Source of the DNA: Paenibacillus sp. Root52
Lineage (GTDB): Bacteria; Bacillota; Bacilli; Paenibacillales; Paenibacillaceae
Reading direction: 5' to 3'
NCBI RefSeq assembly: GCF_001426865.1
Contig: NZ_LMFO01000001.1
Location: forward strand, 496,001-560,000
DNA: 64,000 nt
The translations under genes and the position numbers were made by a program. The notes beneath the pieces were generated by a model, which did not search any database, was not told the DNA's origin, and was given only the letters and a program-made list of their open reading frames with translations. Shown here piece by piece: positions 1 to 64,000 of this stretch (its first letter is position 1; every line of letters starts with the position of its first letter).

Positions 1-1
1 T

Positions 2-751
2 TTAGCAAAGGGCTATTCCTTTATTCCTCGAGGCTTTTCATTGGATGCATACGCCTTTATTTTTCGTAATCCTGCTGAACTTCTTTCTGCTTATCGGGTG
101 TCGATAATTGTCGCAGTGGTTGGAACCGTTCTGTCACTGCTAATCTCCACGATGGCAGCCTATGTGATGTACCGCAAAGAGGTGAAGTATCGGAACAAAC
201 TGGCGTTCTTCCTGTTCTTCACCACATTATTCAGTGGTGGCTTAGCACCCTTTTTCATCTGGGTTACCAGTTACTTGCATCTGAAGAACACGCTTGCAGT
301 TTTGATACTGCTTCCTATGTTCAACGTGATGTACGTTTTGATCCTCCGAAGCTTCATTAAAGGTTCGGTGCCTGAGCCGCTTGTGGAATCGGCGAAAATT
401 GACGGAGCAGGAGACTTTCGAATTTTCTGGCAAATGGTTCTGCCCCTCTGCAAACCAGCGCTTGCTTCAATCGGCCTGTTCACTATTTTAGCCTACTGGA
501 ACGACTGGTGGACACCTATGATGTTCACTGATAAACAGGAGTATGTACCCCTTCAGTATATGCTCTATAAAATGTTGTCTTCAATGAATATGTCAGCTGC
601 CCTGGCTCAGCATGTATCCTCTCTTGAAATGCCGAAGGAAACATTCAAGCTTGCTATGACCGTTATTGCTACAGGTCCGGTTGTGATCCTGTTTCCATTT
701 CTTCAACAGTATTTTGTTAAAGGAATCACCATTGGTGCCGTCAAAGGCTAA
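2..751 (+). CDS. Carbohydrate ABC transporter permease (LplC/YtcP type), 5' end outside window
   Basis: This is a membrane subunit of a CUT1-type sugar or oligosaccharide importer. The frame is open from base 2, so the gene starts upstream of the window; a TTG at 41 is only an internal codon. Hydrophobic segments alternate with short loops. The EAA-type loop that contacts the ATPase reads ESAKIDGAGDFRIFWQMVLP around bases 385-445. The C-terminus ends in the usual ITIGAVKG, which closely resembles the LVLGSVKG end of the permease at 42931. A solute-binding lipoprotein follows after 84 bp, so this is the tail of a permease-permease-binding protein set. No ATPase gene is present; such importers often share one ATPase encoded elsewhere. 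Confidence 0.93.
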   Translation, partial: LAKGYSFIPRGFSLDAYAFIFRNPAELLSAYRVSIIVAVVGTVLSLLISTMAAYVMYRKEVKYRNKLAFFLFFTTLFSGGLAPFFIWVTSYLHLKNTLAVLILLPMFNVMYVLILRSFIKGSVPEPLVESAKIDGAGDFRIFWQMVLPLCKPALASIGLFTILAYWNDWWTPMMFTDKQEYVPLQYMLYKMLSSMNMSAALAQHVSSLEMPKETFKLAMTVIATGPVVILFPFLQQYFVKGITIGAVKG

Positions 752-835
752 ATGTTATTAGAGTCCTAGGTGTGATATGAATCCTATTTAATTCATTGGG
801 ATTTATATAAAAAAATTAAATAAGGGGGAAGAAAA

Positions 836-2404
836 ATGAAGAATTCTAAGAGAAATATGAAGATCATTCTTGCTATGATGCTATCGTTCGCCTTGCTATT
901 ATCTGCCTGTTCAAAAGGCAATGAAGATAATGCAAGCACCACTGGAAATGAAGATCCAACAGGGCAAAAAGAAGTTGTTCTAAAAGGTTACCTGCTTGGT
1001 GAGGCGCCAAAAGGAATGCCTGAGGTACTTGAAACATTGAATAAGAAACTAAAAAAGGACATCAATGCTACGATTGAGTTGAATTATATCAGTTGGGGAG
1101 ATGTGCAATCCAAGTACCCATTGTTGCTGGCTACAGGTGAAGATTTGGATTTTATCTTCTCAGCAGATTGGAATTATTATGTTGAACAAGCGAATAAAGG
1201 AGCCTTTTATGAACTGAAGCAAGAAGACATAGCAAAATATATGCCGAAAAAATCGGCAGCAATGGATCCTGCTGCTTGGGATGAAGCCAAGATTAAGGAT
1301 AAAATCTATATGATTCCGAAGACAACCCCTGATAGTAATGTCTTCGTATCTGTACTTCGTAAAGATATTATGGCGGAAGCAGGCCTTACCGATGTGAAGA
1401 GTCTCTCTGAGATTGGTCCTTATCTGGAAGCAGTGAAGAAAAATCATCCAGATATGGTTGGCCTAAATCTGGACTCACAGGTTGACCTGCCAACACCGTA
1501 TCAACATCTGATGCGTGAGAAAGTGGGCTTTACGGGCGGCTCACTTGGCGGTGGACCTTTGTCCCAGGGAGCGGCTTTTGATTTCACAGATCCGTCGGGA
1601 AAAATTTATAGCATGGTTGAAGAGCCTTACTTAAGTGCCCAGAAATATGCGGCTACTATTATGAAGGACTGGTATGACAAAGGATACGTTAACAAAAATC
1701 CGTATGCCAATAAAATTCGCTCCAAAGATAATTTTGTTGAAGGCAAATCTGCGGTAGCGTTTGGCAACAGCATTGATATTGCAGCGACCATTGAAGCTGC
1801 TGAAGCAAAGGGAATTGAAACTTACATCATTCCGTCGTTGATGCCAAACGGTAAAGTCCCGATGGGAAATCACATTGGGGCTGGGATATCAATTGCGGCA
1901 AATTCCAAAAATCCAGAACGTGTAATGCAAGCATTTGACCTTATTATGGAAGATCCATTATATGTTTATTTAACATATTTCGGAATTGAAGGTAAGAACT
2001 ATGTCGTCAAGGATGATAAAGTCGGTTTGCCGGAAGGGGTGACAGCTGAAACAAACACCTATCCTCCTGATTCCGCAGGCTTCTGGTTCGTAAATAAAGC
2101 TTTGTTTAAGCCAATGAGTACTTGGCCGAAGACTTATATTGACTTCTGGGAGAAACAGGACGAATACAATACCTCAGACTTTGCACTTAATGGATTTAAC
2201 TTTAACACTGAGAACGTGAAAACACAGATTGCAAACTTGGCCAATGCATCCACACAGTATGCCAACCCGATCTACATTGGTGCAGTTAAGGATGTAGACA
2301 AAGCATTTGATGAACTGACTCAAAATTTAAATAGTGCTGGTCTGGATAAAGTAAAAGAAGAGGGACAGGCACAAGTTGACGCTTTTCTTGCAAAGAAGAA
2401 ATAG
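836..2404 (+). CDS. Extracellular solute-binding lipoprotein of sugar ABC importer (LplA family, DUF3502-type C-terminus)
   Basis: This is the substrate receptor of the importer whose permease ends just upstream. The 522-residue protein starts with a basic, hydrophobic signal peptide and a lipobox LLSACSKG, so Cys25 should be lipidated and anchored on the outer face of the membrane. A Ser/Thr/Asn/Glu-rich linker follows, then the two-lobed binding domain. The start follows a strong AAGGGGGAAG ribosome site. Its C-terminal region (FNTENVKTQIANL onward) is clearly similar to that of the second binding protein at 12623. A hairpin terminator sits 57 bp downstream, which would let this gene be transcribed in excess over the enzymes behind it. 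The ligand cannot be read from sequence; an oligosaccharide is inferred from the neighbours. Confidence 0.93.
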   Translation: MKNSKRNMKIILAMMLSFALLLSACSKGNEDNASTTGNEDPTGQKEVVLKGYLLGEAPKGMPEVLETLNKKLKKDINATIELNYISWGDVQSKYPLLLATGEDLDFIFSADWNYYVEQANKGAFYELKQEDIAKYMPKKSAAMDPAAWDEAKIKDKIYMIPKTTPDSNVFVSVLRKDIMAEAGLTDVKSLSEIGPYLEAVKKNHPDMVGLNLDSQVDLPTPYQHLMREKVGFTGGSLGGGPLSQGAAFDFTDPSGKIYSMVEEPYLSAQKYAATIMKDWYDKGYVNKNPYANKIRSKDNFVEGKSAVAFGNSIDIAATIEAAEAKGIETYIIPSLMPNGKVPMGNHIGAGISIAANSKNPERVMQAFDLIMEDPLYVYLTYFGIEGKNYVVKDDKVGLPEGVTAETNTYPPDSAGFWFVNKALFKPMSTWPKTYIDFWEKQDEYNTSDFALNGFNFNTENVKTQIANLANASTQYANPIYIGAVKDVDKAFDELTQNLNSAGLDKVKEEGQAQVDAFLAKKK

Positions 2405-2460
2405 AAATATTTTCTTTCCATTAAAATGAAATCTTTTTACCGATGATGATTCAGTCTACG

Positions 2461-2490
2461 AGAGCGCAGTAAGTGTACTGCGCTCTTTCT
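2461..2490 (+). terminator. Intra-operon hairpin terminator after the first binding protein
   Basis: A perfect 11-bp stem (2461-2471 with 2476-2486), loop AGTG, is followed by TTCT. The T tract is short, so termination is probably partial. A GTG at 2473 that would extend the next gene lies inside this hairpin, which argues against that start. Confidence 0.7.
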
Positions 2491-2586
2491 AACAGATATT
2501 TTAAGGTTTATGTAAATAACTTTGCTATGTACATCAAAAAAATGAAGATCCTGCTGTCGTATCTTATTGAAAGTGAGTTGAATACT

Positions 2587-5103
2587 ATGATTGGCACTTG
2601 GCATTTCATATATGAGACTGTTCATACCACCATAAAAATGCAGTTTATTATTGGAAAAGAGGAGGATTTCACCTTATCTGTTATTCTTGAGCCCTTTCCA
2701 TTTCCTGTTGAGATTAACAGTGTGAAAATCGATGGTCATGTATTGCAGGCAAAGGGTACATCTCAATTTGTACCAGGAGAGGGTTTTGAATTTGATTTGA
2801 CTTTTGAAGGCAAGGAGTTCCAGGGAAGAATCAAGATTCCCTATCAGGAAGCGTTTTCTGTAAAAGGAACCGAAGGCTCGGGTCCATCCCTTGAAGATTT
2901 GCTCATTGCTAAACTCTCTAGTTACAGGAATCAAAATGTAAAGCAACGGAGTGATAATGAAATCCATCATGAGGTCGATACATTACTCAATAGGATGTCC
3001 GTTACTGATAAGCTTGGTCAAATGAGTCAGTGCATGTCTACCAATCTTTCTCTGGGATCTGATATTGATTCAGAATCGCCAGAAAAGCTTGTTTCAGAAG
3101 GCAGAGCTGGCTCAGTACTATCTGCTGTAAACAGCAATCGTGTGTTCGAATTGCAGAAAATTGCGGTGGAACAATCTCCTCATGGTATTCCATTGTTATT
3201 TAACTTTGATGTAATCCACGGATTTCAGACCATATTTCCGGTGCCGCTTGCCTGTTCATGTAGTTGGGACATGACTGCGATTCGGGAAGCCAGTGCAATT
3301 GCTGCCAAGGAAGCCACCGCTACAGGAATAACCTATAATCATGGGCCGATGGTAGATATTACAAGAGACCCACGTTGGGGACGTGTTGTGGAGGGGGCGG
3401 GAGAAGATCCTTATCTAGGAAGCTTAATCGCAAAAGCTCAAGTTGAAGGTTTACAAGGAGATAGTCTGTTCGATCCAGAGACAATTATCGCTTGTTTGAA
3501 GCATTTTGTTGCATACGGTGCTGCTGAAGCCGGTCGCGATTACAACACAGTAGATATATCCGAAGGGACACTGCGCAATGTATACCTCCCACCATTTCAA
3601 GCAGGAATTGATGCTGGTGCAGGGTCGGTTATGAATTCGTTTAACACCTATCAAGGAGTTCCGGTGGCAGGTAACCAGTATGTTCTTAATGAACTCCTCC
3701 GAAAAGAGTTGGGATTTAACGGAATACTGATCTCCGACTACGGCTCCATTGATGAAATTGTCGCTCACGGAAATGCGAAAGACAGTAAAGAAGCAGCAAA
3801 AAAAGCACTGGATGCCACGATGGATATCGAAATGGTGACTCGTTCATATGATCATCTGAGCGATTTAATTGAGCAAGGAATCGTAAACATTGAACAAATA
3901 AATGAAGCAGTACGTCGCATTCTGACATTTAAATATAAGATCGGTATTATGGACGATCCATACCGATACATTCGTCCCGAGAAGGAAAAGAAATATCATT
4001 TTCACCCGGCACATCTGGAAGCAAGCCGGAAGTTAGCTCAAAAATCTATCGTCATGTTGAAAAATAATGGCGTACTGCCGCTTAAAAGCACGGAATTGAA
4101 TTTGGCAGTGATCGGCCCATTTGGCGATAGCAAGGATATGCTCGGCCCCTGGCAGTGGTCCCGGTATGCAAATCAAACGGTTACTCTGCGAGAAGGAATT
4201 TTAGCGAAGGACTTCCCCGAGACTAATCTGCTCATTGAAGAGGGATGCAAGGTTGAACACGTGATAGAGGGTGGAGTAGAGCGAGCTGTAGCGGCAGCGC
4301 TCCAATCAGACATCGTCATTCTAGCTTTAGGAGAGAGCAGTGAAATGTCAGGTGAAGCCGCATCTCGTATGGATATTCATCTACCGAAAGTGCAACAAGA
4401 GTTAGCCGAAGCTATAGTTCGCGTGGGCAAGCCGGTTATTCTGGTATTGACCAATGGACGTCCTCTTGTACTTGATTGGTTTGAGTCACATGTGGATGCG
4501 ATCTTAGAAACGTGGTTCTTAGGCTCACAGGCTGGATTTTCCATAGCGGATGTGCTTTTCGGTGATTACAATCCATCTGGAAAATTAACAATGAGCTTTC
4601 CTGCTCACTCAGGGCAGGTACCAATATACTACAATCATTTCAAAACCGGAAGACCTGTAACGGAAAGTAATAAGGGTGAGAAATTTTTCTCCCGATATAT
4701 TGATGGCTCCAACGACCCTCTCTATCCTTTTGGTTTTGGACTAAGTTATACGACATTCGAAATCTCGGAGATAAGATTGTCGCAAACACGAATGATGGAA
4801 TCAGGAACAATATTCGCTAGTGTAACAGTTACGAATACTGGAATGGTAGCGGGTGAAGAAACCGTTCAGATGTACATTCAGGATATCTATGCAAGTGTGG
4901 TTCGTCCTGTTAAAGAGCTTAAAGGGTTTAAAAAAGTAAAATTAGCAGTAGGTGAGGCAAAAGAAATCAGTTTCAAAATTACTGCTAAAGATCTGGCATT
5001 TTGGAACCTTAACAAGAAGAATGAAGTTGAACCTGGAGATTTCAAAGTATATATCGGATCGAACTCATATCACGTAAAAGAGGCATTGTTTGAGCTTGTA
5101 TAA
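2587..5103 (+). CDS. Glycoside hydrolase family 3 enzyme (beta-glucosidase-like) with N-terminal extension
   Basis: It probably releases glucose or a related sugar from the non-reducing end of imported oligosaccharides in the cytoplasm, since no signal peptide is seen. The ATG at 2587 is preferred because the longer frame would begin inside the terminator hairpin; this gives 838 residues. Residues 1 to about 115 form a beta-rich stretch not typical of GH3. Then come the GH3 TIM barrel (about 130-440), the alpha/beta sandwich (about 480-690) and a fibronectin-III-like end (about 740-830). Family marks are GPMVDITRDPRWGRVVEGAGE, LKHFVAYG and ILISDYGS, whose Asp384 fits the catalytic nucleophile. 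A second GH3 gene follows after 44 bp. Exact linkage specificity is unknown and the ribosome site is weak. Confidence 0.88.
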   Translation: MIGTWHFIYETVHTTIKMQFIIGKEEDFTLSVILEPFPFPVEINSVKIDGHVLQAKGTSQFVPGEGFEFDLTFEGKEFQGRIKIPYQEAFSVKGTEGSGPSLEDLLIAKLSSYRNQNVKQRSDNEIHHEVDTLLNRMSVTDKLGQMSQCMSTNLSLGSDIDSESPEKLVSEGRAGSVLSAVNSNRVFELQKIAVEQSPHGIPLLFNFDVIHGFQTIFPVPLACSCSWDMTAIREASAIAAKEATATGITYNHGPMVDITRDPRWGRVVEGAGEDPYLGSLIAKAQVEGLQGDSLFDPETIIACLKHFVAYGAAEAGRDYNTVDISEGTLRNVYLPPFQAGIDAGAGSVMNSFNTYQGVPVAGNQYVLNELLRKELGFNGILISDYGSIDEIVAHGNAKDSKEAAKKALDATMDIEMVTRSYDHLSDLIEQGIVNIEQINEAVRRILTFKYKIGIMDDPYRYIRPEKEKKYHFHPAHLEASRKLAQKSIVMLKNNGVLPLKSTELNLAVIGPFGDSKDMLGPWQWSRYANQTVTLREGILAKDFPETNLLIEEGCKVEHVIEGGVERAVAAALQSDIVILALGESSEMSGEAASRMDIHLPKVQQELAEAIVRVGKPVILVLTNGRPLVLDWFESHVDAILETWFLGSQAGFSIADVLFGDYNPSGKLTMSFPAHSGQVPIYYNHFKTGRPVTESNKGEKFFSRYIDGSNDPLYPFGFGLSYTTFEISEIRLSQTRMMESGTIFASVTVTNTGMVAGEETVQMYIQDIYASVVRPVKELKGFKKVKLAVGEAKEISFKITAKDLAFWNLNKKNEVEPGDFKVYIGSNSYHVKEALFELV

Positions 5104-5147
5104 CACGCGCCATTAATCTAAAGGCAAATGACATTTGGAGGTAGAAC

Positions 5148-7622
5148 ATGATCTATAAAGATGCCAGTAAGTCTATTGCTGAGAGAACTGAAGATCTAAT
5201 TAAAAGAATGACTTTGAAGGAAAAAGTAGCTCAATTATATTGTGCCAATTCGTATGGTGGAGAATCTGTCTATGATAGCAGAATGCATAAATTAAAGGAT
5301 GGAATTGGAACCGTAAGTTATCTAAATGATTCTTTTACAGGTGATCTTAATAAAGATAGGGAGACTATAAAAGGAATACAAAAATATCTTGTCGAGGAGA
5401 CCAGATTGGGCATTCCCGGATTATTCCATAGTGAAGGCATAGCTGGTGCGCAGATTCCTAGTGCTACTACATTCCCTCAGTCACTCAACCTTGCTTCAAC
5501 TTGGGAACCGACTTTAGCAAAAAAAATGGGCGAAGTCGTCAAAAAACAACTCATTGCTTTTGGATTTAGAGCAGTTCATTCCCCGCTATTTGACTTGGCA
5601 AGAGATCCAAGATTTGGGCGAGTTGGTGAAACCTATGGCGAAGATCCCTATTTAGTTGCTCAAATTGGTGTATCTTTTGTCAATGGGATACAGGGTGAAC
5701 ATGAAATTATGGCTACAGCAAAGCATTTTGTTGGTTATGGGAATGCAGAAGGTGGAAGAGGAGGAGGCGAACAGCAAATATCTGAGCGAAGATTGCTGGA
5801 TAGTTATTGTTTCCCCTTTGAAGCTGCCATTCATGAAGCAAAAATAAAAGCAGTGATGAACAGTTATGGGATGCTTAATGACCAAGCTGTGTCTACATCC
5901 AAATGGCTACTCACTGACATTCTAAGAAACAAGCTGGGTTTTCAGGGATTGGTCGTAGCAGACTATGGTAGCATTACTCATGCATTTCTACGATATAGAG
6001 TGGCAGAAGATGCGAAAGGAGCAGGTATACTGGCATTCAAAGCTGGAATGGATGTGGAACAACCTGGAAGTCAATGTTATCAGCATTTGGTAGAAGCAGT
6101 TGAGTCAGGTGAGCTTGAAGAAGCGCATATTGATGTTTCATTAAGAAGAGTTCTTGAAACGAAATTCACACTGGGACTATTCGAGAATCCTTATGAAGAT
6201 GGCGACTTCTTTAGCGAAATTAAAAAAGCAGAGAATGCAGAATTATCATTAGAGATTGCGGAAAAATCAATGGTATTAGTAAAAAATGAGGATGGTATCC
6301 TGCCACTCAACAAGAAGCTGAAAATTGCTCTGATCGGACCAAACTCGGATACCAAAACAAACTTTTTTGGAGGATATTCATCCGTTGGTTCGGCAAGCAC
6401 AAAAAGCAGTGATTTTGACAAATCTGAAGAAGATAGCTTCTTGAGAATGCTATATACCGGAACCATTACAGATAATAAAGAATCATTAAAGTCAATGGGC
6501 ATCGAGTTTGATGAGAAACCTACCCCTGAACAAAAAGCAATCATTATGAATATGATCAGGCAGAATTTAAATTCTGATGATTCATCGAACAGAGTCTATA
6601 GAACGAATGAAGAATTTGTTCAAATGTTTTATCCGGATTGTAAATCTGTTAAGGATGTTCTGGAAGAAGAGTTCGGGAAAGATCATGTGTTACACGCCAA
6701 AGGCTGCAATATATTCAAGGCTATAGATGGTGGAATAGAAACAGTTAAAGCTGCTGTACAAGAGGCAGATATCGTCATTGCAGTATTGGGCGGCAAAGAA
6801 AGCATGATAGATCCTGAAGCTACCTGTGGTGAAAACAAAGATAACATCAATATAGGTCTAGAAAAGCCTCAACTGGACTTGATGGAAGAAGTATTTAAGC
6901 TGAATAAACCTGTTATTTCTATTATTGTTGATGGGCGACCACTATCTACACCATACGTAAGTGAACAGAGTAAAGCTGTCTTATATTCATGGCTTCCAGC
7001 ACAGTTTGGGGCAGAAGCTATTGTAAATATCCTTACAGGCAAGATCAATCCTAGCGGAAAATTGCCGGTGACCATAGTAAAAGAATCTGGCCAGATTCCC
7101 ATGTACAACAGCAGATTACCACTCTATGTTGATATTAATGAATTTGCTGAATATATCAAAACTAACCAAAACACACCGCTTTACCCATTTGGACATGGAT
7201 TAAGCTATACCCGATTTGAATACAGCGAATTGGTACAGAATGCCACGGTTCAGGCAGACGGTGACTTGAGCATCGCATTTAAGCTAAAAAACACCGGACA
7301 AGTTGCTGGTGAAGAAGTTGTCCAGGTCTATATTAGGGATCAAGTAAGCAGTGTTGCAAGACCTGTGAAGCAGTTGGTTGGATTTGCACGGGTTACCCTG
7401 GATGTGAACCAAACAAAAATAGTTGAATTTAAGGTAAGTATGAAACAGCTGGCATTTCATGATTTAAATATGGATCAGATTGTTGAGCCAGGTAAGATGG
7501 AAGTGTTTATAGGTGCATCGTCCCAAGATATTCGTTTAAAAGGTGTATTTGCGATTATAGGCGAGAAACTTATTGTTGAACGTAAGGTGTTTTCTTCACA
7601 GGTAACAATTACAGAGCTATAG
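5148..7622 (+). CDS. Glycoside hydrolase family 3 enzyme (beta-glucosidase-like)
   Basis: This is the second cytoplasmic GH3 glycosidase of the operon, 824 residues. It begins after a good TTGGAGGT ribosome site and lacks a signal peptide. The barrel domain covers about 1-340 with DLARDPRFGRVGETYGEDPY, TAKHFVGYG (Lys192-His193) and VVADYGS, where Asp272 fits the nucleophile. The C-terminal sandwich (about 370-650) has VDGRPLS and SGKLPVTI, and the fibronectin-III-like domain sits at about 700-790. A stretch of about 90 residues (about 405-495) carries an additional charged segment inside the second domain. It is diverged from the GH3 protein upstream, so the two likely cleave different bonds or sugars (glucose, xylose or arabinose are all possible in this family). 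It is 10 bp from the next gene. Confidence 0.92.
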   Translation: MIYKDASKSIAERTEDLIKRMTLKEKVAQLYCANSYGGESVYDSRMHKLKDGIGTVSYLNDSFTGDLNKDRETIKGIQKYLVEETRLGIPGLFHSEGIAGAQIPSATTFPQSLNLASTWEPTLAKKMGEVVKKQLIAFGFRAVHSPLFDLARDPRFGRVGETYGEDPYLVAQIGVSFVNGIQGEHEIMATAKHFVGYGNAEGGRGGGEQQISERRLLDSYCFPFEAAIHEAKIKAVMNSYGMLNDQAVSTSKWLLTDILRNKLGFQGLVVADYGSITHAFLRYRVAEDAKGAGILAFKAGMDVEQPGSQCYQHLVEAVESGELEEAHIDVSLRRVLETKFTLGLFENPYEDGDFFSEIKKAENAELSLEIAEKSMVLVKNEDGILPLNKKLKIALIGPNSDTKTNFFGGYSSVGSASTKSSDFDKSEEDSFLRMLYTGTITDNKESLKSMGIEFDEKPTPEQKAIIMNMIRQNLNSDDSSNRVYRTNEEFVQMFYPDCKSVKDVLEEEFGKDHVLHAKGCNIFKAIDGGIETVKAAVQEADIVIAVLGGKESMIDPEATCGENKDNINIGLEKPQLDLMEEVFKLNKPVISIIVDGRPLSTPYVSEQSKAVLYSWLPAQFGAEAIVNILTGKINPSGKLPVTIVKESGQIPMYNSRLPLYVDINEFAEYIKTNQNTPLYPFGHGLSYTRFEYSELVQNATVQADGDLSIAFKLKNTGQVAGEEVVQVYIRDQVSSVARPVKQLVGFARVTLDVNQTKIVEFKVSMKQLAFHDLNMDQIVEPGKMEVFIGASSQDIRLKGVFAIIGEKLIVERKVFSSQVTITEL

Positions 7623-7632
7623 GGGTGAGAAA

Positions 7633-10074
7633 ATGATTAGAGAAAATATTGACCGGGCTTGGGAGTTTAGCCATGGTATCCCATCGATAGTACCTGGCTC
7701 CGCCCAGCCAGGAAGATTATTGAATTTACCGCATGATTTCATGATTGAGATAGATACGAAGCCAGAGGCGCCGGGAGGTTCATTAACGGGTTATTACGAT
7801 GGGGGAATTGGAACTTACACAAAGATTCTTGATATTCCCGAAGAATATGCTGATAAAAGGGTTATGGTTGAATTTGACGGTGTTTACATGAACGCGACGG
7901 TTAAATTGAACGGGCATATGGTAACGAAACATCATTACGGCTATTCTCCGTTTCACGCCGATCTTACGCCTTATTTGAAGCCGGGCAGGCCTAATAATCT
8001 TATGGTTACTGTCAATAACGGCGCACAACCAAATGCACGCTGGTATTCAGGCTCGGGGCTTTACCGTCATGTCGACTTGCTTGTAGCTCAGAAGGTGCAT
8101 ATCGTTCCGTGGGGCATTTTTGCCCATACCTCACATATTGTAAACGGAACTGCATTTGTTTTTGTTGAAACGACAGTTGAAAATTCTACTTCGGCTCCCG
8201 CCGATGTTTGGTTGAATGTCAATATGATGAGAGAAGTCTCCGGAATCAAAGCGGGAACCGGTCGTGTGAAAGTACATGTGCCTGCTGGAGAGAAGGTTGT
8301 CGGTAGGGTACGGGTTGCAGTTGAACATGCAGATCTTTGGGATATCGATTCTCCTAATTTGTATAGAATCACAGCAGAGTTGACCGACAATAAGTCAGTT
8401 CTGGATCATAATAGCACTCAATTCGGTATAAGAACGATATCTGTTGACCCGCTTAACGGATTTATGTTAAATGGACGTTCCCTTAAGCTTAAAGGTGGTT
8501 GCGTCCATCATGACAATGGCATTCTAGGTGCAGCTTCGTTTAGGGACAGTGAATTCCGCAAAATGAAGCTACACAAAGATAATGGATATAATGCTATTCG
8601 TTTTGCCCATAATCCGATGTCAAGAGATTTGCTAGATGCTTGTGACCGTTTAGGACTGTTGGTGATTAACGAGGCGTTCGATGTTTGGACGATGGAGAAA
8701 AACGCTCAAGATTATAGTCTGTACTTTGCAGAAAATTGGATGAACGATCTGGAAACATTTATGCTGCGTGACCGGAACCATCCGAGTATCATCATGTGGG
8801 CAACAGGCAATGAGGTGCTTGAACGCGGAGGGATGTCAGATGGTTACCGTCTGGCAGCGCAATTGGCGGCAAGAGTGCGTGAACTTGATCCTACCAGGTT
8901 GGTTACGAATTCCATATGTTCTTTTTTTAACGGTCTTGATGATGAAGATACTGCAACTTTTTATGAGGAAATGTCTTTACTTCTTGAAGATGGTGAAGGA
9001 TTCACCCCAAATTACGATACTGATTTTGGTATGAAAATCTGGCCTGAGTATTCAGAAGCATTCGCAGCTCCTTTAGATGTCGTTGGATATAATTATATGA
9101 ATTATCATTATGCGAATGCTATTGAGCACTTTCCAGACCGGGTGATCTGCGGAACAGAAAGTATGCCTCCTCAGTGTGATAAGTACTGGCATGATGTAGA
9201 ACGGTTTTCCCATGTAATTGGTGATTTCGTATGGACGAGCCATGATTACATTGGCGAAGCAGGACTCGGGAAAGTGAAATATGTCCAACGGGATGAAACC
9301 CGTAATGCTCATAACAGTATTGGCAATTCTCCTTACCCATGGCGTGTGGCCAATTGTTCAGATTTTGATCTCTGTGGGTTTGCACGTCCTCAGCTATTCT
9401 ACCGAAAAATTGTTTGGGGTTCCGATGAGACCTTCATAGCTGTTAGAAATCCGGGAAACTTCGGGAAGCTGGAGATTCTGAGCAGATGGGGTTGGCCAGA
9501 ATGTGAGCATCATTGGAGTTGGACGGGTTCGGAGAGTCTGCCTATACAGGTAGATATTTACTCCAGAGCTGAAGAAGTGGAGCTGATTCTTAACGGAAAG
9601 AGTCTCGGCAGAAATTCTGCGGGTAAGACGAACAGGTACACAGCCAGTTTTGAACTTATATATGAACCAGGTACTTTGGAAGCGGTGAGTTATATCGATG
9701 GCAAGCGCATTTCATCTGATATCCTCATCACCGCGGGAAAACCCGAAGGTATTAGGATTGTTACCGACAAGAAAGAGCTTGTTGCAAACGGACAATCTTT
9801 AATCTACGCAGTTGTAGAGATCGTTGATGCAGAAGGGACATTGGTACCAACAGCTGAACTAAAAGCAACAGCAAAGGTGTCTGGTGCGGCAACATTGGCA
9901 GCTTTTGGGACGGGCAGGCCGCAAACCACAGAGAACTATACGAAAGGCCAATTTACTTCGTATCAAGGGAGATTGCTTGCTATTGTTCGTGCAAACTATG
10001 AAGTTGGTATGTCAACAATGATGGTTGAGATTGACGGACTGAATCTCGAATCAATTGAGATCCCTGTACAATAG
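7633..10074 (+). CDS. Glycoside hydrolase family 2 enzyme (beta-galactosidase-like, DUF4982-type C-terminus)
   Basis: This predicted retaining beta-glycosidase probably removes terminal galactose or a related sugar. The 813-residue protein starts after AGGGGTGAG, 10 bp behind the GH3 gene. The domain order is a jelly-roll sugar-binding domain (about 1-155), an immunoglobulin-like sandwich (about 160-270), a TIM barrel (about 275-560) and C-terminal immunoglobulin-like modules (from about 580). The barrel carries IRFAHNPMS, INEAFDVW and GNEVLERGG with Glu394 as acid/base. CGTES holds Glu509 as likely nucleophile. No signal peptide is present, so it acts in the cytoplasm. GH2 also includes beta-glucuronidases and mannosidases; the substrate is inferred only from family and context. 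Confidence 0.9.
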   Translation: MIRENIDRAWEFSHGIPSIVPGSAQPGRLLNLPHDFMIEIDTKPEAPGGSLTGYYDGGIGTYTKILDIPEEYADKRVMVEFDGVYMNATVKLNGHMVTKHHYGYSPFHADLTPYLKPGRPNNLMVTVNNGAQPNARWYSGSGLYRHVDLLVAQKVHIVPWGIFAHTSHIVNGTAFVFVETTVENSTSAPADVWLNVNMMREVSGIKAGTGRVKVHVPAGEKVVGRVRVAVEHADLWDIDSPNLYRITAELTDNKSVLDHNSTQFGIRTISVDPLNGFMLNGRSLKLKGGCVHHDNGILGAASFRDSEFRKMKLHKDNGYNAIRFAHNPMSRDLLDACDRLGLLVINEAFDVWTMEKNAQDYSLYFAENWMNDLETFMLRDRNHPSIIMWATGNEVLERGGMSDGYRLAAQLAARVRELDPTRLVTNSICSFFNGLDDEDTATFYEEMSLLLEDGEGFTPNYDTDFGMKIWPEYSEAFAAPLDVVGYNYMNYHYANAIEHFPDRVICGTESMPPQCDKYWHDVERFSHVIGDFVWTSHDYIGEAGLGKVKYVQRDETRNAHNSIGNSPYPWRVANCSDFDLCGFARPQLFYRKIVWGSDETFIAVRNPGNFGKLEILSRWGWPECEHHWSWTGSESLPIQVDIYSRAEEVELILNGKSLGRNSAGKTNRYTASFELIYEPGTLEAVSYIDGKRISSDILITAGKPEGIRIVTDKKELVANGQSLIYAVVEIVDAEGTLVPTAELKATAKVSGAATLAAFGTGRPQTTENYTKGQFTSYQGRLLAIVRANYEVGMSTMMVEIDGLNLESIEIPVQ

Positions 10075-10094
10075 TTTTAATTAGGAGTGATAAC

Positions 10095-12413
10095 ATGAAA
10101 GTAAATAAAATACACCGTTTTACTGAAGATGGTAATTCCTGCATCATCAATACGCCACGCACTCCAAGACATTGGTACAACTACTTGTGGAGTGAACAAG
10201 GGTATTGCACACAGGTTTCCCAAATCGGGCATGGCCGAAGCTACTATATCAATTCAAAAGCTGATATGTGTATGATCAATAATCAGGATGCAAAGTATTT
10301 GTACCTACGTGATGATGATGCCAACGTATTCTGGAACATTGGGGAAGGCCCACTAAACGAAGAAGTCGAGGACTTCTCATGCGAACATAATATCGGATAT
10401 TCCATCCTCCAGTCCCAAAAGAACGGCGTCCATGCTTTCTGGAAGCTTTTTGTTCCTCATGAAGGCTACAACGAGGTTTGGATGGTTAAAGTGAAAAATA
10501 ATACGGATGTAATGAAGCGAATCAGCGTATTTTCTGCTGTGAGTTTTGAATTGGAAGGTTTTAAATACCCACGGTATTATGAAATGTATAGAAGCTGCGA
10601 AACTTTTTTCAATGAGCAATTGAATGGCATTTATTGTGAGTCCAAACATCCCTTCGCACCACACAATAGATATAACGGTTATATCGCATGTTCCGAAACC
10701 GTCCACGCCTTTGATGGCAATCTTGGAACGTTTCTGGGGGAACTGGGGACGTATACCCGATTGGATTCTATGCCGGCGCCATTGTTCCAGCGGCCTGATG
10801 TTGTAGTTAAGGGTAGAGATTGTACGAATTCTCTCACTACGCTTGCTAATCTTGGTGGCGTTCTGCAGAACAAGCTTGTACTGGCACCCGGTGAAGAGAA
10901 GGAACTGTATTATGTGCTGGGAGTCAGCGAATCACTCGAAGAGGCTGTTCAAACCGCGGAGGTGTATAGCACAGGAGATCGTATAACACGAGCATTACTT
11001 GAAACACAGGAATACCAGAAGAGCAAATACGCGAGTCTCCAAATTAAAACACCTGATGAGAAGCTGAACGTGATTATGAATGAATGGGTTAAAAAACAGG
11101 TGGACTTCTGTATTGTTGGCAAGAAGGGAGTAAGGGACAACCTTCAGATTGCAGTTGGACTGCTTAACTACAGGCAGGAGAGGGCCAAGGAGGAGATTAT
11201 TGAATGCTTGCGGCATCAGTTTAAGGCTGGGCATGCCGTACTAACATGGTATCCATATGACGCTACCCGTTATTCAGACCAGCCGTTCTGGATTATCTGG
11301 TCTGTATGTGAGTTGATTAAGGAGACTGGAGATTATTCTCTTCTGGATATGGAGATTGAATATCAGGACGAAGGTTCAGCAACGATGCTGGAGCATGTGA
11401 AGGCTGCAGTTAACCGGTTAATTGAGGACAAAGGAGAACATGGTCTGGTACGCATTTTCTTCGCAGATTGGAATGATGCTTTGAATATTACAACAGATCC
11501 CAATGCGGAATCTGTTATGTTGTCTGAGCAATTCTGTTATGCCCTGAAAGAGCTCTCAACATTGATCCGGCGACTGGGAGACGCTGATTATGCAGGATAC
11601 CTGGATGATCAGTACAATATCCTTCGTAGTGCGATTAACAATGTGGCTTGGGACGGAAACTGGTATATGCGTGCCCTTAGTAAAGAAGAGAATATCGGCT
11701 CCAAAGATAGCACAGGAAGTAAAATCTATATTAACGCTCAATCGTGGGCTGTTCTTGCAGATATTCCGGATGAAGAGAAGTTGCCCAAAGTGCTGGAATC
11801 CATGGACAGCATGGAACATGATTTTGGCTTCCCGATCAATATGCCTCCATATATGGAATATTCCCCTCATGTTGGTCGAATGTCCGGCATGTTACCGGGA
11901 CTATTCGAGAACGGCGGCGTCTACTGTCATGCAACTGGTTTCAAGATTATGGCCGATTGCAAGGTAGGCAGGGGAGCAGAAGCGATACGTACACTACTGA
12001 AAATCATTCCAGATAGTGAAGAGAATCCTTCTACAGAATCCGGCGCAGAACCATATGTATTCACGAATTGTTATTCCATTCATCCCAAATATTATGGTAA
12101 ATCCTATCAATCATGGACTACAGGAACCTCAGCTTGGGGACTCATGTCGCTTTTGGAGGGGATTATGGGGATCAAGCGGGATTATGATGGTCTCCGGATT
12201 GACCCATGTTTACCTGCTGATTGGGAGCAGGCTCAGGTGTATAGGGAGTTCCGCGGCACACGTTATGAAATCACTATCAAGAATCCAATGAAACTATCTA
12301 AAGGACAACCGCAGATAAAAGTGGACGGCAGTCGTATGATCGGAAATCTTCTACCTCTCTTCTCTGACGGAAAGATTCATCATGTAGAAGTTACCCTTAA
12401 TCCTGTCGTTTAA
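10095..12413 (+). CDS. Glycoside hydrolase family 94 protein (cellobiose phosphorylase-like)
   Basis: GH94 enzymes split beta-linked gluco-oligosaccharides with phosphate, giving a sugar 1-phosphate without spending ATP. The 772-residue protein shows the family layout: an N-terminal beta-sandwich (about 1-300) and an (alpha/alpha)6 barrel (about 315-690). It has KKGVRDNLQ at about 343-351, FWIIWSVCELIKETGD, and DWND at 458-461, a motif that holds the general acid of the family. The C-terminal TTGTSAWGLMSLLEGIMGI is the phosphate-site region. The gene begins after TTAGGAGTGATAAC and closes the first enzyme block. The acceptor and linkage cannot be told; cellobiose, laminaribiose and beta-1,2-glucosides are all handled by GH94 members. 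Confidence 0.85.
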   Translation: MKVNKIHRFTEDGNSCIINTPRTPRHWYNYLWSEQGYCTQVSQIGHGRSYYINSKADMCMINNQDAKYLYLRDDDANVFWNIGEGPLNEEVEDFSCEHNIGYSILQSQKNGVHAFWKLFVPHEGYNEVWMVKVKNNTDVMKRISVFSAVSFELEGFKYPRYYEMYRSCETFFNEQLNGIYCESKHPFAPHNRYNGYIACSETVHAFDGNLGTFLGELGTYTRLDSMPAPLFQRPDVVVKGRDCTNSLTTLANLGGVLQNKLVLAPGEEKELYYVLGVSESLEEAVQTAEVYSTGDRITRALLETQEYQKSKYASLQIKTPDEKLNVIMNEWVKKQVDFCIVGKKGVRDNLQIAVGLLNYRQERAKEEIIECLRHQFKAGHAVLTWYPYDATRYSDQPFWIIWSVCELIKETGDYSLLDMEIEYQDEGSATMLEHVKAAVNRLIEDKGEHGLVRIFFADWNDALNITTDPNAESVMLSEQFCYALKELSTLIRRLGDADYAGYLDDQYNILRSAINNVAWDGNWYMRALSKEENIGSKDSTGSKIYINAQSWAVLADIPDEEKLPKVLESMDSMEHDFGFPINMPPYMEYSPHVGRMSGMLPGLFENGGVYCHATGFKIMADCKVGRGAEAIRTLLKIIPDSEENPSTESGAEPYVFTNCYSIHPKYYGKSYQSWTTGTSAWGLMSLLEGIMGIKRDYDGLRIDPCLPADWEQAQVYREFRGTRYEITIKNPMKLSKGQPQIKVDGSRMIGNLLPLFSDGKIHHVEVTLNPVV

Positions 12414-12429
12414 GACCAAGCTTAGATTG

Positions 12430-12481
12430 CTCTAAATACCATCAGGAGCGAAACGAAAGATGGAGCTTGAATTATTTAGAG
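12430..12481. other. Nested inverted repeat in the intergenic leader
   Basis: CTCTAAATA (12430-12438) matches TATTTAGAG (12473-12481), and CCATC (12439-12443) matches GATGG (12459-12463) inside it. There is no T tract, so it does not look like an ordinary terminator. It could be an RNA fold that protects or ends the upstream message, or a protein site. Confidence 0.35.
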
Positions 12482-12555
12482 ATCGATTGATGTAGGATCT
12501 GTTAGTACGTCGTCAAATGAATATCAACATGTCGTTAAGTGAGCAGTCTTCCGGG

Positions 12556-12587
12556 TTGAAAGAAATTAAAATGTGAATGTATACATT
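12556..12587 (+). promoter_or_regulatory. Candidate promoter with palindromic operator for the second binding protein
   Basis: TTGAAA (12556-12561) is followed 18 bp later by TATACA (12580-12585). The perfect 12-bp palindrome AATGTATACATT (12576-12587) covers the -10 box. It lies 35 bp before the next start codon, a position fit for a repressor site. The regulator is unknown. Confidence 0.5.
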
Positions 12588-12622
12588 TTCTTGGAAATAT
12601 TTCTTATACCGAGGAGGATATT

Positions 12623-14143
12623 ATGCCAAAAAATCGAAGGTTGCTTAACGCATTACTTATCATTGCCATATTATTGTTGTCAGCCTGTAGTAACAGCAGC
12701 AATAACAATAATGGAGGGACAACTGCAGAATCCGGTCCATCTGAAGAATCCGGCGAACTGACAGAATTAACGGTTGCTTTTCCTATTTTTGCTGCACTTC
12801 CGAAGGATATGTCTTTGATTGAAGAAGAGGTTAATAAAATAGCCGAGGAGAAAATTAATGTTAGAGTCAAATTATTACCCATTAGTTTCTCCAATTGGAC
12901 ACAACAAGTAAACTTGATGTTTTCCAGCGGAGAAAAGCTGGATCTAATGCCAACAATCTATGCCTACAACACAGCAATAACACAAGGTCAATTGATTCCG
13001 CTGGATGAACTTCTTAACAAGCATGGGGAAGGTATAATTGCGGCATTAGATTCGGCTTATTTGGATGCTTCAAGGGTGGATGGAGCCATATTTGGTGTGC
13101 CTACTATGCATGAAATGGCATATGTTAATGGCATCACAATGCGAGAAGATATCCTCGAAAAATACCAAATTGATACGAGTAAGCTTCGAAAACTGGAAGA
13201 TTTAGAAGAAGTTTTGAAAGCGGTTAAAAATGGTGAGCCCAACATGGCACCTTTAATCCCAGCAACAGGAGCATCTATTCTAGATAACTATCAGACTTTC
13301 GACAGACTGGATAATCATCTGGGTGTTCTTCCTGGTTTTGACAACGGATTGAAAGTTGTTGATTTGTACGGTACAGAAGAATACGCTGAGCAGCTTCACA
13401 TGCTTAGAAGATGGTACCAGGATGGTCTAATTCTTAAAGATGCTTCGACGAATCAGATGAATGCACAAGATCTAATCGATTCTAATCGTGGTTTTGCGTT
13501 TCTACTAAATGCTCATCCCGGAGCACTTCAATTTGAAGAAGGGGAAAAAAAATCTAATAAAGTGTCGATGAAAACCATAGCATTCTCAGACCCTCCTGTT
13601 TCTTCAACTGCTCATATTACAAACACAATGTGGGGGATCACTTCGAATTCTAAATCTCCAGATAAAGCAATGGAATTTCTTAATCTGATGTACTCTGATA
13701 AAAACATCTCGAATCTATTGATCTGGGGAATTGAAGGAAAACACTATAAAGTTTTATCTGAAAATGTCATCGATTTTCCTGAAGGTGTCAATGAGCAAAA
13801 TTCAGGATATCGATTAAATGCCGGTTGGATGTTTGGTAATCAATTTATCGCCTATGTCTGGCAAGGAACAGATCCTGATATCTGGGGAAAAGTAAAACAG
13901 TTTAATGAGTCAGCTGTAAAATCAAAGGCTCTTGGTTTCACGTTCGATCCAACATCAGTCAAAACAGAAATTGCCGCCATCGGGAATGTTATTTCACAGT
14001 ATCGCCTTCCTCTTGAAACAGGAAGCATTGATCCAGATAACGTGTTGCCGAAATTTTTGGACAACTTGAAAATTGCTGGAATTGACAAAGTGATTGAGGA
14101 GAAGCAGAGACAACTCGACCAATGGGTGAAATCCAACCAATAA
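12623..14143 (+). CDS. Extracellular solute-binding lipoprotein (LplA family, DUF3502-type), second of the locus
   Basis: This is a second sugar receptor in the same locus, 506 residues. It has a signal peptide ending in LLLSACSN, so Cys22 should be lipidated, followed by an Asn/Ser/Gly-rich linker. Start ATG lies after GAGGAGGATATT. The mature domain and the C-terminal VKTEIAAIGNVISQY...LDNLKIAGIDKVIEE region align by eye with the first binding protein at 836, so the two are diverged paralogs. No permease gene accompanies it here, which suggests that both receptors dock on the permeases encoded upstream. It has a candidate promoter of its own with a palindrome over the -10. Confidence 0.92.
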   Translation: MPKNRRLLNALLIIAILLLSACSNSSNNNNGGTTAESGPSEESGELTELTVAFPIFAALPKDMSLIEEEVNKIAEEKINVRVKLLPISFSNWTQQVNLMFSSGEKLDLMPTIYAYNTAITQGQLIPLDELLNKHGEGIIAALDSAYLDASRVDGAIFGVPTMHEMAYVNGITMREDILEKYQIDTSKLRKLEDLEEVLKAVKNGEPNMAPLIPATGASILDNYQTFDRLDNHLGVLPGFDNGLKVVDLYGTEEYAEQLHMLRRWYQDGLILKDASTNQMNAQDLIDSNRGFAFLLNAHPGALQFEEGEKKSNKVSMKTIAFSDPPVSSTAHITNTMWGITSNSKSPDKAMEFLNLMYSDKNISNLLIWGIEGKHYKVLSENVIDFPEGVNEQNSGYRLNAGWMFGNQFIAYVWQGTDPDIWGKVKQFNESAVKSKALGFTFDPTSVKTEIAAIGNVISQYRLPLETGSIDPDNVLPKFLDNLKIAGIDKVIEEKQRQLDQWVKSNQ

Positions 14144-14191
14144 AGGGCTGCCTATTGTATCATCCAATTCTTTGGAAGGGAACGATGCCTG

Positions 14192-17017
14192 ATGATTATT
14201 ACGAAACTCAAAACAAATCGAATTACGAATCCGTTGGGATTCTTCTTGGGTGATTGGCCTAGACTTTCTTATGTAGTCACGTGTACTGATGCTAAGAAGC
14301 AGATTGCAGCTAGGTACGAAGTAGCACTGGACGAAGATTTTTCTTCCATTATATTTGATAGTGGTAAGCAAACAGATATCGATAGTCTCTCCTTCGAGCT
14401 GCGGATCGAAATCCAACCCAGAACTCGCTATTTCTGGAGGGTAGAGGTGTGGGCAGATAATGGAGACCATGCTGTTAGCGATGTTGCCTGGTTCGAAACG
14501 GCAAAACTAGACGAATCGTGGGAGGCGGAGTGGATCATACCTGTAATGGACACGGAGCATCACCCAGTCCTTAGCAGAACTTTCAAACTCACAAAATCAG
14601 TTGATTCCGCCCGTGCATACGTATGTGGTCTCGGAATGTATGAGATGCAGATTAATGGGATCAAGGCAGGTGACGAGTATTTCGCCCCTCACTTCAACGC
14701 ATATAACAAGTGGCTACAATATCAGACGTATGACATAACAGAGTTATTGATCGAAGAAGAAAACCAGGTAGAGGTGAGCCTCGGGAACGGGTTATACAAG
14801 GGACGTTTCGGATTTGATGGTTATTCCAGAGAATTATACGGTAACGAGTTCGCTCTATTATGTGAAATTCGGGTCAAGTATACGGATGGAACAACGGAGA
14901 TTCTAAAATCAGATACGGAATGGATTGCGGAGAGAAGCCCGGTTTTGAATGGTAATTTGTATGATGGTGAAGTCTACGATGCAACCTTCACGGCCACAGA
15001 ATTGCATTCGGTTCGCAAAGGTAATCTTGGCTTTGAACGTCTTACTGCAAGATTAAGTCTTCCTGTTGTGGTGAAGGAAGAGTTGAAGCCGATTGAAGTA
15101 ATTTACACACCAGCAGGTGAGACAGTACTCGATATGGGTCAAAACATGGTTGGTTGGATACAATTTCATACACATGCTTCAAAAGGAACGGTGATCCGTC
15201 TTCAACATGGTGAGGTTCTACAGGAAGGGAACTTCTATCGCGATAACCTTCGAACAGCCAAGGCGGAATATGTTTATACAGCTAATGGGGAAGAAAGAAT
15301 CGTTCGTCCGTACTTCACTTTCTATGGCTTCCGGTACGTCAAGGTGCAAGGCTGGCCGGGAGAGCTCGATCCTAACGACTTTACAGGCTGTGTCCTCTAC
15401 TCTGATTTGGAACAAATTGGAGTAATTGAGACGAGCAACCCACTTGTAAATCGGTTGTTTCAGAATGCGCTTTGGGGACAGAAGGGCAATTTCCTGGATG
15501 TTCCTACAGATTGCCCACAAAGGGACGAACGGATGGGCTGGACAGGAGATGCCCAAGTGTTCTCTGGGACCGCTTGTTTTAACATGGATTCGTATGCGTT
15601 CTATTCAAAGTATGGTCATGATATGGCACTTGAACAAGAGGATCGCGGAGGCATGGTTCCAATGGTCGTTCCCGCAGTGAACGTTCCGAGCGGTGGCTCT
15701 AGCGCATGGGCTGACGCAGCCACGATCATTCCCTGGAACGTGTATCTTCATTATGGTGACAAGGGAATATTACGGCAGCAGTACGAGAGCATGAAGAGCT
15801 GGGCTGACTTTATTATCCATGCTGACGAGAATTCGGGCTGCAGTAGACTGTGGACGGTCGGTTTTCATTTAGGAGACTGGCTTGCCCTGGACGGGAACGA
15901 TCCTGAATCGGTAATAGGGGCAACAGACACGGCCTTTATCGCATCTGCCTATTATTACTATTCCTCAAAATTAGTCGCAAAAGCGGCAATGGTGCTTGGC
16001 TTTGAGGATGACCAAGTCTATTACGAACGAATCTCCGGAGAAGTCAAACATGCTATAGAGAACGAGTTCTTTTCAAAAAACGGTCGCCTTGCGATCGATA
16101 CCCAGACGGCATATGCCATAGCACTGTATATGGATCTAGTCCCGGCAGCGTACCAGAAACGTGTTATAGAGGCATTAGTTATTCGTCTTCGAAAGGATGA
16201 CTATCATCTCCAGACTGGCTTTGTAGGAACTCCTTACCTAAACTTCGCATTATCGAATAATGGTTGTGAAGAACTTGCCTACACACTGTTGCTCAACGAA
16301 GATCATCCGAGCTGGCTCTATGCAGTCAAGCTTGGAGCGACGACGATCTGGGAACGTTGGAATTCCATTGACTCGGATGGAAGAATCGGTCCACCTGGGT
16401 TGAACTCCCTGAATCACTATGTCTATGGTGCAATTGCAGAATGGATGTACCGAGTAATCGCAGGAATGAACCCAGACGAAGAAGTGCCGGGTTTTCGCCG
16501 GATCATATTCGCACCGAAGCCGGATTTCCGCTTACAATGGGCGAAAGCTGTGGTAGATTCGGCGGCAGGTACTTATAGGAGTGAATGGGCATTTGATGAA
16601 GACGGGAGACTTGAATTCCGCTTCGAGATTCCGTTTAATTCGACGGCGCATGTTCTCCTACCACGAGCATCTGTGGGTACAATCTCAATTAATAATAGTT
16701 TGGAGTTAAATGTGCCCATGGTTCAAGATGGAGAGGATGTAAAGCTTGAGTTAGAGAGTGGAAACTACCTGATTCAATATATGCCGAATAGGAGCTATAT
16801 TAAAACTTTTAGCACATATACACCGCTTGTCGATCTGGTTGTGAACGAACATGCACGTAAGCTTATTGAACCAGTAGTTCCTCCTGGTTTTGAGATGGAA
16901 CCAAGTTCGATTTGGTACAAGGTTCGAGACTCTTCAATCAGAGATTTTGTCGCTCATTTTCCTATGGATACAAGCATACTTGAGGAGTTAGATGAGAAAT
17001 TAAAAGCAATTAGGTAA
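14192..17017 (+). CDS. Alpha-L-rhamnosidase, glycoside hydrolase family 78
   Basis: It should remove terminal alpha-L-rhamnose from imported plant glycosides or rhamnogalacturonan fragments by an inverting mechanism. The 941-residue protein has an N-terminal fibronectin-III-like region (about 1-105), beta-sandwich domains with the rhamnosidase N-domain (about 115-290), a further sandwich (about 300-400), the (alpha/alpha)6 barrel (about 405-760) and a C-terminal sandwich (about 765-850). The barrel shows PTDCPQRDERMGWTGDAQ with Glu446 as candidate general acid, and TTIWERWNS with Glu721 as candidate base. About 90 further residues close the protein and are not typical of the family. No signal peptide is seen. 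The gene starts after GGAAGGGAACG, 48 bp behind the binding protein. Confidence 0.93.
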   Translation: MIITKLKTNRITNPLGFFLGDWPRLSYVVTCTDAKKQIAARYEVALDEDFSSIIFDSGKQTDIDSLSFELRIEIQPRTRYFWRVEVWADNGDHAVSDVAWFETAKLDESWEAEWIIPVMDTEHHPVLSRTFKLTKSVDSARAYVCGLGMYEMQINGIKAGDEYFAPHFNAYNKWLQYQTYDITELLIEEENQVEVSLGNGLYKGRFGFDGYSRELYGNEFALLCEIRVKYTDGTTEILKSDTEWIAERSPVLNGNLYDGEVYDATFTATELHSVRKGNLGFERLTARLSLPVVVKEELKPIEVIYTPAGETVLDMGQNMVGWIQFHTHASKGTVIRLQHGEVLQEGNFYRDNLRTAKAEYVYTANGEERIVRPYFTFYGFRYVKVQGWPGELDPNDFTGCVLYSDLEQIGVIETSNPLVNRLFQNALWGQKGNFLDVPTDCPQRDERMGWTGDAQVFSGTACFNMDSYAFYSKYGHDMALEQEDRGGMVPMVVPAVNVPSGGSSAWADAATIIPWNVYLHYGDKGILRQQYESMKSWADFIIHADENSGCSRLWTVGFHLGDWLALDGNDPESVIGATDTAFIASAYYYYSSKLVAKAAMVLGFEDDQVYYERISGEVKHAIENEFFSKNGRLAIDTQTAYAIALYMDLVPAAYQKRVIEALVIRLRKDDYHLQTGFVGTPYLNFALSNNGCEELAYTLLLNEDHPSWLYAVKLGATTIWERWNSIDSDGRIGPPGLNSLNHYVYGAIAEWMYRVIAGMNPDEEVPGFRRIIFAPKPDFRLQWAKAVVDSAAGTYRSEWAFDEDGRLEFRFEIPFNSTAHVLLPRASVGTISINNSLELNVPMVQDGEDVKLELESGNYLIQYMPNRSYIKTFSTYTPLVDLVVNEHARKLIEPVVPPGFEMEPSSIWYKVRDSSIRDFVAHFPMDTSILEELDEKLKAIR

Positions 17018-17098
17018 TTTTGACAGTAATTAATCTTCAAAGTCGATATAAATGAATTAATATCCATTTATTACAAATATGACAGGAGAGTTTGCATC

Positions 17099-18628
17099 AT
17101 GACATTGCCTTACTTAAAAAAAGAAGACGGAGTATTTAACCTTTATGTTGACAATAAGCCTTACATCGCATTAGCAGGTGAAATTCACAACTCCAGTGCG
17201 TCCGACCTGAACTATATGAGAGATAACGTGTGGCCAAACCTAAGAGGATTACACTTGAATACGGTAATTGCTCCGGTCTACTGGGAACTTGTCGAACCGA
17301 ATCCTGGCGAATTTGATTTTGAGCTTGTGGAGGGAATTATCGAACAGGCACGCGAAGAAAACGTTCGCTTGGTACTCTTATGGTTTGGGTTGTGGAAAAA
17401 TGGAGTTTCATCCTATGTCCCTACTTGGGTGAAGAGAAATAAGGAAACATATTTCCGAACTGCCTATCGTAATCAAACGACTTCAGATACGATTTCGCCG
17501 TTATGCGAAGAAGCTATTAAAGCGGATGCCAATGCTTTTAGGCAATTCATGAGCCATCTGAAAAAAGTGGACAGTGATCATCATACTGTGATTATGGTTC
17601 AAGTGGAGAATGAAATAGGGTTTCTTGGTAGTGATCGTGACTATTCAGATGCTGCAAATGAACAGTTCAACCTTCTCATTCCTGATGAAGTAGGAGCCAT
17701 TTTTGGAAAAGCAGGAACGTGGAAAGAAGCTTTTGGTTACGACGCAGAAGAATATTTTATGGCTTACCATTACGCTCAGGCAGTTGAATTGATCGCAAGT
17801 AAAGGAATTGAAGAGTACCCGTTACCTGTGTTTGTGAATGCCTGGCTTGAACAATTTCCGTGGAATCCGGGATCCTATCCAAGTGGTGGGCCGATTGCAA
17901 AGGTGATACCGATCTGGAAAGCAACGGCTCCGTCAATCTGTCTTTATGCGCCGGATATATATGTTGATAATTTTACAGAGGTTTGTGAGGAATATACGTC
18001 TGGGAACGAAAATCCGTTATTTATTCCCGAAGCGAGAAGAGACGTGGCATCTGTGGCGAAAGTCTTTTATGCTTTTGGAAAGTATAATGCTTTGTGTTAT
18101 TCCCCATTTGGCATCGAGGACTTCTTAGCTCCGCCTAAAGAAGATTCGGATTATGATCCTAGCGTGTTAATAAGTCTCAATATAGATTTTTCCGCATTTG
18201 ATGCAACCGGAACAGGTTCCTACCTTGCACAGAGTTATAAGTTGCTTAGTAATATGCTAGGAGTCATACAGAAGAACCGTGGAACGGGGAAAATGACAGG
18301 TTTCTTCCAGAATAATGAGCCAGGCTGTATACTGTCGTTCTCCAAATACAATTTGAAAGTCACTTATAAGCTCAAAAAAGATGGTAAACCCTTATCAGGG
18401 GGACTCGTCATAGAGGCCAATGATAACGAATTTTTTGTAGTAGGTATCGGTTTTTCGGTAGAATTTCTCCCTAAAGAAGGGGACTACAATTCAGAGTATG
18501 TTCGTATAGAGGAAGGGACTTTCGTGCAAGACGAGTGGGTTCGTGGACGCGTGTTGAATGGAGACGAAGCAGCTTACGGCTTCTCCATTGGGAGTCGCCC
18601 ATCTGCGCTCCGAGTGGAGCTACACTAA
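17099..18628 (+). CDS. GH35-like beta-galactosidase family protein with DUF5597-type C-terminus
   Basis: This is a predicted cytoplasmic beta-galactosidase-like enzyme of 509 residues, preceded by GACAGGAGAG. The N-terminal TIM barrel (about 1-350) starts with LAGEIHNSSAS and contains NTVIAPVYWELVEPNPG, both typical of the GH35/GH42-like clan. QVENEIG puts Glu172 as acid/base, and LFIPEARRD puts Glu311 as likely nucleophile. The last 120 residues form a beta-rich module as in proteins called DUF5597. With the GH2 enzyme it would give the locus two galactosidase-type activities. The exact sugar released is not shown by the sequence. Confidence 0.85.
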   Translation: MTLPYLKKEDGVFNLYVDNKPYIALAGEIHNSSASDLNYMRDNVWPNLRGLHLNTVIAPVYWELVEPNPGEFDFELVEGIIEQAREENVRLVLLWFGLWKNGVSSYVPTWVKRNKETYFRTAYRNQTTSDTISPLCEEAIKADANAFRQFMSHLKKVDSDHHTVIMVQVENEIGFLGSDRDYSDAANEQFNLLIPDEVGAIFGKAGTWKEAFGYDAEEYFMAYHYAQAVELIASKGIEEYPLPVFVNAWLEQFPWNPGSYPSGGPIAKVIPIWKATAPSICLYAPDIYVDNFTEVCEEYTSGNENPLFIPEARRDVASVAKVFYAFGKYNALCYSPFGIEDFLAPPKEDSDYDPSVLISLNIDFSAFDATGTGSYLAQSYKLLSNMLGVIQKNRGTGKMTGFFQNNEPGCILSFSKYNLKVTYKLKKDGKPLSGGLVIEANDNEFFVVGIGFSVEFLPKEGDYNSEYVRIEEGTFVQDEWVRGRVLNGDEAAYGFSIGSRPSALRVELH

Positions 18629-18666
18629 GTACATTGTAAGTTATGTTGTGAATGGAGGCTTGATCT

Positions 18667-19569
18667 GTGATGAAACATCTGTTTGATATTCCTGAGGGTA
18701 AAAAAATCCGCCTAATTATTAATACTGACGCTAAGAATGAAGCGGATGACCAATTTGCCATTGTTCATGCGTTACTGACCCCGAGATTCAATATTAAAGG
18801 CATTATAGCAGCTCATTTTGGAGAACGAAGAACGACCACTTCGATGCAGGAAAGCTATGATGAAGTGAACAACGTATTGGAACTTATGGATCTGACACAG
18901 GAAGTTCCTGTCTTTAAAGGTTCCGAAAGAGCCCTGCCAGATGAAGAAACTCCGTCGATGTCAGAAGGTGCTGAGTTAATTATCCGCGAATCCCTTTCGG
19001 ACGATCCGAAACCGCTCTACGTTATATTCCTTGGTCCAATCACTGACTTGGCAGCTGCATATCTGAAAGAACCAGCAATTGCTGACAGATTGACCGCGGT
19101 ATGGATTGGGGGAGGCCAATGGCCGGAGGGAGAATTCGAGTTTAACTTAAGTAATGATATTAATGCGGCTAATGTCATTTTCAATTCAAATATTCCACTA
19201 TGGCTTATACCTAAAGATGTTTACGCAACCATTCGAGTTAGTATCGCGGAACTAGCCGTCAGAGTGAAGCCTTATGGCAAAGTAGGAGCCTATTTATATC
19301 AACAATTGGTGGACTTCAATCTCCAGATGGGTGAGGTTCCGGGGTGGCCCAAGGGTGAAATGTGGAGTTTGGGAGATTCTCCAGCGGTTAGCGTTTTACT
19401 GGATGATCACGAATACGGCTATGAAATGAAGCCTGCTCCGAGAATTACGAATGACATGCAATATGTGCATGGCCAGAGTGAGCGGTTAATCCGATGGTAT
19501 CATTTTATAGATTCTCGCTTTACATTGGAAGACATGTACGCGAAGCTCCAGCTTCATTTTTCTTCGTAG
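18667..19569 (+). CDS. Nucleoside-hydrolase-fold protein (IUNH/Sde182-like), last gene of the glycan locus
   Basis: This 300-residue protein has the inosine-uridine nucleoside hydrolase fold. Its metal loop is not the classical DTDxGxDD: it reads NTDAKNEADDQ (residues 19-29), two residues longer and similar to the TTD.GNE.DDQ loop of Sde182/DUF1593-like proteins. Other family marks are kept: IGGGQWPEGEFEFNLSNDINAANVIF and the IPLWLIPKDV strand. The start may be GTG 18667 or ATG 18670, both after GGAGG (18654-18658). Its place in a glycosidase operon suggests an N- or O-glycoside rather than a nucleoside as substrate; that is inference. A strong terminator follows. Confidence 0.8.
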   Translation: MMKHLFDIPEGKKIRLIINTDAKNEADDQFAIVHALLTPRFNIKGIIAAHFGERRTTTSMQESYDEVNNVLELMDLTQEVPVFKGSERALPDEETPSMSEGAELIIRESLSDDPKPLYVIFLGPITDLAAAYLKEPAIADRLTAVWIGGGQWPEGEFEFNLSNDINAANVIFNSNIPLWLIPKDVYATIRVSIAELAVRVKPYGKVGAYLYQQLVDFNLQMGEVPGWPKGEMWSLGDSPAVSVLLDDHEYGYEMKPAPRITNDMQYVHGQSERLIRWYHFIDSRFTLEDMYAKLQLHFSS

Positions 19570-19898
19570 AATATCAACAAAAAAAAGCAGTTGAATATGG
19601 GGAAAACATCCCTTGTTCAACTGCTTTTTTGATCTGAATAAAAACAAATGTATGTCACCCAACCTGCCGTTACCAGAAATAAAGTAAAACCTGTTCGAAT
19701 CTACTATTAGCAGTTTAAATTTACATAATTTTATACGATTTTTATAACAATCATACCAGTATATAGGAAACAAGAGGATTATACTCTAAAAAGAGGTTGC
19801 TGGAAAAACCACTGAAAGATAATTGATAGATTGTATGCATTTGTAACTAGATCTTTTAATGATTTCAATGCGATCAAAATTGCTGAGGAGGAGTATTA
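19570..19898. other. Intergenic region after the glycan locus
   Basis: This 329-bp stretch holds the operon terminator at 19581-19630 and then AT-rich sequence leading to the P450 gene. I see no coding frame and no confident promoter. Confidence 0.6.
19581..19630 (+). terminator. Terminator of the glycan utilisation locus
   Basis: AAAAAAGCAGTTGAA (19581-19595) pairs perfectly with TTCAACTGCTTTTTT (19616-19630) around a 20-nt loop. Runs of A and T on both flanks could serve both strands, but only the plus strand has a gene ending here. Confidence 0.9.
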
Positions 19899-21122
19899 AT
19901 GTTTAAAAACGAAAATTCAAATCTTTCAGGTTCTAAAGTTGATTTTTTGGATCGTTCCTTCATTCAACACCCTTTTCCAGTCTACGAAAAGCTACGTGCG
20001 GATGAACCGATTCATCGTTTTTTATTGCCGGGTGGGCATTATGCGTGGATGGTATCACGCTATGAGGATGCCGTAAATATTCTACAAGATGGACGCTTTG
20101 TCACGAGTCATCCTCTCCAAGGACAAGCCGGGGAACAAGCTCCACATATGGAGATTATCTCGCAAAATCTACTGAGCGTAAGCCCAGAAGATCACCGACG
20201 TCTACGGCGATTAATTCAGAAAGCTTTCACACCCCGTATGATTGAAAGGTTACGTGAAAGAATTGAGGGAATTAGTGATGAGTTGTTAGACAGAGTACTT
20301 ACTTCGGGTAAAAGCGAAATCGATCTAATTGAGGAGTATGCGTTTCCTCTGCCGCTTATTGTAATTTGTGAAATGCTAGGCGTTCCACTGAAGGATCAGG
20401 ACAAATTTCAATTGTGGTCCAATACAATTATGGAAAGTGTCAACAACCCTCAGATGAGCCAGGAGAGTGATCAGGTTATGAAGGCGTTTGTAGACTACCT
20501 CCGAGGTCTTATAGCTGAACGAAGAAAAGAGTTAAAAGAAGATCTAATCAGTGATCTTATCAACGTAGAAGAGGCAGGAGATAAGCTATCAGAACAAGAA
20601 CTTTATGCACTCGTGTTTGTTCTGATCATAGCTGGTCATGAGACAACGGTAAACTTGATTGGAAATGGAATATTAGCTCTTCTAGAGCATCCAGAGCAAA
20701 AACAGTTATTGATCGATGAACCTAATATGATTCAGGCTACTGTCGAAGAAGTTCTACGATTCAACGGGCCTGCTGAAGTAAGCAATGTTCGCTGGGCAAC
20801 AGAAGATATTGAACTGGACGGTCATCATATTCGTCAAGGCGATATGATGTTTGTTGCTTTGTCTTCTGCGAATCGGGATTCCAGGAAGTTTGAGGAACCG
20901 GATGCATTTGATATCACTCGGAAGGTCAATGATCATATATCTTTTGGTAAAGGAGTTCATTATTGTCTTGGTGCCCCCCTTGCGAGACTTGAAGGAGAAA
21001 TTGCTATAATCTCACTCCTTCAGAAACTCCCGGAGATGAAATTGAATACTGGGAGTCATCTTTTAGAATGGAGAACAGGTATGATTATTCGTGGACTCAA
21101 GAAGTTACCAATTACTTTCTAG
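19899..21122 (+). CDS. Cytochrome P450 (CYP107-like)
   Basis: This haem-thiolate monooxygenase has 407 residues, the usual length for soluble bacterial P450s. The I-helix oxygen-binding motif is AGHETT (245-250). The ExxR motif is E284-V-L-R287, and the haem loop FGKGVHYCLG has Cys356 as iron ligand. The start follows GCTGAGGAGGAG. No ferredoxin, reductase or biosynthetic gene is adjacent, so redox partners must come from elsewhere and the substrate is unknown. The downstream gene is on the opposite strand, which leaves this as a single-gene unit. A second P450 lies at 48012. Confidence 0.95.
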   Translation: MFKNENSNLSGSKVDFLDRSFIQHPFPVYEKLRADEPIHRFLLPGGHYAWMVSRYEDAVNILQDGRFVTSHPLQGQAGEQAPHMEIISQNLLSVSPEDHRRLRRLIQKAFTPRMIERLRERIEGISDELLDRVLTSGKSEIDLIEEYAFPLPLIVICEMLGVPLKDQDKFQLWSNTIMESVNNPQMSQESDQVMKAFVDYLRGLIAERRKELKEDLISDLINVEEAGDKLSEQELYALVFVLIIAGHETTVNLIGNGILALLEHPEQKQLLIDEPNMIQATVEEVLRFNGPAEVSNVRWATEDIELDGHHIRQGDMMFVALSSANRDSRKFEEPDAFDITRKVNDHISFGKGVHYCLGAPLARLEGEIAIISLLQKLPEMKLNTGSHLLEWRTGMIIRGLKKLPITF

Positions 21123-21282
21123 AGAAGAATTTGTAGTTTTAAAAATAGTTGGATTCCAGGAAAGAACCTATAGATTAACAACCTAATGCTCTTTCCTGAA
21201 ATCGTTTATGAAGGTTAAAGAAGTTTTTAGCCATCAATTCTATGTTCATATCATCCTAAACAACAGTATGGTGTGGATCGGA

Positions 21283-22422
21283 TTAAGAATTGTCATCCCA
21301 CCAGGAAGGTAACGCAGGTTTAAGCGCTGAGATCGAGAGGGTTTCGCCTATTTGAGGAACGACAATATCGACGTCTTTTTCTTTTGCCGCCTTAATAGCT
21401 CGTTGAATCGGATCTCTCCAGTCATGACTGGCTAGCGTGAATGCGCCCCAGTGACTAAGCATCATTTTGGTCGTGTTAACGTCCAGGCTAGCTTGAATAG
21501 ATTGTTCGGGAATCATATGAATATCAGACCATTTCTTGTCATACTGTCCTCCCTCAATAACAGCTAAGTCGAAAGGTCCATACTTGCGGCCGATCTCCTC
21601 GAAATGTGCTCCATATCCTCCGTCACCACTAATAAACAAGCGATTCTCAGTACCTGAGATAACCCAACTTCCCCATAACGTACTGTTCATATTGAACAAG
21701 CTTCTACCAGAAAAATGTCGGGCAGGCCCTAACGCAAGGGTGATTCCTTCGAATTCTATTTCGTCCCACCAGTTTAATTCAGTTATCTGACTTGCAGGGA
21801 CTCCCCAACGTACAAGATGACCACTAACTCCAAGTGGAACAATGAAGCGTGACACCTTGTCTTTCAGTTCAACAACCGTTGCGTAATCTAAATGGTCGTA
21901 GTGATCATGTGTGATTAATACGGCATCGATGGTGGGCATTTCAGAAACAATGTTGCTGTAAATATCTGTACTATACGGATATCGCTTCGAACCTACAAAT
22001 GAAACAGGGGACGCGACCGACTCCAACATAGGGTCTACCAGCATTTTGAGGTTATCCATACTTAGCAGGTATGTGGAATGCCCCAACCAAGTGATGCTGT
22101 CTTCAACGTTGTTAACCTTTTTCCAATCGATCTCTGCAACGGGTTGTGGGCTGGAAGGTTTTTTCTCTTTCCGAGTCGAGCGATCTGTTGTACCTTCGAA
22201 CAAGTATTTCCAGGAATCCAAGTCAGACTTGCCTGATACTTCGTTCACAAATTTTCCGTTTGTATAATTTTCAAGCTGCTTATAGGTTTCCTTTTGTTCT
22301 TTGGATGGATTACCGCCAAAGCTCGGGTAAAGTAGCATAAATAATAGAGCTCCAACGATGACCATGAGTAGAAAACTTAATATGTAGATTACCATTTTCT
22401 TCAATCTTCCTTTTCTTTTCAT
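21283..22422 (-). CDS. Membrane-anchored metallo-beta-lactamase-fold hydrolase
   Basis: This 379-residue protein begins with a basic cluster and one hydrophobic segment (about 10-33), an uncleaved anchor or signal. The catalytic domain carries the metal motif HDHYDH (172-177) in VLITHDHYDHLDY. Further marks are WLGHSTYLL, SGDGGYG and LSHWGAFTLASHDW, which match the NAPE-PLD/UlaG-like branch of the fold. A ribosome site AGGAGG precedes the ATG. It faces the P450 gene tail to tail. A lipid- or phosphodiester-type substrate outside the membrane is possible but unproven. Confidence 0.85.
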   Translation of the reverse strand: MKRKGRLKKMVIYILSFLLMVIVGALLFMLLYPSFGGNPSKEQKETYKQLENYTNGKFVNEVSGKSDLDSWKYLFEGTTDRSTRKEKKPSSPQPVAEIDWKKVNNVEDSITWLGHSTYLLSMDNLKMLVDPMLESVASPVSFVGSKRYPYSTDIYSNIVSEMPTIDAVLITHDHYDHLDYATVVELKDKVSRFIVPLGVSGHLVRWGVPASQITELNWWDEIEFEGITLALGPARHFSGRSLFNMNSTLWGSWVISGTENRLFISGDGGYGAHFEEIGRKYGPFDLAVIEGGQYDKKWSDIHMIPEQSIQASLDVNTTKMMLSHWGAFTLASHDWRDPIQRAIKAAKEKDVDIVVPQIGETLSISALKPALPSWWDDNS

Positions 22423-22774
22423 ATTCGCCTCCTGACGTAGCGATAATACTCCTAACCTTGTTATTCCTCAGAAAGATAGATCGGAAGTGATCTTAGCATA
22501 CACTTAGATGGATGAGTAGTAAACGTTATTCAATGAACGATATATTCTATCTCCCAAAGAGTGAAGTGATCTACTGATTATTGATCATTGCTTAAACTGA
22601 AAAACTAATTTTTATGAGAGACGCTAACTTAGCGCTTCACCGAACAACAAAAACAGCCATTCAACCTATAAAACTAACCCTATTGCATATAAACCACTAC
22701 AACGAAGGGATAGTTCAGGTGTCTGGCTGTTTTTTGTTTAACTAAAACGGAGTTACAGAGTCGATGTGAACATT
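22423..22774. other. Intergenic region between the metallo-hydrolase and the paralog pair
   Basis: The 352-bp gap holds the 5' region of the metallo-hydrolase gene and a probable terminator for the minus-strand genes on the right. No coding frame or RNA gene is apparent. Confidence 0.5.
22646..22738 (-). terminator. Probable terminator of the small paralog genes
   Basis: AACAAAAACAGCCA (22646-22659) is complementary to TGGCTGTTTTTTGTT (22724-22738) apart from one unpaired T. The loop is long, about 64 nt. Read on the minus strand the left arm supplies a T-rich tail. Confidence 0.5.
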
Positions 22775-23227
22775 CTAATCATCGGAGTAGAGCGTTGCAT
22801 TGAAGCTCTCAGGACCTAATCGTAAACCGCTCACATTATACAAAGGATTATAGCTGAACGTAGCATATACGGAATAGATGATCTGACTACTACCGGCGGT
22901 TGGCACATTATACTCAGAGCCGGTGAAACTGAATACACATGGGCTGAAAAATTGATCCGCTACTACAATAGTGCCTGCACGATAAACCAATTGCTGCGAA
23001 GCACCCAATCCTCGGTATACTTCGATAACCAAATCCCCATTCACAGGCAGCACATTGGCAGTAAGTTCGACTATTCCAGCGAAAAGTGTCCGCACGAATG
23101 GACCTGGATTATTAACTTGTAATGCAACCTGGGCAAATAAGATCGGAACACCATTCGTGAAGCTGGGAGTTAGGCTGTACAGTCCATTAGAACCTTGAGA
23201 TGTCCGTGCGTCTAACGTTCTTACCAT
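22775..23227 (-). CDS. Small protein of unknown function, paralog of the next gene
   Basis: I do not recognise a named family. The 150-residue product starts MVRTLDARTSQGSNG and ends GPESFNATLYSDD. It shares this frame, the IEVYRG core and the GSEYNVP.....QIIYS segment with the neighbour at 23263. Composition is rich in small, polar and beta-forming residues with few charges, and no signal peptide or membrane segment is seen. The ATG at 23227 is chosen over 23233 because the first ATG touches the AGGAGG ribosome site. A jelly-roll fold like that of spore-surface proteins of Bacillus is a guess from composition only. Confidence 0.75.
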   Translation of the reverse strand: MVRTLDARTSQGSNGLYSLTPSFTNGVPILFAQVALQVNNPGPFVRTLFAGIVELTANVLPVNGDLVIEVYRGLGASQQLVYRAGTIVVADQFFSPCVFSFTGSEYNVPTAGSSQIIYSVYATFSYNPLYNVSGLRLGPESFNATLYSDD

Positions 23228-23262
23228 AGTCATCCTCCTTTCTAATTCATCAGAGTTGGGAT

Positions 23263-23709
23263 TTAGTCATCACTGTATGTGACAGCATTGAAACATTCCG
23301 GCCCTACACGCGTAGCTACTTCTGTAGGCGATGCCGGAACAAATGTCACATAACATGAATAGATTAATTGTCCTGAAGGAGGAGGAGGCACATTGTAATC
23401 CGAACCTTCAAAGCTGGCTATAATGCTTCCTACCGAAGGAAATACCGGATTTTGGACAACGTAGATCGGTGTTCCTGTATTTGTGGCGCCTCTATAGATT
23501 TCGAATCGAACAGCAGAAGGGATCGAGGACAAGTTAGCCACAGAGATGCGATAGGTTCCATTAAACTGTGTGCGGATTAATAGTCCTGGATTGACGATGT
23601 TAAGTCCGAGGATACCAACGAGCGTAGGTGTATTGGCAGGTAGATTAATGTTAAGTGGAGCAACACCGTTTGATCCAAGCGAAGTACGGGCATCTAACGT
23701 ACGTACCAT
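23263..23709 (-). CDS. Small protein of unknown function, tandem paralog
   Basis: The 148-residue product is the sister of the protein at 22775: MVRTLDARTSLGSNG at the start, FEIYRG in the middle, GSDYNVPPPPSGQLIYS, and GPECFNAVTYSDD at the end. The pair is separated by 35 bp and most likely arose by tandem duplication. A good ribosome site (TTGGAGG) precedes the ATG. The high identity of the ends with a looser middle suggests conserved edges and a variable centre. The function is unknown; being co-transcribed and duplicated fits a structural or surface protein. Confidence 0.75.
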   Translation of the reverse strand: MVRTLDARTSLGSNGVAPLNINLPANTPTLVGILGLNIVNPGLLIRTQFNGTYRISVANLSSIPSAVRFEIYRGATNTGTPIYVVQNPVFPSVGSIIASFEGSDYNVPPPPSGQLIYSCYVTFVPASPTEVATRVGPECFNAVTYSDD

Positions 23710-23732
23710 GATGATTCCTCCAATCTATCATC

Positions 23733-23924
23733 CTATTTTCTTGATTTAATCCGACGAGAATAACAAATACAATGGCACAAGAGTTTGTCCCAATCTCTAC
23801 AGTCCATAGCCTGAACTAGTGGAGCAGTTGAGACTTGTTCATAAACTTCAATCTGCACAGAACTAGAGTTGGCCAAACTTCCAAACTGTGTGTACTCGTA
23901 ATCTTGAAAATGTTGTTGCTTCAC
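23733..23924 (-). CDS. Short Cys-containing ORF, possible remnant of a third paralog
   Basis: This 63-codon frame lies directly upstream of the paralog pair on the same strand. Residues around SLANSSSVQIEVYEQVST resemble the core ANLSSIPSAVRFEIYRG of the 23263 protein, while the ends MVRT and TYSDD are missing. The C-terminal half is Cys-rich (CHCICYSRR). The only start is a GTG that overlaps the AGGAGGTG ribosome site itself, so expression as drawn is doubtful. It may be a decayed copy or a short leader gene. Confidence 0.35.
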   Translation of the reverse strand: MKQQHFQDYEYTQFGSLANSSSVQIEVYEQVSTAPLVQAMDCRDWDKLLCHCICYSRRIKSRK

Positions 23925-24036
23925 CTCCTAATTTAAGAGATAACATAATATATGTGATACGATATACAAAGTATGGATGTTGTTACTGTAAAACGAAAAA
24001 AAGGCATAAATACTATGGTTTTAAGGGGATGTATGT

Positions 24037-24675
24037 ATGGCAGTTGTAGGGATCTTAGGCGTTGTACACGATAATGCATTGCGAATTCAGCATCAACTAA
24101 CACTGGATATCCTGAAAGAGTTGATTTTGGATTTTAAACCAGATGTCATATGTGGCGAGGTACTACCTTCTAGTTTTGAGAAATACACAACAAATCCAAT
24201 AGAAAGAGGGTACTGGGGAGAACCTCCAAGCGAATATTATGATCTTATATTTCCACTGTGCGAGGAGCAAAACTACAAATTTGTTCCCATCGATTGGGTT
24301 GAACTGGATGTCTGGAACGATTTTAATCCATTGCGGAATTATACAGACGCTCAAAAAGAAGAGTTAAAACATGAAATGGAGAATTGGTGGCAGAAACAGC
24401 TCGCAGCATCAAGTGAAGGGAGAATCCCGTTTAACAATAAAGCATTTGATGATGTTACGAAGCTTAAGTATCAGTGGATCGCTCAATTGGATTCGAGATC
24501 GCATGCGGTGAGATGGGAATGCAGGCATGAAATCATGCTGCAACGGATCAAAAATGCCATTGGAGACAATACAAATGCACGAATTCTATGTATTGTGGGG
24601 GCTGATCATAACCATGCACTTTACGAAGGATTACAATCCGTACATAACATTCAGATCAGATATCCGCTTAAATAG
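24037..24675 (+). CDS. Conserved hypothetical protein, possibly TraB/TIKI-like fold
   Basis: The 212-residue soluble protein starts after AAGGGG with 8-nt spacing. It opens with VVGILGVVHDNALR, then DVICGEVLPSSFEKY, and closes with ILCIVGADHNHALYEGL. An early Gly/His strand, a central glutamate and a late GxxH-type loop recall the TraB/PrgY/TIKI superfamily, but the similarity is weak and I cannot confirm it. It has no membrane segment. The next gene, a small membrane protein, is 41 bp away on the same strand and may be co-transcribed. Confidence 0.6.
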   Translation: MAVVGILGVVHDNALRIQHQLTLDILKELILDFKPDVICGEVLPSSFEKYTTNPIERGYWGEPPSEYYDLIFPLCEEQNYKFVPIDWVELDVWNDFNPLRNYTDAQKEELKHEMENWWQKQLAASSEGRIPFNNKAFDDVTKLKYQWIAQLDSRSHAVRWECRHEIMLQRIKNAIGDNTNARILCIVGADHNHALYEGLQSVHNIQIRYPLK

Positions 24676-24716
24676 ATACTTTACATTCTCTAAAATTTGA
24701 GGAGGTACATGTATTC

Positions 24717-25058
24717 ATGGACAATGAATTGTACCGTAAACCACGCTTTTATTTTCTGACGCACAAACGAGTTCAGGTCGCATCTCATTTTTTGGTTTCA
24801 GCACTATTCGGCGTCTCATATGGACTAATGATTGATAATGATATGATGAGAGGTATTATTTCTACTGTTTTACCAAGTACAGACGGATCGGATATACATC
24901 AATATCTACCGGTTGTGATTATGGTGTTAATTTACTTGTACCTGATTCGGAGAAAACTTCGGGGAAACTTGCTTGAGAAAATCTCATTCAGTTGTCTGCT
25001 TATTACCACTGCGTTAATAAGCTTTATCTCGTCCCTTGTTTTTATATTAATGCTGTAA
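24717..25058 (+). CDS. Small integral membrane protein of unknown function
   Basis: The 113-residue product has three likely membrane segments at about 21-38, 63-80 and 87-112, with a positively charged RRKLRGN loop between the last two. The ATG at 24717 follows TTGAGGAGGTAC. The family is not recognised. It sits between a hypothetical soluble protein and a membrane-anchored hydrolase on the same strand with short gaps, so it may belong to a three-gene unit. Confidence 0.65.
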   Translation: MDNELYRKPRFYFLTHKRVQVASHFLVSALFGVSYGLMIDNDMMRGIISTVLPSTDGSDIHQYLPVVIMVLIYLYLIRRKLRGNLLEKISFSCLLITTALISFISSLVFILML

Positions 25059-25124
25059 CCCCCAAGATGTTAAAAGACAACATAATCTATTATTAGCCTA
25101 TTAATGAATGTAGAGGTCATGTAT

Positions 25125-26042
25125 ATGATGATTCGGAGAAAACGAACGTGGTTGGTATGGTTGTTAGCGATCGTTCTTATCATTGCTGTGTCAGTGACGG
25201 TTTTCTTACAGATAATTACACGCTCTAATGTACCGAATCTTGCAGAGGGAAGCATTGAGCAGCATTATTCGCAGCCCGGGAGTCATCTTGTCCAGGTAGA
25301 AGAAGTGATGAGCACCACGGGTGACCATGTATACCGAATCTACTATCCAGCATTTCAAAAAGATGAATCCTATCCTATCATTTCTTGGGGGAATGGAACA
25401 GGTGCTACTCCAGATCATTACAATGAGCTCTTGAAGCATCTTGCTAGCTGGGGATTTGTTGTCATCGACTCCTATAGCAAGACCACAGGAACAGGCCAAG
25501 AGATTGCAGAAGCGATTGATTATTTAACACAGGAGAACGAACGATCGGGCAGTATCTTTTACGAGAAAATACAAAAAGAACAAATAGGTGTGGCTGGACA
25601 TTCACAAGGTTCTACGGGAGTTATTAATGCGCATACCAACTATACAAGTGGCTCACGGATTAAGACGATTGTATCTATTGCTCTCCCAGACTTGAAGCAT
25701 TGTGATCCAGAGGATATATACGATACATCGCAAATTACAGTTCCTTTCTTCATCATGGGTGGCACACGAGATTTTCTAATTTCACCCGTATCAACGAATC
25801 AATTAGCTTTACAACATACGGCGAGCAACACACCTGTGATGATGGGAATGGCAAAAGGGGCAGCGCATACAGCGATTGAAGGTAATGGTGGCAATCACAG
25901 GGGGTATTTGACGGCTTGGATGAGATATCGTCTTCTCAATGATCAGCAAGCCATGCAGGCATTTCATGGAGATGCGGCGGAGATGATGCACAATACCAAT
26001 TGGCAGCATGTTGAACAAGCGAATATTGCGGCTTCGTTATAA
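25125..26042 (+). CDS. Membrane-anchored alpha/beta hydrolase (dienelactone-hydrolase/PET-hydrolase-like)
   Basis: This serine hydrolase has an N-terminal hydrophobic anchor or signal (RTWLVWLLAIVLIIAVSVTVF). The nucleophile elbow is GHSQGST. The acidic residue lies in the FIMGGTRDFLISP strand and the catalytic histidine in GAAHTAI. The C-terminal GNGGNHRGYLTAWMRYRL is typical of this esterase branch. ATG 25125 is preferred over ATG 25104 because GTAGAGGT lies 7 nt before it; this gives 305 residues. A lipase, cutinase or esterase activity outside the membrane is likely, with unknown substrate. Confidence 0.82.
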   Translation: MMIRRKRTWLVWLLAIVLIIAVSVTVFLQIITRSNVPNLAEGSIEQHYSQPGSHLVQVEEVMSTTGDHVYRIYYPAFQKDESYPIISWGNGTGATPDHYNELLKHLASWGFVVIDSYSKTTGTGQEIAEAIDYLTQENERSGSIFYEKIQKEQIGVAGHSQGSTGVINAHTNYTSGSRIKTIVSIALPDLKHCDPEDIYDTSQITVPFFIMGGTRDFLISPVSTNQLALQHTASNTPVMMGMAKGAAHTAIEGNGGNHRGYLTAWMRYRLLNDQQAMQAFHGDAAEMMHNTNWQHVEQANIAASL

Positions 26043-26122
26043 AGACGAAACTTTTTTGTGCACAGATGGTTGCGATATGAAACGTGGGTACACCTATACT
26101 TTGAAATAAGAGGAGGGATCAG

Positions 26123-27007
26123 ATGGATTGGCTTATGAGGATGAATCGGGCATTGGACTACATTGAAGTTAATTTGAGCGGCGTGATTGAACTGAAGGAA
26201 GTTGCTCAGCAGGCTTGTTGTTCTTCGCATCAGTTTCAGCGAATGTTCTCATTCATTACTAATGTATCACTTGCAGAATATATCAGAAGAAGACGGCTTA
26301 CACTCGCTGCCATTGAATTGCAAAATAGCAAAATAAAAGTTGTAGATATTGCCCTAAAATATGGGTACGAATCACCGGTTTCATTCGCGAGGGCGTTCCA
26401 AGCACTGCATGGTGTTAATCCAGCAATGGCACGTGAAGAAGGGACTGCCCTCAAAGCCTATCCTCGGTTATCCTTCCTTATTTCAATTAAAGGGGAAACG
26501 GCTATGAACTATCGTATCGAAACCAAAGAGGCCTTTCAAATATTCGGAGTAGAGAGGGTGTTTCAAATAAACGGGGTAGACACTCCGGCCAACCTATGGA
26601 AGCAAAGCCATGATAATGGGGAGGTTGATAGGCTCGCTGCGAATAGCGGTGACCATCCTGATTTCTTGAATGAGCATTATCATAAAGTACATGCTGTGTG
26701 TAGCTACAAAAAAACCGGAGAAGACACTTTTCCATACATGTTATGTGCCTTCAAAAATGAAATGAGTAAAACGGAAGGCTACACTAGCGTGATGATTCCA
26801 GCTCATACATGGGCAATCTTCTCATCCGATCTCTTTACATGGGATCAATTCAATGAAACGATTGAAACGTTATACAAACGATTCTACTCAGAGTGGCTTC
26901 CTACTACAGGGTATGAACAAGTGGATGGATTGGAGTTCGAAATTACGGGTGAGAAGGATGGTTTGAACTTTGTAGAGCTGTGGTTTGCTGTTAGAAAAAT
27001 AGCTTAG
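26123..27007 (+). CDS. AraC-family regulator with GyrI-like effector-binding domain
   Basis: This 294-residue transcription factor has an N-terminal AraC DNA-binding region (about 8-108, two helix-turn-helix units including SLAEYIRRRRLTLAAIEL and VDIALKYGYESPVSFARAF). A C-terminal GyrI-like small-molecule-binding domain (about 128-292) follows, similar in design to Bacillus YdeE and Rob. It starts after AAGAGGAGGG. The conserved YGYES.VSFARAFQ..HG.NP signature ends the HTH. It probably senses a drug-like or lipophilic ligand; the target genes are unknown. A terminator follows. Confidence 0.92.
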   Translation: MDWLMRMNRALDYIEVNLSGVIELKEVAQQACCSSHQFQRMFSFITNVSLAEYIRRRRLTLAAIELQNSKIKVVDIALKYGYESPVSFARAFQALHGVNPAMAREEGTALKAYPRLSFLISIKGETAMNYRIETKEAFQIFGVERVFQINGVDTPANLWKQSHDNGEVDRLAANSGDHPDFLNEHYHKVHAVCSYKKTGEDTFPYMLCAFKNEMSKTEGYTSVMIPAHTWAIFSSDLFTWDQFNETIETLYKRFYSEWLPTTGYEQVDGLEFEITGEKDGLNFVELWFAVRKIA

Positions 27008-27026
27008 TACGCCTTGAGATTGAACG

Positions 27027-27048
27027 CCGCTGAATTGAGCGGTTTTTT
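27027..27048 (+). terminator. Terminator of the AraC/GyrI regulator gene
   Basis: CCGCT (27027-27031) pairs with AGCGG (27038-27042) around GAATTG, followed by TTTTTT. Confidence 0.75.
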
Positions 27049-27144
27049 CTATTGGCATGAACCTGCTCGTTAGATGAAAAATGAACATGTGCTATTATAT
27101 ACAATGATCTTACGAGTTGAACAAGAGGAGACTAGTGAACAACA

Positions 27145-27666
27145 ATGGAAACAATATTTGTGGAAGTCCGACATTGGAATTTTTGGTTTGGGGTATACGG
27201 ATTCTGTAACCATAGCCGCAACGATGAAATTACACTCTATCTGGATAAAGATAAGAATCAATTTCTAGGACATTTTGATTTGTTGACAGAGCCATGTCTG
27301 GTTCACCTTTTAACCAATGAACTTGATCGAGTAGAAGACAGAGAATTCTGCGAAGAAATTGAAGCGTTTCTTGAAAATCACCAAGATGTCGTTTATAGCT
27401 ACATATACCCGCGAGATGAGGAGGATCTGGCAGATCAAGTAAATCATTTTGCACCGTTTAATGAGAAAGGTTACAAACCCATTTACATAAATGTCTTGTC
27501 CAAACGTTCTGCACACTGGGATGTAACAAGTATTAAAGATATAACACGAAGACTGGCGTCAGATTTTTTGCAACAGGAAATAGTAAACATTGAGTTCATT
27601 GAGGTTCCTACATATGAAGAGAGCCAAGCAACGTATGAACAGGATTATAAACGATTCATGAAGTGA
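27145..27666 (+). CDS. Hypothetical protein, 173 residues
   Basis: I do not recognise a family. The protein is soluble and acidic, with alternating strands and helices and no signal or membrane segment. The nearest ribosome-like sequence, AAGAGGAG, ends 14 nt before the ATG, a rather long spacing. It is flanked by a plus-strand terminator upstream and a minus-strand terminator downstream, so it is probably a single-gene unit. Confidence 0.6.
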   Translation: METIFVEVRHWNFWFGVYGFCNHSRNDEITLYLDKDKNQFLGHFDLLTEPCLVHLLTNELDRVEDREFCEEIEAFLENHQDVVYSYIYPRDEEDLADQVNHFAPFNEKGYKPIYINVLSKRSAHWDVTSIKDITRRLASDFLQQEIVNIEFIEVPTYEESQATYEQDYKRFMK

Positions 27667-27670
27667 ATAA

Positions 27671-27700
27671 AAATAAGAAAAAAGCCGCAAGTCGCGGCTT
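27671..27700 (-). terminator. Terminator of the 27772 minus-strand gene
   Basis: AAGCCGC (27682-27688) pairs with GCGGCTT (27694-27700) with loop AAGTC. On the minus strand the stem is followed by a long T-rich tail (complement of 27671-27681). The plus side has no T tract. Confidence 0.75.
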
Positions 27701-27771
27701 AAATCATGGATAACCTCATCCTACAAAGCGTTTCATTGATATAACCTATAAACGATGGGAACGGATGATGA

Positions 27772-28290
27772 TCAAAAGTTAAGATGGATTAGTGGTTTGA
27801 TATGCTGAGCTGCTGCATTAAATTGATCCGTGAATGGTGTAGAATCCTCATATTCTTCAGGTAATTCGTCTAGAAAAAGCTTGATCTGATGGGCTACTTT
27901 TAATTGTATCTCCGTATCTTGTTCATTACTTTCTAACTGATTTCTCACAACATTGGCATATTCAAATCTGAATAATGTAAAATCATTTCGTAGAACATCT
28001 ACATCAGGAAAACCTCTTGTTTGTTCTTTTATAGTAGTGAAAAAGTCATTTACAAAATTAATATCAAGAAGCACATCAAATTCCGGCACAGCATTACCGT
28101 TTGCCTCTGACTCTTTGATCTTATCCAGTGTCTGATCCAGCTTCTGTACTCTCGAAATGAGACCTTGATAATACCGTGAGTTGATATCAGCGTTTTTATT
28201 GCTGTTATAATTATTAATGAGTACAACAATTGTGGCAATTGACAGTATAACAGCAGCCCAGGTGATGAGTTTAGTATATCTTTTCTTCAT
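27772..28290 (-). CDS. Small membrane-anchored hypothetical protein
   Basis: The 172-residue protein has one N-terminal membrane segment (LITWAAVILSIATIVVLI) after a KKRYTK positive end, and a soluble, mostly helical remainder. ATG 28290 is chosen over 28323 because CTGGGGGG lies just before it. The family is not recognised. It is divergent from the Crp/Fnr-like gene at 28449 with 158 bp between the starts. Confidence 0.65.
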   Translation of the reverse strand: MKKRYTKLITWAAVILSIATIVVLINNYNSNKNADINSRYYQGLISRVQKLDQTLDKIKESEANGNAVPEFDVLLDINFVNDFFTTIKEQTRGFPDVDVLRNDFTLFRFEYANVVRNQLESNEQDTEIQLKVAHQIKLFLDELPEEYEDSTPFTDQFNAAAQHIKPLIHLNF

Positions 28291-28448
28291 AAAATTGCCC
28301 CCCCAGTTGTTATGTATGCACAAGTAGCGATATTACCATGACCATTGGTATTTTTTCTATATGAACAATTTACCAAAGCGATGGAATGAGATGACAATGA
28401 ACGATTGTGTCGTTATGAAAGGCTTGTTAAAGGAGGTTAGAAAATAAA

Positions 28449-29027
28449 ATGAATGACATACTTTTAGATTATATGAGTAGACTCACCTCGCTTAGCATCG
28501 AACAACAGGAAGCTATTCTAAATGAAATTCAAATAGAAGAGTTCAACAAAGGAAGTGTACTTATTCAACAAGGTGAAATTCCTACGAAATGCTTCTTTGT
28601 TATACGAGGATGTGTTAGACAATATTCAATCGATATGTCCGGGAGAGAATTTACCTCCAATTTTTATACAGAAGAACAGGCCATCGCATTATTTAACCAT
28701 CATAAGATTGATAAAGCTTCCGAATGTACTTTTGTGTGTGCTGAGGATTCCGTCCTGGTTGTTGGTGATCTTATGACAGAACAGGATATGTACTCGAAAT
28801 ACACCCAATTAGAATCCATGACTCGTCAGATGATCGAGCAGAGTTTTAGTGAGGTTCAAGAGAACTTTGCTGCGTTTATTGCTTCTTCACCAGAGGAACG
28901 TTTTAAGTCTCTTTTGGTCAAACGGCCTACGTTAATCGACCGGGTGCCACAACACCAATTAGCCAGCTACCTAGGTATGACCCCTGAATCACTAAGCCGA
29001 ATCAAAAAGAGAATGGATCAAGAATGA
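28449..29027 (+). CDS. Crp/Fnr-family transcriptional regulator
   Basis: The 192-residue protein has an N-terminal cyclic-nucleotide-binding-type jelly roll (about 10-125; FNKGSVLIQQGEIPTKCFFVIRGCVRQY). A C-terminal winged HTH (about 145-190; VPQHQLASYLGMTPESLSRIKKRM) follows. Two cysteines sit in the sensor domain, but no cysteine cluster for an iron-sulphur centre is present, so FNR-type oxygen sensing is unlikely. Start ATG follows AAAGGAGG. Its 3' end overlaps by 10 bp the end of a convergent DUF4386 gene, a likely functional neighbour. Confidence 0.9.
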   Translation: MNDILLDYMSRLTSLSIEQQEAILNEIQIEEFNKGSVLIQQGEIPTKCFFVIRGCVRQYSIDMSGREFTSNFYTEEQAIALFNHHKIDKASECTFVCAEDSVLVVGDLMTEQDMYSKYTQLESMTRQMIEQSFSEVQENFAAFIASSPEERFKSLLVKRPTLIDRVPQHQLASYLGMTPESLSRIKKRMDQE

Positions 29028-29764
29028 GAAGAGTTTGCTGGAGGATTGCTTTTCGTTCTTTTTTTACTTCCTCTATATATTAACCAAAGCGCGAAACTCA
29101 ACTCTCCAACGGTCATAGGTATAACCATGATCCTATTGATTATGTCTGTAACGTTCTTAACTGCTGGACCGACAAGTTCAAGGGAATGTATTACGAAGTA
29201 GCCAACAGACGCTAACAGAAGTAAGATCGCAATCCACTTAGGTGCCTCATCTGCCTTAAGAACCAAAATCCCGAGAACCATTAAATGTCCACCAAATACA
29301 ATTAAACCTACAGACCACACGTCCTGAAAATTTTGCAAATAGCTCATTATTTGTACTCTATGCGAAACTGCACTTTCCTCTGATACATGAACAAATTTCT
29401 TGGTCAGTGGGAGGATGAATATTAAATTTATTACGGCCCAGCCAAGTATGAGTGTGTAAACCAGACGGAGACTTGCGCATATGACTGCTAGTTTTTTATT
29501 CAGCTTCTTGAAGAAAAGATAGCAGGTATAGGTGACCGCAATATCACATAACCAAACGATGATCCAACCTACTATTTCTGCTGTATAAAGATTATTGTGC
29601 AGGAAAAGATTCTGTACTGTTTCTTCTGTATTGCTTGGTACAAGTAATTGGTTATGGGCATAACCATATGCAAAGCCCGCTGCAACAGCCATAAGCAGCA
29701 AAGCCAATCCCATAGTTAATGCTGCTACACGGCGATGTGGTGATATCTCCCATCCATTCTTCAT
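29018..29764 (-). CDS. DUF4386-family integral membrane protein
   Basis: The 248-residue protein has about six membrane segments and matches what is known of DUF4386: an RRVAALTMG start, paired helices, LRLVYTLILGWAVINL, and a positively charged tail (RGSKKRTKS). The function is unknown. It ends convergently inside the last codons of the Crp/Fnr-like gene, so the two transcripts overlap at their 3' ends; antisense interplay is possible. Confidence 0.8.
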   Translation of the reverse strand: MKNGWEISPHRRVAALTMGLALLLMAVAAGFAYGYAHNQLLVPSNTEETVQNLFLHNNLYTAEIVGWIIVWLCDIAVTYTCYLFFKKLNKKLAVICASLRLVYTLILGWAVINLIFILPLTKKFVHVSEESAVSHRVQIMSYLQNFQDVWSVGLIVFGGHLMVLGILVLKADEAPKWIAILLLLASVGYFVIHSLELVGPAVKNVTDIINRIMVIPMTVGELSFALWLIYRGSKKRTKSNPPANSSHS

Positions 29765-29875
29765 CTTGTAGCTACCCCCTTGAAGTGTACGAATATTATT
29801 AGTGTAATGGTGACTCAGGTGGTCTGCATTGACTTAAGTTAATGTTACAGATGAGAAGAGGTATTGTTTTGACAG

Positions 29876-29905
29876 GAATTGCGCTTGCATTTGCAGGCGC
29901 AATTC
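29876..29905 (+). other. Long hairpin in the leader of the oxidoreductase gene
   Basis: GAATTGCGC (29876-29884) is complementary to GCGCAATTC (29897-29905), with a nearly self-complementary TTGCATTTGCAG loop. The tail TTATATTCTTT is only partly T-rich. It may be a terminator, an attenuator or an operator. A hydrophobic reading frame through it (from 29842) is explained by this structure rather than by a real N-terminus. Confidence 0.5.
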
Positions 29906-29970
29906 TTATATTCTTTATTAAGCTGAACGTACACCAAAGAATGAAATATACATTATTGGGGGATTACAGG

Positions 29971-31407
29971 ATGATACGATGGGGAATTCTCGGGGCAGGG
30001 TATATCGCAACTCGGTTTGCCACTGCACTACAACACGAACCTAGCAGCAAACTATATGCTATTAGTGGCCGCAGTGAATCGAAGTTAAAAGATTTTGCAG
30101 ATAAATACGCAACAGATCGACAGTATGTATCACATGATGAGATGTTGTTAGACCCTAATGTGGATGCGATCTATCTCGCATTGCCTCATCACTTGCACCA
30201 TGAGTGGGCTATCAAAGCGTTGGAAGCAGGAAAGGCCGTATTATGTGAAAAGCCTGTATCGTTAAATCTGAAAGAAATGCAAGATATTGCAGAAATAGCT
30301 AGAAGCAAAAATGTTCTCTTTATGGAAGCTATGAAGCAACGCTTTGTGCCACTGTACATAGATCTGCGTCGAAGAGTGGAAGCGGGTGAAATTGGCACGA
30401 TCACTTCTATTCAAACGAGCTTTTGTAACCAAATGCCTGATGGAATGAACACATATCATGTTCAGCCAGGTCCTGGAGGTTCATTGTTAGATGTGGGCAC
30501 GTATTGTGCAAGTTGGATTGAAGATTTCTCCAGCGGGAGTATTAAACTTGAAACTGTAGCAGCAGCTCAGAAGGATTCAATAGATTATTATATTGATGCT
30601 AAGCTGCATGTAGGTCATGTCAACGCGCAATTAGAGTGTGCATTTGATCGCCAAAAGGAACGAAAAGTTGTGCTACAGGGAGAACGTGGAAGTATTGTTG
30701 TCGAGGATCTCCATCGGCCTGTCAGAATGCTCGTTCTTCGGGATGGTTATGAACCGGAGAAGGTTGAAATTCCTTATGAGTTTGACGATTTCTATAGTGA
30801 GATCCATCATTTCGTAGAATGTCTTAAGAATGGACGGACTGAAAGTGACATCATGTCACTGACCGCTTCTCTGCGCTGTGCTGAAATTCTGGATACCATC
30901 CGTGCGGGTCTGTCGTACACTCCAGAATGCTTAGACGTATTAAAGGAGCAAGAAGAGATACTTCGATATGACCATTTTGGAGCTGCAGAGGCTTTAAAGT
31001 TGGGAAATATCATTGCAGAACTAGCTAAGGAATACGATCGTGAGATTGCTGTTTCGATTATTAGAGAGAGTGACGAGCTTGTCTTGTTCCAATATATGAT
31101 GGATAGCAAGGCGCGGAAGAACATTAGTTATATGGAGGGAAAACGCAGAGCTGCTAAGTTAGTCGGGCACTCTAGTCTTTGGATGCACGTTGACCATGTC
31201 TTAAACAAGAAGTGGAATACAGAGATGGAGAATATACCTCACTACATTCCAACTGGTGGAGCTTTCCCGATTCGAGTACATGATGAGTGGGTCGCAACAC
31301 TTGCATTAAGCGGACTGCACGAAGGTAGAGATCATGAGCTTATCGTTCGGGCTTTGAGTAGAGCTCTTGAGAAGCAAGTTTCTGTTTTCCCTAGTGCCGC
31401 AATTTAA
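29971..31407 (+). CDS. Gfo/Idh/MocA-family oxidoreductase fused to a UPF0303 (HbpS-like) domain
   Basis: This 478-residue two-domain protein uses the ATG at 29971, which follows TTGGGGGATTACAGG; the frame is open from 29842 but that stretch runs through a hairpin and has no ribosome site. Residues 1 to about 325 form an NAD(P)-dependent sugar-type dehydrogenase: WGILGAGYIATRF nucleotide motif, CEKPVSLN catalytic Lys, GPGGSLLDVGTYCASW. Residues about 335-478 match UPF0303/HbpS-like proteins: LKEQEEILRYDHFG, MDSKARKNISYMEGKRRAA, PTGGAFPIRV, LSGLHEGRDHELI. These two are normally separate genes, and the joint at about 325-335 is in frame with no stop. Confidence 0.85.
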   Translation: MIRWGILGAGYIATRFATALQHEPSSKLYAISGRSESKLKDFADKYATDRQYVSHDEMLLDPNVDAIYLALPHHLHHEWAIKALEAGKAVLCEKPVSLNLKEMQDIAEIARSKNVLFMEAMKQRFVPLYIDLRRRVEAGEIGTITSIQTSFCNQMPDGMNTYHVQPGPGGSLLDVGTYCASWIEDFSSGSIKLETVAAAQKDSIDYYIDAKLHVGHVNAQLECAFDRQKERKVVLQGERGSIVVEDLHRPVRMLVLRDGYEPEKVEIPYEFDDFYSEIHHFVECLKNGRTESDIMSLTASLRCAEILDTIRAGLSYTPECLDVLKEQEEILRYDHFGAAEALKLGNIIAELAKEYDREIAVSIIRESDELVLFQYMMDSKARKNISYMEGKRRAAKLVGHSSLWMHVDHVLNKKWNTEMENIPHYIPTGGAFPIRVHDEWVATLALSGLHEGRDHELIVRALSRALEKQVSVFPSAAI

Positions 31408-31474
31408 GTTGTAGCGTAAGAGAAGCTTAAGACCTTGACTAGATACCAATAGAATCATAACAAGGAGTTTGCAA

Positions 31475-32011
31475 ATGAACGAAATCACAATAACGCCGCT
31501 TGTTGGGATCGGTCCTTTTCGGCTAGGAATGAGTAGGGAAGAGGTAGAGCAGACATTTCAGAAATTGGATCATTGGAGAGCAGATGATGGCATTCCCATG
31601 AATCCAAGCTATATCGAGATGTTATTTATGCGTGAACATTTCGAATATGATGCCGATGGTCGAGTAAAATTTATTCAACTGATCAATCCACAGTATTCGG
31701 GAGAGTTTCACGTTCCTTGCTTGTTTCAAGGGGTGGATGTATTCAAGGCGAAAGCTGAGGCATTGATTTATTCCCTTAGGGAAGATTATCCCACGGTCGG
31801 AGACCATGATCCAAAGACAGGATTTTCCTTTGCGATTCGAGCATTGGAACTGAGCTTCTGGCGAGAAGGATTTATGAATGATGACATCTTGAAAGATCCG
31901 GAGTTTCTGGAGATGAGTGAAGAGAATCAGGAGCTTGAGAAGAGGTATTTCCATTTTACGACTGTCTCAATTGGAGCACCAGGGTATTTCGAGTTCATGG
32001 ATAACGATTAG
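31475..32011 (+). CDS. Conserved hypothetical protein, 178 residues
   Basis: The soluble acidic protein starts at ATG 31475, 7 nt after AAGGAG; the TTG at 31469 is a poorer choice. It opens with PLVGIGPFRLGMSREEVEQTF, a phrase shared by many small Firmicute proteins of unknown role, some of them immunity-like. No membrane or signal segment is seen. It is a separate unit with its own terminator, 67 bp behind the oxidoreductase gene. Confidence 0.65.
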   Translation: MNEITITPLVGIGPFRLGMSREEVEQTFQKLDHWRADDGIPMNPSYIEMLFMREHFEYDADGRVKFIQLINPQYSGEFHVPCLFQGVDVFKAKAEALIYSLREDYPTVGDHDPKTGFSFAIRALELSFWREGFMNDDILKDPEFLEMSEENQELEKRYFHFTTVSIGAPGYFEFMDND

Positions 32012-32470
32012 TAGAAGTGTAAGATTAGAGAGTCAGTATCTAAAACTGAAGTTGCCTGATCATGATTAGAAAATGCAGATTTACAAACAAGTGGTAAGGG
32101 CGTTCCAATATGGAACGCTCTTTTTGGCTAACTTGAAGGACATGTGTGAACTATTTATGAGTTATAGAGCTGATTGAGCGAATGAAGTCCCTAAGACTCA
32201 GTTAATGATATGAAAATAGTCCTGGTATAGTATGTACTTTTTACGTAACAACGCTATCTACGTTCCGTGTGTGACAAATTAATCATGTTAAATACAAACT
32301 AAATAGGGAAAATACACCTATTAATAAGCTTCCTATTAATCACGATATAATATTGGAGTTGCCAAACGGAATGAGGGAGGTTTGTGAGTTATCCTTTTTA
32401 TTGAACGTGGATAGGAAGGGCGAGAAGACAACTCTATATACATAATTGAATATTGTGAGGAGAAAATAGA
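32012..32470. other. Long leader region of the beta-helix gene
   Basis: The 459-bp gap holds the terminator at 32098-32125 and then about 340 bp of AT-rich sequence. CCTATTAAT occurs twice in it about 17 bp apart around 32327-32345, ahead of a TATAAT-like box near 32346. No coding frame of note is present. Confidence 0.5.
32098..32125 (+). terminator. Terminator of the 31475 gene
   Basis: GCGTTCCA (32100-32107) pairs with TGGAACGC (32111-32118) around ATA, extended by two further pairs and followed by TTTTT. Confidence 0.85.
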
Positions 32471-33738
32471 GTGAAAAAAGGTATTCGTTTATTATTAATC
32501 AGTTGTATGTTTGCAGCGCGCTATGTATGAATCTATCTGTTTATGCAGATGGAGGGGTGAGTGCGTATTATGTCTCTCCTACGGGCAGTGATTCCAATCC
32601 AGGAACCGAGAGTGAACCTTTTAAGAGTATTATGAGGGCACAATCTGCCGTCTCATCTGGGGATACAGTGTACATCCGAGGTGGGGTATATAATGAGTTT
32701 GACATTGCGAGAACAGGGAGCAATTATTATTACGTTCATGATATCTCGAAAAGCGGGATAACCTATGAGGCATATCCTGGCGAGAGACCTGTATTTGATT
32801 TTAGACATGTATCCACGGATTTGCGCGTAGCAGCTTTTTATGTTGGCAATAACACTACGGGCATCACATTCAAAGGCTTTGATGTCATCGGCGTCAAGGT
32901 CGGAGAACAGGCACAATCGGAAGCCTTTCAGATTAGAGGACAAGCTGATTTTATAAACATTGCTGCTCATGATAATGAAGCTATTGGCTTTTATTATACA
33001 GGGTATGGGACAGGTACGGTACTGAATTCAGACGCATATAACAACATCGGGCCAACTCCGCTATCTTCTGGAAACATAGATGGGTTTGGTGCTCACGGAG
33101 GAGATGTTTCTTTCATTAACTCCCGTGCTTGGAACAACAGTGATGATGGGTTTGACAGCATTAGTTCAAAAGGCAATGTTACCTATGATCACTGCTGGTC
33201 ATTTGACCACAGGGGCAACCAGAACAAGATCGGTGACAAGAACGGTTTCAAAGTTGGTGGTTACGCTAGAAAAACCAGCGGCTTGCCAGATCCGTTGCCA
33301 GTTCATACTGTGAAATTTTCTCTTGCTGTTAATAATGGGGCAAATGGTTTTTACGCGAACCATCAGCCTGGTCAATCGGCTACTTGGACGAACAACACAG
33401 CATACAATAACAGTAGAGCCAATTTTGATATGTTGGAACGTGTTAGTCCGACAGATACAGCGGATATTCCGGGATATAGAGAGGTGCTGCATCATAACAT
33501 CGCGTTTATGGGGCGGGCGATTGTTAACGACAACCATGCGGCGGAGAATGTAACCCATAATTCTTGGTCGATTAACGGGGGGCTTGAGCTCACAGCAGAT
33601 GATTTTGTCAGTCTGGATACGTCTCAGCTATCTGCACCTAGGAAACCGGACGGTAGTTTACCAGATGTTACATTTATGAAGATTGCATCTTCTAGTCCGC
33701 TGTATCCTTATCAACTTGGCTATCTTGCTGATAAGTAA
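32471..33738 (+). pseudogene. Secreted right-handed beta-helix protein (pectate lyase family 9-like) with frameshifted signal peptide
   Basis: The main frame (32503-33738) encodes a parallel beta-helix protein with ADGGVSAYYVSPTGSDSNPGT, FKSIMRAQSAVSSGDTVYIRGGVY and repeated N-rich coils such as NNSDDGFDSISSKG, as in PL9 pectate lyases and DUF1565 proteins. It lacks a proper start. A GTG at 32471, well placed after GTGAGGAG, opens a signal peptide (VKKGIRLLLISCMF) in the other frame and stops at 32528. Adding one T to the TTT at 32510-32512 joins both into a normal signal peptide that ends SVYA before ADGG-type mature sequence. Either a recent one-base loss, phase variation or a sequencing error explains this. 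If intact, it would be secreted and might attack pectin. Confidence 0.75.
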
Positions 33739-33751
33739 AATGAAACCTGCC

Positions 33752-33790
33752 AAAAAACCGTTGGTCTTATTCAGGAGATCAGCGGTTTTT
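33752..33790 (+). terminator. Terminator of the beta-helix gene
   Basis: CCGTTGGTCT (33758-33767) pairs with AGATCAGCGG (33776-33785) with two G-T pairs, flanked by AAAAAA and TTTTT. It may work on both strands. Confidence 0.8.
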
Positions 33791-34008
33791 CTTATTTACA
33801 CATTTATCTATGCGGAATGAGAAAATCCCCGAGAATGGTACTTTATAAAAAGCATATTTATCCATATGAATTGTAATAGATATACTCTCTGTCGACATAT
33901 TAGCGTGATCATATAACATCGGTGATAATATATGAGCTTCATGGTAAATCATGATCCAAGAAGTTAGAATGGTGAGAGAATACGAATTTCGAAGAAGAGG
34001 TAATGATA

Positions 34009-34308
34009 ATGAACACACTCACATGGATTCAGAAGCGGTACGCTAAACACTGCAACGGGGACTGGGAACACTCATATGGTGTAAAAATTGAAACAGTGGA
34101 TAATCCGGGCTGGTCTGTTGAAATAGATTTAACGGATACTTATTTAGAAGATGTGCCTTTTGATGAAGTTGAAGAAGAGAGAAATGAAGAGGATTGGTTT
34201 TATTGTATTGTGAGAGATGGAATATTTCACGGTGCAGGAGGAGCAATGAATTTAGAAGAAATACTCAATTGTTTTAAAAATTGGGCTGCTCCTTTAGATG
34301 AAGATTAA
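34009..34308 (+). CDS. Imm53-family immunity protein, orphan
   Basis: The 99-residue protein matches the Imm53 pattern that I know from polymorphic-toxin loci: LTWIQKRYAKHCNGDWEH, YGVKIETVDNPGWSVEIDL, and FHGAGGAMNLEEIL near the end. ATG 34009 is chosen over 34003 because GAAGAGG lies 8 nt before it. Immunity proteins usually sit right after a large secreted toxin gene, but here the upstream neighbour is a beta-helix protein and the downstream one an acetyltransferase. It is thus an orphan, perhaps kept as protection against toxins from relatives. Confidence 0.8.
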   Translation: MNTLTWIQKRYAKHCNGDWEHSYGVKIETVDNPGWSVEIDLTDTYLEDVPFDEVEEERNEEDWFYCIVRDGIFHGAGGAMNLEEILNCFKNWAAPLDED

Positions 34309-34349
34309 CAACTTATCTCTTGAGATTCAACGTTAAGGAGGGGGAAGTA

Positions 34350-34742
34350 TTGCGTAAAGAAATCGTTGTTAATTTACCCATCAAGCCTAACGAAGTCCCA
34401 GCGCTAAGAGAATTGGTAGGTTGGGAGGGGCGTCACTCTGATTATCCCGTTTTATTTGAACGTTGCAATTTTTGGGCAGGTTTACGAGGAGATCAGGAGG
34501 AGTTAATCGCTTTTGGTTATATTTCAGGCATGGGATTGCAACATGGTTATATGGAAGATATCATTGTTCACCCGCAATATCAACGAACGGGTATTGGCCA
34601 AGCGTTAGTGACAGGATTACTCCAGGAAGCGGAACGAATTGGAATTGAGATCGTAACATTAACCTATGATGCTAAACATCATTCATTTTATGCAGACTGC
34701 GGATTCGTTCCTTGTTCAGGAGGGCTTTGGAGAAAAGAATGA
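34350..34742 (+). CDS. GNAT-family N-acetyltransferase
   Basis: The 130-residue protein starts at a TTG that follows AAGGAGGGGG with 5-nt spacing. The acetyl-CoA-binding motif A is seen as DIIVHPQYQRTGIGQALVTGLL, and the late FYADCGFVPCSGG fits the C-terminal strand of the fold. It begins 42 bp after the Imm53 gene and may share its message. Its substrate is unknown. Confidence 0.88.
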   Translation: MRKEIVVNLPIKPNEVPALRELVGWEGRHSDYPVLFERCNFWAGLRGDQEELIAFGYISGMGLQHGYMEDIIVHPQYQRTGIGQALVTGLLQEAERIGIEIVTLTYDAKHHSFYADCGFVPCSGGLWRKE

Positions 34743-34830
34743 AGCTGCCGACGGGTGGAAACAGATTCTAATTAAGTGTGATTATGTTAATCTGTATAAA
34801 GTAGACACCAAATAGAGAGAGGGATGTTAC

Positions 34831-35511
34831 TTGAAGAATAGAAGCATATTATATATTGAAGATAATGAGAAAATAGGTAGTTGGGTAAAAGAAGAATTGG
34901 AACAACAAGGATTTGCAGTTCAGTGGCTTCTCTCAGGTGAAGGAGCTGAAGAAGCAGTGAGTCAGCATGAAGTCGTTATTTTAGATATTATGTTACCCGG
35001 TTTAGATGGATTTACTGTGGGAAAACGATTAAAAAAGGCAGCTCCTACTGTTCCTATTCTATTGTTATCGGCTCGAACATCGATTGATGATAAGGTAGAT
35101 GGTCTACAATTTGCTGATGACTATTTAACGAAGCCATTCCACACGGAAGAATTAGTTGCAAGATTAAAAGTGTTAATCCGTCGAGGGGGGACAACATATT
35201 CTGAACGAATTTCATTAGGTAACCATATTGAAGTCGATCCAGCATGCCAAATGGTATTTAACAAAGACACAGGGGAAGAAATTATATTGACAGGAAGGCA
35301 GCATCAGATTTTAATGTATTTCTTACGCCATCCTAATCAAGTGTTACCAAAAGAACAAATCTATGAAGCAATTTGGCAAGAAGCATACATAACCGGTGAT
35401 AAAACACTAATGGTACATATCCGTCGACTGCGTCAAAAGCTGGAACGTAATCCAGATTCCCCGGAGATTATTGAAACGCTGAAGGGAATAGGCTATCGGG
35501 TGAAACAATGA
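34831..35511 (+). CDS. OmpR/PhoB-family response regulator
   Basis: The 226-residue regulator starts at TTG 34831 after AGAGAGGGA. The receiver domain (about 4-115) has IEDNE acidic residues, phospho-acceptor Asp52 in ILDIMLPGLDG and Lys101 in LTKPF. The C-terminal winged-helix domain (about 125-225) contains LTGRQHQILMYFLRHPNQVLPKEQIYEAIW and VHIRRLRQKL. Its stop overlaps the ATG of the sensor kinase by 4 bp (ATGA), so the two are translationally coupled. Confidence 0.95.
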   Translation: MKNRSILYIEDNEKIGSWVKEELEQQGFAVQWLLSGEGAEEAVSQHEVVILDIMLPGLDGFTVGKRLKKAAPTVPILLLSARTSIDDKVDGLQFADDYLTKPFHTEELVARLKVLIRRGGTTYSERISLGNHIEVDPACQMVFNKDTGEEIILTGRQHQILMYFLRHPNQVLPKEQIYEAIWQEAYITGDKTLMVHIRRLRQKLERNPDSPEIIETLKGIGYRVKQ

Positions 35512-36524
35512 AACAGAATAGATCATTATTTCGCAATTACCTAAGAGGACATTTTCTCTTTATTTTTTTGCCTCCGCTGCTGCTGTTATTCTTCTCTATG
35601 TTTGTTAATTTCTCTATCGATGGTCAGGAGCTTAATACTCTAAATCCAATATTCGTTATGCTCTTTTTATTTGGTTTTATTATTGTCGCATTTGTTGCCA
35701 TTTCATGGCTGTTCTTCTTCCGACTTCGCAATCGTCTCACACGCTTACAGGAAGTCATGTCATTTGCAGCAGATCATCATTCATTCCCTACACCAGTATC
35801 TGTTCAAATGGATCGTATGGATGAAATAGACCAGTTAGGAAGTTCTTTTAATTGGATGATTGAGCAGCTTGAAGACAGTCGTAAGCGAGAATATGAAGAG
35901 CAGTTATTGCGCCAACGACTCATTGCCAATTTATCTCACGATTTACGTACGCCACTGACGATTTTGAGAGGACATGTCACCAGACTAAACAAAGAATCCA
36001 TAAGTCTAGAAGGACAACACTCGTTAACAGAAATGAATCATACGATTACAAGAGTTGGCGTACTCATGGATGATTTGCTTTCCTACACGTTGCTAACATC
36101 AGAGAAATATCCTTTTGAGCCTGCTTCAACAGATATTGTACGTTTAGTTAGAGCATCTGTTGCTGCATGGTATACCGTATTTGAAGAAAAAGAGATACTG
36201 CTTGAAGTCGATTTACCGACGGAGCAAACTTTTTATTGGGATGCAGATCCAAAATGGATGTCACGGGTTCTGGATAATTTGTTTCAGAATATTCTTCGAC
36301 ATGCAGCAGAGGGGAAATATGCTCACATTGTGGTTGATGTAGCTCAAGAACAAATCATCGTTGCAGACCGAGGGCCAGGTATGAATAACTCTTCTTATGA
36401 GGGTGGAGCAGGTATTGGCTTATCTACTGCAAATTATATGTTGAACAAAATGAATCTAAAAGCTGACTTTATATCTAATGAGGATTATGGCACAAAAGTA
36501 ATTATTGGTAGAGCTGAGCAGTGA
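35508..36524 (+). CDS. Sensor histidine kinase partner of the OmpR-type regulator
   Basis: The 338-residue membrane kinase has two membrane segments (about 15-34 and 47-71) with only a short outer loop, so it probably senses within the membrane or through a partner. A HAMP-like linker follows, then HisKA with His144 in NLSHDLRTPLTILRGH. The ATPase domain has NLFQNILRHA, DRGPGM and GGAGIGLSTANYML. No ABC transporter is adjacent; the direct neighbours give no clue to the signal. A strong terminator follows 28 bp downstream. Confidence 0.95.
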   Translation: MKQNRSLFRNYLRGHFLFIFLPPLLLLFFSMFVNFSIDGQELNTLNPIFVMLFLFGFIIVAFVAISWLFFFRLRNRLTRLQEVMSFAADHHSFPTPVSVQMDRMDEIDQLGSSFNWMIEQLEDSRKREYEEQLLRQRLIANLSHDLRTPLTILRGHVTRLNKESISLEGQHSLTEMNHTITRVGVLMDDLLSYTLLTSEKYPFEPASTDIVRLVRASVAAWYTVFEEKEILLEVDLPTEQTFYWDADPKWMSRVLDNLFQNILRHAAEGKYAHIVVDVAQEQIIVADRGPGMNNSSYEGGAGIGLSTANYMLNKMNLKADFISNEDYGTKVIIGRAEQ

Positions 36525-36551
36525 AGCGTACGATGTGTAATTTAAACATAA

Positions 36552-36591
36552 AAAGAAGAGGCACTTTGATCATTCAAGGTGCCTCTTCTTT
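36552..36591 (+). terminator. Terminator of the two-component operon
   Basis: GAAGAGGCAC (36555-36564) pairs with GTGCCTCTTC (36579-36588), extended on both sides to about 18 bp, with A and T flanks. It is probably bidirectional. Confidence 0.88.
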
Positions 36592-36678
36592 GTCATGATA
36601 TCTTATTTAAGTGTAATCTCCATAGGAAATGGTCAAAGTAGACCGCGCAATCTACTGTCCAAAAGACAAAAAAATAAA

Positions 36679-36716
36679 TTGAACGCGAAAAAACGCTGTG
36701 ATATAATCAACAGCGT
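36679..36716 (+). promoter_or_regulatory. Consensus promoter with dyad over the -10, upstream of the HelD-like gene
   Basis: TTGAAC (36679-36684), 17 bp, TATAAT (36702-36707) is an excellent vegetative promoter. ACGCTGTGAT (36693-36702) and ATCAACAGCGT (36706-36716) form a dyad with one extra base, centred on the -10. This is a natural place for a repressor, or the start of a transcript hairpin. Confidence 0.7.
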
Positions 36717-36834
36717 CATTGATAAATTAGTCCGTGTTTGTATTCATCATTATTCCTAATCTTAGTATACATCTGGAATTTGAGTTTGTCAATGCTCTTT
36801 TTTGACCTAAAAAATGGGAAAAGGGTGGTTAGGG

Positions 36835-39276
36835 ATGGAGATGAATATTTGGCAACAAGAAGAGGAACGGCTGGAGTTAGTTAGAAACAAATTGCAGGTA
36901 AGAATCTCTGAACTGGAGCCGGAAGTGGCCGGATTACATGATCAGGCGACGGACATCCGCAAGCGGTTCTGGGAAGAAGTTACGATGAATACAGGTAGCA
37001 ATGAAGATTTTGAAGAGTCGTTCTACACGATTAACCAACAGTCCGCAGTATTGGCTGAACGAGAGCGCGGCCATCAGCGATTGATGCAACAGTGGAAAAA
37101 CGTAAAGCGGCTGCTCCCATCACCGTATTTTGGACGAATCGACTTCCAGGAGAAGGGATTGAGCTTCAGCGAGAAAATCTATATCGGTGTATCTTCCTTT
37201 GTCGATCAGGACGGCTTGAGTTTTCTGATCTATGACTGGCGTACGCCCATCGCTAGCCTTTATTATGACGCTTCTCCCGGAGTGGCTTCATATGTTACCC
37301 CATCTGGAACCATCGATGGTACGATGGAACTTAAACGGCAGTTTCAGATCCAAAACGGAACAATAAATAATATGTTTGATGCAAATGAAACCATTGGAGA
37401 TGACTTGTTACAGCATGTGCTTGGTTCTGGTGCAGACTCGCAAATGAAAAGCATTGTAGCAACGATTCAGAAAGAACAAAATGCGATTATTCGTAATGAT
37501 ACAAGTCGAATGCTAATCGTGCAGGGGGCTGCCGGCAGTGGTAAAACCTCAGCAGCATTGCAGCGGGTAGCATACTTGCTCTACAAACACCGCCAGACAA
37601 TTAAGGCCGATCAGATCGTTCTGTTTTCTCCAAATCCGATGTTTGCTAGCTATATCTCTACCGTTCTTCCTGAGCTTGGTGAAGAGAATATGCAGCAGAC
37701 AACGTTCCAAGAATATCTCGACTATTGGTTAGATTCCACATTACGATCGGAGGATGTCTTTGACCAAATTGAATATGTTCTGACTAAACATAGTACGCCA
37801 GGCTACGAGGCTCGTCTTCAGGGGATGGAGTATAAGACATCCGAATCTTTCCTGCAAGCTCTACAGAACTATGGGTTATGGCTGGGACGTGAAGGCATGC
37901 AGTTCAGCGGGATTCGGATACAGAAACGGGATCTGATTACGGCAGAGCAGATGAAAGAGCAATTTTACGGGTATGATCATACCTTACCTCTAATAAATCG
38001 GGTTGCTCTCTTGCGAGAGTGGCTACTGAATGAACTGTCTTCGCTGGAACGGGCGGAACGTGAAGCTTCTTGGGTACAGGAAGAGTTAAACTATCTTGAT
38101 ACTGAACAATACGTAGAAGCATTCGGAATGCTGCACAAGGAGAAAGAGATATTCGACGTTGCCGAGCGTTATGCAGCCATTCTTAGAGATAACAAGAGCA
38201 AGCGACGTGGGGATGAAGGTGACTTCGATTTCACGCAGCGAGAGGAAGAACTGCTCCGTCAGAAGATTGTCAAAGCATATTTTAAACCGCTAAAGAAAAG
38301 TGTAAAGAACTTCTCTTTTGTCAATCTCCAAGCTATATACGGTCAACTGTTTGTCGATGAAGCAGCATACAAAGTTAGAACGAATGGAGCCCCTGTGCCT
38401 ACTTTATGGTCAGAAATCTGTAGGGGAACCCAGGAAATGTTGGATCAAAACGAGTTGTTTCACGAGGATGTAACGCCGTATTTATATGTAAAAGAGTTGA
38501 TTGAAGGTGTTCGGACGAACTCGGAAATTCGATATGTTTTCGTCGATGAGGGTCAAGATTATTCGACATTTCAATATGAGTATTTGAAAAAACTGTTTCC
38601 TCGAGCCCGGATGACGGTGCTGGGTGATTTTGGGCAAGCCATCTTCATGCAATCAACAAGTCTGGTTGGAGATCATTCGCCGCTGGTTCGCCTTTTTGGC
38701 GACACGGACACAAGTATGTTCTGCCTTTTACGTAGCTATCGTTCAACAAGAGAAATTGTTGAATTCACAAAAGCGATGCTGCCAGGCGGTGAAGAGATTA
38801 TGCCATTTGATCGCAAAGGGCCGAAACCACTTTTGACCAAATTAAATAGCAGAGAGAATCGCGATGCGCAGATTCTGGCGGATATCGCTGCACTTCGAGA
38901 TAAGGGACTCGAATCCATCGCGATCATCACCAAAACGGCAGCCGAGAGTCGTCAGGCTTATCACCTGTTGCAATCTCAAGGAAATGAAACGTTACAGCTC
39001 ATCACAAAAGAAACCATACACTTTGAAAAAGGATTGATGGTCATTCCCGTTTATCTAGCTAAAGGAGTCGAATTTGACGCCGTCCTAGTCTATGATGCTT
39101 CATCGCAAATTTACGGCAAGGAAAATGAACGCAAGTTACTCTATACGGCTTGTACGCGTGCAATGCACCAGCTTCATTTGTATACATGTAGTGATTGGTC
39201 ACCGTTTGTGCAGGCACTACCTGAGGATTCGTATGAGATGAGATATCTTCCTACACAGCTTAATGAGCAGTCATAG
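36835..39276 (+). CDS. helD: HelD-like RNA polymerase recycling ATPase (UvrD/Rep-like helicase fold)
   Basis: HelD-type proteins bind stalled RNA polymerase and use ATP to release it from DNA; relatives give tolerance to rifamycins. The product has 813 residues if it starts at ATG 36835 (after AAAAGGGTGG); ATG 36814 is also possible. An N-terminal coiled-coil arm (about 1-85), VSSFVDQDGLSFLIYDWRTPIASLYY, Walker A GAAGSGKT (231-238), Walker B VFVDEGQDY and the late CTRAMHQLHLY are as in the Firmicute family. It has its own promoter and terminator. Whether it acts in general recycling or in drug tolerance cannot be told here. Confidence 0.88.
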   Translation: MEMNIWQQEEERLELVRNKLQVRISELEPEVAGLHDQATDIRKRFWEEVTMNTGSNEDFEESFYTINQQSAVLAERERGHQRLMQQWKNVKRLLPSPYFGRIDFQEKGLSFSEKIYIGVSSFVDQDGLSFLIYDWRTPIASLYYDASPGVASYVTPSGTIDGTMELKRQFQIQNGTINNMFDANETIGDDLLQHVLGSGADSQMKSIVATIQKEQNAIIRNDTSRMLIVQGAAGSGKTSAALQRVAYLLYKHRQTIKADQIVLFSPNPMFASYISTVLPELGEENMQQTTFQEYLDYWLDSTLRSEDVFDQIEYVLTKHSTPGYEARLQGMEYKTSESFLQALQNYGLWLGREGMQFSGIRIQKRDLITAEQMKEQFYGYDHTLPLINRVALLREWLLNELSSLERAEREASWVQEELNYLDTEQYVEAFGMLHKEKEIFDVAERYAAILRDNKSKRRGDEGDFDFTQREEELLRQKIVKAYFKPLKKSVKNFSFVNLQAIYGQLFVDEAAYKVRTNGAPVPTLWSEICRGTQEMLDQNELFHEDVTPYLYVKELIEGVRTNSEIRYVFVDEGQDYSTFQYEYLKKLFPRARMTVLGDFGQAIFMQSTSLVGDHSPLVRLFGDTDTSMFCLLRSYRSTREIVEFTKAMLPGGEEIMPFDRKGPKPLLTKLNSRENRDAQILADIAALRDKGLESIAIITKTAAESRQAYHLLQSQGNETLQLITKETIHFEKGLMVIPVYLAKGVEFDAVLVYDASSQIYGKENERKLLYTACTRAMHQLHLYTCSDWSPFVQALPEDSYEMRYLPTQLNEQS

Positions 39277-39289
39277 AAAGCTTTGCCAG

Positions 39290-39318
39290 CCTTGGTTGTA
39301 TACAACCAAGGTTTTTTT
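39290..39318 (+). terminator. Terminator of the HelD-like gene
   Basis: CCTTGGTTGTATACAACCAAGG (39290-39311) in two halves is a perfect palindrome, followed by TTTTTTT. Confidence 0.88.
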
Positions 39319-39443
39319 AGTTCTGTAGAAGGTAGGCTCGTTGTCTAAGCAATGATAGAATAGCTACAGATTGACGCACATTTTTCATTCATCTTCAGAG
39401 TAGTATGGTGTATCCATTGAAACATACCGATTGGAGGATTCTT

Positions 39444-41066
39444 ATGTATAAACTGATGATCGTAGATGACGAGTTACTCATGCGAGTTGGAATCCGTTCT
39501 ATGCTCAACTGGGAGGAGTTCGGATATAATGTGGTTGGTGAGGCGGGGAATGGCAAGGAAGCCTTGGAGCTTGCTTTGGAAGTTTCGCCTGATTTAATCA
39601 TTACGGATATTAAAATGCCTGTTATGGATGGTTTAAAGCTGATCCAAGAGGCATCTTGTGTACTCAAAACATGTAAGTATGTCATACTCAGTAATTTTGA
39701 CGAATTTCATTATGTGAAAGAAGCACTGAAGCTTGGTGCAGCAGATTATTTAATCAAGAGTGAGATTAGTGAAACATCTCTCATTGAACTTCTGACCAGC
39801 ATTACCCAGAAGCTACAAAGTGAGCAAATTAACCCAGCTAACGTATCGTCTGTGTCACTTGATTATTCCAAGAGCTTGAGGCACTTGAAGGATAGCTTCT
39901 TCCAAGATATTGTAAGCGGATTCATATGTGAGAAGGAAGTCGCATCCAAAGCGGAAGAACTGCAATTTCGTATCAGATCGGATCAATTGGTCGTGATCAA
40001 GTTCTTCGTTAATTATTACGAGAAAGCGAAGAAAAAGTATATCGAGAAGGGGGAGAAATTACTTCGATTTTCACTTCTGAATATTATGGAAGAGATCATC
40101 CCATCCAAATGGGAGAAGGAGATTTTTGTGGAAAGCTCCTCTGAATATTGGATTATCGTCAATGTACATCCTGAGACTGGCTCGATCTACGATGATCTGA
40201 ATAAGTTATGCTCTAAACTTTTAACCTCTGTAAAGGATTTTATGAATCTATCACTCACAGCAGCTGTAAGTACTATCGTTCCTGACTTCCGTTACATTAG
40301 AAAGGCATGTGAAGAAGCAGAATTCGCTCTAGATCAAGGTTTCTTCATGGGCAGCAACCAGGTGCTGCACTATAATGATGTGCTTCAAGCCCCGGCTCGG
40401 CAAGAGGTAGATGAAATGTTAAGCACGGAGCAGGAACGAGATTTTCTCAAATTGTGGGTAAGCAAGGACTACAACAGCGCGAAGGATTTCATTGAAGCAA
40501 TAAGATCAAATCTGGAGGCGCAACAAGCAAATGAGACCAGTGTACGGAAGCAATATATTTTACTGATGGAAACGATACACTCGCATCTGTCTCGTGGGAC
40601 AGAACGAGGTAAACGTAACGTTACAGAGAAATCACCTTATGAAATTGTACTCAAAGGAGAGTGTTGGGAAGATATTCATCAAGATATGTTGGAGCACATC
40701 GCTTATTATTTCAGGAACAATTCTCAGGACATGCAGGAACATACCCATGCAGACGTCGCGATCGAGATCATCAACAAGTATTATGCGGAGGACATTTCAC
40801 TCCAAGGCGTAGCGAATCAAATTAATGTTAATCCATCATATCTAAGTCGATTGTTCAAGCAGGAAAAGGGGGAGAACTTTATCGCATATTTAACGCGAGT
40901 TCGTATGGAACATGCGAAGAATTACCTTTTGAGCAAAGAGCTAAGGGTGTATGAAATCGCAGAAAAGGTAGGTTACCATAACTACACGTATTTCAGTAAA
41001 ATTTTCAAAAGATCTGTAGGGCATACCCCTGAAGAATATCGAGATCTACAGCAGGAATCCTTGTAA
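39444..41066 (+). CDS. YesN-type response regulator with AraC DNA-binding domain
   Basis: The 540-residue regulator starts at ATG 39444 after TTGGAGGA; the ATG at 39405 has no ribosome site. The receiver domain (about 1-125) carries VDDE acidic residues and phospho-acceptor Asp55 in IITDIKMPVMDG. A long middle region links it to a C-terminal AraC-type double HTH (about 430-535; ISLQGVANQINVNPSYLSRLFK and YEIAEKVGYHNYTYFSKIFK). With the kinase 22 bp downstream it forms a YesN/YesM pair, which usually controls a nearby sugar importer; the importer at 42931-46424 faces it. Confidence 0.93.
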   Translation: MYKLMIVDDELLMRVGIRSMLNWEEFGYNVVGEAGNGKEALELALEVSPDLIITDIKMPVMDGLKLIQEASCVLKTCKYVILSNFDEFHYVKEALKLGAADYLIKSEISETSLIELLTSITQKLQSEQINPANVSSVSLDYSKSLRHLKDSFFQDIVSGFICEKEVASKAEELQFRIRSDQLVVIKFFVNYYEKAKKKYIEKGEKLLRFSLLNIMEEIIPSKWEKEIFVESSSEYWIIVNVHPETGSIYDDLNKLCSKLLTSVKDFMNLSLTAAVSTIVPDFRYIRKACEEAEFALDQGFFMGSNQVLHYNDVLQAPARQEVDEMLSTEQERDFLKLWVSKDYNSAKDFIEAIRSNLEAQQANETSVRKQYILLMETIHSHLSRGTERGKRNVTEKSPYEIVLKGECWEDIHQDMLEHIAYYFRNNSQDMQEHTHADVAIEIINKYYAEDISLQGVANQINVNPSYLSRLFKQEKGENFIAYLTRVRMEHAKNYLLSKELRVYEIAEKVGYHNYTYFSKIFKRSVGHTPEEYRDLQQESL

Positions 41067-41088
41067 ACCATGAATAGAGGTGCATCCG

Positions 41089-42834
41089 ATGAAGCAAGTC
41101 CGATTCGTTCGAATCCAGCACAAAATCATGGTGATCTGTATAACGGTTATTATCCTTCCGGTACTTGTGATGACCATCAATTCCTATTATTCTTCTGAAC
41201 GATTATTGACACAGAATTATACGAACGTGCTGAACGATCTATCCAAGCAGACCAATATTCGAATAGATGAGTTTCTAAAAGAAATCGAAAAAATTACACT
41301 CCTCGCGAGCAATGGACTTAGTAATGATCTATCTGCGACGCCTGAAGGCAGTTTTCCAATTCAAGACTTTCTTCGAAATAGTGATGAGCAGCGAGAGATT
41401 GCAGCATACAATATTCTGATGAACTATATTATGATGAAGGATCGCGTATTCTCCATCTATCTCTATAACCTGAACGGAGGACAAGATCTGTTTGTCAGTC
41501 CTCACCAGCCTATTGATCCAAACTACAAAGTAGCGAACGAATTGTGGTTCAAAAGGTTCTTGCATAGGAATGATCGAACCATCACCTTGACTACCCGAAT
41601 TGATGAGCAATTGGAGAACAAAATCTTAGCAGTCTCACATGCGCGGAAAATTCATGATGTCTCTACGGGCAAACTGCTTGGTGTAATCGTCGTTAGCATT
41701 GATATTAAATTTATTGAAATCGTTAATCGTAACTTGCAGGAGGGGCTGCGCTCCAGATTCATGATCGTAGATGAGGACGATAAGATTGTATATAACGTGG
41801 ATGAACGCTTGATTGGTACGTTGTTTCGGGGAAACGTGCGTCCACCTGAAGCATTAAATGTTGTAGTGACCAGTCCTTTAAGTCAGCAAAAATGGACAAG
41901 TTATCTCTACATGCCGTTGGATGAGTTGACTGCTGACGGTAAAATATTAGGTCGTAACTTAGTAACACTCGCCATCGTGATGTTCCTTTTTGCAGCCGTG
42001 TTATCCGTATTTCTATCCCATGTTATTACAACACCAATCAAGAGACTTCTGCGGAATATCTCACTTGTAGAAAAAGGGCAGTTTGAACAAGTCGAGCATA
42101 TTCGCTCTCGTGATGAGATTGGACATCTATCGGTACGGTTCAATAAGATGTCGCATGAATTAAAACGTATGGTTGAGCGGATGCAGCAAGAAGAAATGGA
42201 GAAGGCTCAAGCCGAGATGCGTGCGCTTCATGCCCAGATTAATCCTCATTTCTTATACAATACACTTGGGTCGGTGAAATGGATCGCCTCCATGCAGCAG
42301 GCTGACAAAATCGTAGAAATGACAGATGCATTAATCTCCATGCTCCGCTATGCCACAAGATCGGATGAAACCCTAGTCACCATCCGTGAGGAGTTAGATA
42401 ATATTATGAACTATGTGACCATTCAGAATGTGAGATACTATGGTTGCATTCAGATGAACTATGAGATTGAGGATCGACTACTGGACTACCGGATGCCGAA
42501 AATGATTCTACAGCCCATAGTTGAAAATGCGATCTTTCACGGTCTTGCCGAAATCGAAGATGATGGCATCATAACGATACGGATTCAAACGAAGGGCAGC
42601 GATATTACGATCGAGGTTTGTGATAATGGAGTAGGTATGGAAGATCATACAATACAAAATTTATTGGATGAGAAGCCGAGAGTATGCGATGGGACGAAAG
42701 GAATCGGAGTTCATAATGTGCAGCGGCGTATTCAGCTTCATTTTGGAAAGTCCTACGGGATCCAAGTAGATAGTAAAGTAGGAGAGGGGGCGATTTTTAC
42801 CATTTTGTTGCCTGGCATTTCAGATATCAAGTAG
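41089..42834 (+). CDS. YesM-type sensor histidine kinase
   Basis: The 581-residue membrane kinase uses ATG 41089, 8 nt after GAGG; the GTG at 41080 overlaps that site. It has a first membrane segment at about 13-31, an extracellular Cache-like sensor (about 35-285), a second membrane segment at about 288-311, HAMP (about 312-365), then the His_kinase domain with His387 in AQINPHFLYNTL. The ATPase domain has QPIVENAIFHG, DNGVGM and GIGVHNVQRR. It probably senses an extracellular sugar, perhaps through the binding protein at 44820. Confidence 0.94.
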   Translation: MKQVRFVRIQHKIMVICITVIILPVLVMTINSYYSSERLLTQNYTNVLNDLSKQTNIRIDEFLKEIEKITLLASNGLSNDLSATPEGSFPIQDFLRNSDEQREIAAYNILMNYIMMKDRVFSIYLYNLNGGQDLFVSPHQPIDPNYKVANELWFKRFLHRNDRTITLTTRIDEQLENKILAVSHARKIHDVSTGKLLGVIVVSIDIKFIEIVNRNLQEGLRSRFMIVDEDDKIVYNVDERLIGTLFRGNVRPPEALNVVVTSPLSQQKWTSYLYMPLDELTADGKILGRNLVTLAIVMFLFAAVLSVFLSHVITTPIKRLLRNISLVEKGQFEQVEHIRSRDEIGHLSVRFNKMSHELKRMVERMQQEEMEKAQAEMRALHAQINPHFLYNTLGSVKWIASMQQADKIVEMTDALISMLRYATRSDETLVTIREELDNIMNYVTIQNVRYYGCIQMNYEIEDRLLDYRMPKMILQPIVENAIFHGLAEIEDDGIITIRIQTKGSDITIEVCDNGVGMEDHTIQNLLDEKPRVCDGTKGIGVHNVQRRIQLHFGKSYGIQVDSKVGEGAIFTILLPGISDIK

Positions 42835-42850
42835 TTATGCAACATTCAGC

Positions 42851-42884
42851 AAAAGGACTTGCAGTTCAGCCTGCAAGTCCTTTT
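42851..42884. terminator. Bidirectional terminator between the YesNM pair and the facing importer
   Basis: AAAAGGACTTGCAG (42851-42864) is the exact complement of CTGCAAGTCCTTTT (42871-42884), loop TTCAGC. A and T ends make it work for both convergent units. Confidence 0.92.
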
Positions 42885-42930
42885 CATATCGTTAAAGCCA
42901 TAGAGTGCACGGAATGAATGAATCAATGGG

Positions 42931-43821
42931 TTATCCTTTGACACTACCCAGTACCAATCCTTTAGTAAAGTACTTCTGTAGAAATGGATATACAAGCAGG
43001 ATCGGTATAGCACCTAAGAACATTTGAGCAGCGCGTCCAGTTCTTGCATTCATCATGGATAAGAGTTGGGTATAATCCGATCCAGATTTCAACATGATCT
43101 GTTCAAAGCTCTGCAAGAGGGTCTGTAAGTAGCTTTGTAATGGATAATTGGCTGGATTGTTCATATAGATAATGCCATCAAACCAAGAGTTCCAATGGGC
43201 GACGATACTGAATAAGCCTACTGTTGCAAGGGCAGGTTTGAGGAGTGGAAGCAAAATACGGAGTAAGACTTGTACAGGCCCAGCTCCATCAATAATTGCG
43301 GATTCCTCGATCTCTTCGGGTAAGCCTCTAATGAAATTCATAAGAATAATCATACTGAATACGGGGAGAGCACCTGGCAGGATCAGTGACCAGATCGAAT
43401 CAATGAGTCCCATTTTGACGACTACAAGATACGTTGGAATTAACCCTCCATTAAATAACATGGTGACGATGAAAAACCCCATATAGATATTGCGACCCAT
43501 CACTTTGTCCTTCGACTTGGATAACGGATAGGCAGTGAGCACAATTAATATCAGATTCACTAGCGTTCCGAGTATCGTTCGTTTAACGGCGATCCAGAGA
43601 GAGGAAAAAAATGCTCCACCCGTTAGGGCAAACTCATATGCTTTGGTATTGAATTCGACGGGCCAGAATGTAACAGTACCTGCAGATACAGCCGAACTAC
43701 TACTGAACGATACGGCCAGCAAGTTGATAAATGGGAGGATACAGAGTAGAGAGATGACCAGCAATATCGTATAGTTCACAATATGAAACAGACGCCTGCT
43801 CAAACTTTTATCATAGACCAT
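42931..43821 (-). CDS. Carbohydrate ABC transporter permease (LplC/YtcP type)
   Basis: The 296-residue membrane protein has six likely helices. The EAA loop reads EEIEESAIIDGAGPVQVLLR, which docks on the ATPase. It ends GLVLGSVKG, like the permease at the window start. It is the last gene of a three-gene importer operon (binding protein, LplB-type, LplC-type) on the minus strand and starts 15 bp after the LplB-type gene, behind AAGGAGGA. No ATPase gene is present; a shared MsmX-like ATPase is expected from what is known of this class. Confidence 0.95.
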   Translation of the reverse strand: MVYDKSLSRRLFHIVNYTILLVISLLCILPFINLLAVSFSSSSAVSAGTVTFWPVEFNTKAYEFALTGGAFFSSLWIAVKRTILGTLVNLILIVLTAYPLSKSKDKVMGRNIYMGFFIVTMLFNGGLIPTYLVVVKMGLIDSIWSLILPGALPVFSMIILMNFIRGLPEEIEESAIIDGAGPVQVLLRILLPLLKPALATVGLFSIVAHWNSWFDGIIYMNNPANYPLQSYLQTLLQSFEQIMLKSGSDYTQLLSMMNARTGRAAQMFLGAIPILLVYPFLQKYFTKGLVLGSVKG

Positions 43822-43836
43822 AATGAGAGTTCCTCC

Positions 43837-44727
43837 TTAGAAGATACGATAGCCGGCTACCCTGTATGCCAGAATGTACGAGACAGCAACCAGAATACTG
43901 GAGATGATGGATTTGAATAATCCGACGGCTGTACCAATCGAATACTGAGCCTGCTGAATACCTAGTCGGTATACATAGGTGTCAATAATATCTCCCGTCT
44001 GATAGACGACAGGGGAGTATAGGTTATAGATTTGGTCGAATCCAGCATTGAGTACATTACCGAGGGATAATACAGTCATCAAAACAATGGTTGGCATGAG
44101 CAGGGGAAGTGTGATGTAGATCGTTTGCTTCCATCGTTTGGCACCATCAATCACTGCGGCTTCATATAATCCTGGGTCAATGCTCGTAAGAGCAGCTAAG
44201 TATACGACCGTTCCGAACCCGAAGCCTTTCCAGATGTCACTCACAATCATCGTCCACGGAAAGAGAGAGGGTGTGCCAAGAAAGGAAATAGGCTGAATCC
44301 CGAATACACCAAGGAATGTATTAACGATGCCGTTGGCACTAAGGATATCGAGCATGATGCCGGCCATGATGACCCAGGATAAGAAATTTGGGATATATAC
44401 GAGGGTTTGAAATGTACGTTTGACTCCACTATGGAGCACCTCGTTAAGCAGTAATGCGAAGATAACAGGGACGACGATCCCACCAACAATTTTGAACGCG
44501 GACATGTACAATGTATTCCAGATCGTTCTTATGAAGTTCGGCTGATTAAATATGTGTGCAAAGTTGTCCCATCCAACCCAAGGTGAGTTGAAACCTAGGC
44601 CAGGATTGTATTTCTGAAATGCAATAATAAGCCCATAAAAAGGGATATAGCTGAAAATAAACACCAAGACCAGACTCGGGATCAACATGAGATGGTAGGG
44701 ACTCTGCTGTTTCCATTTTCGCAGCAT
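43837..44727 (-). CDS. Carbohydrate ABC transporter permease (LplB/YtfT-like, CUT1)
   Basis: The 296-residue membrane protein has six helices, with PYHLMLIPSLVLVFIFSYIPFYGLIIAFQKYNP at the N-terminus and EAA loop LYEAAVIDGAKRWKQTIYITLP. It pairs with the LplC-type permease downstream to form the channel. It starts after ACGGAGGAATTG. A terminator-like hairpin in the gap before it probably lowers its expression relative to the binding protein. Confidence 0.95.
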   Translation of the reverse strand: MLRKWKQQSPYHLMLIPSLVLVFIFSYIPFYGLIIAFQKYNPGLGFNSPWVGWDNFAHIFNQPNFIRTIWNTLYMSAFKIVGGIVVPVIFALLLNEVLHSGVKRTFQTLVYIPNFLSWVIMAGIMLDILSANGIVNTFLGVFGIQPISFLGTPSLFPWTMIVSDIWKGFGFGTVVYLAALTSIDPGLYEAAVIDGAKRWKQTIYITLPLLMPTIVLMTVLSLGNVLNAGFDQIYNLYSPVVYQTGDIIDTYVYRLGIQQAQYSIGTAVGLFKSIISSILVAVSYILAYRVAGYRIF

Positions 44728-44771
44728 TTCAATTCCTCCGTTCTAGATGTGTTTCCGTTGTAACCGCTATC

Positions 44772-44801
44772 AAAAAAGGGGGTGAGACGATGCTCATCCC
44801 C
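44772..44801 (-). terminator. Attenuating terminator between binding protein and permease genes
   Basis: On the minus strand GGGGATGAG (from 44801) pairs with CTCACCCCC (to 44778) with one mismatch, followed by TTTTTT (44777-44772). It lies inside the importer operon. Confidence 0.7.
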
Positions 44802-44819
44802 TCACTGCAACCGTACGTT

Positions 44820-46424
44820 TTATTTGCCGTAGGTGTCATTGACAGCCTGAGTTGCTTCATCGCCTCCGGCAGCGCGCCAATTCTGAACAAGAACATCGAA
44901 ATAATCAATATTTTCGCTACCCATAATAATCTTCGTGAAGCCTTCAGTCAGAATATCATCCAGTGTGGAGCCGTAGTTCGACAGTACTTCTGGTGAAACT
45001 CCCCACAGAGCTGTCTTGATATAGTTCTCGCTGTCTAACACTTTCTTGGCAAGACTATAGGCATTCTTAGGCGCTCCTTGCTGCAAATAGTCTCCGACAG
45101 ATCCTGGCGTTGCATTCTCCATAAACTCCACACTGTTGTTGTATTTCTGCCACATGCCCGAAGTGGTTAATCCGCTAGTGTCTTTGGATTGAAGGGCTGC
45201 GGATACGGCTTCAAACTGCTCATAATCGGAGTTAGGATTAAGCACGCGGAATGCACCAACAACATGTGCAATATCGTTATCTAATAAGTCGGACAATGTT
45301 TCCTGAGATTCCTTACCACTGCCCTCGTCCACGATGTATGCGTAGTCGTTCAGAATTTTGATCACTTCTTGTGGATTAGCGAATCCTTTCTTCATGACAA
45401 TATAATTGTTGTTAGCGAAGAAGATGGATTGCTTCGCTTCTTTTCCATCAATCGTAGGGATGAGATAAGGGTAGAAGATCGCGTCTTTTCCCAGATTGGA
45501 TACCGTATCTACGCCAGGATTGTAACCCCACCATTGGTAAAAAGGCTGAATTCCCACTTTGCCTGCGACAATATCGGCATTCATTGCGTTAAAGTCTTTG
45601 ATTGCGAACTCCGGATCAATGATCCCTTGTTTATACCATTCCGCCCAGTCAGCAAGTGCCTGCTTCATTTCGGGCTGGATTGAGCCATAAGTTAATTTTC
45701 CAGTGGAATCCTCGATCCACATATCGGGATGTGCGCCCCACGCAATTGCGAGTAGGTTCAAGTAATCTAGACTTTGGTCTACCGCGATCCCATAACCGCC
45801 ATGCTTCTCCATAAACTTTAATGCGATCTCCTTGATGTCTCCCATGGAGGTAGGGTCTTTAATACCGAGTTCTTCTTTCCAATCGTTCCGAATCCAGACA
45901 AAATCGGGCTGTTCAATTAATCCCCAGTGCATCTGAGGTATACCGTACAATTTGCCATCCTTCTTCCCAGACTCGTAACTGTCCTTGTCCATTTCCATGT
46001 AACTTTTAACACGATCTGAAGCGTGCTGATCGAACACTTCGGTTAGATCCATTACCATGTCCGCTTCGACCAGCTGCTTCAATTGAGAAGGGTTAACTCT
46101 GAATACGTCAGGTAGATCATTGGAGGCGATCGCTAAATTCAATTTGGTATTGTACTCATCACTGACCCAGTCCGTTTTGACATTAATATTGAACTTTTCT
46201 TGGTAGCGCCGTATCCATACATTGTTGGTAATATCATCGCCCTGTGGATATTTCGCAGCCGTGTGTTCAGATGTTACGGTATGAATCGTTATGGTTCCTG
46301 AATCGCTGGTATCCGTGTCCGGATTCGTTGGATTTTGACCAACACCGCTATCGTTTGTACAAGCTGCGAGTAATACGGTCGACATGAGTAAAGACAACAC
46401 GACAGATCTAGTTTTCTTGTTCAT
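44820..46424 (-). CDS. Extracellular solute-binding lipoprotein of sugar ABC importer (LplA-like)
   Basis: The 534-residue lipoprotein has a signal peptide with lipobox LLAACTND, so lipidation is expected at Cys22, and an acidic Thr/Ser linker. The mature domain is of the SBP_bac_1 type (LPDVFRVNPSQLKQL, DGKLYGIPQMHWG, NPQEVIKILNDYAY). It ends WRAAGGDEATQAVNDTYGK, as common in LplA-like proteins. It starts after AAGGGGGAAAG. It is the first gene of the importer operon and probably the most expressed. It is clearly diverged from the two receptors in the glycan locus, so it likely binds another sugar. Confidence 0.94.
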   Translation of the reverse strand: MNKKTRSVVLSLLMSTVLLAACTNDSGVGQNPTNPDTDTSDSGTITIHTVTSEHTAAKYPQGDDITNNVWIRRYQEKFNINVKTDWVSDEYNTKLNLAIASNDLPDVFRVNPSQLKQLVEADMVMDLTEVFDQHASDRVKSYMEMDKDSYESGKKDGKLYGIPQMHWGLIEQPDFVWIRNDWKEELGIKDPTSMGDIKEIALKFMEKHGGYGIAVDQSLDYLNLLAIAWGAHPDMWIEDSTGKLTYGSIQPEMKQALADWAEWYKQGIIDPEFAIKDFNAMNADIVAGKVGIQPFYQWWGYNPGVDTVSNLGKDAIFYPYLIPTIDGKEAKQSIFFANNNYIVMKKGFANPQEVIKILNDYAYIVDEGSGKESQETLSDLLDNDIAHVVGAFRVLNPNSDYEQFEAVSAALQSKDTSGLTTSGMWQKYNNSVEFMENATPGSVGDYLQQGAPKNAYSLAKKVLDSENYIKTALWGVSPEVLSNYGSTLDDILTEGFTKIIMGSENIDYFDVLVQNWRAAGGDEATQAVNDTYGK

Positions 46425-46737
46425 GTACTTTCCCCCTTGTTAGCGATAATAGAGTGAATGGTGCCTTGAAAATATTGTAATCGAGAACGAAATATCGGGA
46501 TATAAACGTTATTGACGAAAAGCACTAAGTTATTTTACTTTATCAAATCACAGAGGAAAAGTGAATGGAAGGCATCTTGCACTTATTTTACTTGAGTCTG
46601 ATCTTATTTTTACTTTCAAAGGCTAATAAACAATTAAATGAATATTTCAACATATGAAAAATTCACAATAATAAGACGCCATTCCGCTGATCATATTGAG
46701 CATACCCTACTTTCGCGCACGCCCCTTGAAAAACAAC

Positions 46738-46777
46738 AAAAAGTAGCACATCTCACCGTTAAATACTACTTTTTTTT
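46738..46777. terminator. Terminator-like hairpin with no gene ending at it
   Basis: AAAAAGTAG (46738-46746) is complementary to CTACTTTTT (46766-46774), followed by more T on the plus strand; the minus strand also gives a T-rich tail. It lies between two divergent genes, so any transcript ending here must start within the gap. Confidence 0.5.
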
Positions 46778-46805
46778 CAGTGAATACTCTGCACATTATA
46801 GTTGA

Positions 46806-46834
46806 AGGACAGATCAGTGAAACGGGTATATAAT
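46806..46834 (+). promoter_or_regulatory. Promoter of the TetR gene
   Basis: AGGACA (46806-46811), 17 bp, TATAAT (46829-46834). The sequence GGGTATATAAT at the -10 is the same as at the downstream P450 promoter and includes one half of the palindrome seen there, so autoregulation is possible. Confidence 0.5.
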
Positions 46835-46918
46835 GGTGCTATAACTGAGGCCGGAGCGAAGACAAAGGTTTGTAATACATATAACTATTTTAAAATCAGA
46901 CTTGGGGCGATTAGAGAC

Positions 46919-47806
46919 ATGAGTAGTCGTAAACAAAGTTTATTGGAGACAGCTCTTACACTTTTCATAGAGCATGGTTTTGCAAATACAACCATTCAGA
47001 TGATCTTAGATCACTCAGGCGTTTCGAAAGGAACCTTCTATAAGTTCTTCAATTCGAAGGAAGATTGCTTGTATTCCATTCTGAATCAACGGATGCAAGA
47101 GGATATCTTAATTCGAAAAGAACTTGAGGACAAACATTATCACTCTGATTTTGATCTGCTCGTTGATCAGATTGCTATTCCCATGTCACTTCCTAGTAAA
47201 GAAAGAGTATGGGAATTATACTGGTCTGGGTTTTATTCCGGAGAGATTAACTCTACAAACCTAGCTACAGTGCAGCTAAAGTGGTTGTCTTCTAGATTAA
47301 TTGAGGTATATGGACAGGAGATAAGTTTGTACGCGAGCGAAGGAGCTATTCTATGCTACGGCATATTACACCAGATTGCTAATGCATCGAGGAGTCTGAA
47401 TACGGAGAAGCCAATTTGGGACGAAGTTGTGCCCAAAGTTTTGACGTATATTGAAGTGATATTAACAACAATGCAGCAAAAGAACGAACATATCTTTGAC
47501 TATACGTCTCTAGCGCTTATCAATGAAGACAGTAATACAATCAATAACCGTGTCAATCTAGAAGCATGGTTGGAAGAGTTTGAGGAGTTCAATCGACTTG
47601 TACAAAACTCAAATGAATCATTAAAATTAAAACAACTGTCTAACGGACTGTTAACGTTACTAAAGGAGAAGGATGAGTTTAACACCTCCGTAATTGAAGT
47701 GGTGCTCAAAGCATTCCATAGCGAGCATAAATCTAGCCAATTTCAATCTGAAGCGAACAGACTTGTTCAATCCTGCTGGTGGTATTTAGAACAAATGCAA
47801 AAATGA
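46919..47806 (+). CDS. TetR/AcrR-family transcriptional regulator
   Basis: The 295-residue regulator uses ATG 46919; the open frame from 46802 runs through its promoter. The N-terminal HTH (about 5-50) reads LLETALTLFIEHGFANTTIQMILDHSGVSKGTFYKFFNSKEDCL. The C-terminal part is helical and about 80 residues longer than usual for TetR proteins. It is followed by its own terminator and then, on the same strand, by a P450 gene with two matching palindromes in between; the P450 is its likely target. Confidence 0.93.
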   Translation: MSSRKQSLLETALTLFIEHGFANTTIQMILDHSGVSKGTFYKFFNSKEDCLYSILNQRMQEDILIRKELEDKHYHSDFDLLVDQIAIPMSLPSKERVWELYWSGFYSGEINSTNLATVQLKWLSSRLIEVYGQEISLYASEGAILCYGILHQIANASRSLNTEKPIWDEVVPKVLTYIEVILTTMQQKNEHIFDYTSLALINEDSNTINNRVNLEAWLEEFEEFNRLVQNSNESLKLKQLSNGLLTLLKEKDEFNTSVIEVVLKAFHSEHKSSQFQSEANRLVQSCWWYLEQMQK

Positions 47807-47817
47807 TGTTGCAATGA

Positions 47818-47842
47818 GGTTGGCAAATGCCAGCCTTTTTTA
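47818..47842 (+). terminator. Terminator of the TetR gene
   Basis: GGTTGGC (47818-47824) pairs with GCCAGCC (47829-47835) with a tight AAAT loop and one G-T pair, followed by TTTTTT. Confidence 0.8.
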
Positions 47843-47861
47843 TTTAGTCATTTTAGATGAA

Positions 47862-47878
47862 ATATACTACTAGTATAA
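47862..47878. promoter_or_regulatory. Operator-like palindrome 1 upstream of the P450 gene
   Basis: ATATAC-TACTA-GTATAA. The arms match site 2 (47937-47953), whose centre lies 75 bp further on. A TATAAT (47874-47879) overlaps its right arm. It is a candidate TetR binding site. Confidence 0.5.
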
Positions 47879-47926
47879 TTATAAATCCTTATTTATAAGC
47901 GTTATTTCTTAATAATATACGAAAAA

Positions 47927-47956
47927 TTGATATTAAATATACTAAGGGTATATAAT
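47927..47956 (+). promoter_or_regulatory. P450 promoter with operator-like palindrome 2
   Basis: TTGATA (47927-47932), 18 bp, TATAAT (47951-47956). The palindrome ATATAC-TAAGG-GTATAT (47937-47953) covers the spacer and the -10, where a bound repressor would block RNA polymerase. Confidence 0.6.
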
Positions 47957-48011
47957 TGGTTAAGTACGAATTTTCATGTGTATGAAGAATATTCTTGGAG
48001 GTGGATTACGA

Positions 48012-49241
48012 ATGAGTAAAGAAGTTGTCTCAGTTCCAGCAATCACTCAGTTTAACACCAGATCTGAAGAATTCTTTCCACTAGAATGGTACAAAAAGAT
48101 GCTAAACGACAATCCAATCTATTATCACGAGGAGACCGATTGTTGGAATGTTTTTCGATATGATGATGTGAAGAGGGTTCTTAGTGATCATGAGTTCTTT
48201 TCTGCCGAGGGGAATCGAACCATTTTAGAAGTAGGTGCCAAAAACAAAGAGGGAGCCATTCCTGAAAAAGTCAGCATTTCAAGTATGGATCCACCTCGTC
48301 ATCAAAAGTATCGATCCCTGATGTCTGCTGCATTTACACCTCGTAGTCTGAAAAATTGGGAGCCGCGCATTCAACAAGTCATTAAGAATGTAGTAAATAA
48401 CATAGAGAGTACCACAACAGTAGATATTGTTGAGTCTTATGCAAGTCCGATTCCTTCTATGGTAATGGCTGATTTGTTGGGAGTGCCGTTAGAGGATAGT
48501 CATCTGTTCAAAAAATGGGTAGATATTTTGTTCCAGCCATCCGACAACGGAGACCAAGAGCAGTTAGAGAAGAAGAAACAGACTGCAGCCAAAGAATACT
48601 TTCAACATATTTATCCAATCGTTGTTCGGAAGAGAATGAATCCTGCGGAGGACATTATATCTGACCTTCTGGCAGTAGAGGTGGATCATGAGAAATTTAC
48701 AGACGACGAGGTTGTTCGAACAACGATGCTGTTACTTGGAGCAGGTATTGAAACAACAAGCCATATGATATCGAGCATGTTCTACTCCTTATTATATGAC
48801 GATTCAACCTTGTACAAGCAATTGAGAGAAGAACCTAATCTGGTGCCTAACACCGTTGAAGAAATGCTCCGTTATCGTTTCCAGATCTCGAAGAGGCATC
48901 GTACCGTTAAGCAGGATAATGATGTATTAGGTGTTCAGCTGAAAAAGGGAGATCTAGTGATTGCATGGATGAGTGCAGCGAATATGGATGAACATATGTT
49001 TGAGCGACCTTTCGAACTTGATATTCATCGAAAAAATAATAAAAGAAATCTCACGTTTGGCATTGGCCCTCATTTCTGTTTAGGTGCTCCACTCGCCAGA
49101 TTAGAGTTGAATATTGCATTAACCGCTTTTCTTGAAAGGTTTGCTGAGATCAGACCTGTGGAATCATTCAATTTAGAGGATAATCTAACCACTTCTGCAC
49201 CTGGCCAAAGTCTGATTCGTTTACCCTTGCAAGTCATCTAA
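48012..49241 (+). CDS. Cytochrome P450
   Basis: The 409-residue monooxygenase starts at ATG 48012 after TTGGAGGTGG; the ATG at 47976 has no such site. The I-helix motif is GAGIETT (243-249), ExxR is E284-M-L-R287 and the haem loop FGIGPHFCLG has Cys356. ISSMDPPRHQKYRSLMSAAFTPR is a typical C-helix region. It differs clearly from the P450 at 19899. Its pairing with an upstream TetR gene and palindromes suggests that it is induced by a chemical ligand, for instance a fatty acid or a xenobiotic. No redox partner gene is adjacent. Confidence 0.95.
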   Translation: MSKEVVSVPAITQFNTRSEEFFPLEWYKKMLNDNPIYYHEETDCWNVFRYDDVKRVLSDHEFFSAEGNRTILEVGAKNKEGAIPEKVSISSMDPPRHQKYRSLMSAAFTPRSLKNWEPRIQQVIKNVVNNIESTTTVDIVESYASPIPSMVMADLLGVPLEDSHLFKKWVDILFQPSDNGDQEQLEKKKQTAAKEYFQHIYPIVVRKRMNPAEDIISDLLAVEVDHEKFTDDEVVRTTMLLLGAGIETTSHMISSMFYSLLYDDSTLYKQLREEPNLVPNTVEEMLRYRFQISKRHRTVKQDNDVLGVQLKKGDLVIAWMSAANMDEHMFERPFELDIHRKNNKRNLTFGIGPHFCLGAPLARLELNIALTAFLERFAEIRPVESFNLEDNLTTSAPGQSLIRLPLQVI

Positions 49242-49439
49242 GAGAGAAATATCAGAGAAAGTCAGAAGGTCAAAAAAGGTCAAAAATTAAGAAAAAGGGA
49301 TCTATTTTGGTATAACAGGCTATATTGCAAAAATATCGTTTATTTTCGTTTTTTTCGCATTTTGATGATCATTGATTAGTGGATTATAATCGTACATGTA
49401 AGCAACAACAAACCAATCATATTTAAGGAGATGATGTTT

Positions 49440-49883
49440 ATGTTTGAGATGACTCCGTTTCGTAAACGAAATGAAGACCTGTTCGGACACATGCTGAAAT
49501 CCTTCAATGATGTGTTTGACAATCCATGGGTATCTCACCTGGGCAACAGCAACCAGCCATTCCGAACCGATATTCGTGAAGACGAGGAAAAATATTGGAT
49601 TGAGGCAGATCTTCCGGGAATCGCAAAACAAGATATTGATATTCAGGTTCAAGGCAATGAATTGATTATTCGAGCCAAACGTCATGATTTTCAAGAGCAT
49701 AAGGATGATTCCAATCGTATTATCCGGCAGGAGCGCCGATCGGGTGAATTCCTTCGACGTTTCTATGTGGAACGAATTGATGAAGAGAATATCAAAGCCA
49801 GATTGGAAGATGGCGTGTTAAAGCTTGAAGTTCCGAAACGTTCAGGGGAAGAGAACAACCACAAGCGTATTCAGATTGATTAA
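49440..49883 (+). CDS. Hsp20/alpha-crystallin-family small heat shock protein
   Basis: This 147-residue ATP-independent chaperone holds unfolding proteins. The ATG at 49440 is 9 nt after AAGGAG; the earlier ATGs at 49431 and 49434 are too close. The alpha-crystallin domain (about 38-135) has FRTDIREDEEKYWIEADLPGI, LIIRAKR, RRSGEFLRRFYVE and the late ARLEDGVLKLEVPK signature. A short acidic or polar tail follows. It stands alone with its own terminator. No CIRCE element is seen, so control by HrcA is not suggested. Confidence 0.95.
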   Translation: MFEMTPFRKRNEDLFGHMLKSFNDVFDNPWVSHLGNSNQPFRTDIREDEEKYWIEADLPGIAKQDIDIQVQGNELIIRAKRHDFQEHKDDSNRIIRQERRSGEFLRRFYVERIDEENIKARLEDGVLKLEVPKRSGEENNHKRIQID

Positions 49884-49950
49884 TATGACGATAACACTTA
49901 CGAGAGATACTCCTTAAGTTACACAGTATGGATATCTGAAATTCGAATCA

Positions 49951-49983
49951 AATCCTCCATGGTCTCCCATGGGGGATTTTTTT
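49951..49983 (+). terminator. Terminator of the Hsp20 gene
   Basis: AATCCTCCATGG (49951-49962) pairs with CCATGGGGGATT (49967-49978), loop TCTC, one G-T pair, followed by a T tract to 49983. Confidence 0.9.
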
Positions 49984-50091
49984 ATTTTGGAGAGCGTAAG
50001 CCAAAGTTAACCTAGAAGTAAACAGGTTGATCACCGAGATGTAACTTAGCCTCTATATAATGAAAGCCATAACAGAAAGGAAGTGTTGTAG

Positions 50092-50805
50092 TTGCTTACA
50101 CTTAATAACGTAGTGAAACGTCGTGGGGCTCAAGAAATATTATCTGGTATTAGCTTCAAAGCGGAACCTGGTAGAGTAACGGGTTTTTTAGGTCCAAATG
50201 GGGCGGGTAAAAGTTCTACACTTCGCATCCTGCTCGGATTAGATCGCGCCACCTCAGGGAGCGCATTAATTAATGGGTTCCCATTCAGAGAATTACAGCA
50301 TCCTCTAACAACGATAGGTGCTGCACTTGATGGATCAGGAGCTCATCGTATGCGAACAGGACGGGCACACTTGCGCTGGATTGCTCGTGCCGCAGGATTG
50401 TCGCTCGCACGTGTCGAGGAAGTTCTGGAAATTGTAGGTCTGACTCATGCAGCCGGTAAACGAGTAGGGAGTTACTCTCTTGGTATGGGGAAAAGACTGG
50501 GAATGGCAGCTGCGATACTTGGTGATCCGCAAATATTGGTATTGGATGAACCTGTGAACGGGCTCGATCCAGAGGGCATTCGCTGGATTCGGACATTCCT
50601 ACGTGAACGTGCAGAGTCTGGAAATACGGTGTTACTATCAAGCCATCTCATGGGAGAGCTTGCAGAGACGGTTGATGATGTGGTGATTATTAAGAATGGA
50701 AAAATTGTTGCCGATGGAACATTGGAAGAAGTCATAGGCAACTATTCCACGCTAGAGGAGGCTTTTTTTGCCCTTACTACGGAACATGCAGGTGATATTG
50801 GATGA
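50092..50805 (+). CDS. ABC transporter ATP-binding protein (BcrA/NatA-like exporter)
   Basis: The 237-residue ATPase starts at TTG 50092 after AAAGGAAG. It has Walker A GPNGAGKSS, signature YSLGMGKRLGMAAA, Walker B LVLDEPVNGLDPEG and the switch histidine in LLSSHLMGELA. The short size and the DRATSGSALINGFPF region fit ATPases of ABC-2 exporters for peptide antibiotics, such as bacitracin or lantibiotic self-protection pumps. It overlaps the first permease gene by 4 bp. Confidence 0.92.
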   Translation: MLTLNNVVKRRGAQEILSGISFKAEPGRVTGFLGPNGAGKSSTLRILLGLDRATSGSALINGFPFRELQHPLTTIGAALDGSGAHRMRTGRAHLRWIARAAGLSLARVEEVLEIVGLTHAAGKRVGSYSLGMGKRLGMAAAILGDPQILVLDEPVNGLDPEGIRWIRTFLRERAESGNTVLLSSHLMGELAETVDDVVIIKNGKIVADGTLEEVIGNYSTLEEAFFALTTEHAGDIG

Positions 50806-51551
50806 GAGCATTCAACGCGGAAATGTCTAAATTGTTCTCCCTTCCGAGCATCTGGCTTGCTTGCTTCATTGCTGCATTTGCCCCAGCAATCTTTGCTAGC
50901 TTGGATAGTCTAGCTGAAAAAAAGGATATAGTCGCTGGAGTTAGCACAAGGTTAGCCGAAGTTGGATATGGAGGATTAGGTTTTGGTGTACAAGGAGTCA
51001 TCATCCTTGGTGTGCTTGCTGTAAGCAGTGAGTATTTCACAGAAAGCAGTGAATCTGGTGGGGGACGACAGATTACAATAAGTTTATCTGTAGTACCATC
51101 CCGGCTTTATTTTTTGCTGGCAAAGGCAGGCGCTGTGACAGCAATCAGTGTACTGCTCTGTACGATAGCTATTGTAACAACTATATTATCAACGGAGCTT
51201 ATTCTTGGTGAATATGCTCCAGCATTTGAATGGTCCAGACTTATCGGTGCAGTTTGTTACTGGGTGTTCACTACGCTGATAGCTTTCGGGCTTACTCTTC
51301 TAACCAAGAATAGTATTATACCGCTCACTGTACTCATCATAAACTCATCTATTGTTTCATTTAGTATCTTGCTTGCCAAGGTTACACCATTAGCCGTCTA
51401 TTTACCAGATCGTGCCGGCATTGATATGTTTATGTCTATGAGCGACAGATTTCACACTCCGCTCACAGGTGGCTTGGTTATGTTTACATGGGTAGTCGTT
51501 CTTATGACTGTTGCAGCTATTGTATTCCATAGGAGGGACGTTGCATCATGA
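50802..51551 (+). CDS. ABC-2-type exporter permease
   Basis: The 249-residue membrane protein has about six helices and starts with RAFNAEMSKLFSLPSIWLACF, the amphipathic entry typical of ABC-2 permeases. VSSEYFTESSESGGGRQITISLSVVPSR is the conserved loop after the second helix. It overlaps both neighbours by 4 bp, so the three genes form a tightly coupled exporter unit. The second permease is a diverged relative. Confidence 0.88.
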   Translation: MRAFNAEMSKLFSLPSIWLACFIAAFAPAIFASLDSLAEKKDIVAGVSTRLAEVGYGGLGFGVQGVIILGVLAVSSEYFTESSESGGGRQITISLSVVPSRLYFLLAKAGAVTAISVLLCTIAIVTTILSTELILGEYAPAFEWSRLIGAVCYWVFTTLIAFGLTLLTKNSIIPLTVLIINSSIVSFSILLAKVTPLAVYLPDRAGIDMFMSMSDRFHTPLTGGLVMFTWVVVLMTVAAIVFHRRDVAS

Positions 51552-52312
51552 ATGTTTCTACTCATCGAAAGATCACAAGAATCCTTATTAGTGAGTTAGA
51601 TAAATTAGTTTCACTACCATGGATATGGACTACTATTATAAGTTCACTCATAGCTAATTTATTTTTAGCAGCAGCTTTCACTTCTGCTTCTGCTGGCTTG
51701 CATGAGACAGTAGGGACACAAAGTACACTAGATATAGGACTTGCATCTATGGTATACCTTCAGGCAGGCTTCATTATTCTCGGTATCTTAGCTACTTGTT
51801 CGGAGTATACGGGTGGACAGATGCGAACGAGTTTGACTACCGTACCTTGGCGTGGTCTTCAATTGTCCATGAAGCATGTCGCATTGGGTATCATAACCAT
51901 TCCTGCCGCATTTATTATTGTTTTATCTGGTGTACTATATCCTTTTATCATGATGAGAGACACTCCGGCAGTGGTTGAATTAGATGTAATCATAGGAACA
52001 TTAGTAGGTGCAACAGGCTATCTAACATTAACCACACTTCTCAGTGCAGCGGTAGGTGCTATATTAAGAAGAACCACGTCTGCTATAGTGGTGCTACTTA
52101 CTTATTATTTTATACTGAGTCCATTGTCGAGGGACTTTCTACCTCGTATTAGAGATTACTTTCCAGATACGGCAGGATTGTATATGTACATACCACCTTC
52201 CTCTGATGTAATCCATGGCCTTACTCCCATACAAGGAACAGGTATTTGCATGTTATGGACACTCACTTTGGTAATAGTAGCCACTATCTGTCATTGTAAG
52301 CGAGATGTCTAA
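51548..52312 (+). CDS. ABC-2-type exporter permease, second subunit
   Basis: The 254-residue membrane protein has about six helices and opens ITRILISELDKLVSLPWIWTTI. CSEYTGGQMRTSLTTVPWRG corresponds to the loop in the preceding permease, so the two are paralogs. It ends the exporter unit; a minus-strand AraC gene faces it 47 bp on. No terminator of quality is seen in that gap. The substrate is unknown. Confidence 0.88.
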   Translation: MNVSTHRKITRILISELDKLVSLPWIWTTIISSLIANLFLAAAFTSASAGLHETVGTQSTLDIGLASMVYLQAGFIILGILATCSEYTGGQMRTSLTTVPWRGLQLSMKHVALGIITIPAAFIIVLSGVLYPFIMMRDTPAVVELDVIIGTLVGATGYLTLTTLLSAAVGAILRRTTSAIVVLLTYYFILSPLSRDFLPRIRDYFPDTAGLYMYIPPSSDVIHGLTPIQGTGICMLWTLTLVIVATICHCKRDV

Positions 52313-52358
52313 GTTAAATCTCACTACCTCATTTTTTGAATTTAACGACCAGATATAG

Positions 52359-53249
52359 TTATTCCAGACGAAACGGATGATTGACCCATCTTTTGCGATA
52401 CTGGTGGGGTGTGACGTCCATCTGTTCTTTGAATAATTTGCAGAAATACGATACATTGGTCAAGCCGATTTCCTCAGCAATGAGCGAGATCGGTTTGGTT
52501 GTCGTCGTTAATAAGCGAACAGACTGATGAATCCTACGAGTGGCAATATATTGAGAAATGCTGACTCCAGTAGCGTCTTTGAATAAATGAGAGAGGTGAT
52601 AGGAAGACAAGTGCAACGATTGAGCTAACTCATCTAAACGAAAAGGAACATGATAATTTTTTTCGATCCAGCCTAAGATTCGCTCCACCTGATGGTTTTT
52701 GCGTTCGGTCGGAGAAATAGCAGAGTTAACCTCGAAGTCAGTCCATAACGGTTTGAGATGATGCAGGAAGTTCACCAGAAATAGTGAAATTTCTTCTAAT
52801 CGATTCGACTCGTCCCAGTTGGACATTTGCTCTTGAAAGCTCCTGAATAAGTGAACCAACATATGCTGGTCGTTCAGATTATAGAAGCAAGGCGAGGAGA
52901 GTTTACCTACATAAATATGTCTGAAGAACGCATGTAAAATGGGCCATTTCTCGAAATAGGCTTCAAACATAGAGGGCTCAAAAATAGCCAAAGACCGTTC
53001 AAAACATTGATTGTTGGAGTAATCCAATTTCAGGTGGTGCAGCTGGTATGGCTGAAAAATGCAGAACATGCCCGGTTTAATTTCATAGCTCCGGTTATTA
53101 ACGATCATCGTTCCACTTCCTTGGTGGATCAACAATAATTCGATGCCTAAGTGAGAATGAAATGTCTCCATATGCTCGTTATTTATGCTTTTGCGCCTAT
53201 ACCCGAAATGAAGGGTGCTCTCATTGAACTTGTACAGATCATATCGCAT
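52359..53249 (-). CDS. AraC-family regulator with cupin-type sensor
   Basis: The 296-residue regulator has an N-terminal cupin/AraC-binding domain (about 15-165; FHSHLGIELLLIHQGSGTMIV, GMFCIFQPYQLHHL). A C-terminal double HTH (about 190-290; FRLDELAQSLHLSSYHLSHLFK and ISLIAEEIGLTNVSYFCKLFK) follows. Such proteins usually sense a sugar. It is divergent from the Gfo/Idh/MocA gene at 53416 across 166 bp and is its probable regulator. Confidence 0.93.
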   Translation of the reverse strand: MRYDLYKFNESTLHFGYRRKSINNEHMETFHSHLGIELLLIHQGSGTMIVNNRSYEIKPGMFCIFQPYQLHHLKLDYSNNQCFERSLAIFEPSMFEAYFEKWPILHAFFRHIYVGKLSSPCFYNLNDQHMLVHLFRSFQEQMSNWDESNRLEEISLFLVNFLHHLKPLWTDFEVNSAISPTERKNHQVERILGWIEKNYHVPFRLDELAQSLHLSSYHLSHLFKDATGVSISQYIATRRIHQSVRLLTTTTKPISLIAEEIGLTNVSYFCKLFKEQMDVTPHQYRKRWVNHPFRLE

Positions 53250-53344
53250 ACCTCAACACCTCTCCCTATGGATTATTGTCCAGCATGTTTACTATAACGA
53301 AGCTCCCTGAAAACCGCAACATAGCGTTATTTTATCCACATCAC

Positions 53345-53368
53345 AGGATTACAATAGACAGTGATCCT
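53345..53368. promoter_or_regulatory. Candidate operator between the AraC and Gfo/Idh/MocA genes
   Basis: AGGATTAC (53345-53352) pairs with GTGATCCT (53361-53368) with one G-T pair and an 8-bp centre. It lies about 50 bp before the oxidoreductase start. The evidence is position and symmetry only. Confidence 0.3.
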
Positions 53369-53415
53369 ACGATACCATGATGATAAGAACATCGATGTTA
53401 AGAGGGGGAATTATG

Positions 53416-54567
53416 ATGTTAAAGGTAGCCATTATCGGTACAGGGGCTATTTCCAACGCTCATATCAATAGTTATTTGCATTTTGGGGAGCGATGCGAGA
53501 TTGTAGCGCTGTGTGATTTATATCCTGATAAGGCGGAAGCGAAAAAGAATGAATTTAATCTAAACGCCAAAATTGTTAGCGATTACAAAGAGCTGCTTCA
53601 CGAGGGGATTGATCTGATCTCGATCTGTCTGCCTCCTTACGAACATGCGCCGATTGCCGTTGATTTTCTAAATGCGGGAAGTCATGTATTAGTTGAGAAG
53701 CCGATGGCATCTTCGCTTGAAGAGTGCGATCTAATGATTGAAGCCGCACAGAAGAGTGGCAAGGTGTTGTCGGTTGTGGCACAAAATCGATTCACGAATC
53801 CAATTATGAAACTGAAAAAGATGCTAGATACAGGGCTTGCGGGGTCGATCTTGCATGCGCAGGTGGATTCCTTCTGGTGGCGAGGTCATTGTTACTATGA
53901 TCTCTGGTGGCGTGGTACGTGGGAGAAAGAGGGTGGCGGCTGTACGCTGAACCATGCGGTTCATCATATCGATGCTTTACTCTGGATGATGGGTCGGCCT
54001 GATCAGGTGCAGGCGTTCATGAGCAATGTCGCCCATGACAATGCTGAAGTCGAAGATATATCCATTGCGATGCTGCGTTATCCGAATGGAGCACTGGGAC
54101 AAATAACGAGTTCGGTTGTGCATCATGGTGAAGAACAACAGTTTATCTTTCAAGGCCAACATGCACGAATCTCAGCTCCTTGGAAAATCACGGCTTCTTC
54201 TTCTAGAGCGAACGGATTTCCTGAGAAAAATGTGGAGCTGGAGGAGCAGATTCAAGAGGTTTATGATCGCCTGCCGAATTTATCCTACGAAGGACATACC
54301 GCTCAGATTGACAATGTCTTAACTGCAATTGAATCAGGGGAGCCGCCGCTAGTCGATGGAGTAAGTGGTCGCAGTACCCTGGAAATGATCACAGCGATTT
54401 ATAAATCGGCAAGTACAGGTGAGAATGTTAGCTTGCCGCTTGTAGCAGGGGATCCTTTCTATACACGAGCCGGAGTTCAGCAACATGCAATCCATTTCTA
54501 TGAGAAAAGCGGTCATGTTGAAAATTTCGTTGAACAACAGATAACTATTGGTAGAACAAAGGAATGA
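53416..54567 (+). CDS. Gfo/Idh/MocA-family oxidoreductase
   Basis: This 383-residue NAD(P)-dependent dehydrogenase is of the kind that oxidises sugars, inositols or sugar acids. It starts at ATG 53416 (or 53413) after AGAGGGGG. The Rossmann motif is VAIIGTGAISNAH, the catalytic region LVEKPMASS and the substrate-side histidines NHAVHHIDALLWMMG. No fused extra domain is present, unlike the relative at 29971. The divergent AraC gene suggests induction by its sugar substrate. Confidence 0.93.
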   Translation: MLKVAIIGTGAISNAHINSYLHFGERCEIVALCDLYPDKAEAKKNEFNLNAKIVSDYKELLHEGIDLISICLPPYEHAPIAVDFLNAGSHVLVEKPMASSLEECDLMIEAAQKSGKVLSVVAQNRFTNPIMKLKKMLDTGLAGSILHAQVDSFWWRGHCYYDLWWRGTWEKEGGGCTLNHAVHHIDALLWMMGRPDQVQAFMSNVAHDNAEVEDISIAMLRYPNGALGQITSSVVHHGEEQQFIFQGQHARISAPWKITASSSRANGFPEKNVELEEQIQEVYDRLPNLSYEGHTAQIDNVLTAIESGEPPLVDGVSGRSTLEMITAIYKSASTGENVSLPLVAGDPFYTRAGVQQHAIHFYEKSGHVENFVEQQITIGRTKE

Positions 54568-54631
54568 TCCATTTAAACAAATCAACCCTATGATCATTTC
54601 AGATTCATTTCAGCTTACGCCATTAAACTTA

Positions 54632-54673
54632 CTTCCAAGCAGAAGAAAACTTATTACGCTTGGAAGGTGGAAG
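54632..54673 (+). promoter_or_regulatory. Hairpin that includes the ribosome site of the CotH-like gene
   Basis: CTTCCAAGC (54632-54640) is the exact complement of GCTTGGAAG (54658-54666), 17-nt loop. The ribosome site GGAAGGTGGAAG (54662-54673) starts inside the right arm, 4 nt before the ATG region. Folding would hide part of it. Confidence 0.5.
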
Positions 54674-54677
54674 ATGA

Positions 54678-56312
54678 ATGATGAATCATAAGTGGAGAAG
54701 TATAGTAGCAGTAACGTTAATCTCTGGAATGATCTTATCTGCTTGCAGCAGTGAAGTTGTGAGCAATACTACAGATACGAATACGGAGAGTAAAGTCACT
54801 GATGAAAATACTCAAACTGTAGGCTATGCACAGGAGATCAATAAAACGGAGGTCATGTCCTTCGCAATTGATGTAGACGAAGATGCTTGGCAAGAAATGC
54901 TTGATACAGCAACGGAAGAGAATTATATCAAAGCCAATGTCACGATTAACGGAACAACCATTGAAAACGTAGGCATTCGAGCGAAAGGGAATTCGAGCTT
55001 AAGGCAAGTTGCTGAAGATGATACGACAGACCGTTATAGCTTCAAAATTAAATTTGACGAGTATGTCAAAGACCAGACATGGATGGGGCTCGACAAAATA
55101 GTGGTTAACAACATGATTTCAGATAGTAGCTATATGAAAGAGTATCTAAGCTATGACATTATGGATTATATCGGCGTTGATGCTCCACTATTTGCTTTTG
55201 CTGACATCCATGTTAACGGGGAAACGTGGGGGTTATACCTAGCTGTTGAAGACATCGACAGTGGATATCTCGCTCGGGCCAAGAATGATGAGGGAGAACT
55301 TTACAAACCTAACAATGACGATAATATGGGTGGTGGAGCAGGTGGAATGATGAACCCTGGTAACTTTGAGGGGAATGCACCTGAACAGGGCGATAGTGGA
55401 ATGATGGGAGATAGACAACCTCCAGAAGGTATGGAACCACCAAGTGATATGACATCAGGTACAGACTCAGATCCGCAATCCGCTGATGCTCGTGGAGGTC
55501 GTGGCATGGGGCCTGGTGGAGGTGGCGGCGGAGGAATGAACGGAGGAACCAATGGTGTTTCATTAGAGTATACCGATGATGAAGCATCTAGCTACTCTGC
55601 CATCTTCGATAATGCCAAGACCAAAACGACCGAGGAAGATCAAAATCGGGTCATCGAAGCACTTAAAAATCTGAATTCGGGTACGGATTTGGAGAAATAT
55701 GTTGATGTCGATGCTGTTCTCCGATACTTTGCGGCTCACACCGTGGTTGTTAATATGGATAGCTATACATCCAACATGGGTCATAACTATTATCTGTACG
55801 AAAATAATGGACAGATTAGCATGCTGCCATGGGATTACAATATGGCTTTTGGAGGATTCCAGGCTGGTACGGCTTCTGATGTGGTTAATCTAGCAATTGA
55901 TACACCCGTATCTGGTGTAACGATGGAGGAACGACCGATCCTTAGTCAATTACTTGAAGTACCGGAATATAAGGAAAAGTATCATGAATATTTACAGGAA
56001 ATTGTAGATGGTTATTTTGCAAACGGTAAATTCAAGGAAACGGTAGAAAATCTTAATACGATGATTGCAGATTATGTTAAACAAGATCCAACGGCATTTG
56101 TATCATACGATGCATATGAAGAGGCTGTCGCTGAACTGATCAAGTTGGGCACATTACGTGCAGAGAGTATTCAAGGCCAACTAGATGGATCGATACCTGC
56201 TACAACAGATGAACAAAAAGCGAGTTCCGATACTCTGATTGATGCATCCTCTATTGATTTGACCAAATTAGGTGAGAGTGCAGGAGGCAGAGGCATGAAC
56301 GGAAGAGAATAG
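54678..56312 (+). CDS. CotH-kinase-family lipoprotein with low-complexity insert
   Basis: CotH proteins are atypical kinases; in Bacillus spores CotH phosphorylates coat proteins. The 544-residue product has a signal peptide with lipobox ILSACSSE (Cys23), which puts it outside the membrane. Kinase marks are IRAKGNSSLR, DRYSFKIKFDEY, YLAVEDIDSGYLAR and the metal-binding LPWDYNMAFGG. Between them, about residues 215-295, lies an insert rich in Gly, Met, Pro and Asp with a run of seven glycines. The start may be ATG 54678 or 54681. A spore role is not shown; a surface role is suggested by the lipobox. No CotB- or CotG-like substrate gene is adjacent. Confidence 0.88.
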   Translation: MMNHKWRSIVAVTLISGMILSACSSEVVSNTTDTNTESKVTDENTQTVGYAQEINKTEVMSFAIDVDEDAWQEMLDTATEENYIKANVTINGTTIENVGIRAKGNSSLRQVAEDDTTDRYSFKIKFDEYVKDQTWMGLDKIVVNNMISDSSYMKEYLSYDIMDYIGVDAPLFAFADIHVNGETWGLYLAVEDIDSGYLARAKNDEGELYKPNNDDNMGGGAGGMMNPGNFEGNAPEQGDSGMMGDRQPPEGMEPPSDMTSGTDSDPQSADARGGRGMGPGGGGGGGMNGGTNGVSLEYTDDEASSYSAIFDNAKTKTTEEDQNRVIEALKNLNSGTDLEKYVDVDAVLRYFAAHTVVVNMDSYTSNMGHNYYLYENNGQISMLPWDYNMAFGGFQAGTASDVVNLAIDTPVSGVTMEERPILSQLLEVPEYKEKYHEYLQEIVDGYFANGKFKETVENLNTMIADYVKQDPTAFVSYDAYEEAVAELIKLGTLRAESIQGQLDGSIPATTDEQKASSDTLIDASSIDLTKLGESAGGRGMNGRE

Positions 56313-56384
56313 CCAATCTTCGTCAGAAACGTCTTCTCAATAAAAGATCACACTCATACAAGGCCGACTCACACAAGATCATGC

Positions 56385-56444
56385 CTGAAAAATACGTATC
56401 TGAGAATTACGTACCTGAAAAATACGTACCTGAATAGTCCGTAC
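56385..56444. repeat. 15-bp tandem repeat, four units
   Basis: The units are CTGAAAAATACGTAT, CTGAGAATTACGTAC, CTGAAAAATACGTAC and CTGAATAGTCCGTAC, head to tail without spacer. In one frame they read as pentapeptides PEKYV/SENYV from an ATG at 56381 to a TAG at 56435, but no ribosome site precedes it. TACGTA palindromes recur every 15 bp, which could also serve protein binding. Confidence 0.85.
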
Positions 56445-56458
56445 CATACAAAAGTCAA

Positions 56459-56495
56459 AACACAAAACGTCCGATAAGGATGTTTTGTGTTTTTT
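56459..56495 (+). terminator. Terminator of the CotH-like gene
   Basis: AACACAAAACGTCC (56459-56472) pairs with GGATGTTTTGTGTT (56478-56491) with one G-T pair, loop GATAA, followed by TTTT. Confidence 0.88.
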
Positions 56496-56617
56496 GGTTT
56501 AACCTCTGATATTAACTTTGTGAGAATAGTTATCCAATATTAGTCTCATATGTCCATTCATTTTAGGCATGAAGTATTTTACAATACTCTAAACCTATAA
56601 GAACGGAGATCAAGATC

Positions 56618-57586
56618 ATGAGTAACTATGTTATAGGCATTGACCTCGGTGGAACCAATATTAAGTCTGCCATCTTCAACATGGATTTTCACATCGTTCA
56701 CGAAAGAAGTGACCCTACAGAAGCAAGCAAGGGGCCAGCTCATGTATTGAGTAGAATTCAGGGAATTGTTCAAGAGATGCTGCTGCTTGAAGGCATCGAT
56801 CAGTCTTCAATTAAGTGTATGGGTATGGGCATTCCAGGATTGCTTGATCCAGAGGAAGGGCTATCTATATTCTCGCCTAACTTTCCGGGTTGGGAGAACA
56901 TTCATGTGGTGAATGTGATGAAGGAACATTTTGAGTTTCCAGTCTTCATCGATAATGATGTTCGAGTAAATATGTACGGAGAATGGCTCTTCGGTGCAGG
57001 CGTTGGCTATCGTAACCTAGTATTAATCACATTAGGTACGGGTCTAGGATCGGGTATTGTGAATGATGGCAAAGTCATCTACGGTACCACGTCTAGTGCT
57101 GGCGAAATTGGGCATATGAATATGTTCCGGGAAGGTCGGCCTTGTCGATGCGGAAGCTCAGGCTGTTTAGGCAGATATGTATCTGCGGTAGGTATGGTTA
57201 GAACGTTTACTGAGAAGCTTGAGGAAGGTCGATCAAGTGTTATCTTGCAATGGGTAGGAGACGATTGGACAGCAATTACTGCCCATATGATTTCGGAGGC
57301 CTATGATCTTGGAGATGCTCTTGCGATCGAGGTGATGCATGAAACAGGCACCATTCTTGGATTTGGTCTTGCGAATGTGATCAATTTACTGAATCCTGAA
57401 GTCGTTATCGTGGGTGGTGGAATGTCTGCTGCGGGGGAACGTTTGCTGGAAACAGTGCGAGATACCGTTAGAAAACATGCTTTAGCACTTGCTTCCAGTG
57501 CTTGTGAAATCGTACAAGCTAAATTAGGTAGACAAGCAGGTATGATCGGTGCAGCTGCGTATGCAAACAATAAGATGTCTTTATAA
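56618..57586 (+). CDS. ROK-family sugar kinase (glucokinase-like)
   Basis: The 322-residue protein phosphorylates a free sugar with ATP. It has the ATP-binding GIDLGGTNIKSA start, FIDNDVRVNMYGEW, LGTGLGSGIV, the ROK signature ending in GEIGHMN, and the zinc motif CRCGSSGCLG. The length is normal. It starts after ACGGAGATC. It could feed free glucose or another sugar released by the cytoplasmic glycosidases of the window into metabolism; this link is inference. ROK also includes repressors, but no HTH is present here. Confidence 0.93.
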   Translation: MSNYVIGIDLGGTNIKSAIFNMDFHIVHERSDPTEASKGPAHVLSRIQGIVQEMLLLEGIDQSSIKCMGMGIPGLLDPEEGLSIFSPNFPGWENIHVVNVMKEHFEFPVFIDNDVRVNMYGEWLFGAGVGYRNLVLITLGTGLGSGIVNDGKVIYGTTSSAGEIGHMNMFREGRPCRCGSSGCLGRYVSAVGMVRTFTEKLEEGRSSVILQWVGDDWTAITAHMISEAYDLGDALAIEVMHETGTILGFGLANVINLLNPEVVIVGGGMSAAGERLLETVRDTVRKHALALASSACEIVQAKLGRQAGMIGAAAYANNKMSL

Positions 57587-57606
57587 ATGAACAGCCTAAA
57601 ATATTC

Positions 57607-57665
57607 AAACGCTCATTATGTTAAGGTAGCCGAAAGATTTGTACCTAACACGAGCGTTTTTTGTT
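57607..57665 (+). terminator. Terminator of the ROK gene
   Basis: AAACGCTC (57607-57614) pairs with GAGCGTTT (57652-57659), with an inner stem TGTTAAGGTA against TACCTAACA that has one bulge, followed by a T-rich tail. Confidence 0.8.
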
Positions 57666-57686
57666 TTATAATAAACATCCTATGTA

Positions 57687-58064
57687 CTATTTGGTATCGA
57701 TATGGAAGATGCCAATCTCATTATAGTGCTCTAGCTTGTAATTAATGGTACCCAGACTGCAATTTAACATGTCCATTTGTTTCAAAATGTTATGCCGATG
57801 CGTCTCCAACATTTCCTTCCGCTGTTCACTAGTGCCGGAACCTTCCAGACAGAGCAGCATAAATGCTTTGATATCCTCAAGTGGCATGCCACTGTCCCTC
57901 AGGCAACGTACTAATTCCAGCCAACATATATCCATCTCAGAATATTTACGGGTACCGTATTCCGTCTTCTTCAATAAAGGCATGAGACCTGCCCGATCAT
58001 AGAAACGCAAAGTAGAAGCAGGTAATTGGGTTCGTTCCGCGACTTGTTTAATCGTAAATTCCAA
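57687..58064 (-). CDS. MerR-family transcriptional regulator
   Basis: The 125-residue regulator starts at TTG 58064, 6 nt after AAAGGAAG; the open frame from 58178 runs through its own control region. The winged HTH is FTIKQVAERTQLPASTLRFYDRAGLMP, with the ARKYSEMDICWLELV-like wing and a C-terminal helix for dimerisation and effector contact. It is short and lacks a large ligand domain, as in AdhR-type regulators. It is divergent from an aldo/keto reductase with a classical MerR promoter between them. Confidence 0.93.
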   Translation of the reverse strand: MEFTIKQVAERTQLPASTLRFYDRAGLMPLLKKTEYGTRKYSEMDICWLELVRCLRDSGMPLEDIKAFMLLCLEGSGTSEQRKEMLETHRHNILKQMDMLNCSLGTINYKLEHYNEIGIFHIDTK

Positions 58065-58099
58065 GCAAATCTTCCTTTCCAAAAAAATGGTTGAATGTC

Positions 58100-58130
58100 T
58101 TGACTTAAACCTAAGTTTAACCACTATCCT
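58100..58130 (+). promoter_or_regulatory. MerR-type promoter with 19-bp spacer and dyad
   Basis: TTGACT (58100-58105), 19 bp, TATCCT (58125-58130). The spacer carries TTAAAC-CTAA-GTTTAA (58105-58120). An over-long spacer holding the dyad is the known hallmark of MerR-activated promoters. It points towards the aldo/keto reductase. Confidence 0.85.
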
Positions 58131-58198
58131 AAGATTGTACAATAGAGCGTTTACACGAATAGGCTCTAATCCATCCATTCTTATAAGGAGTGATTTAG

Positions 58199-59170
58199 TT
58201 GAAATACAGAAGACTCGGTCGAAGTGGATTGAAGGTTAGTGAAATTGGATTGGGAAGCTGGCTGACATACGGATCAGCAACTTCAGAAGAAGCGGCACGC
58301 GCATGTATGCATAAAGCGTATGAACTCGGCATTAATTTTTTCGATACATCGAATTCGTATCCGGGCGCCGAAGAGGTGATGGGAAGTACGTTGAAACAGT
58401 ATTCACGCAATAGTTACGTGCTTGCTACGAAGTTGTTTTTCCCGCAAGGATCAGGACCGAATGATCGCGGATTGTCCCGCAAACACATCGTTGAGCAGTG
58501 TGAAGCGAGCTTAAAGCGGCTGGGTACAGATTATATTGACTTATATCAATGTCATCGTTTTGATTCCGAAACTCCTGTTGATGAAACACTTCGAGCATTG
58601 GATGATCTGCAAGCGCAAGGCAAAATTTTGTATGCAGGTGTCAGTGAGTGGACTGCCGCACAGATTGCAGAAGCATCAGGGATTAGCAAACGTCTGAATT
58701 TGCGTCCGTTAATTTCCAATCAGCCGATCTACAATATGTTTGAACGCTATATTGAGAGAGAAGGAGTGATTGAGCAATGCGAGCAGGAAGGGCTGGGACT
58801 CATCGTGTTCTCTCCACTGGCACAGGGTGTGCTCACCGGTAAATATAAACCGGGACAGCAGATTCCCGAAGGTACACGGGCTGCGAATAATCAAACGAAT
58901 GGTGTCATCAATAGCTATTTGCGTGAGGACGTGCTCCAATGTACTGTGCAGCTGTCGGAACTTGCTAATGAAATTGGAGCAACATTGTCCCAATTCGCAT
59001 TGGCGTGGATTCTACGTCAACCCGTGGTAAGTTCTTCCATCATTGGCTCTAGCAGACCGGCGCAGATTGAAGAGAATCTCAAAGCAGTAGAACTTGAGCT
59101 TACCCCTGATATAATCTCGGAAACGGAAAAAATTCTGTCTTCCATCAGCCATTTTGCGCCACTGCGATAA
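58199..59170 (+). CDS. Aldo/keto reductase
   Basis: The 323-residue NADPH-dependent carbonyl reductase has a TIM barrel with MKYRRLGRSGLKVSEIGLGSW, DTSNSYPGAEEVMG (catalytic Asp and Tyr), VLATKLFF (Lys) and YQCHRFD (His). The late SSSIIGSSRPAQIEENLKA is the cofactor loop. It resembles the Kv-beta/YhdN branch. It starts at TTG 58199 after AAGGAGTG. The MerR promoter upstream suggests induction by a reactive aldehyde or similar stress. Confidence 0.94.
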   Translation: MKYRRLGRSGLKVSEIGLGSWLTYGSATSEEAARACMHKAYELGINFFDTSNSYPGAEEVMGSTLKQYSRNSYVLATKLFFPQGSGPNDRGLSRKHIVEQCEASLKRLGTDYIDLYQCHRFDSETPVDETLRALDDLQAQGKILYAGVSEWTAAQIAEASGISKRLNLRPLISNQPIYNMFERYIEREGVIEQCEQEGLGLIVFSPLAQGVLTGKYKPGQQIPEGTRAANNQTNGVINSYLREDVLQCTVQLSELANEIGATLSQFALAWILRQPVVSSSIIGSSRPAQIEENLKAVELELTPDIISETEKILSSISHFAPLR

Positions 59171-59250
59171 TATTGGAGATCATACTTTATCGATATGAAC
59201 AATTTCAGACCGAAATAGATTAGCATGTGTGATATATCACAGGATATTTG

Positions 59251-59275
59251 TAACCTGATAGGTTAGCCTTTTTTT
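59251..59275 (+). terminator. Terminator of the aldo/keto reductase gene
   Basis: TAACCT (59251-59256) pairs with AGGTTA (59260-59265), loop GAT, followed by GCC and TTTTTTT. The stem is short. Confidence 0.55.
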
Positions 59276-59280
59276 GTGGG

Positions 59281-60093
59281 CTAGCCTTTTGGGTTTAGAG
59301 GCGATCCATAACTAGCTTCGCGTCTAAACCGGTATTGCCGTGGTGAGGTACCCACAAATTTCTTGAACTGACGCATGAAATGGGTGTCATTGTCATAACC
59401 GCACGAGCTGGATATTTCAGTTACCGACATCTCACTATGATCCAAAAGGTACTTCGCGTGTTCAAGCCTTCCGTTAATCATATCCGTCATCACTGAGCAG
59501 CCAAATAACTGCTTATAGATATGTTGAAAATAAGATTTACTTATATTTAATCGGATAGCAAGCTCCGCTACGGAAATATTCTGGTGAGGTGAGCGGTATA
59601 GTTCGTTACGCAATTCATTGAATCCAATATAATAACGATTCAGTTGATGAGGCGCCGTTCGCTCGCGCAGATCACTCAATTTCATGAAGAAAGACCGGAG
59701 GTCGCAATCGATGATACGCTCACGTAGTGAACCATCAAGTCGGTTGATCGTTTGTAGCTCCATAACACATCTGGATATGAGCAGCGGATCGGAAGCTTCG
59801 ATCGGAGTATCCAGCGGAAAATTCAATTCCATCAGAAAATCAGTCATGTTCGCACCATAACAATGAAACCAGTCATTGATAAAAGGGTTCTCCATTTCGC
59901 GGTACGCATGAGGCGTCTCTGGGCCAAACAGGATAAATGTATTTTTTTCTACGATCATCGCTTGCTCACGTAGCGTCACTTCTGCACGGCTATTGAAGAA
60001 TACAAATGTGTAATGACCTGATCCATTCGGGCGATTTCGGATAATCCCCTCATGGTGAATGGTGTGAAATCCGCAAGAAATTAACTTCAACAT
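59281..60093 (-). CDS. AraC-family regulator with cupin-type sensor
   Basis: The 270-residue regulator has an N-terminal cupin (about 10-150; SGHYTFVFFNSRAEV, NTFILFGPETPHAY). A C-terminal double HTH (about 170-262; ISVAELAIRLNISKSYFQHIYK and VTEISSSCGYDNDTHFMRQFKKFVGTSPRQYR) follows. It starts after CTAGGAGTG. It is divergent from the DUF2264 gene with 116 bp between starts and is its probable regulator. Confidence 0.93.
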   Translation of the reverse strand: MLKLISCGFHTIHHEGIIRNRPNGSGHYTFVFFNSRAEVTLREQAMIVEKNTFILFGPETPHAYREMENPFINDWFHCYGANMTDFLMELNFPLDTPIEASDPLLISRCVMELQTINRLDGSLRERIIDCDLRSFFMKLSDLRERTAPHQLNRYYIGFNELRNELYRSPHQNISVAELAIRLNISKSYFQHIYKQLFGCSVMTDMINGRLEHAKYLLDHSEMSVTEISSSCGYDNDTHFMRQFKKFVGTSPRQYRFRREASYGSPLNPKG

Positions 60094-60209
60094 CTGTGTA
60101 CACTCCTAGCACGATAGGTCAGTTTTTGATCATTATAGTTTATTGAAGGAGGCGATACAACGATCTATACTTGATCTAAAATGTGAGCCTAGCGAAGGAG
60201 CGATGCATC

Positions 60210-61355
60210 ATGAGCGACGACAGAAAATATTGGGTGGACACGTTAGTTCAGATTGCACAGCCTGTTTTACGTTCTTTATCCCACCGACAATTGGCAGTAG
60301 AGATGCCTGTTGAAGCAAGTACGGGCGACCGATCCGATTATACATACTTGGAAGCGTTAGGACGTACCTTAGCGGGGATCGCACCATGGCTTGAACATGG
60401 GTCTCGTTCTGGTGATGAAGGTGAAGTACGATCACAAATGGCTATGATGGCTAGACAAGCAATGGAGGCTGCAACTGATCCAGCTTCACCGGACTATATG
60501 AATTTTACAAAGGGTGGTCAACCTGTCGTTGATGCAGCCTTTCTGGCCAATGCAGTTCTCCGTGCTCCAAACGAACTGTATGCACTGCTTGACGAAGATG
60601 TAAAAAAGAATTTAATCACGGCGTTGATGGCTACACGAAAGATTCGTCCGGTCTTTAGCAATTGGCTCCTGTTTAGTGCCATGATTGAAGCTGCATTATC
60701 TCGAATGGGTGTAGAACAGTGGGATTGCATGCGTGTCGATTATGCATTAAGACAGCATGAGCAATGGTATAAAGGCGACGGAGCATATGGGGACGGGCCT
60801 GCATTTCATTGGGACTATTACAATAGCTTTGTCATCCAACCTATGCTCGTCGATATTCTAGATGCAGTAGGCGATCAGTTTGAAGATTGGGCTGCACTTC
60901 GAGTTAACGTGTTAGAAAGAGCAGAGCGTTATGCGGCTGTTTTGGAACGAATGATCTCCCCGGAAGGAACCTACCCACCTCTTGGACGATCACTCCCATA
61001 TCGGTTCGGGGCATTTCAGCATCTATCGTTGATGGCGCTTAGGGAAGAACTACCGGAGAAGCTGTTGCCAGCTCAGGTTCGTTGTGCACTTACAGCCGTA
61101 ATGAAGAGACAGATTGAGATGCCGGGTACTTTCGATGAGCATGGTTGGCTTCGTATTGGGTTTGCCGGGAGTCAACCCGCAATCGGGGAAGCCTATATTT
61201 CGACAGGCAGTTTATACCTATGTACGACCGTATTTCTAGCCTTGGGGCTCTCCCCTGAAGCCGATTTCTGGCAAGGAGAGGCAGAGTGGACTTCACTAAA
61301 AGCATGGTCTGGCGGGACGGTGGAGCTTGATGTTGCATTGTATAGTGATTTTTAA
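60210..61355 (+). CDS. DUF2264-family protein
   Basis: The 381-residue cytoplasmic protein starts at ATG 60210 after AAGGAG; the GTG at 60183 lacks a ribosome site. It matches DUF2264: YWVDTLVQIAQPVL, LEALGRTLAGIAPWLE, SNWLLFSAMIEAAL, and YGDGPAFHWDYYNSFVIQPML. The fold is probably an (alpha/alpha) toroid, and family members often sit among carbohydrate-degradation genes. A sugar-related enzymatic role is likely but no reaction is established to my knowledge. The divergent AraC gene supports sugar control. Confidence 0.85.
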   Translation: MSDDRKYWVDTLVQIAQPVLRSLSHRQLAVEMPVEASTGDRSDYTYLEALGRTLAGIAPWLEHGSRSGDEGEVRSQMAMMARQAMEAATDPASPDYMNFTKGGQPVVDAAFLANAVLRAPNELYALLDEDVKKNLITALMATRKIRPVFSNWLLFSAMIEAALSRMGVEQWDCMRVDYALRQHEQWYKGDGAYGDGPAFHWDYYNSFVIQPMLVDILDAVGDQFEDWAALRVNVLERAERYAAVLERMISPEGTYPPLGRSLPYRFGAFQHLSLMALREELPEKLLPAQVRCALTAVMKRQIEMPGTFDEHGWLRIGFAGSQPAIGEAYISTGSLYLCTTVFLALGLSPEADFWQGEAEWTSLKAWSGGTVELDVALYSDF

Positions 61356-61446
61356 AGGTTCACATTGAGGAACGATTATTAGACACAGAGAGTATAAAGT
61401 TGGACGATTGATTTATCATTGCTAGAAGCTCGTTTTATGCGAAACA

Positions 61447-61482
61447 GCAAAAGATCACTTCATTGATGAAGTGATCTTTTGC
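61447..61482. terminator. Bidirectional terminator between DUF2264 and alpha/beta hydrolase genes
   Basis: A perfect 16-bp stem (61447-61462 with 61467-61482), loop TTGA, carries AAAA and TTTT near its base so that it serves both convergent genes. Confidence 0.9.
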
Positions 61483-61532
61483 CATGTAATATTATATCAA
61501 CGCCAATCGGACTGCGATAATTAGACTGACAT

Positions 61533-62492
61533 TTACTTATTTTCCTTCCGTACATCTCTCATAAATATTCTGAAGTTCTCAACAATTTCTTTTGATCGGG
61601 TATGGTGTAGATAATGTGTTCCTTCGAATGTCATCACTTTACTATGGTCAGAATCTTTTACTTGCTCTTCATGTAGTGTTGCCCATCCTTCAATTGCTGT
61701 TTTGTCTGGTTGCAAAAAGAAAACGACAGGTAGCTTTTGGGGAAATGTTAAATTTTCAGCTGCTTTTAAATTGGGAAACATAGATTCGATTTCATTCGCA
61801 ATGCTAATATTTCTGAAATTTTTATAAGATAGAATTCTCATTTGTTCTTTTGTCTCATCATCAACGGGTATTGCAGCGTACGGATCAGCACTTAGTTTCA
61901 TTATTAATCTGGCTAACCCTGATTTTTTGAGTAGGGAGATTGTAGTAGGTGATATCGGGGATTCGATTTCCTTACCACCGTATTGTTTTGGAGCACTGCT
62001 ATCAATTCCGACAAATGCACTCACTTCGTGTTCATATTTGTTTACATAATCCAGTCCATATATCCCTGCAATAGAGTGACCCATAAGGATATATCGATCA
62101 ATTTGAAGTTGCTGTAGAGCTTCATGTATTTCATCTACAATGTTTTCTAGATTTCGTTCTTTTTTGGTTACATCACTTAATCCATAACCAAAAGGTTCAA
62201 TGACAACAACTTTATAAAAAGGTGCTAACTCTTCAACTAGCGGCTTGAAATCCAAGGCCGGCGTTCCTGTTCCCAAACCTGGCAGCAGCACGACGGTTTC
62301 TTCGCCCTCTCCTTGAATCAAGACATTCATATTTTTCCCATCTACTTCTACGTACTGACCATATGGCTGTATTCTCCCATCCTCTAACTTACTGCTAATC
62401 TGATCAACAACAAAAACAATAACTAGAAAAATAACGATTAAGCTAACTAAAACTGCAGATATCTTAAGCAAAATTTGAAGTGGTCTTTTCAT
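61533..62492 (-). CDS. Membrane-anchored alpha/beta-fold hydrolase
   Basis: The 319-residue protein has one N-terminal membrane segment (about 8-31) and an outward-facing hydrolase domain. It shows VVLLPGLGTGTPALDF (oxyanion region), the nucleophile elbow MGHSIAG and a late histidine in FEGTHYLHH. It starts after CAGGAGAAG. It belongs to the broad esterase/lipase superfamily and its substrate is unknown. It is not closely similar to the other anchored hydrolase at 25125. Confidence 0.85.
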   Translation of the reverse strand: MKRPLQILLKISAVLVSLIVIFLVIVFVVDQISSKLEDGRIQPYGQYVEVDGKNMNVLIQGEGEETVVLLPGLGTGTPALDFKPLVEELAPFYKVVVIEPFGYGLSDVTKKERNLENIVDEIHEALQQLQIDRYILMGHSIAGIYGLDYVNKYEHEVSAFVGIDSSAPKQYGGKEIESPISPTTISLLKKSGLARLIMKLSADPYAAIPVDDETKEQMRILSYKNFRNISIANEIESMFPNLKAAENLTFPQKLPVVFFLQPDKTAIEGWATLHEEQVKDSDHSKVMTFEGTHYLHHTRSKEIVENFRIFMRDVRKENK

Positions 62493-62752
62493 CTTGTATC
62501 TTCTCCTGTCAGTTTTTCTGTAGTGGACATATCACACCGTTTAGTTAGCTTAAACGATGGAGGTGTACCACTCATGACGAAAATATGAACTGGATATGAA
62601 CAAGTAAAAGAGTTACGCATGCACCTAAGTTTAGATTTCAATCCTTAAAACCAACTTGGTCGAGGACATCACATTTTACCTTCCGTTAACGAAAGAGAAT
62701 ATAGATTGAGAAAATCAAGTCGTATACTGAGTTTCTTAACATTTCGCACAGG

Positions 62753-63421
62753 TTGATCGACTACATCTACGGAGGGAAGGGTGAGAAGATTCATGTCACA
62801 CTATACCTTCTTGCAAAAGGTTCAGGAATTGCTCTCTTTTCCACATACAGGAGACATGCCGCTATGGCGAAAAATTCTGGTCAGCAACTGATTAAGCAGT
62901 CATTGGAGACGGTGTTTCAATCGGTTCAGAACTTCTCGAAGTTTGTCCTTATTAATCAGGATACACAGAAGCTGCTGAGCAGAGATGCTGGAACTAGCAC
63001 CGATGTTACTGCGCTGAAGTCGATTTATAATACACTGGCCGCGATGCTGCTAACAGAACCTAATATTGATTCTGTGATTATCGAATCCTTAACAGGTGAA
63101 CTTTATTACACTTCCAACTTGACGGGGGTTATCCGGGAGAGTCTTGATATTTACCCTAAACAAGAGATCAAGCAGTGAAAGCCTGGCGACCATTCAATTG
63201 AAACAGATCCCGATGTGCCGAGCTATCTCTATGATATGTTTGGGGGCATTGACTATCAGATTGATCTGTCCCAACCCCCAGGAAAGTGCATTGTTCATAT
63301 TATGTACCAAAACAGATCCCTTGCCGATACAGATCGGCTACAGCTTGCCGTCAACAATTATCGTTACAGCGACGAACCATATCTCCAGAGGTCGATAATA
63401 ACTGGTCTATTGTTGGTGTGA
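62753..63421 (+). pseudogene. Degraded YesM-type sensor kinase fragment
   Basis: A well placed ribosome site (GGAGGGAAGGGTGAG) and ATG 62793 open a 32-residue frame that ends WRKILVSN, like the start of a kinase before its first membrane helix. It then stops at 62889. Another frame takes up with NSGQQLIKQSLETVFQSVQNFSKFVLINQDTQKLL, typical for the extracellular part of YesM-like kinases, without the membrane helix. That frame is broken by TGA at 63176 and goes on in the same frame (YLYDMFGGIDYQIDL) to a stop at 63419. HAMP, kinase and ATPase parts are missing. A deletion, a nonsense change and a 3' truncation mark a dead gene. Confidence 0.7.
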
Positions 63422-63428
63422 ATTCTTA

Positions 63429-64000
63429 CTAATAGATGTCGCCCACATACTGAAAAGAGTGAATATGTGTTCTTGTGAGTTCAATAACGTTTTGGATAAA
63501 TGTGTCGCGTGATTCACGATATCCGCTTAAGATCCAATTGTTTAATAGTCCAAAGAAACCGTATGCGGTATAGTACTTGAAATACTCCATGTTCACTGGG
63601 GAGTTGTTGATCGTTTCGAAGATAAATTGTTCCTCATAGATTTTAAGTATTGTTTGCGGAAATCCTGTATGTAGACCGGGTAACGTATCATCGTATTGAA
63701 TCAGTTCGAAGAACTCACGGTGTTCGTAAATATAGTCCACGATCTGAAAAGATTCGGCAGTAAGCTTGTTTGTCAGAACCTTTTGACCATGCCAATAGGG
63801 TTTGCCTACCGCACCTCGCAATCCTTCGAGTTCCATATTTAATAATTCTTCGCCGAGAATATATTTATCCTGATAGTGTAAATAAAATGTGCTGCGATTA
63901 TAACCCGCTTGCTCTACGATATCCTTCACCGACACAGCGTGGAAGCCTTTTTTCTTAATGAGCTGAATTAAGGCTGCTTTGAGGTGTTCTTTGGTACGAT
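63429..64000 (-). CDS. TetR-family regulator, 5' end cut by window edge
   Basis: The frame is open to the window end, so the start lies beyond 64000; the GTG at 63935 is internal. The visible HTH reads HLKAALIQLIKKKGFHAVSVKDIVEQAGYNRSTFYLHYQDK, a clear TetR N-terminus. The C-terminal region (YIYEHREFFELIQYD, WILSGYRESRDTFIQN) fits the TetR_C type found in YxaF/DhaS-like proteins. Its target is not visible in the window. Confidence 0.92.
   Translation of the reverse strand, partial: RTKEHLKAALIQLIKKKGFHAVSVKDIVEQAGYNRSTFYLHYQDKYILGEELLNMELEGLRGAVGKPYWHGQKVLTNKLTAESFQIVDYIYEHREFFELIQYDDTLPGLHTGFPQTILKIYEEQFIFETINNSPVNMEYFKYYTAYGFFGLLNNWILSGYRESRDTFIQNVIELTRTHIHSFQYVGDIY

Follow-up and report, generated by a model that had tools for sequence, protein, structure and literature searches.

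Toxic glycosides are one means by which plants shape their microbiome, and our impression is that the Firmicute genes for using such compounds are poorly known, the literature found being mostly on other phyla. A locus in Paenibacillus sp. Root52, which combines ABC importers with glycosidases that include a putative rhamnosidase, raises the question of which glycoside it serves, and whether the neighbouring genes for a cytochrome P450, an SDR and an MMPL exporter take part in handling the same molecule.

Layout and extent of the locus

Coordinates below refer to the window, meaning the whole 64,000-nucleotide stretch of DNA analysed, and all features given with coordinates lie on its + strand. 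A run of open frames encodes a permease, the receptor SBP-B, GH3a, GH3b, GH2, GH94, the receptor SBP-C, GH78, GH35 and a nucleoside-hydrolase-fold protein (NH). An earlier note made from the sequence had listed the same series (one permease, two lipoprotein receptors and seven enzymes), and Pfam is concordant with its family name for every enzyme. Its view that the enzymes lack signal peptides agrees with a check by hydropathy and motif rather than by a signal-peptide predictor: the N-termini of all enzymes are not strongly hydrophobic, and the same check finds lipoboxes in all three receptors of the locus (SBP-A, SBP-B and SBP-C). Intergenic gaps from SBP-B to NH are 10-81 bp, except for 209 bp 5' of SBP-C, and the gap from NH to the P450 gene is 329 bp. 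A terminator-like hairpin with a T-run (19579..19630, coordinates counted by hand) lies 3' of NH and closes the SBP-C operon; a scan for promoter and terminator consensus sequences gave no excess over shuffled sequences.

The extent first assigned, 1-19569, proved too short. The window truncates the locus, which continues upstream on the same contig to about C1:479,176, and these 17 kb contain a second ABC transporter (A), two kinase/regulator pairs, an AraC gene, the SDR gene and a GH5/GH42-like enzyme (GH5L). As it groups a regulator and an ABC importer with CAZymes predicted to be intracellular, the locus has the gene content of a Gram-positive ABC-type glycan utilisation locus. DUF5127 has no match in the Root52 genome.

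Gene order is partly kept in relatives: most of the set (all apart from SBP-C, NH and P450) forms one block in the Paenibacillus metagenome-assembled genome G179, and parts of it stand on three contigs in P. helianthi. Together with an operator-like repeat found before both SBP-A and the SBP-C/GH78 operon, this speaks against a complete lack of kept gene order, which the earlier note would have taken as a refutation. Among the seven Paenibacillus genomes with a close GH94, GH78 was seen nearby in three (Root52, its sister strain G025, and G179); G170, G200 and P. brasilensis have none near this gene, and the pieces of P. helianthi that were retrieved showed none either. G280, which has GH5L and no close GH94, has no GH78 either. 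Because GH78 is missing beside several close GH94 genes, a rhamnoside is not necessarily the substrate of the shared core (GH3, GH2, GH94 and transporter B). Accessory GH43 enzymes occur in G179, in P. helianthi and at one Clostridia locus.

Transporters and receptors

Permease B2 of ABC transporter B (Pfam BPD_transp_1; 2..751) has its 5' end outside the window, with permease B1, HK2 and RR2 a short way upstream. The lipoprotein receptor of this transporter is SBP-B (DUF3502; 836..2404; Pfam and lipobox check). The second receptor, SBP-C (12623..14143; Pfam and lipobox), is a 72% paralogue of SBP-A, the receptor of the upstream transporter A. Thus the two receptors noted in the window are both present, but seem tied to two transporters. 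No ATPase gene is among the genes annotated in the locus, and a shared MsmX/MalK-type ATPase is therefore presumed; one MalK-type OB domain is encoded elsewhere in the genome.

Hydrolases and the nucleoside-hydrolase-fold protein

GH3a (2473..5103; Pfam, NCBIfam) is a predicted BglX-type beta-glucosidase that passes the NCBIfam BglX model (767.7 vs 666 bits), and its translation probably begins at ATG 2589, not at GTG 2473. A 10-bp perfect inverted repeat in the SBP-B/GH3a gap (2462..2485) may form a processing or attenuation hairpin. The closest solved relative of GH3b by sequence (5148..7622; Pfam) is named a beta-xylosidase (7zb3). For GH2 (7633..10074; Pfam), the top NCBIfam models are GalB and GalA, both under cut-off. 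The putative alpha-L-rhamnosidase GH78 (14192..17017) has the full set of five Pfam domains above cut-off, and its alignment to 3w5m retains the RDER..GWTGD and WERW segments. GH35 with DUF5597 (17099..18628; Pfam) passes the NCBIfam GH35_fam model (545.5 vs 500 bits), which makes it and GH3a the only enzymes to pass NCBIfam cut-offs. Its closest solved relative by sequence is the beta-1,2-galactosidase Bxy_22780 (8z47), yet that enzyme comes from a Bacteroides polysaccharide locus (PMC11739564).

The NH protein (18667..19569; Pfam) matches IU_nuc_hydro (87.2 vs 34.2 bits) and also PF07632 above cut-off. The gene is split into three pieces in G025, and none of the other Paenibacillus regions retrieved showed it, which weakens the case for NH as an essential part.

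GH94 and its partner GH5L

GH94 (10095..12413; PF17167 269 bits, PF06165 124 bits) is a predicted phosphorylase with Asp461 as catalytic residue. D461, R347, D348, W459, Y610, H612 and T676, which cover the general acid and the phosphate/-1 site, are invariant in all 31 rows compared, the roles being taken from PMC8741936. The solabiose phosphorylase PBOR_28850 described there is a GH94 enzyme of Paenibacillus borealis, in a cluster with a GH130 and a GH26-like gene (PMC8741936). Root52 GH94 resembles it in genus, in length (~770 aa) and in its identical catalytic and subsite -1 residues, but carries F604 and Q672 in place of the acceptor-site W603 and F672 (PMC8741936); these two residues, with positions mapped by motif distance, are clade-invariant (23/23 rows at >= 54.9% identity). 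On these acceptor-site residues the reading as a solabiose phosphorylase orthologue was rejected, and neither the GH130 nor the GH26-like gene was found at the Root52 locus. The acceptor-site W and F are present in 35-36% GH94 relatives of G214 and G144. A placing of the 35-38% relatives from these two genomes in the published solabiose cluster was dropped; Pfam gives a LacI regulator and a melibiase/CBM/SLH protein at G214.

The locus GH94 belongs to a separate clade (55-97% identity), in which no characterised member was found, which shows computed signs of horizontal spread, and which accompanies GH5L in both Paenibacillus and Clostridia. The steadiest companion of GH94 is GH5L, upstream of the window, rather than GH78; GH5L is paired with it at 13 of 15 Clostridia loci against none of six loci with a distant GH94, while GH78 occurs with it in 8/15. 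Within the bacterial family of Root52, full-length GH5L is found in 4/6 genomes with a close GH94 vs 1/289 others (Fisher 2e-7, relatedness ignored), a value that overstates independence because many of the compared loci are close relatives. The Root52 GH5L matches PF00150 narrowly (25.6 vs 23.5 bits), and a 54% relative in L032 gives GH42 only, below cut-off. Its structural model (mean pLDDT 71.8) matches the GH5, GH42 and GH164 folds, and in Foldseek and VIA lists the neighbours of the barrel are GH5 mannosidases/mannanases, GH42 and GH164, which singles out no family. The activities of this pair are not readable from known relatives, and it could be useful for glycoside synthesis.

A shared 38-bp repeat

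A 38-bp operator-like direct repeat (GTCGT...GTCGT; 12509..12546) lies 76 bp 5' of SBP-C, and also occurs upstream of SBP-A. All 18 genome-wide matches to its core, found in six of nine genomes, lie in or beside the locus or its pieces, and the reversed pattern gave 0 matches; a match on G165:C80, a contig examined only afterwards, was found 5' of SBP-A. In G025 and G179 a copy lies before GH3b, and in G280 one lies before GH3a. A site also stands 5' of an HK0-RR0-type sensor pair in two genomes: in P. helianthi, where MMPL is 12 kb away, and in G179, where the pair is followed directly by MMPL. In Root52 no strong repeat was found 5' of HK0, and other short matches between upstream regions were within chance reach or too short. 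The HK1/RR1 pair probably acts on the repeat. Such a locus-specific site offers a ready readout, as an inducing molecule would reveal the substrate.

The P450, SDR and MMPL neighbourhood

The cytochrome P450 (19899..21122), a putative member of the locus on neighbourhood comparison, is positioned behind the terminator-like hairpin and is probably its own transcription unit. Across 14 neighbourhoods of its clade, each 20 kb, GH78 occurs in 10, MMPL in 10 and SDR (53-56%) in nine, against 0/6 for both GH78 and MMPL around the P450 paralogue at 51-52%. P450 and GH78 co-occur in five or more different arrangements, of which four also contain SDR and MMPL, and the sensor pair likewise recurs at other GH78 loci alongside P450, SDR and the MMPL exporter. 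These counts weaken the reading of the P450 as a chance neighbour. On the other side, two of the 14 (L102 and L103) are without GH78, MMPL, GPH, HK0-RR0 and DegV; the P450 clade was not among the matches found in G170, G179, G200 and G280; and no P450 was seen at the Clostridia loci, where the sugar part is present.

In Root52 the MMPL and P450 genes lie 38 kb apart, and DegV, present in 4/14 P450 neighbourhoods, adjoins MMPL. That MMPL simply travels along with the sugar genes is less likely, since MMPL is only 57% identical among Root52, G179 and G280 vs 78-85% for GH5L, though the MMPL shared by G165 and G179 is 91% identical. In G280 the locus-side MMPL ranks only second among the matches of its genome. 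The solved P450s nearest to the locus enzyme include a polyketide P450 and a vitamin D hydroxylase, and the closest solved relatives of the SDR (7djs, levodione reductase) indicate no substrate. The recurrent GH78-P450-SDR-MMPL neighbourhood suggests a testable route for a lipophilic aglycone after deglycosylation.

Comparison with known systems

The earlier note knew of no described system with this exact set, and no published description of the locus was found by title and abstract start in the open-access PMC subset; loci combining GH78, GH3 and GH2 have, however, been published for solanine and chaconine. In the part of that report available, Glutamicibacter halophytocola S2 has a trisaccharide utilisation locus for alpha-solanine and alpha-chaconine, with Arthrobacter S41 also cited, and three hydrolases completely deglycosylate a rhamnose/glucose/galactose glycoside (PMC9597252). 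Root52 has the same three families together, but, compared with the locus as described in that part, adds a further GH3, GH94, GH35, GH5L and two ABC systems, together with the shared repeat and possibly P450/SDR/MMPL. Saponin catabolism in Sphingobium RC1 likewise combines GH3 and GH78 (with GH39 and GH106) in deglycosylation, followed by aglycone dehydrogenases; it differs in phylum and in leading the aglycone into a steroid pathway, and P450 is unmentioned in the main text (PMC10653915). The sugar part of the Root52 locus resembles known systems, but two enzyme groups and the shared control site look undescribed.

Proposed function and alternatives

In the mechanism that we infer, SBP-A, SBP-B and SBP-C would feed two permease pairs, GH78 would strip rhamnose in the cytoplasm, GH2, GH35 and GH3 would take off galactose and glucose, and GH94 would phosphorolyse a beta-glucoside to glucose 1-phosphate. 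HK1/RR1, through the 38-bp repeat, would turn on transporter A and the SBP-C/GH78/GH35/NH operon and, in relatives, also GH3, GH43 and the sensor pair (one directly before the MMPL exporter). The freed aglycone may then be modified by P450 and SDR and exported by MMPL, a plausible sequence of oxidation and export. The locus is tentatively read, at a little under an even chance, as a catabolic regulon of several operons that serves a glycoside of plant origin, with alpha-L-rhamnose and beta-linked glucose and galactose in Root52 and a probably hydrophobic aglycone. The earlier proposal of a glycoside imported and trimmed inside is partly supported: the evidence favours intracellular trimming, in Root52 with a rhamnosidase, but the proposal need not extend to a rhamnoside for the shared core. 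A more specific form is rather unlikely as a whole: that the island represents a bacterial class not described before, in which membrane-active, saponin-like rhamnosylated plant glycosides lose their sugars by both phosphorolysis and hydrolysis, and in which a single operator ties this to stress sensing, to oxidation of the aglycone by P450 and SDR, and to export by MMPL. Its hallmark, common to Paenibacillus and Clostridia (some of the latter gut-derived), would be a pair made up of a GH94 with new acceptor specificity and GH5L, an uncharacterised clan GH-A family with three domains.

The recurrence of P450, SDR, the MMPL exporter and the sensor pair at further GH78 loci favours, short of proof, a substrate with a hydrophobic aglycone over the rhamnogalacturonan piece suggested earlier. 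The latter reading was set aside, as no GH28 or GH105 type gene is among those annotated in the Root52 locus. Somewhat less likely than the regulon reading is a pure oligosaccharide system. Its substrate would be a piece of cell wall or exopolysaccharide, xyloglucan-, arabinogalactan- or EPS-like, that contains galactose, glucose and in some cases rhamnose, and P450, SDR and MMPL would be unrelated neighbours. Oligosaccharides are the usual cargo of ABC importers with this type of receptor, the GH43 accessories fit wall glycans, the GH35 group contains enzymes studied on xyloglucan, several core copies have no adjacent GH78, and goat omasum or 'Lapin' is named in 4/15 Clostridia records. Against this, the genes annotated in the Root52 locus also include no GH31 or uronidase, P450 and GH78 recur together in their several arrangements, and in G179 the repeat precedes the sensor kinase directly before MMPL.

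Detoxification and use of rhamnolipid or another microbial glycolipid, with GH78 cleaving the sugar and P450, SDR, DegV and MMPL processing the fatty acyl part, is very improbable. Fatty acids are ligands of DegV proteins and cargo of some MMPL pumps, in keeping with the DegV gene beside MMPL; a rhamnolipid, however, needs no two GH3s, GH2, GH35 and GH94, the sole esterase-type gene noticed among the proteins scanned is in G179, and the nearest solved P450s include the polyketide and vitamin D enzymes named above. An improbable, though less remote, alternative has two functionally separate islands adjoining by chance. One would be a core for beta-glucosides and galactosides that spreads horizontally (transporter B, GH3a, GH3b, GH2 and GH94), the other a module for rhamnosides, with HK1/RR1, transporter A, SBP-C, GH78 and GH35. 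In its favour are G170 and G200, where neither system A nor GH78 lies near the core (G200 also has a GH35 and an SDR-like fragment), and the 60-kb region of G280, where GH3a-GH3b and system A lack a close GH94, GH2 and GH78. The single regulon is instead supported by the repeat before GH3 genes, which joins both parts in G025, G179 and G280, by the SBP-A-type SBP-C inside the Root52 run, and by the Clostridia loci, where GH94 pairs with GH5L and in about half of the cases with GH78.

Organization of the locus

The genes named in the earlier note are all present in the first 19.6 kb of the window, every one on the plus strand, and each of its enzyme family assignments was confirmed by Pfam; GH3a and GH35 also exceed the NCBIfam cut-offs for BglX (767.7 vs 666 bits) and GH35_fam (545.5 vs 500 bits). 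Its description of the enzymes as lacking export signals agrees with an N-terminal hydropathy check, which found none in any enzyme, and a motif check found a lipobox in every receptor (SBP). Intergenic gaps from SBP-B to the nucleoside-hydrolase-fold gene (NH) are 10-81 bp, except for 209 bp before SBP-C. The proposed bounds were too small: the locus extends upstream of the window (G000:C1:496001-560000 in the Root52 genome) on the same contig, in the order (L001) DegV, HK1, RR1, SBP-A, permeases A1 and A2, an AraC regulator on the divergent strand, SDR, GH5L (an enzyme of 802 aa that matches GH5 weakly), RR2, HK2, and permeases B1 and B2. Beyond these, to the left, are an MMPL exporter adjoining DegV and the kinase/regulator pair HK0-RR0 (HisKA_3, GerE type). 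Left of HK0-RR0-MMPL lies another sugar locus (L099:3-11364), containing a second GH78, an SBP/ABC transporter, MFS, AraC, LacI, GH32 and a ROK-family protein.

SBP-C, the window's second receptor, probably serves transporter A, because its sequence is closer to SBP-A, its best match after itself in the own-genome search (69%; 72% by blastp), than to SBP-B (29%; 27% by blastp). No ATPase gene is annotated among the locus genes, and one MalK-type OB domain is present elsewhere in the genome. The SBP-B/GH3a gap contains a perfect 10-bp inverted repeat (window 2462-2485), missing from the list of the consensus terminator scan.

GH94 and GH5L

PMC8741936 names solabiose phosphorylase residues for catalysis, subsite -1 and the acceptor. 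The catalytic and subsite -1 residues are present in GH94 (R347, D348, W459, D461, Y610, H612, T676) and fixed in 31/31 rows compared. By contrast, mapped by motif distance, not structure, the acceptor residues W603 and F672 correspond to F604 and Q672, invariant in 23 GH94 rows at at least 54.9% identity (G200 and the Paenibacillus MAG G179 being counted twice, under G and L handles), and the third, T337, corresponds to G342 in a loop of varying length. Relative to cellobiose phosphorylase, the alignment shows two shortened loops close to the active site. With these kept residues, and with differing acceptor residues and loops, GH94 is a candidate phosphorylase that probably uses an acceptor of its own.

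In the GH5L alignment, Asn209-Glu210 and Glu416 are invariant. In the structure model (mean pLDDT 71.8, pTM 0.80), Glu210 lies just past strand 202-208 and Glu416 on strand 412-417. The catalytic pair of clan GH-A is placed in this way, and the modeled Glu210/Glu416 are positioned as for such a pair. In VIA-align the model matched a GH5 mannosidase with Z 28 across 327 residues; for GH42 and GH164 enzymes the matches extend across 470-496 residues, with Z 22-24.

The two enzymes also occur together elsewhere. A scan of genome_contigs with an alignment of six close GH94s, reaching genomes that hold one of two exact peptides, gave 26 GH94 loci: 5 from Paenibacillus, 15 from Clostridia (55-64%) and 6 distant (28-32%). 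Among the Clostridia loci, 13/15 encode GH5L (at full length and 52-56% in 12, as a 45% partial match in one), and the contigs of the other two measure 3.8 and 6.8 kb; neither GH5L nor GH78 was found in the distant loci (0/6 each). GH78 is present in 8/15, with a distant rhamnosidase domain in a ninth (L033); further partners are GH3 (12), AraC (10), GH35 (3) and NH (1). Several Clostridia loci (L031-L047) have GPH-type (MFS_2) sugar transporters by GH94 in place of ABC systems, which suggests a small substrate there. In a family sample of 295 genomes (f1, taken as Paenibacillaceae), 14 match GH5L at 1e-30 and only five at full length (Root52, its sister strain G025, P. helianthi G165, G179 and G280). 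These five include four of the six genomes that have close GH94, a co-occurrence for which the Fisher test ignores relatedness. In a phylum sample of 398 genomes, eight match GH5L, at full length only Root52 and G025; two others span 670-705 of 809 positions at 29-32% identity.

Conservation and horizontal spread

With at most three candidates scored per genome, close GH94 (89-97%) was found in 6/295 family-sample genomes, including Root52 itself and G025, which is of the same species; the next matches reach 37-38%, and the remaining listed ones at most 35%. P. brasilensis (L036), from the separate contig scan, is a seventh. G025 and G170 keep the run permB1-permB2-SBPB-GH3a-GH3b-GH2-GH94 intact. 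In G179 it is split by GH35-RR2-HK2-SBPB, G200 has it in a rearranged form, and in P. helianthi it breaks off at the end of a contig. G179 carries the whole set minus SBP-C, NH and P450 in one block, and P. helianthi carries parts on three contigs (AraC-SDR-GH5L-RR2-HK2-permB1-permB2-SBPB-GH35-GH43; HK1-RR1-SBPA-permA1-permA2-GH3a; GH3b-GH2-GH94). Between GH5L and RR2 in P. helianthi is a DUF5060/apiosidase-like/DUF5605 protein (L083:10251-11810), hinting at a further branch sugar. GH78 was seen near close GH94 only in Root52, G025 and G179; the regions fetched for G170, G200, P. brasilensis and P. helianthi contain none.

Nucleotide identity of GH94 is 83-91% in the ten pairs among Root52, G200, G165, G179 and G170, above the 74-81% of gyrB, suggesting horizontal spread of GH94. 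G200 and G165 share 91.4% in GH94 and 75.4% in gyrB; for G165 and G179, the sole pair within a genus (g13), the values are 90.4% and 80.8%. The P. brasilensis copies of GH94 and GH3a have broken reading frames (L036:10001-15508) and one repeat site remains, indicating a decaying locus unless these are sequencing errors. The SBP-A (near 5422-5424 kb) and NH (near 5390-5392 kb) orthologs on contig C1 of G025 are each in pieces, through decay or sequencing error.

A shared repeat and its predicted regulator

The sequences upstream of SBP-A and SBP-C (window 12509..12546) share a direct repeat. A 38-column matrix built from 12 sites scores these at 40-56, by construction, and shuffled sequences at no more than 10.2 in 490,000 positions. 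The repeat precedes SBP-A and SBP-C in Root52 and G025, GH3b in G025 and G179, GH3a in G280 and P. brasilensis, and HK1 and SBP-A in G179 and G280; HK1 in Root52 and G025 has only weak sites (18.6 and 20.1). Between GH3a and GH3b, G025 has a repeat site in a gap of about 150 bp; the gap measures only 44 bp in Root52 (window 5104-5147), which seems to have lost the site. Additional G179 sites precede GH43, RR2 (330 bp away) and, read by eye, a chemoreceptor-like gene (near 63971 of the reverse-complemented 68 kb). A Pfam-confirmed chemoreceptor also follows GH94 in P. massiliensis (L030:12585-14648); chemotaxis towards the substrate is possible in both. An HK0-RR0-type pair is preceded by the repeat in G179, with MMPL directly following, and in P. 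helianthi, with MMPL 12 kb further on.

When nine whole genomes were searched for a 27-base core, allowing at most 3 mismatches, six of them yielded 18 matches in total, and the reversed-pattern control gave none. Seventeen are in or beside locus regions already known; the eighteenth (P. helianthi, G165:C80), fetched afterwards, precedes SBP-A, after HK1-RR1. The core has no match in the G200, G170 and sister-species G080 genomes. RR1 is the predicted repeat binder: Root52, G025, G165, G179 and G280 have HK1/RR1 at the locus, and the regions fetched for G200 and G170 lack them. In P. brasilensis there is one repeat site and, within the fetched regions, no HK1/RR1.

P450 neighborhoods

The P450 gene stands behind a terminator-like hairpin. 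Its clade (60-100%) occupies 19 places in 17/295 family-sample genomes, G170, G179, G200 and G280 not among them. Fifteen places were covered by 14 windows of 20 kb, and the other four were viewed in separately fetched regions. These windows contain GH78 (10/14), MMPL (10/14), SDR at 53-56% (9/14), a GPH transporter (8/14), HK0-RR0 (7/14) and DegV (4/14), counts that are not independent, since near-identical loci recur in several genomes. Two windows (L102, L103) have no GH78, MMPL, GPH, HK0-RR0 or DegV, and SDRs only at 31-35%. Six windows around a 51-52% P450 paralog have SDR at 45-46% (6/6), and GH78, MMPL and GPH in 0/6 each. GH78 60-61% identical to that of Root52 directly precedes P450 in L101, L107, L108 and L111, and G080, which lacks close GH94 and GH5L, has the order GH3, AraC, GH78, GPH, P450, SDR, HK0, RR0, MMPL. 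Overall, GH78 and P450 occur together in at least five distinct arrangements, four also with SDR and MMPL, one of these being the Root52 locus, where the genes extend across 54 kb. Among solved P450s, those nearest in sequence (PksS, CYP267B1, vitamin D hydroxylase) fit a bulky hydrophobic substrate, and prove none. MMPL is absent from the G170 and G200 genomes (E 1e-80), and the best copy in G280 is elsewhere in the genome, not by the locus.

Substrate and related systems

Sugar import with intracellular stripping is well supported. The best reading of the substrate, a tentative one, is an amphipathic rhamnosylated plant glycoside; a novel case, in which sugar stripping would be coupled to aglycone oxidation and MMPL export under one operator, is rather unlikely. 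Both are weakened because GH78 is missing beside several core copies, no member of the P450 clade was found in G179 and G280, and MMPL does not directly adjoin the repeat site in P. helianthi. The main rival is a pure oligosaccharide as substrate. Among published relatives of the locus, the solanine/chaconine loci (PMC9597252) combine GH78, GH3 and GH2, as here, and a second relative is Sphingobium saponin catabolism (PMC10653915). The Root52 GH35 is nearest to the beta-1,2-galactosidase described in PMC11739564.
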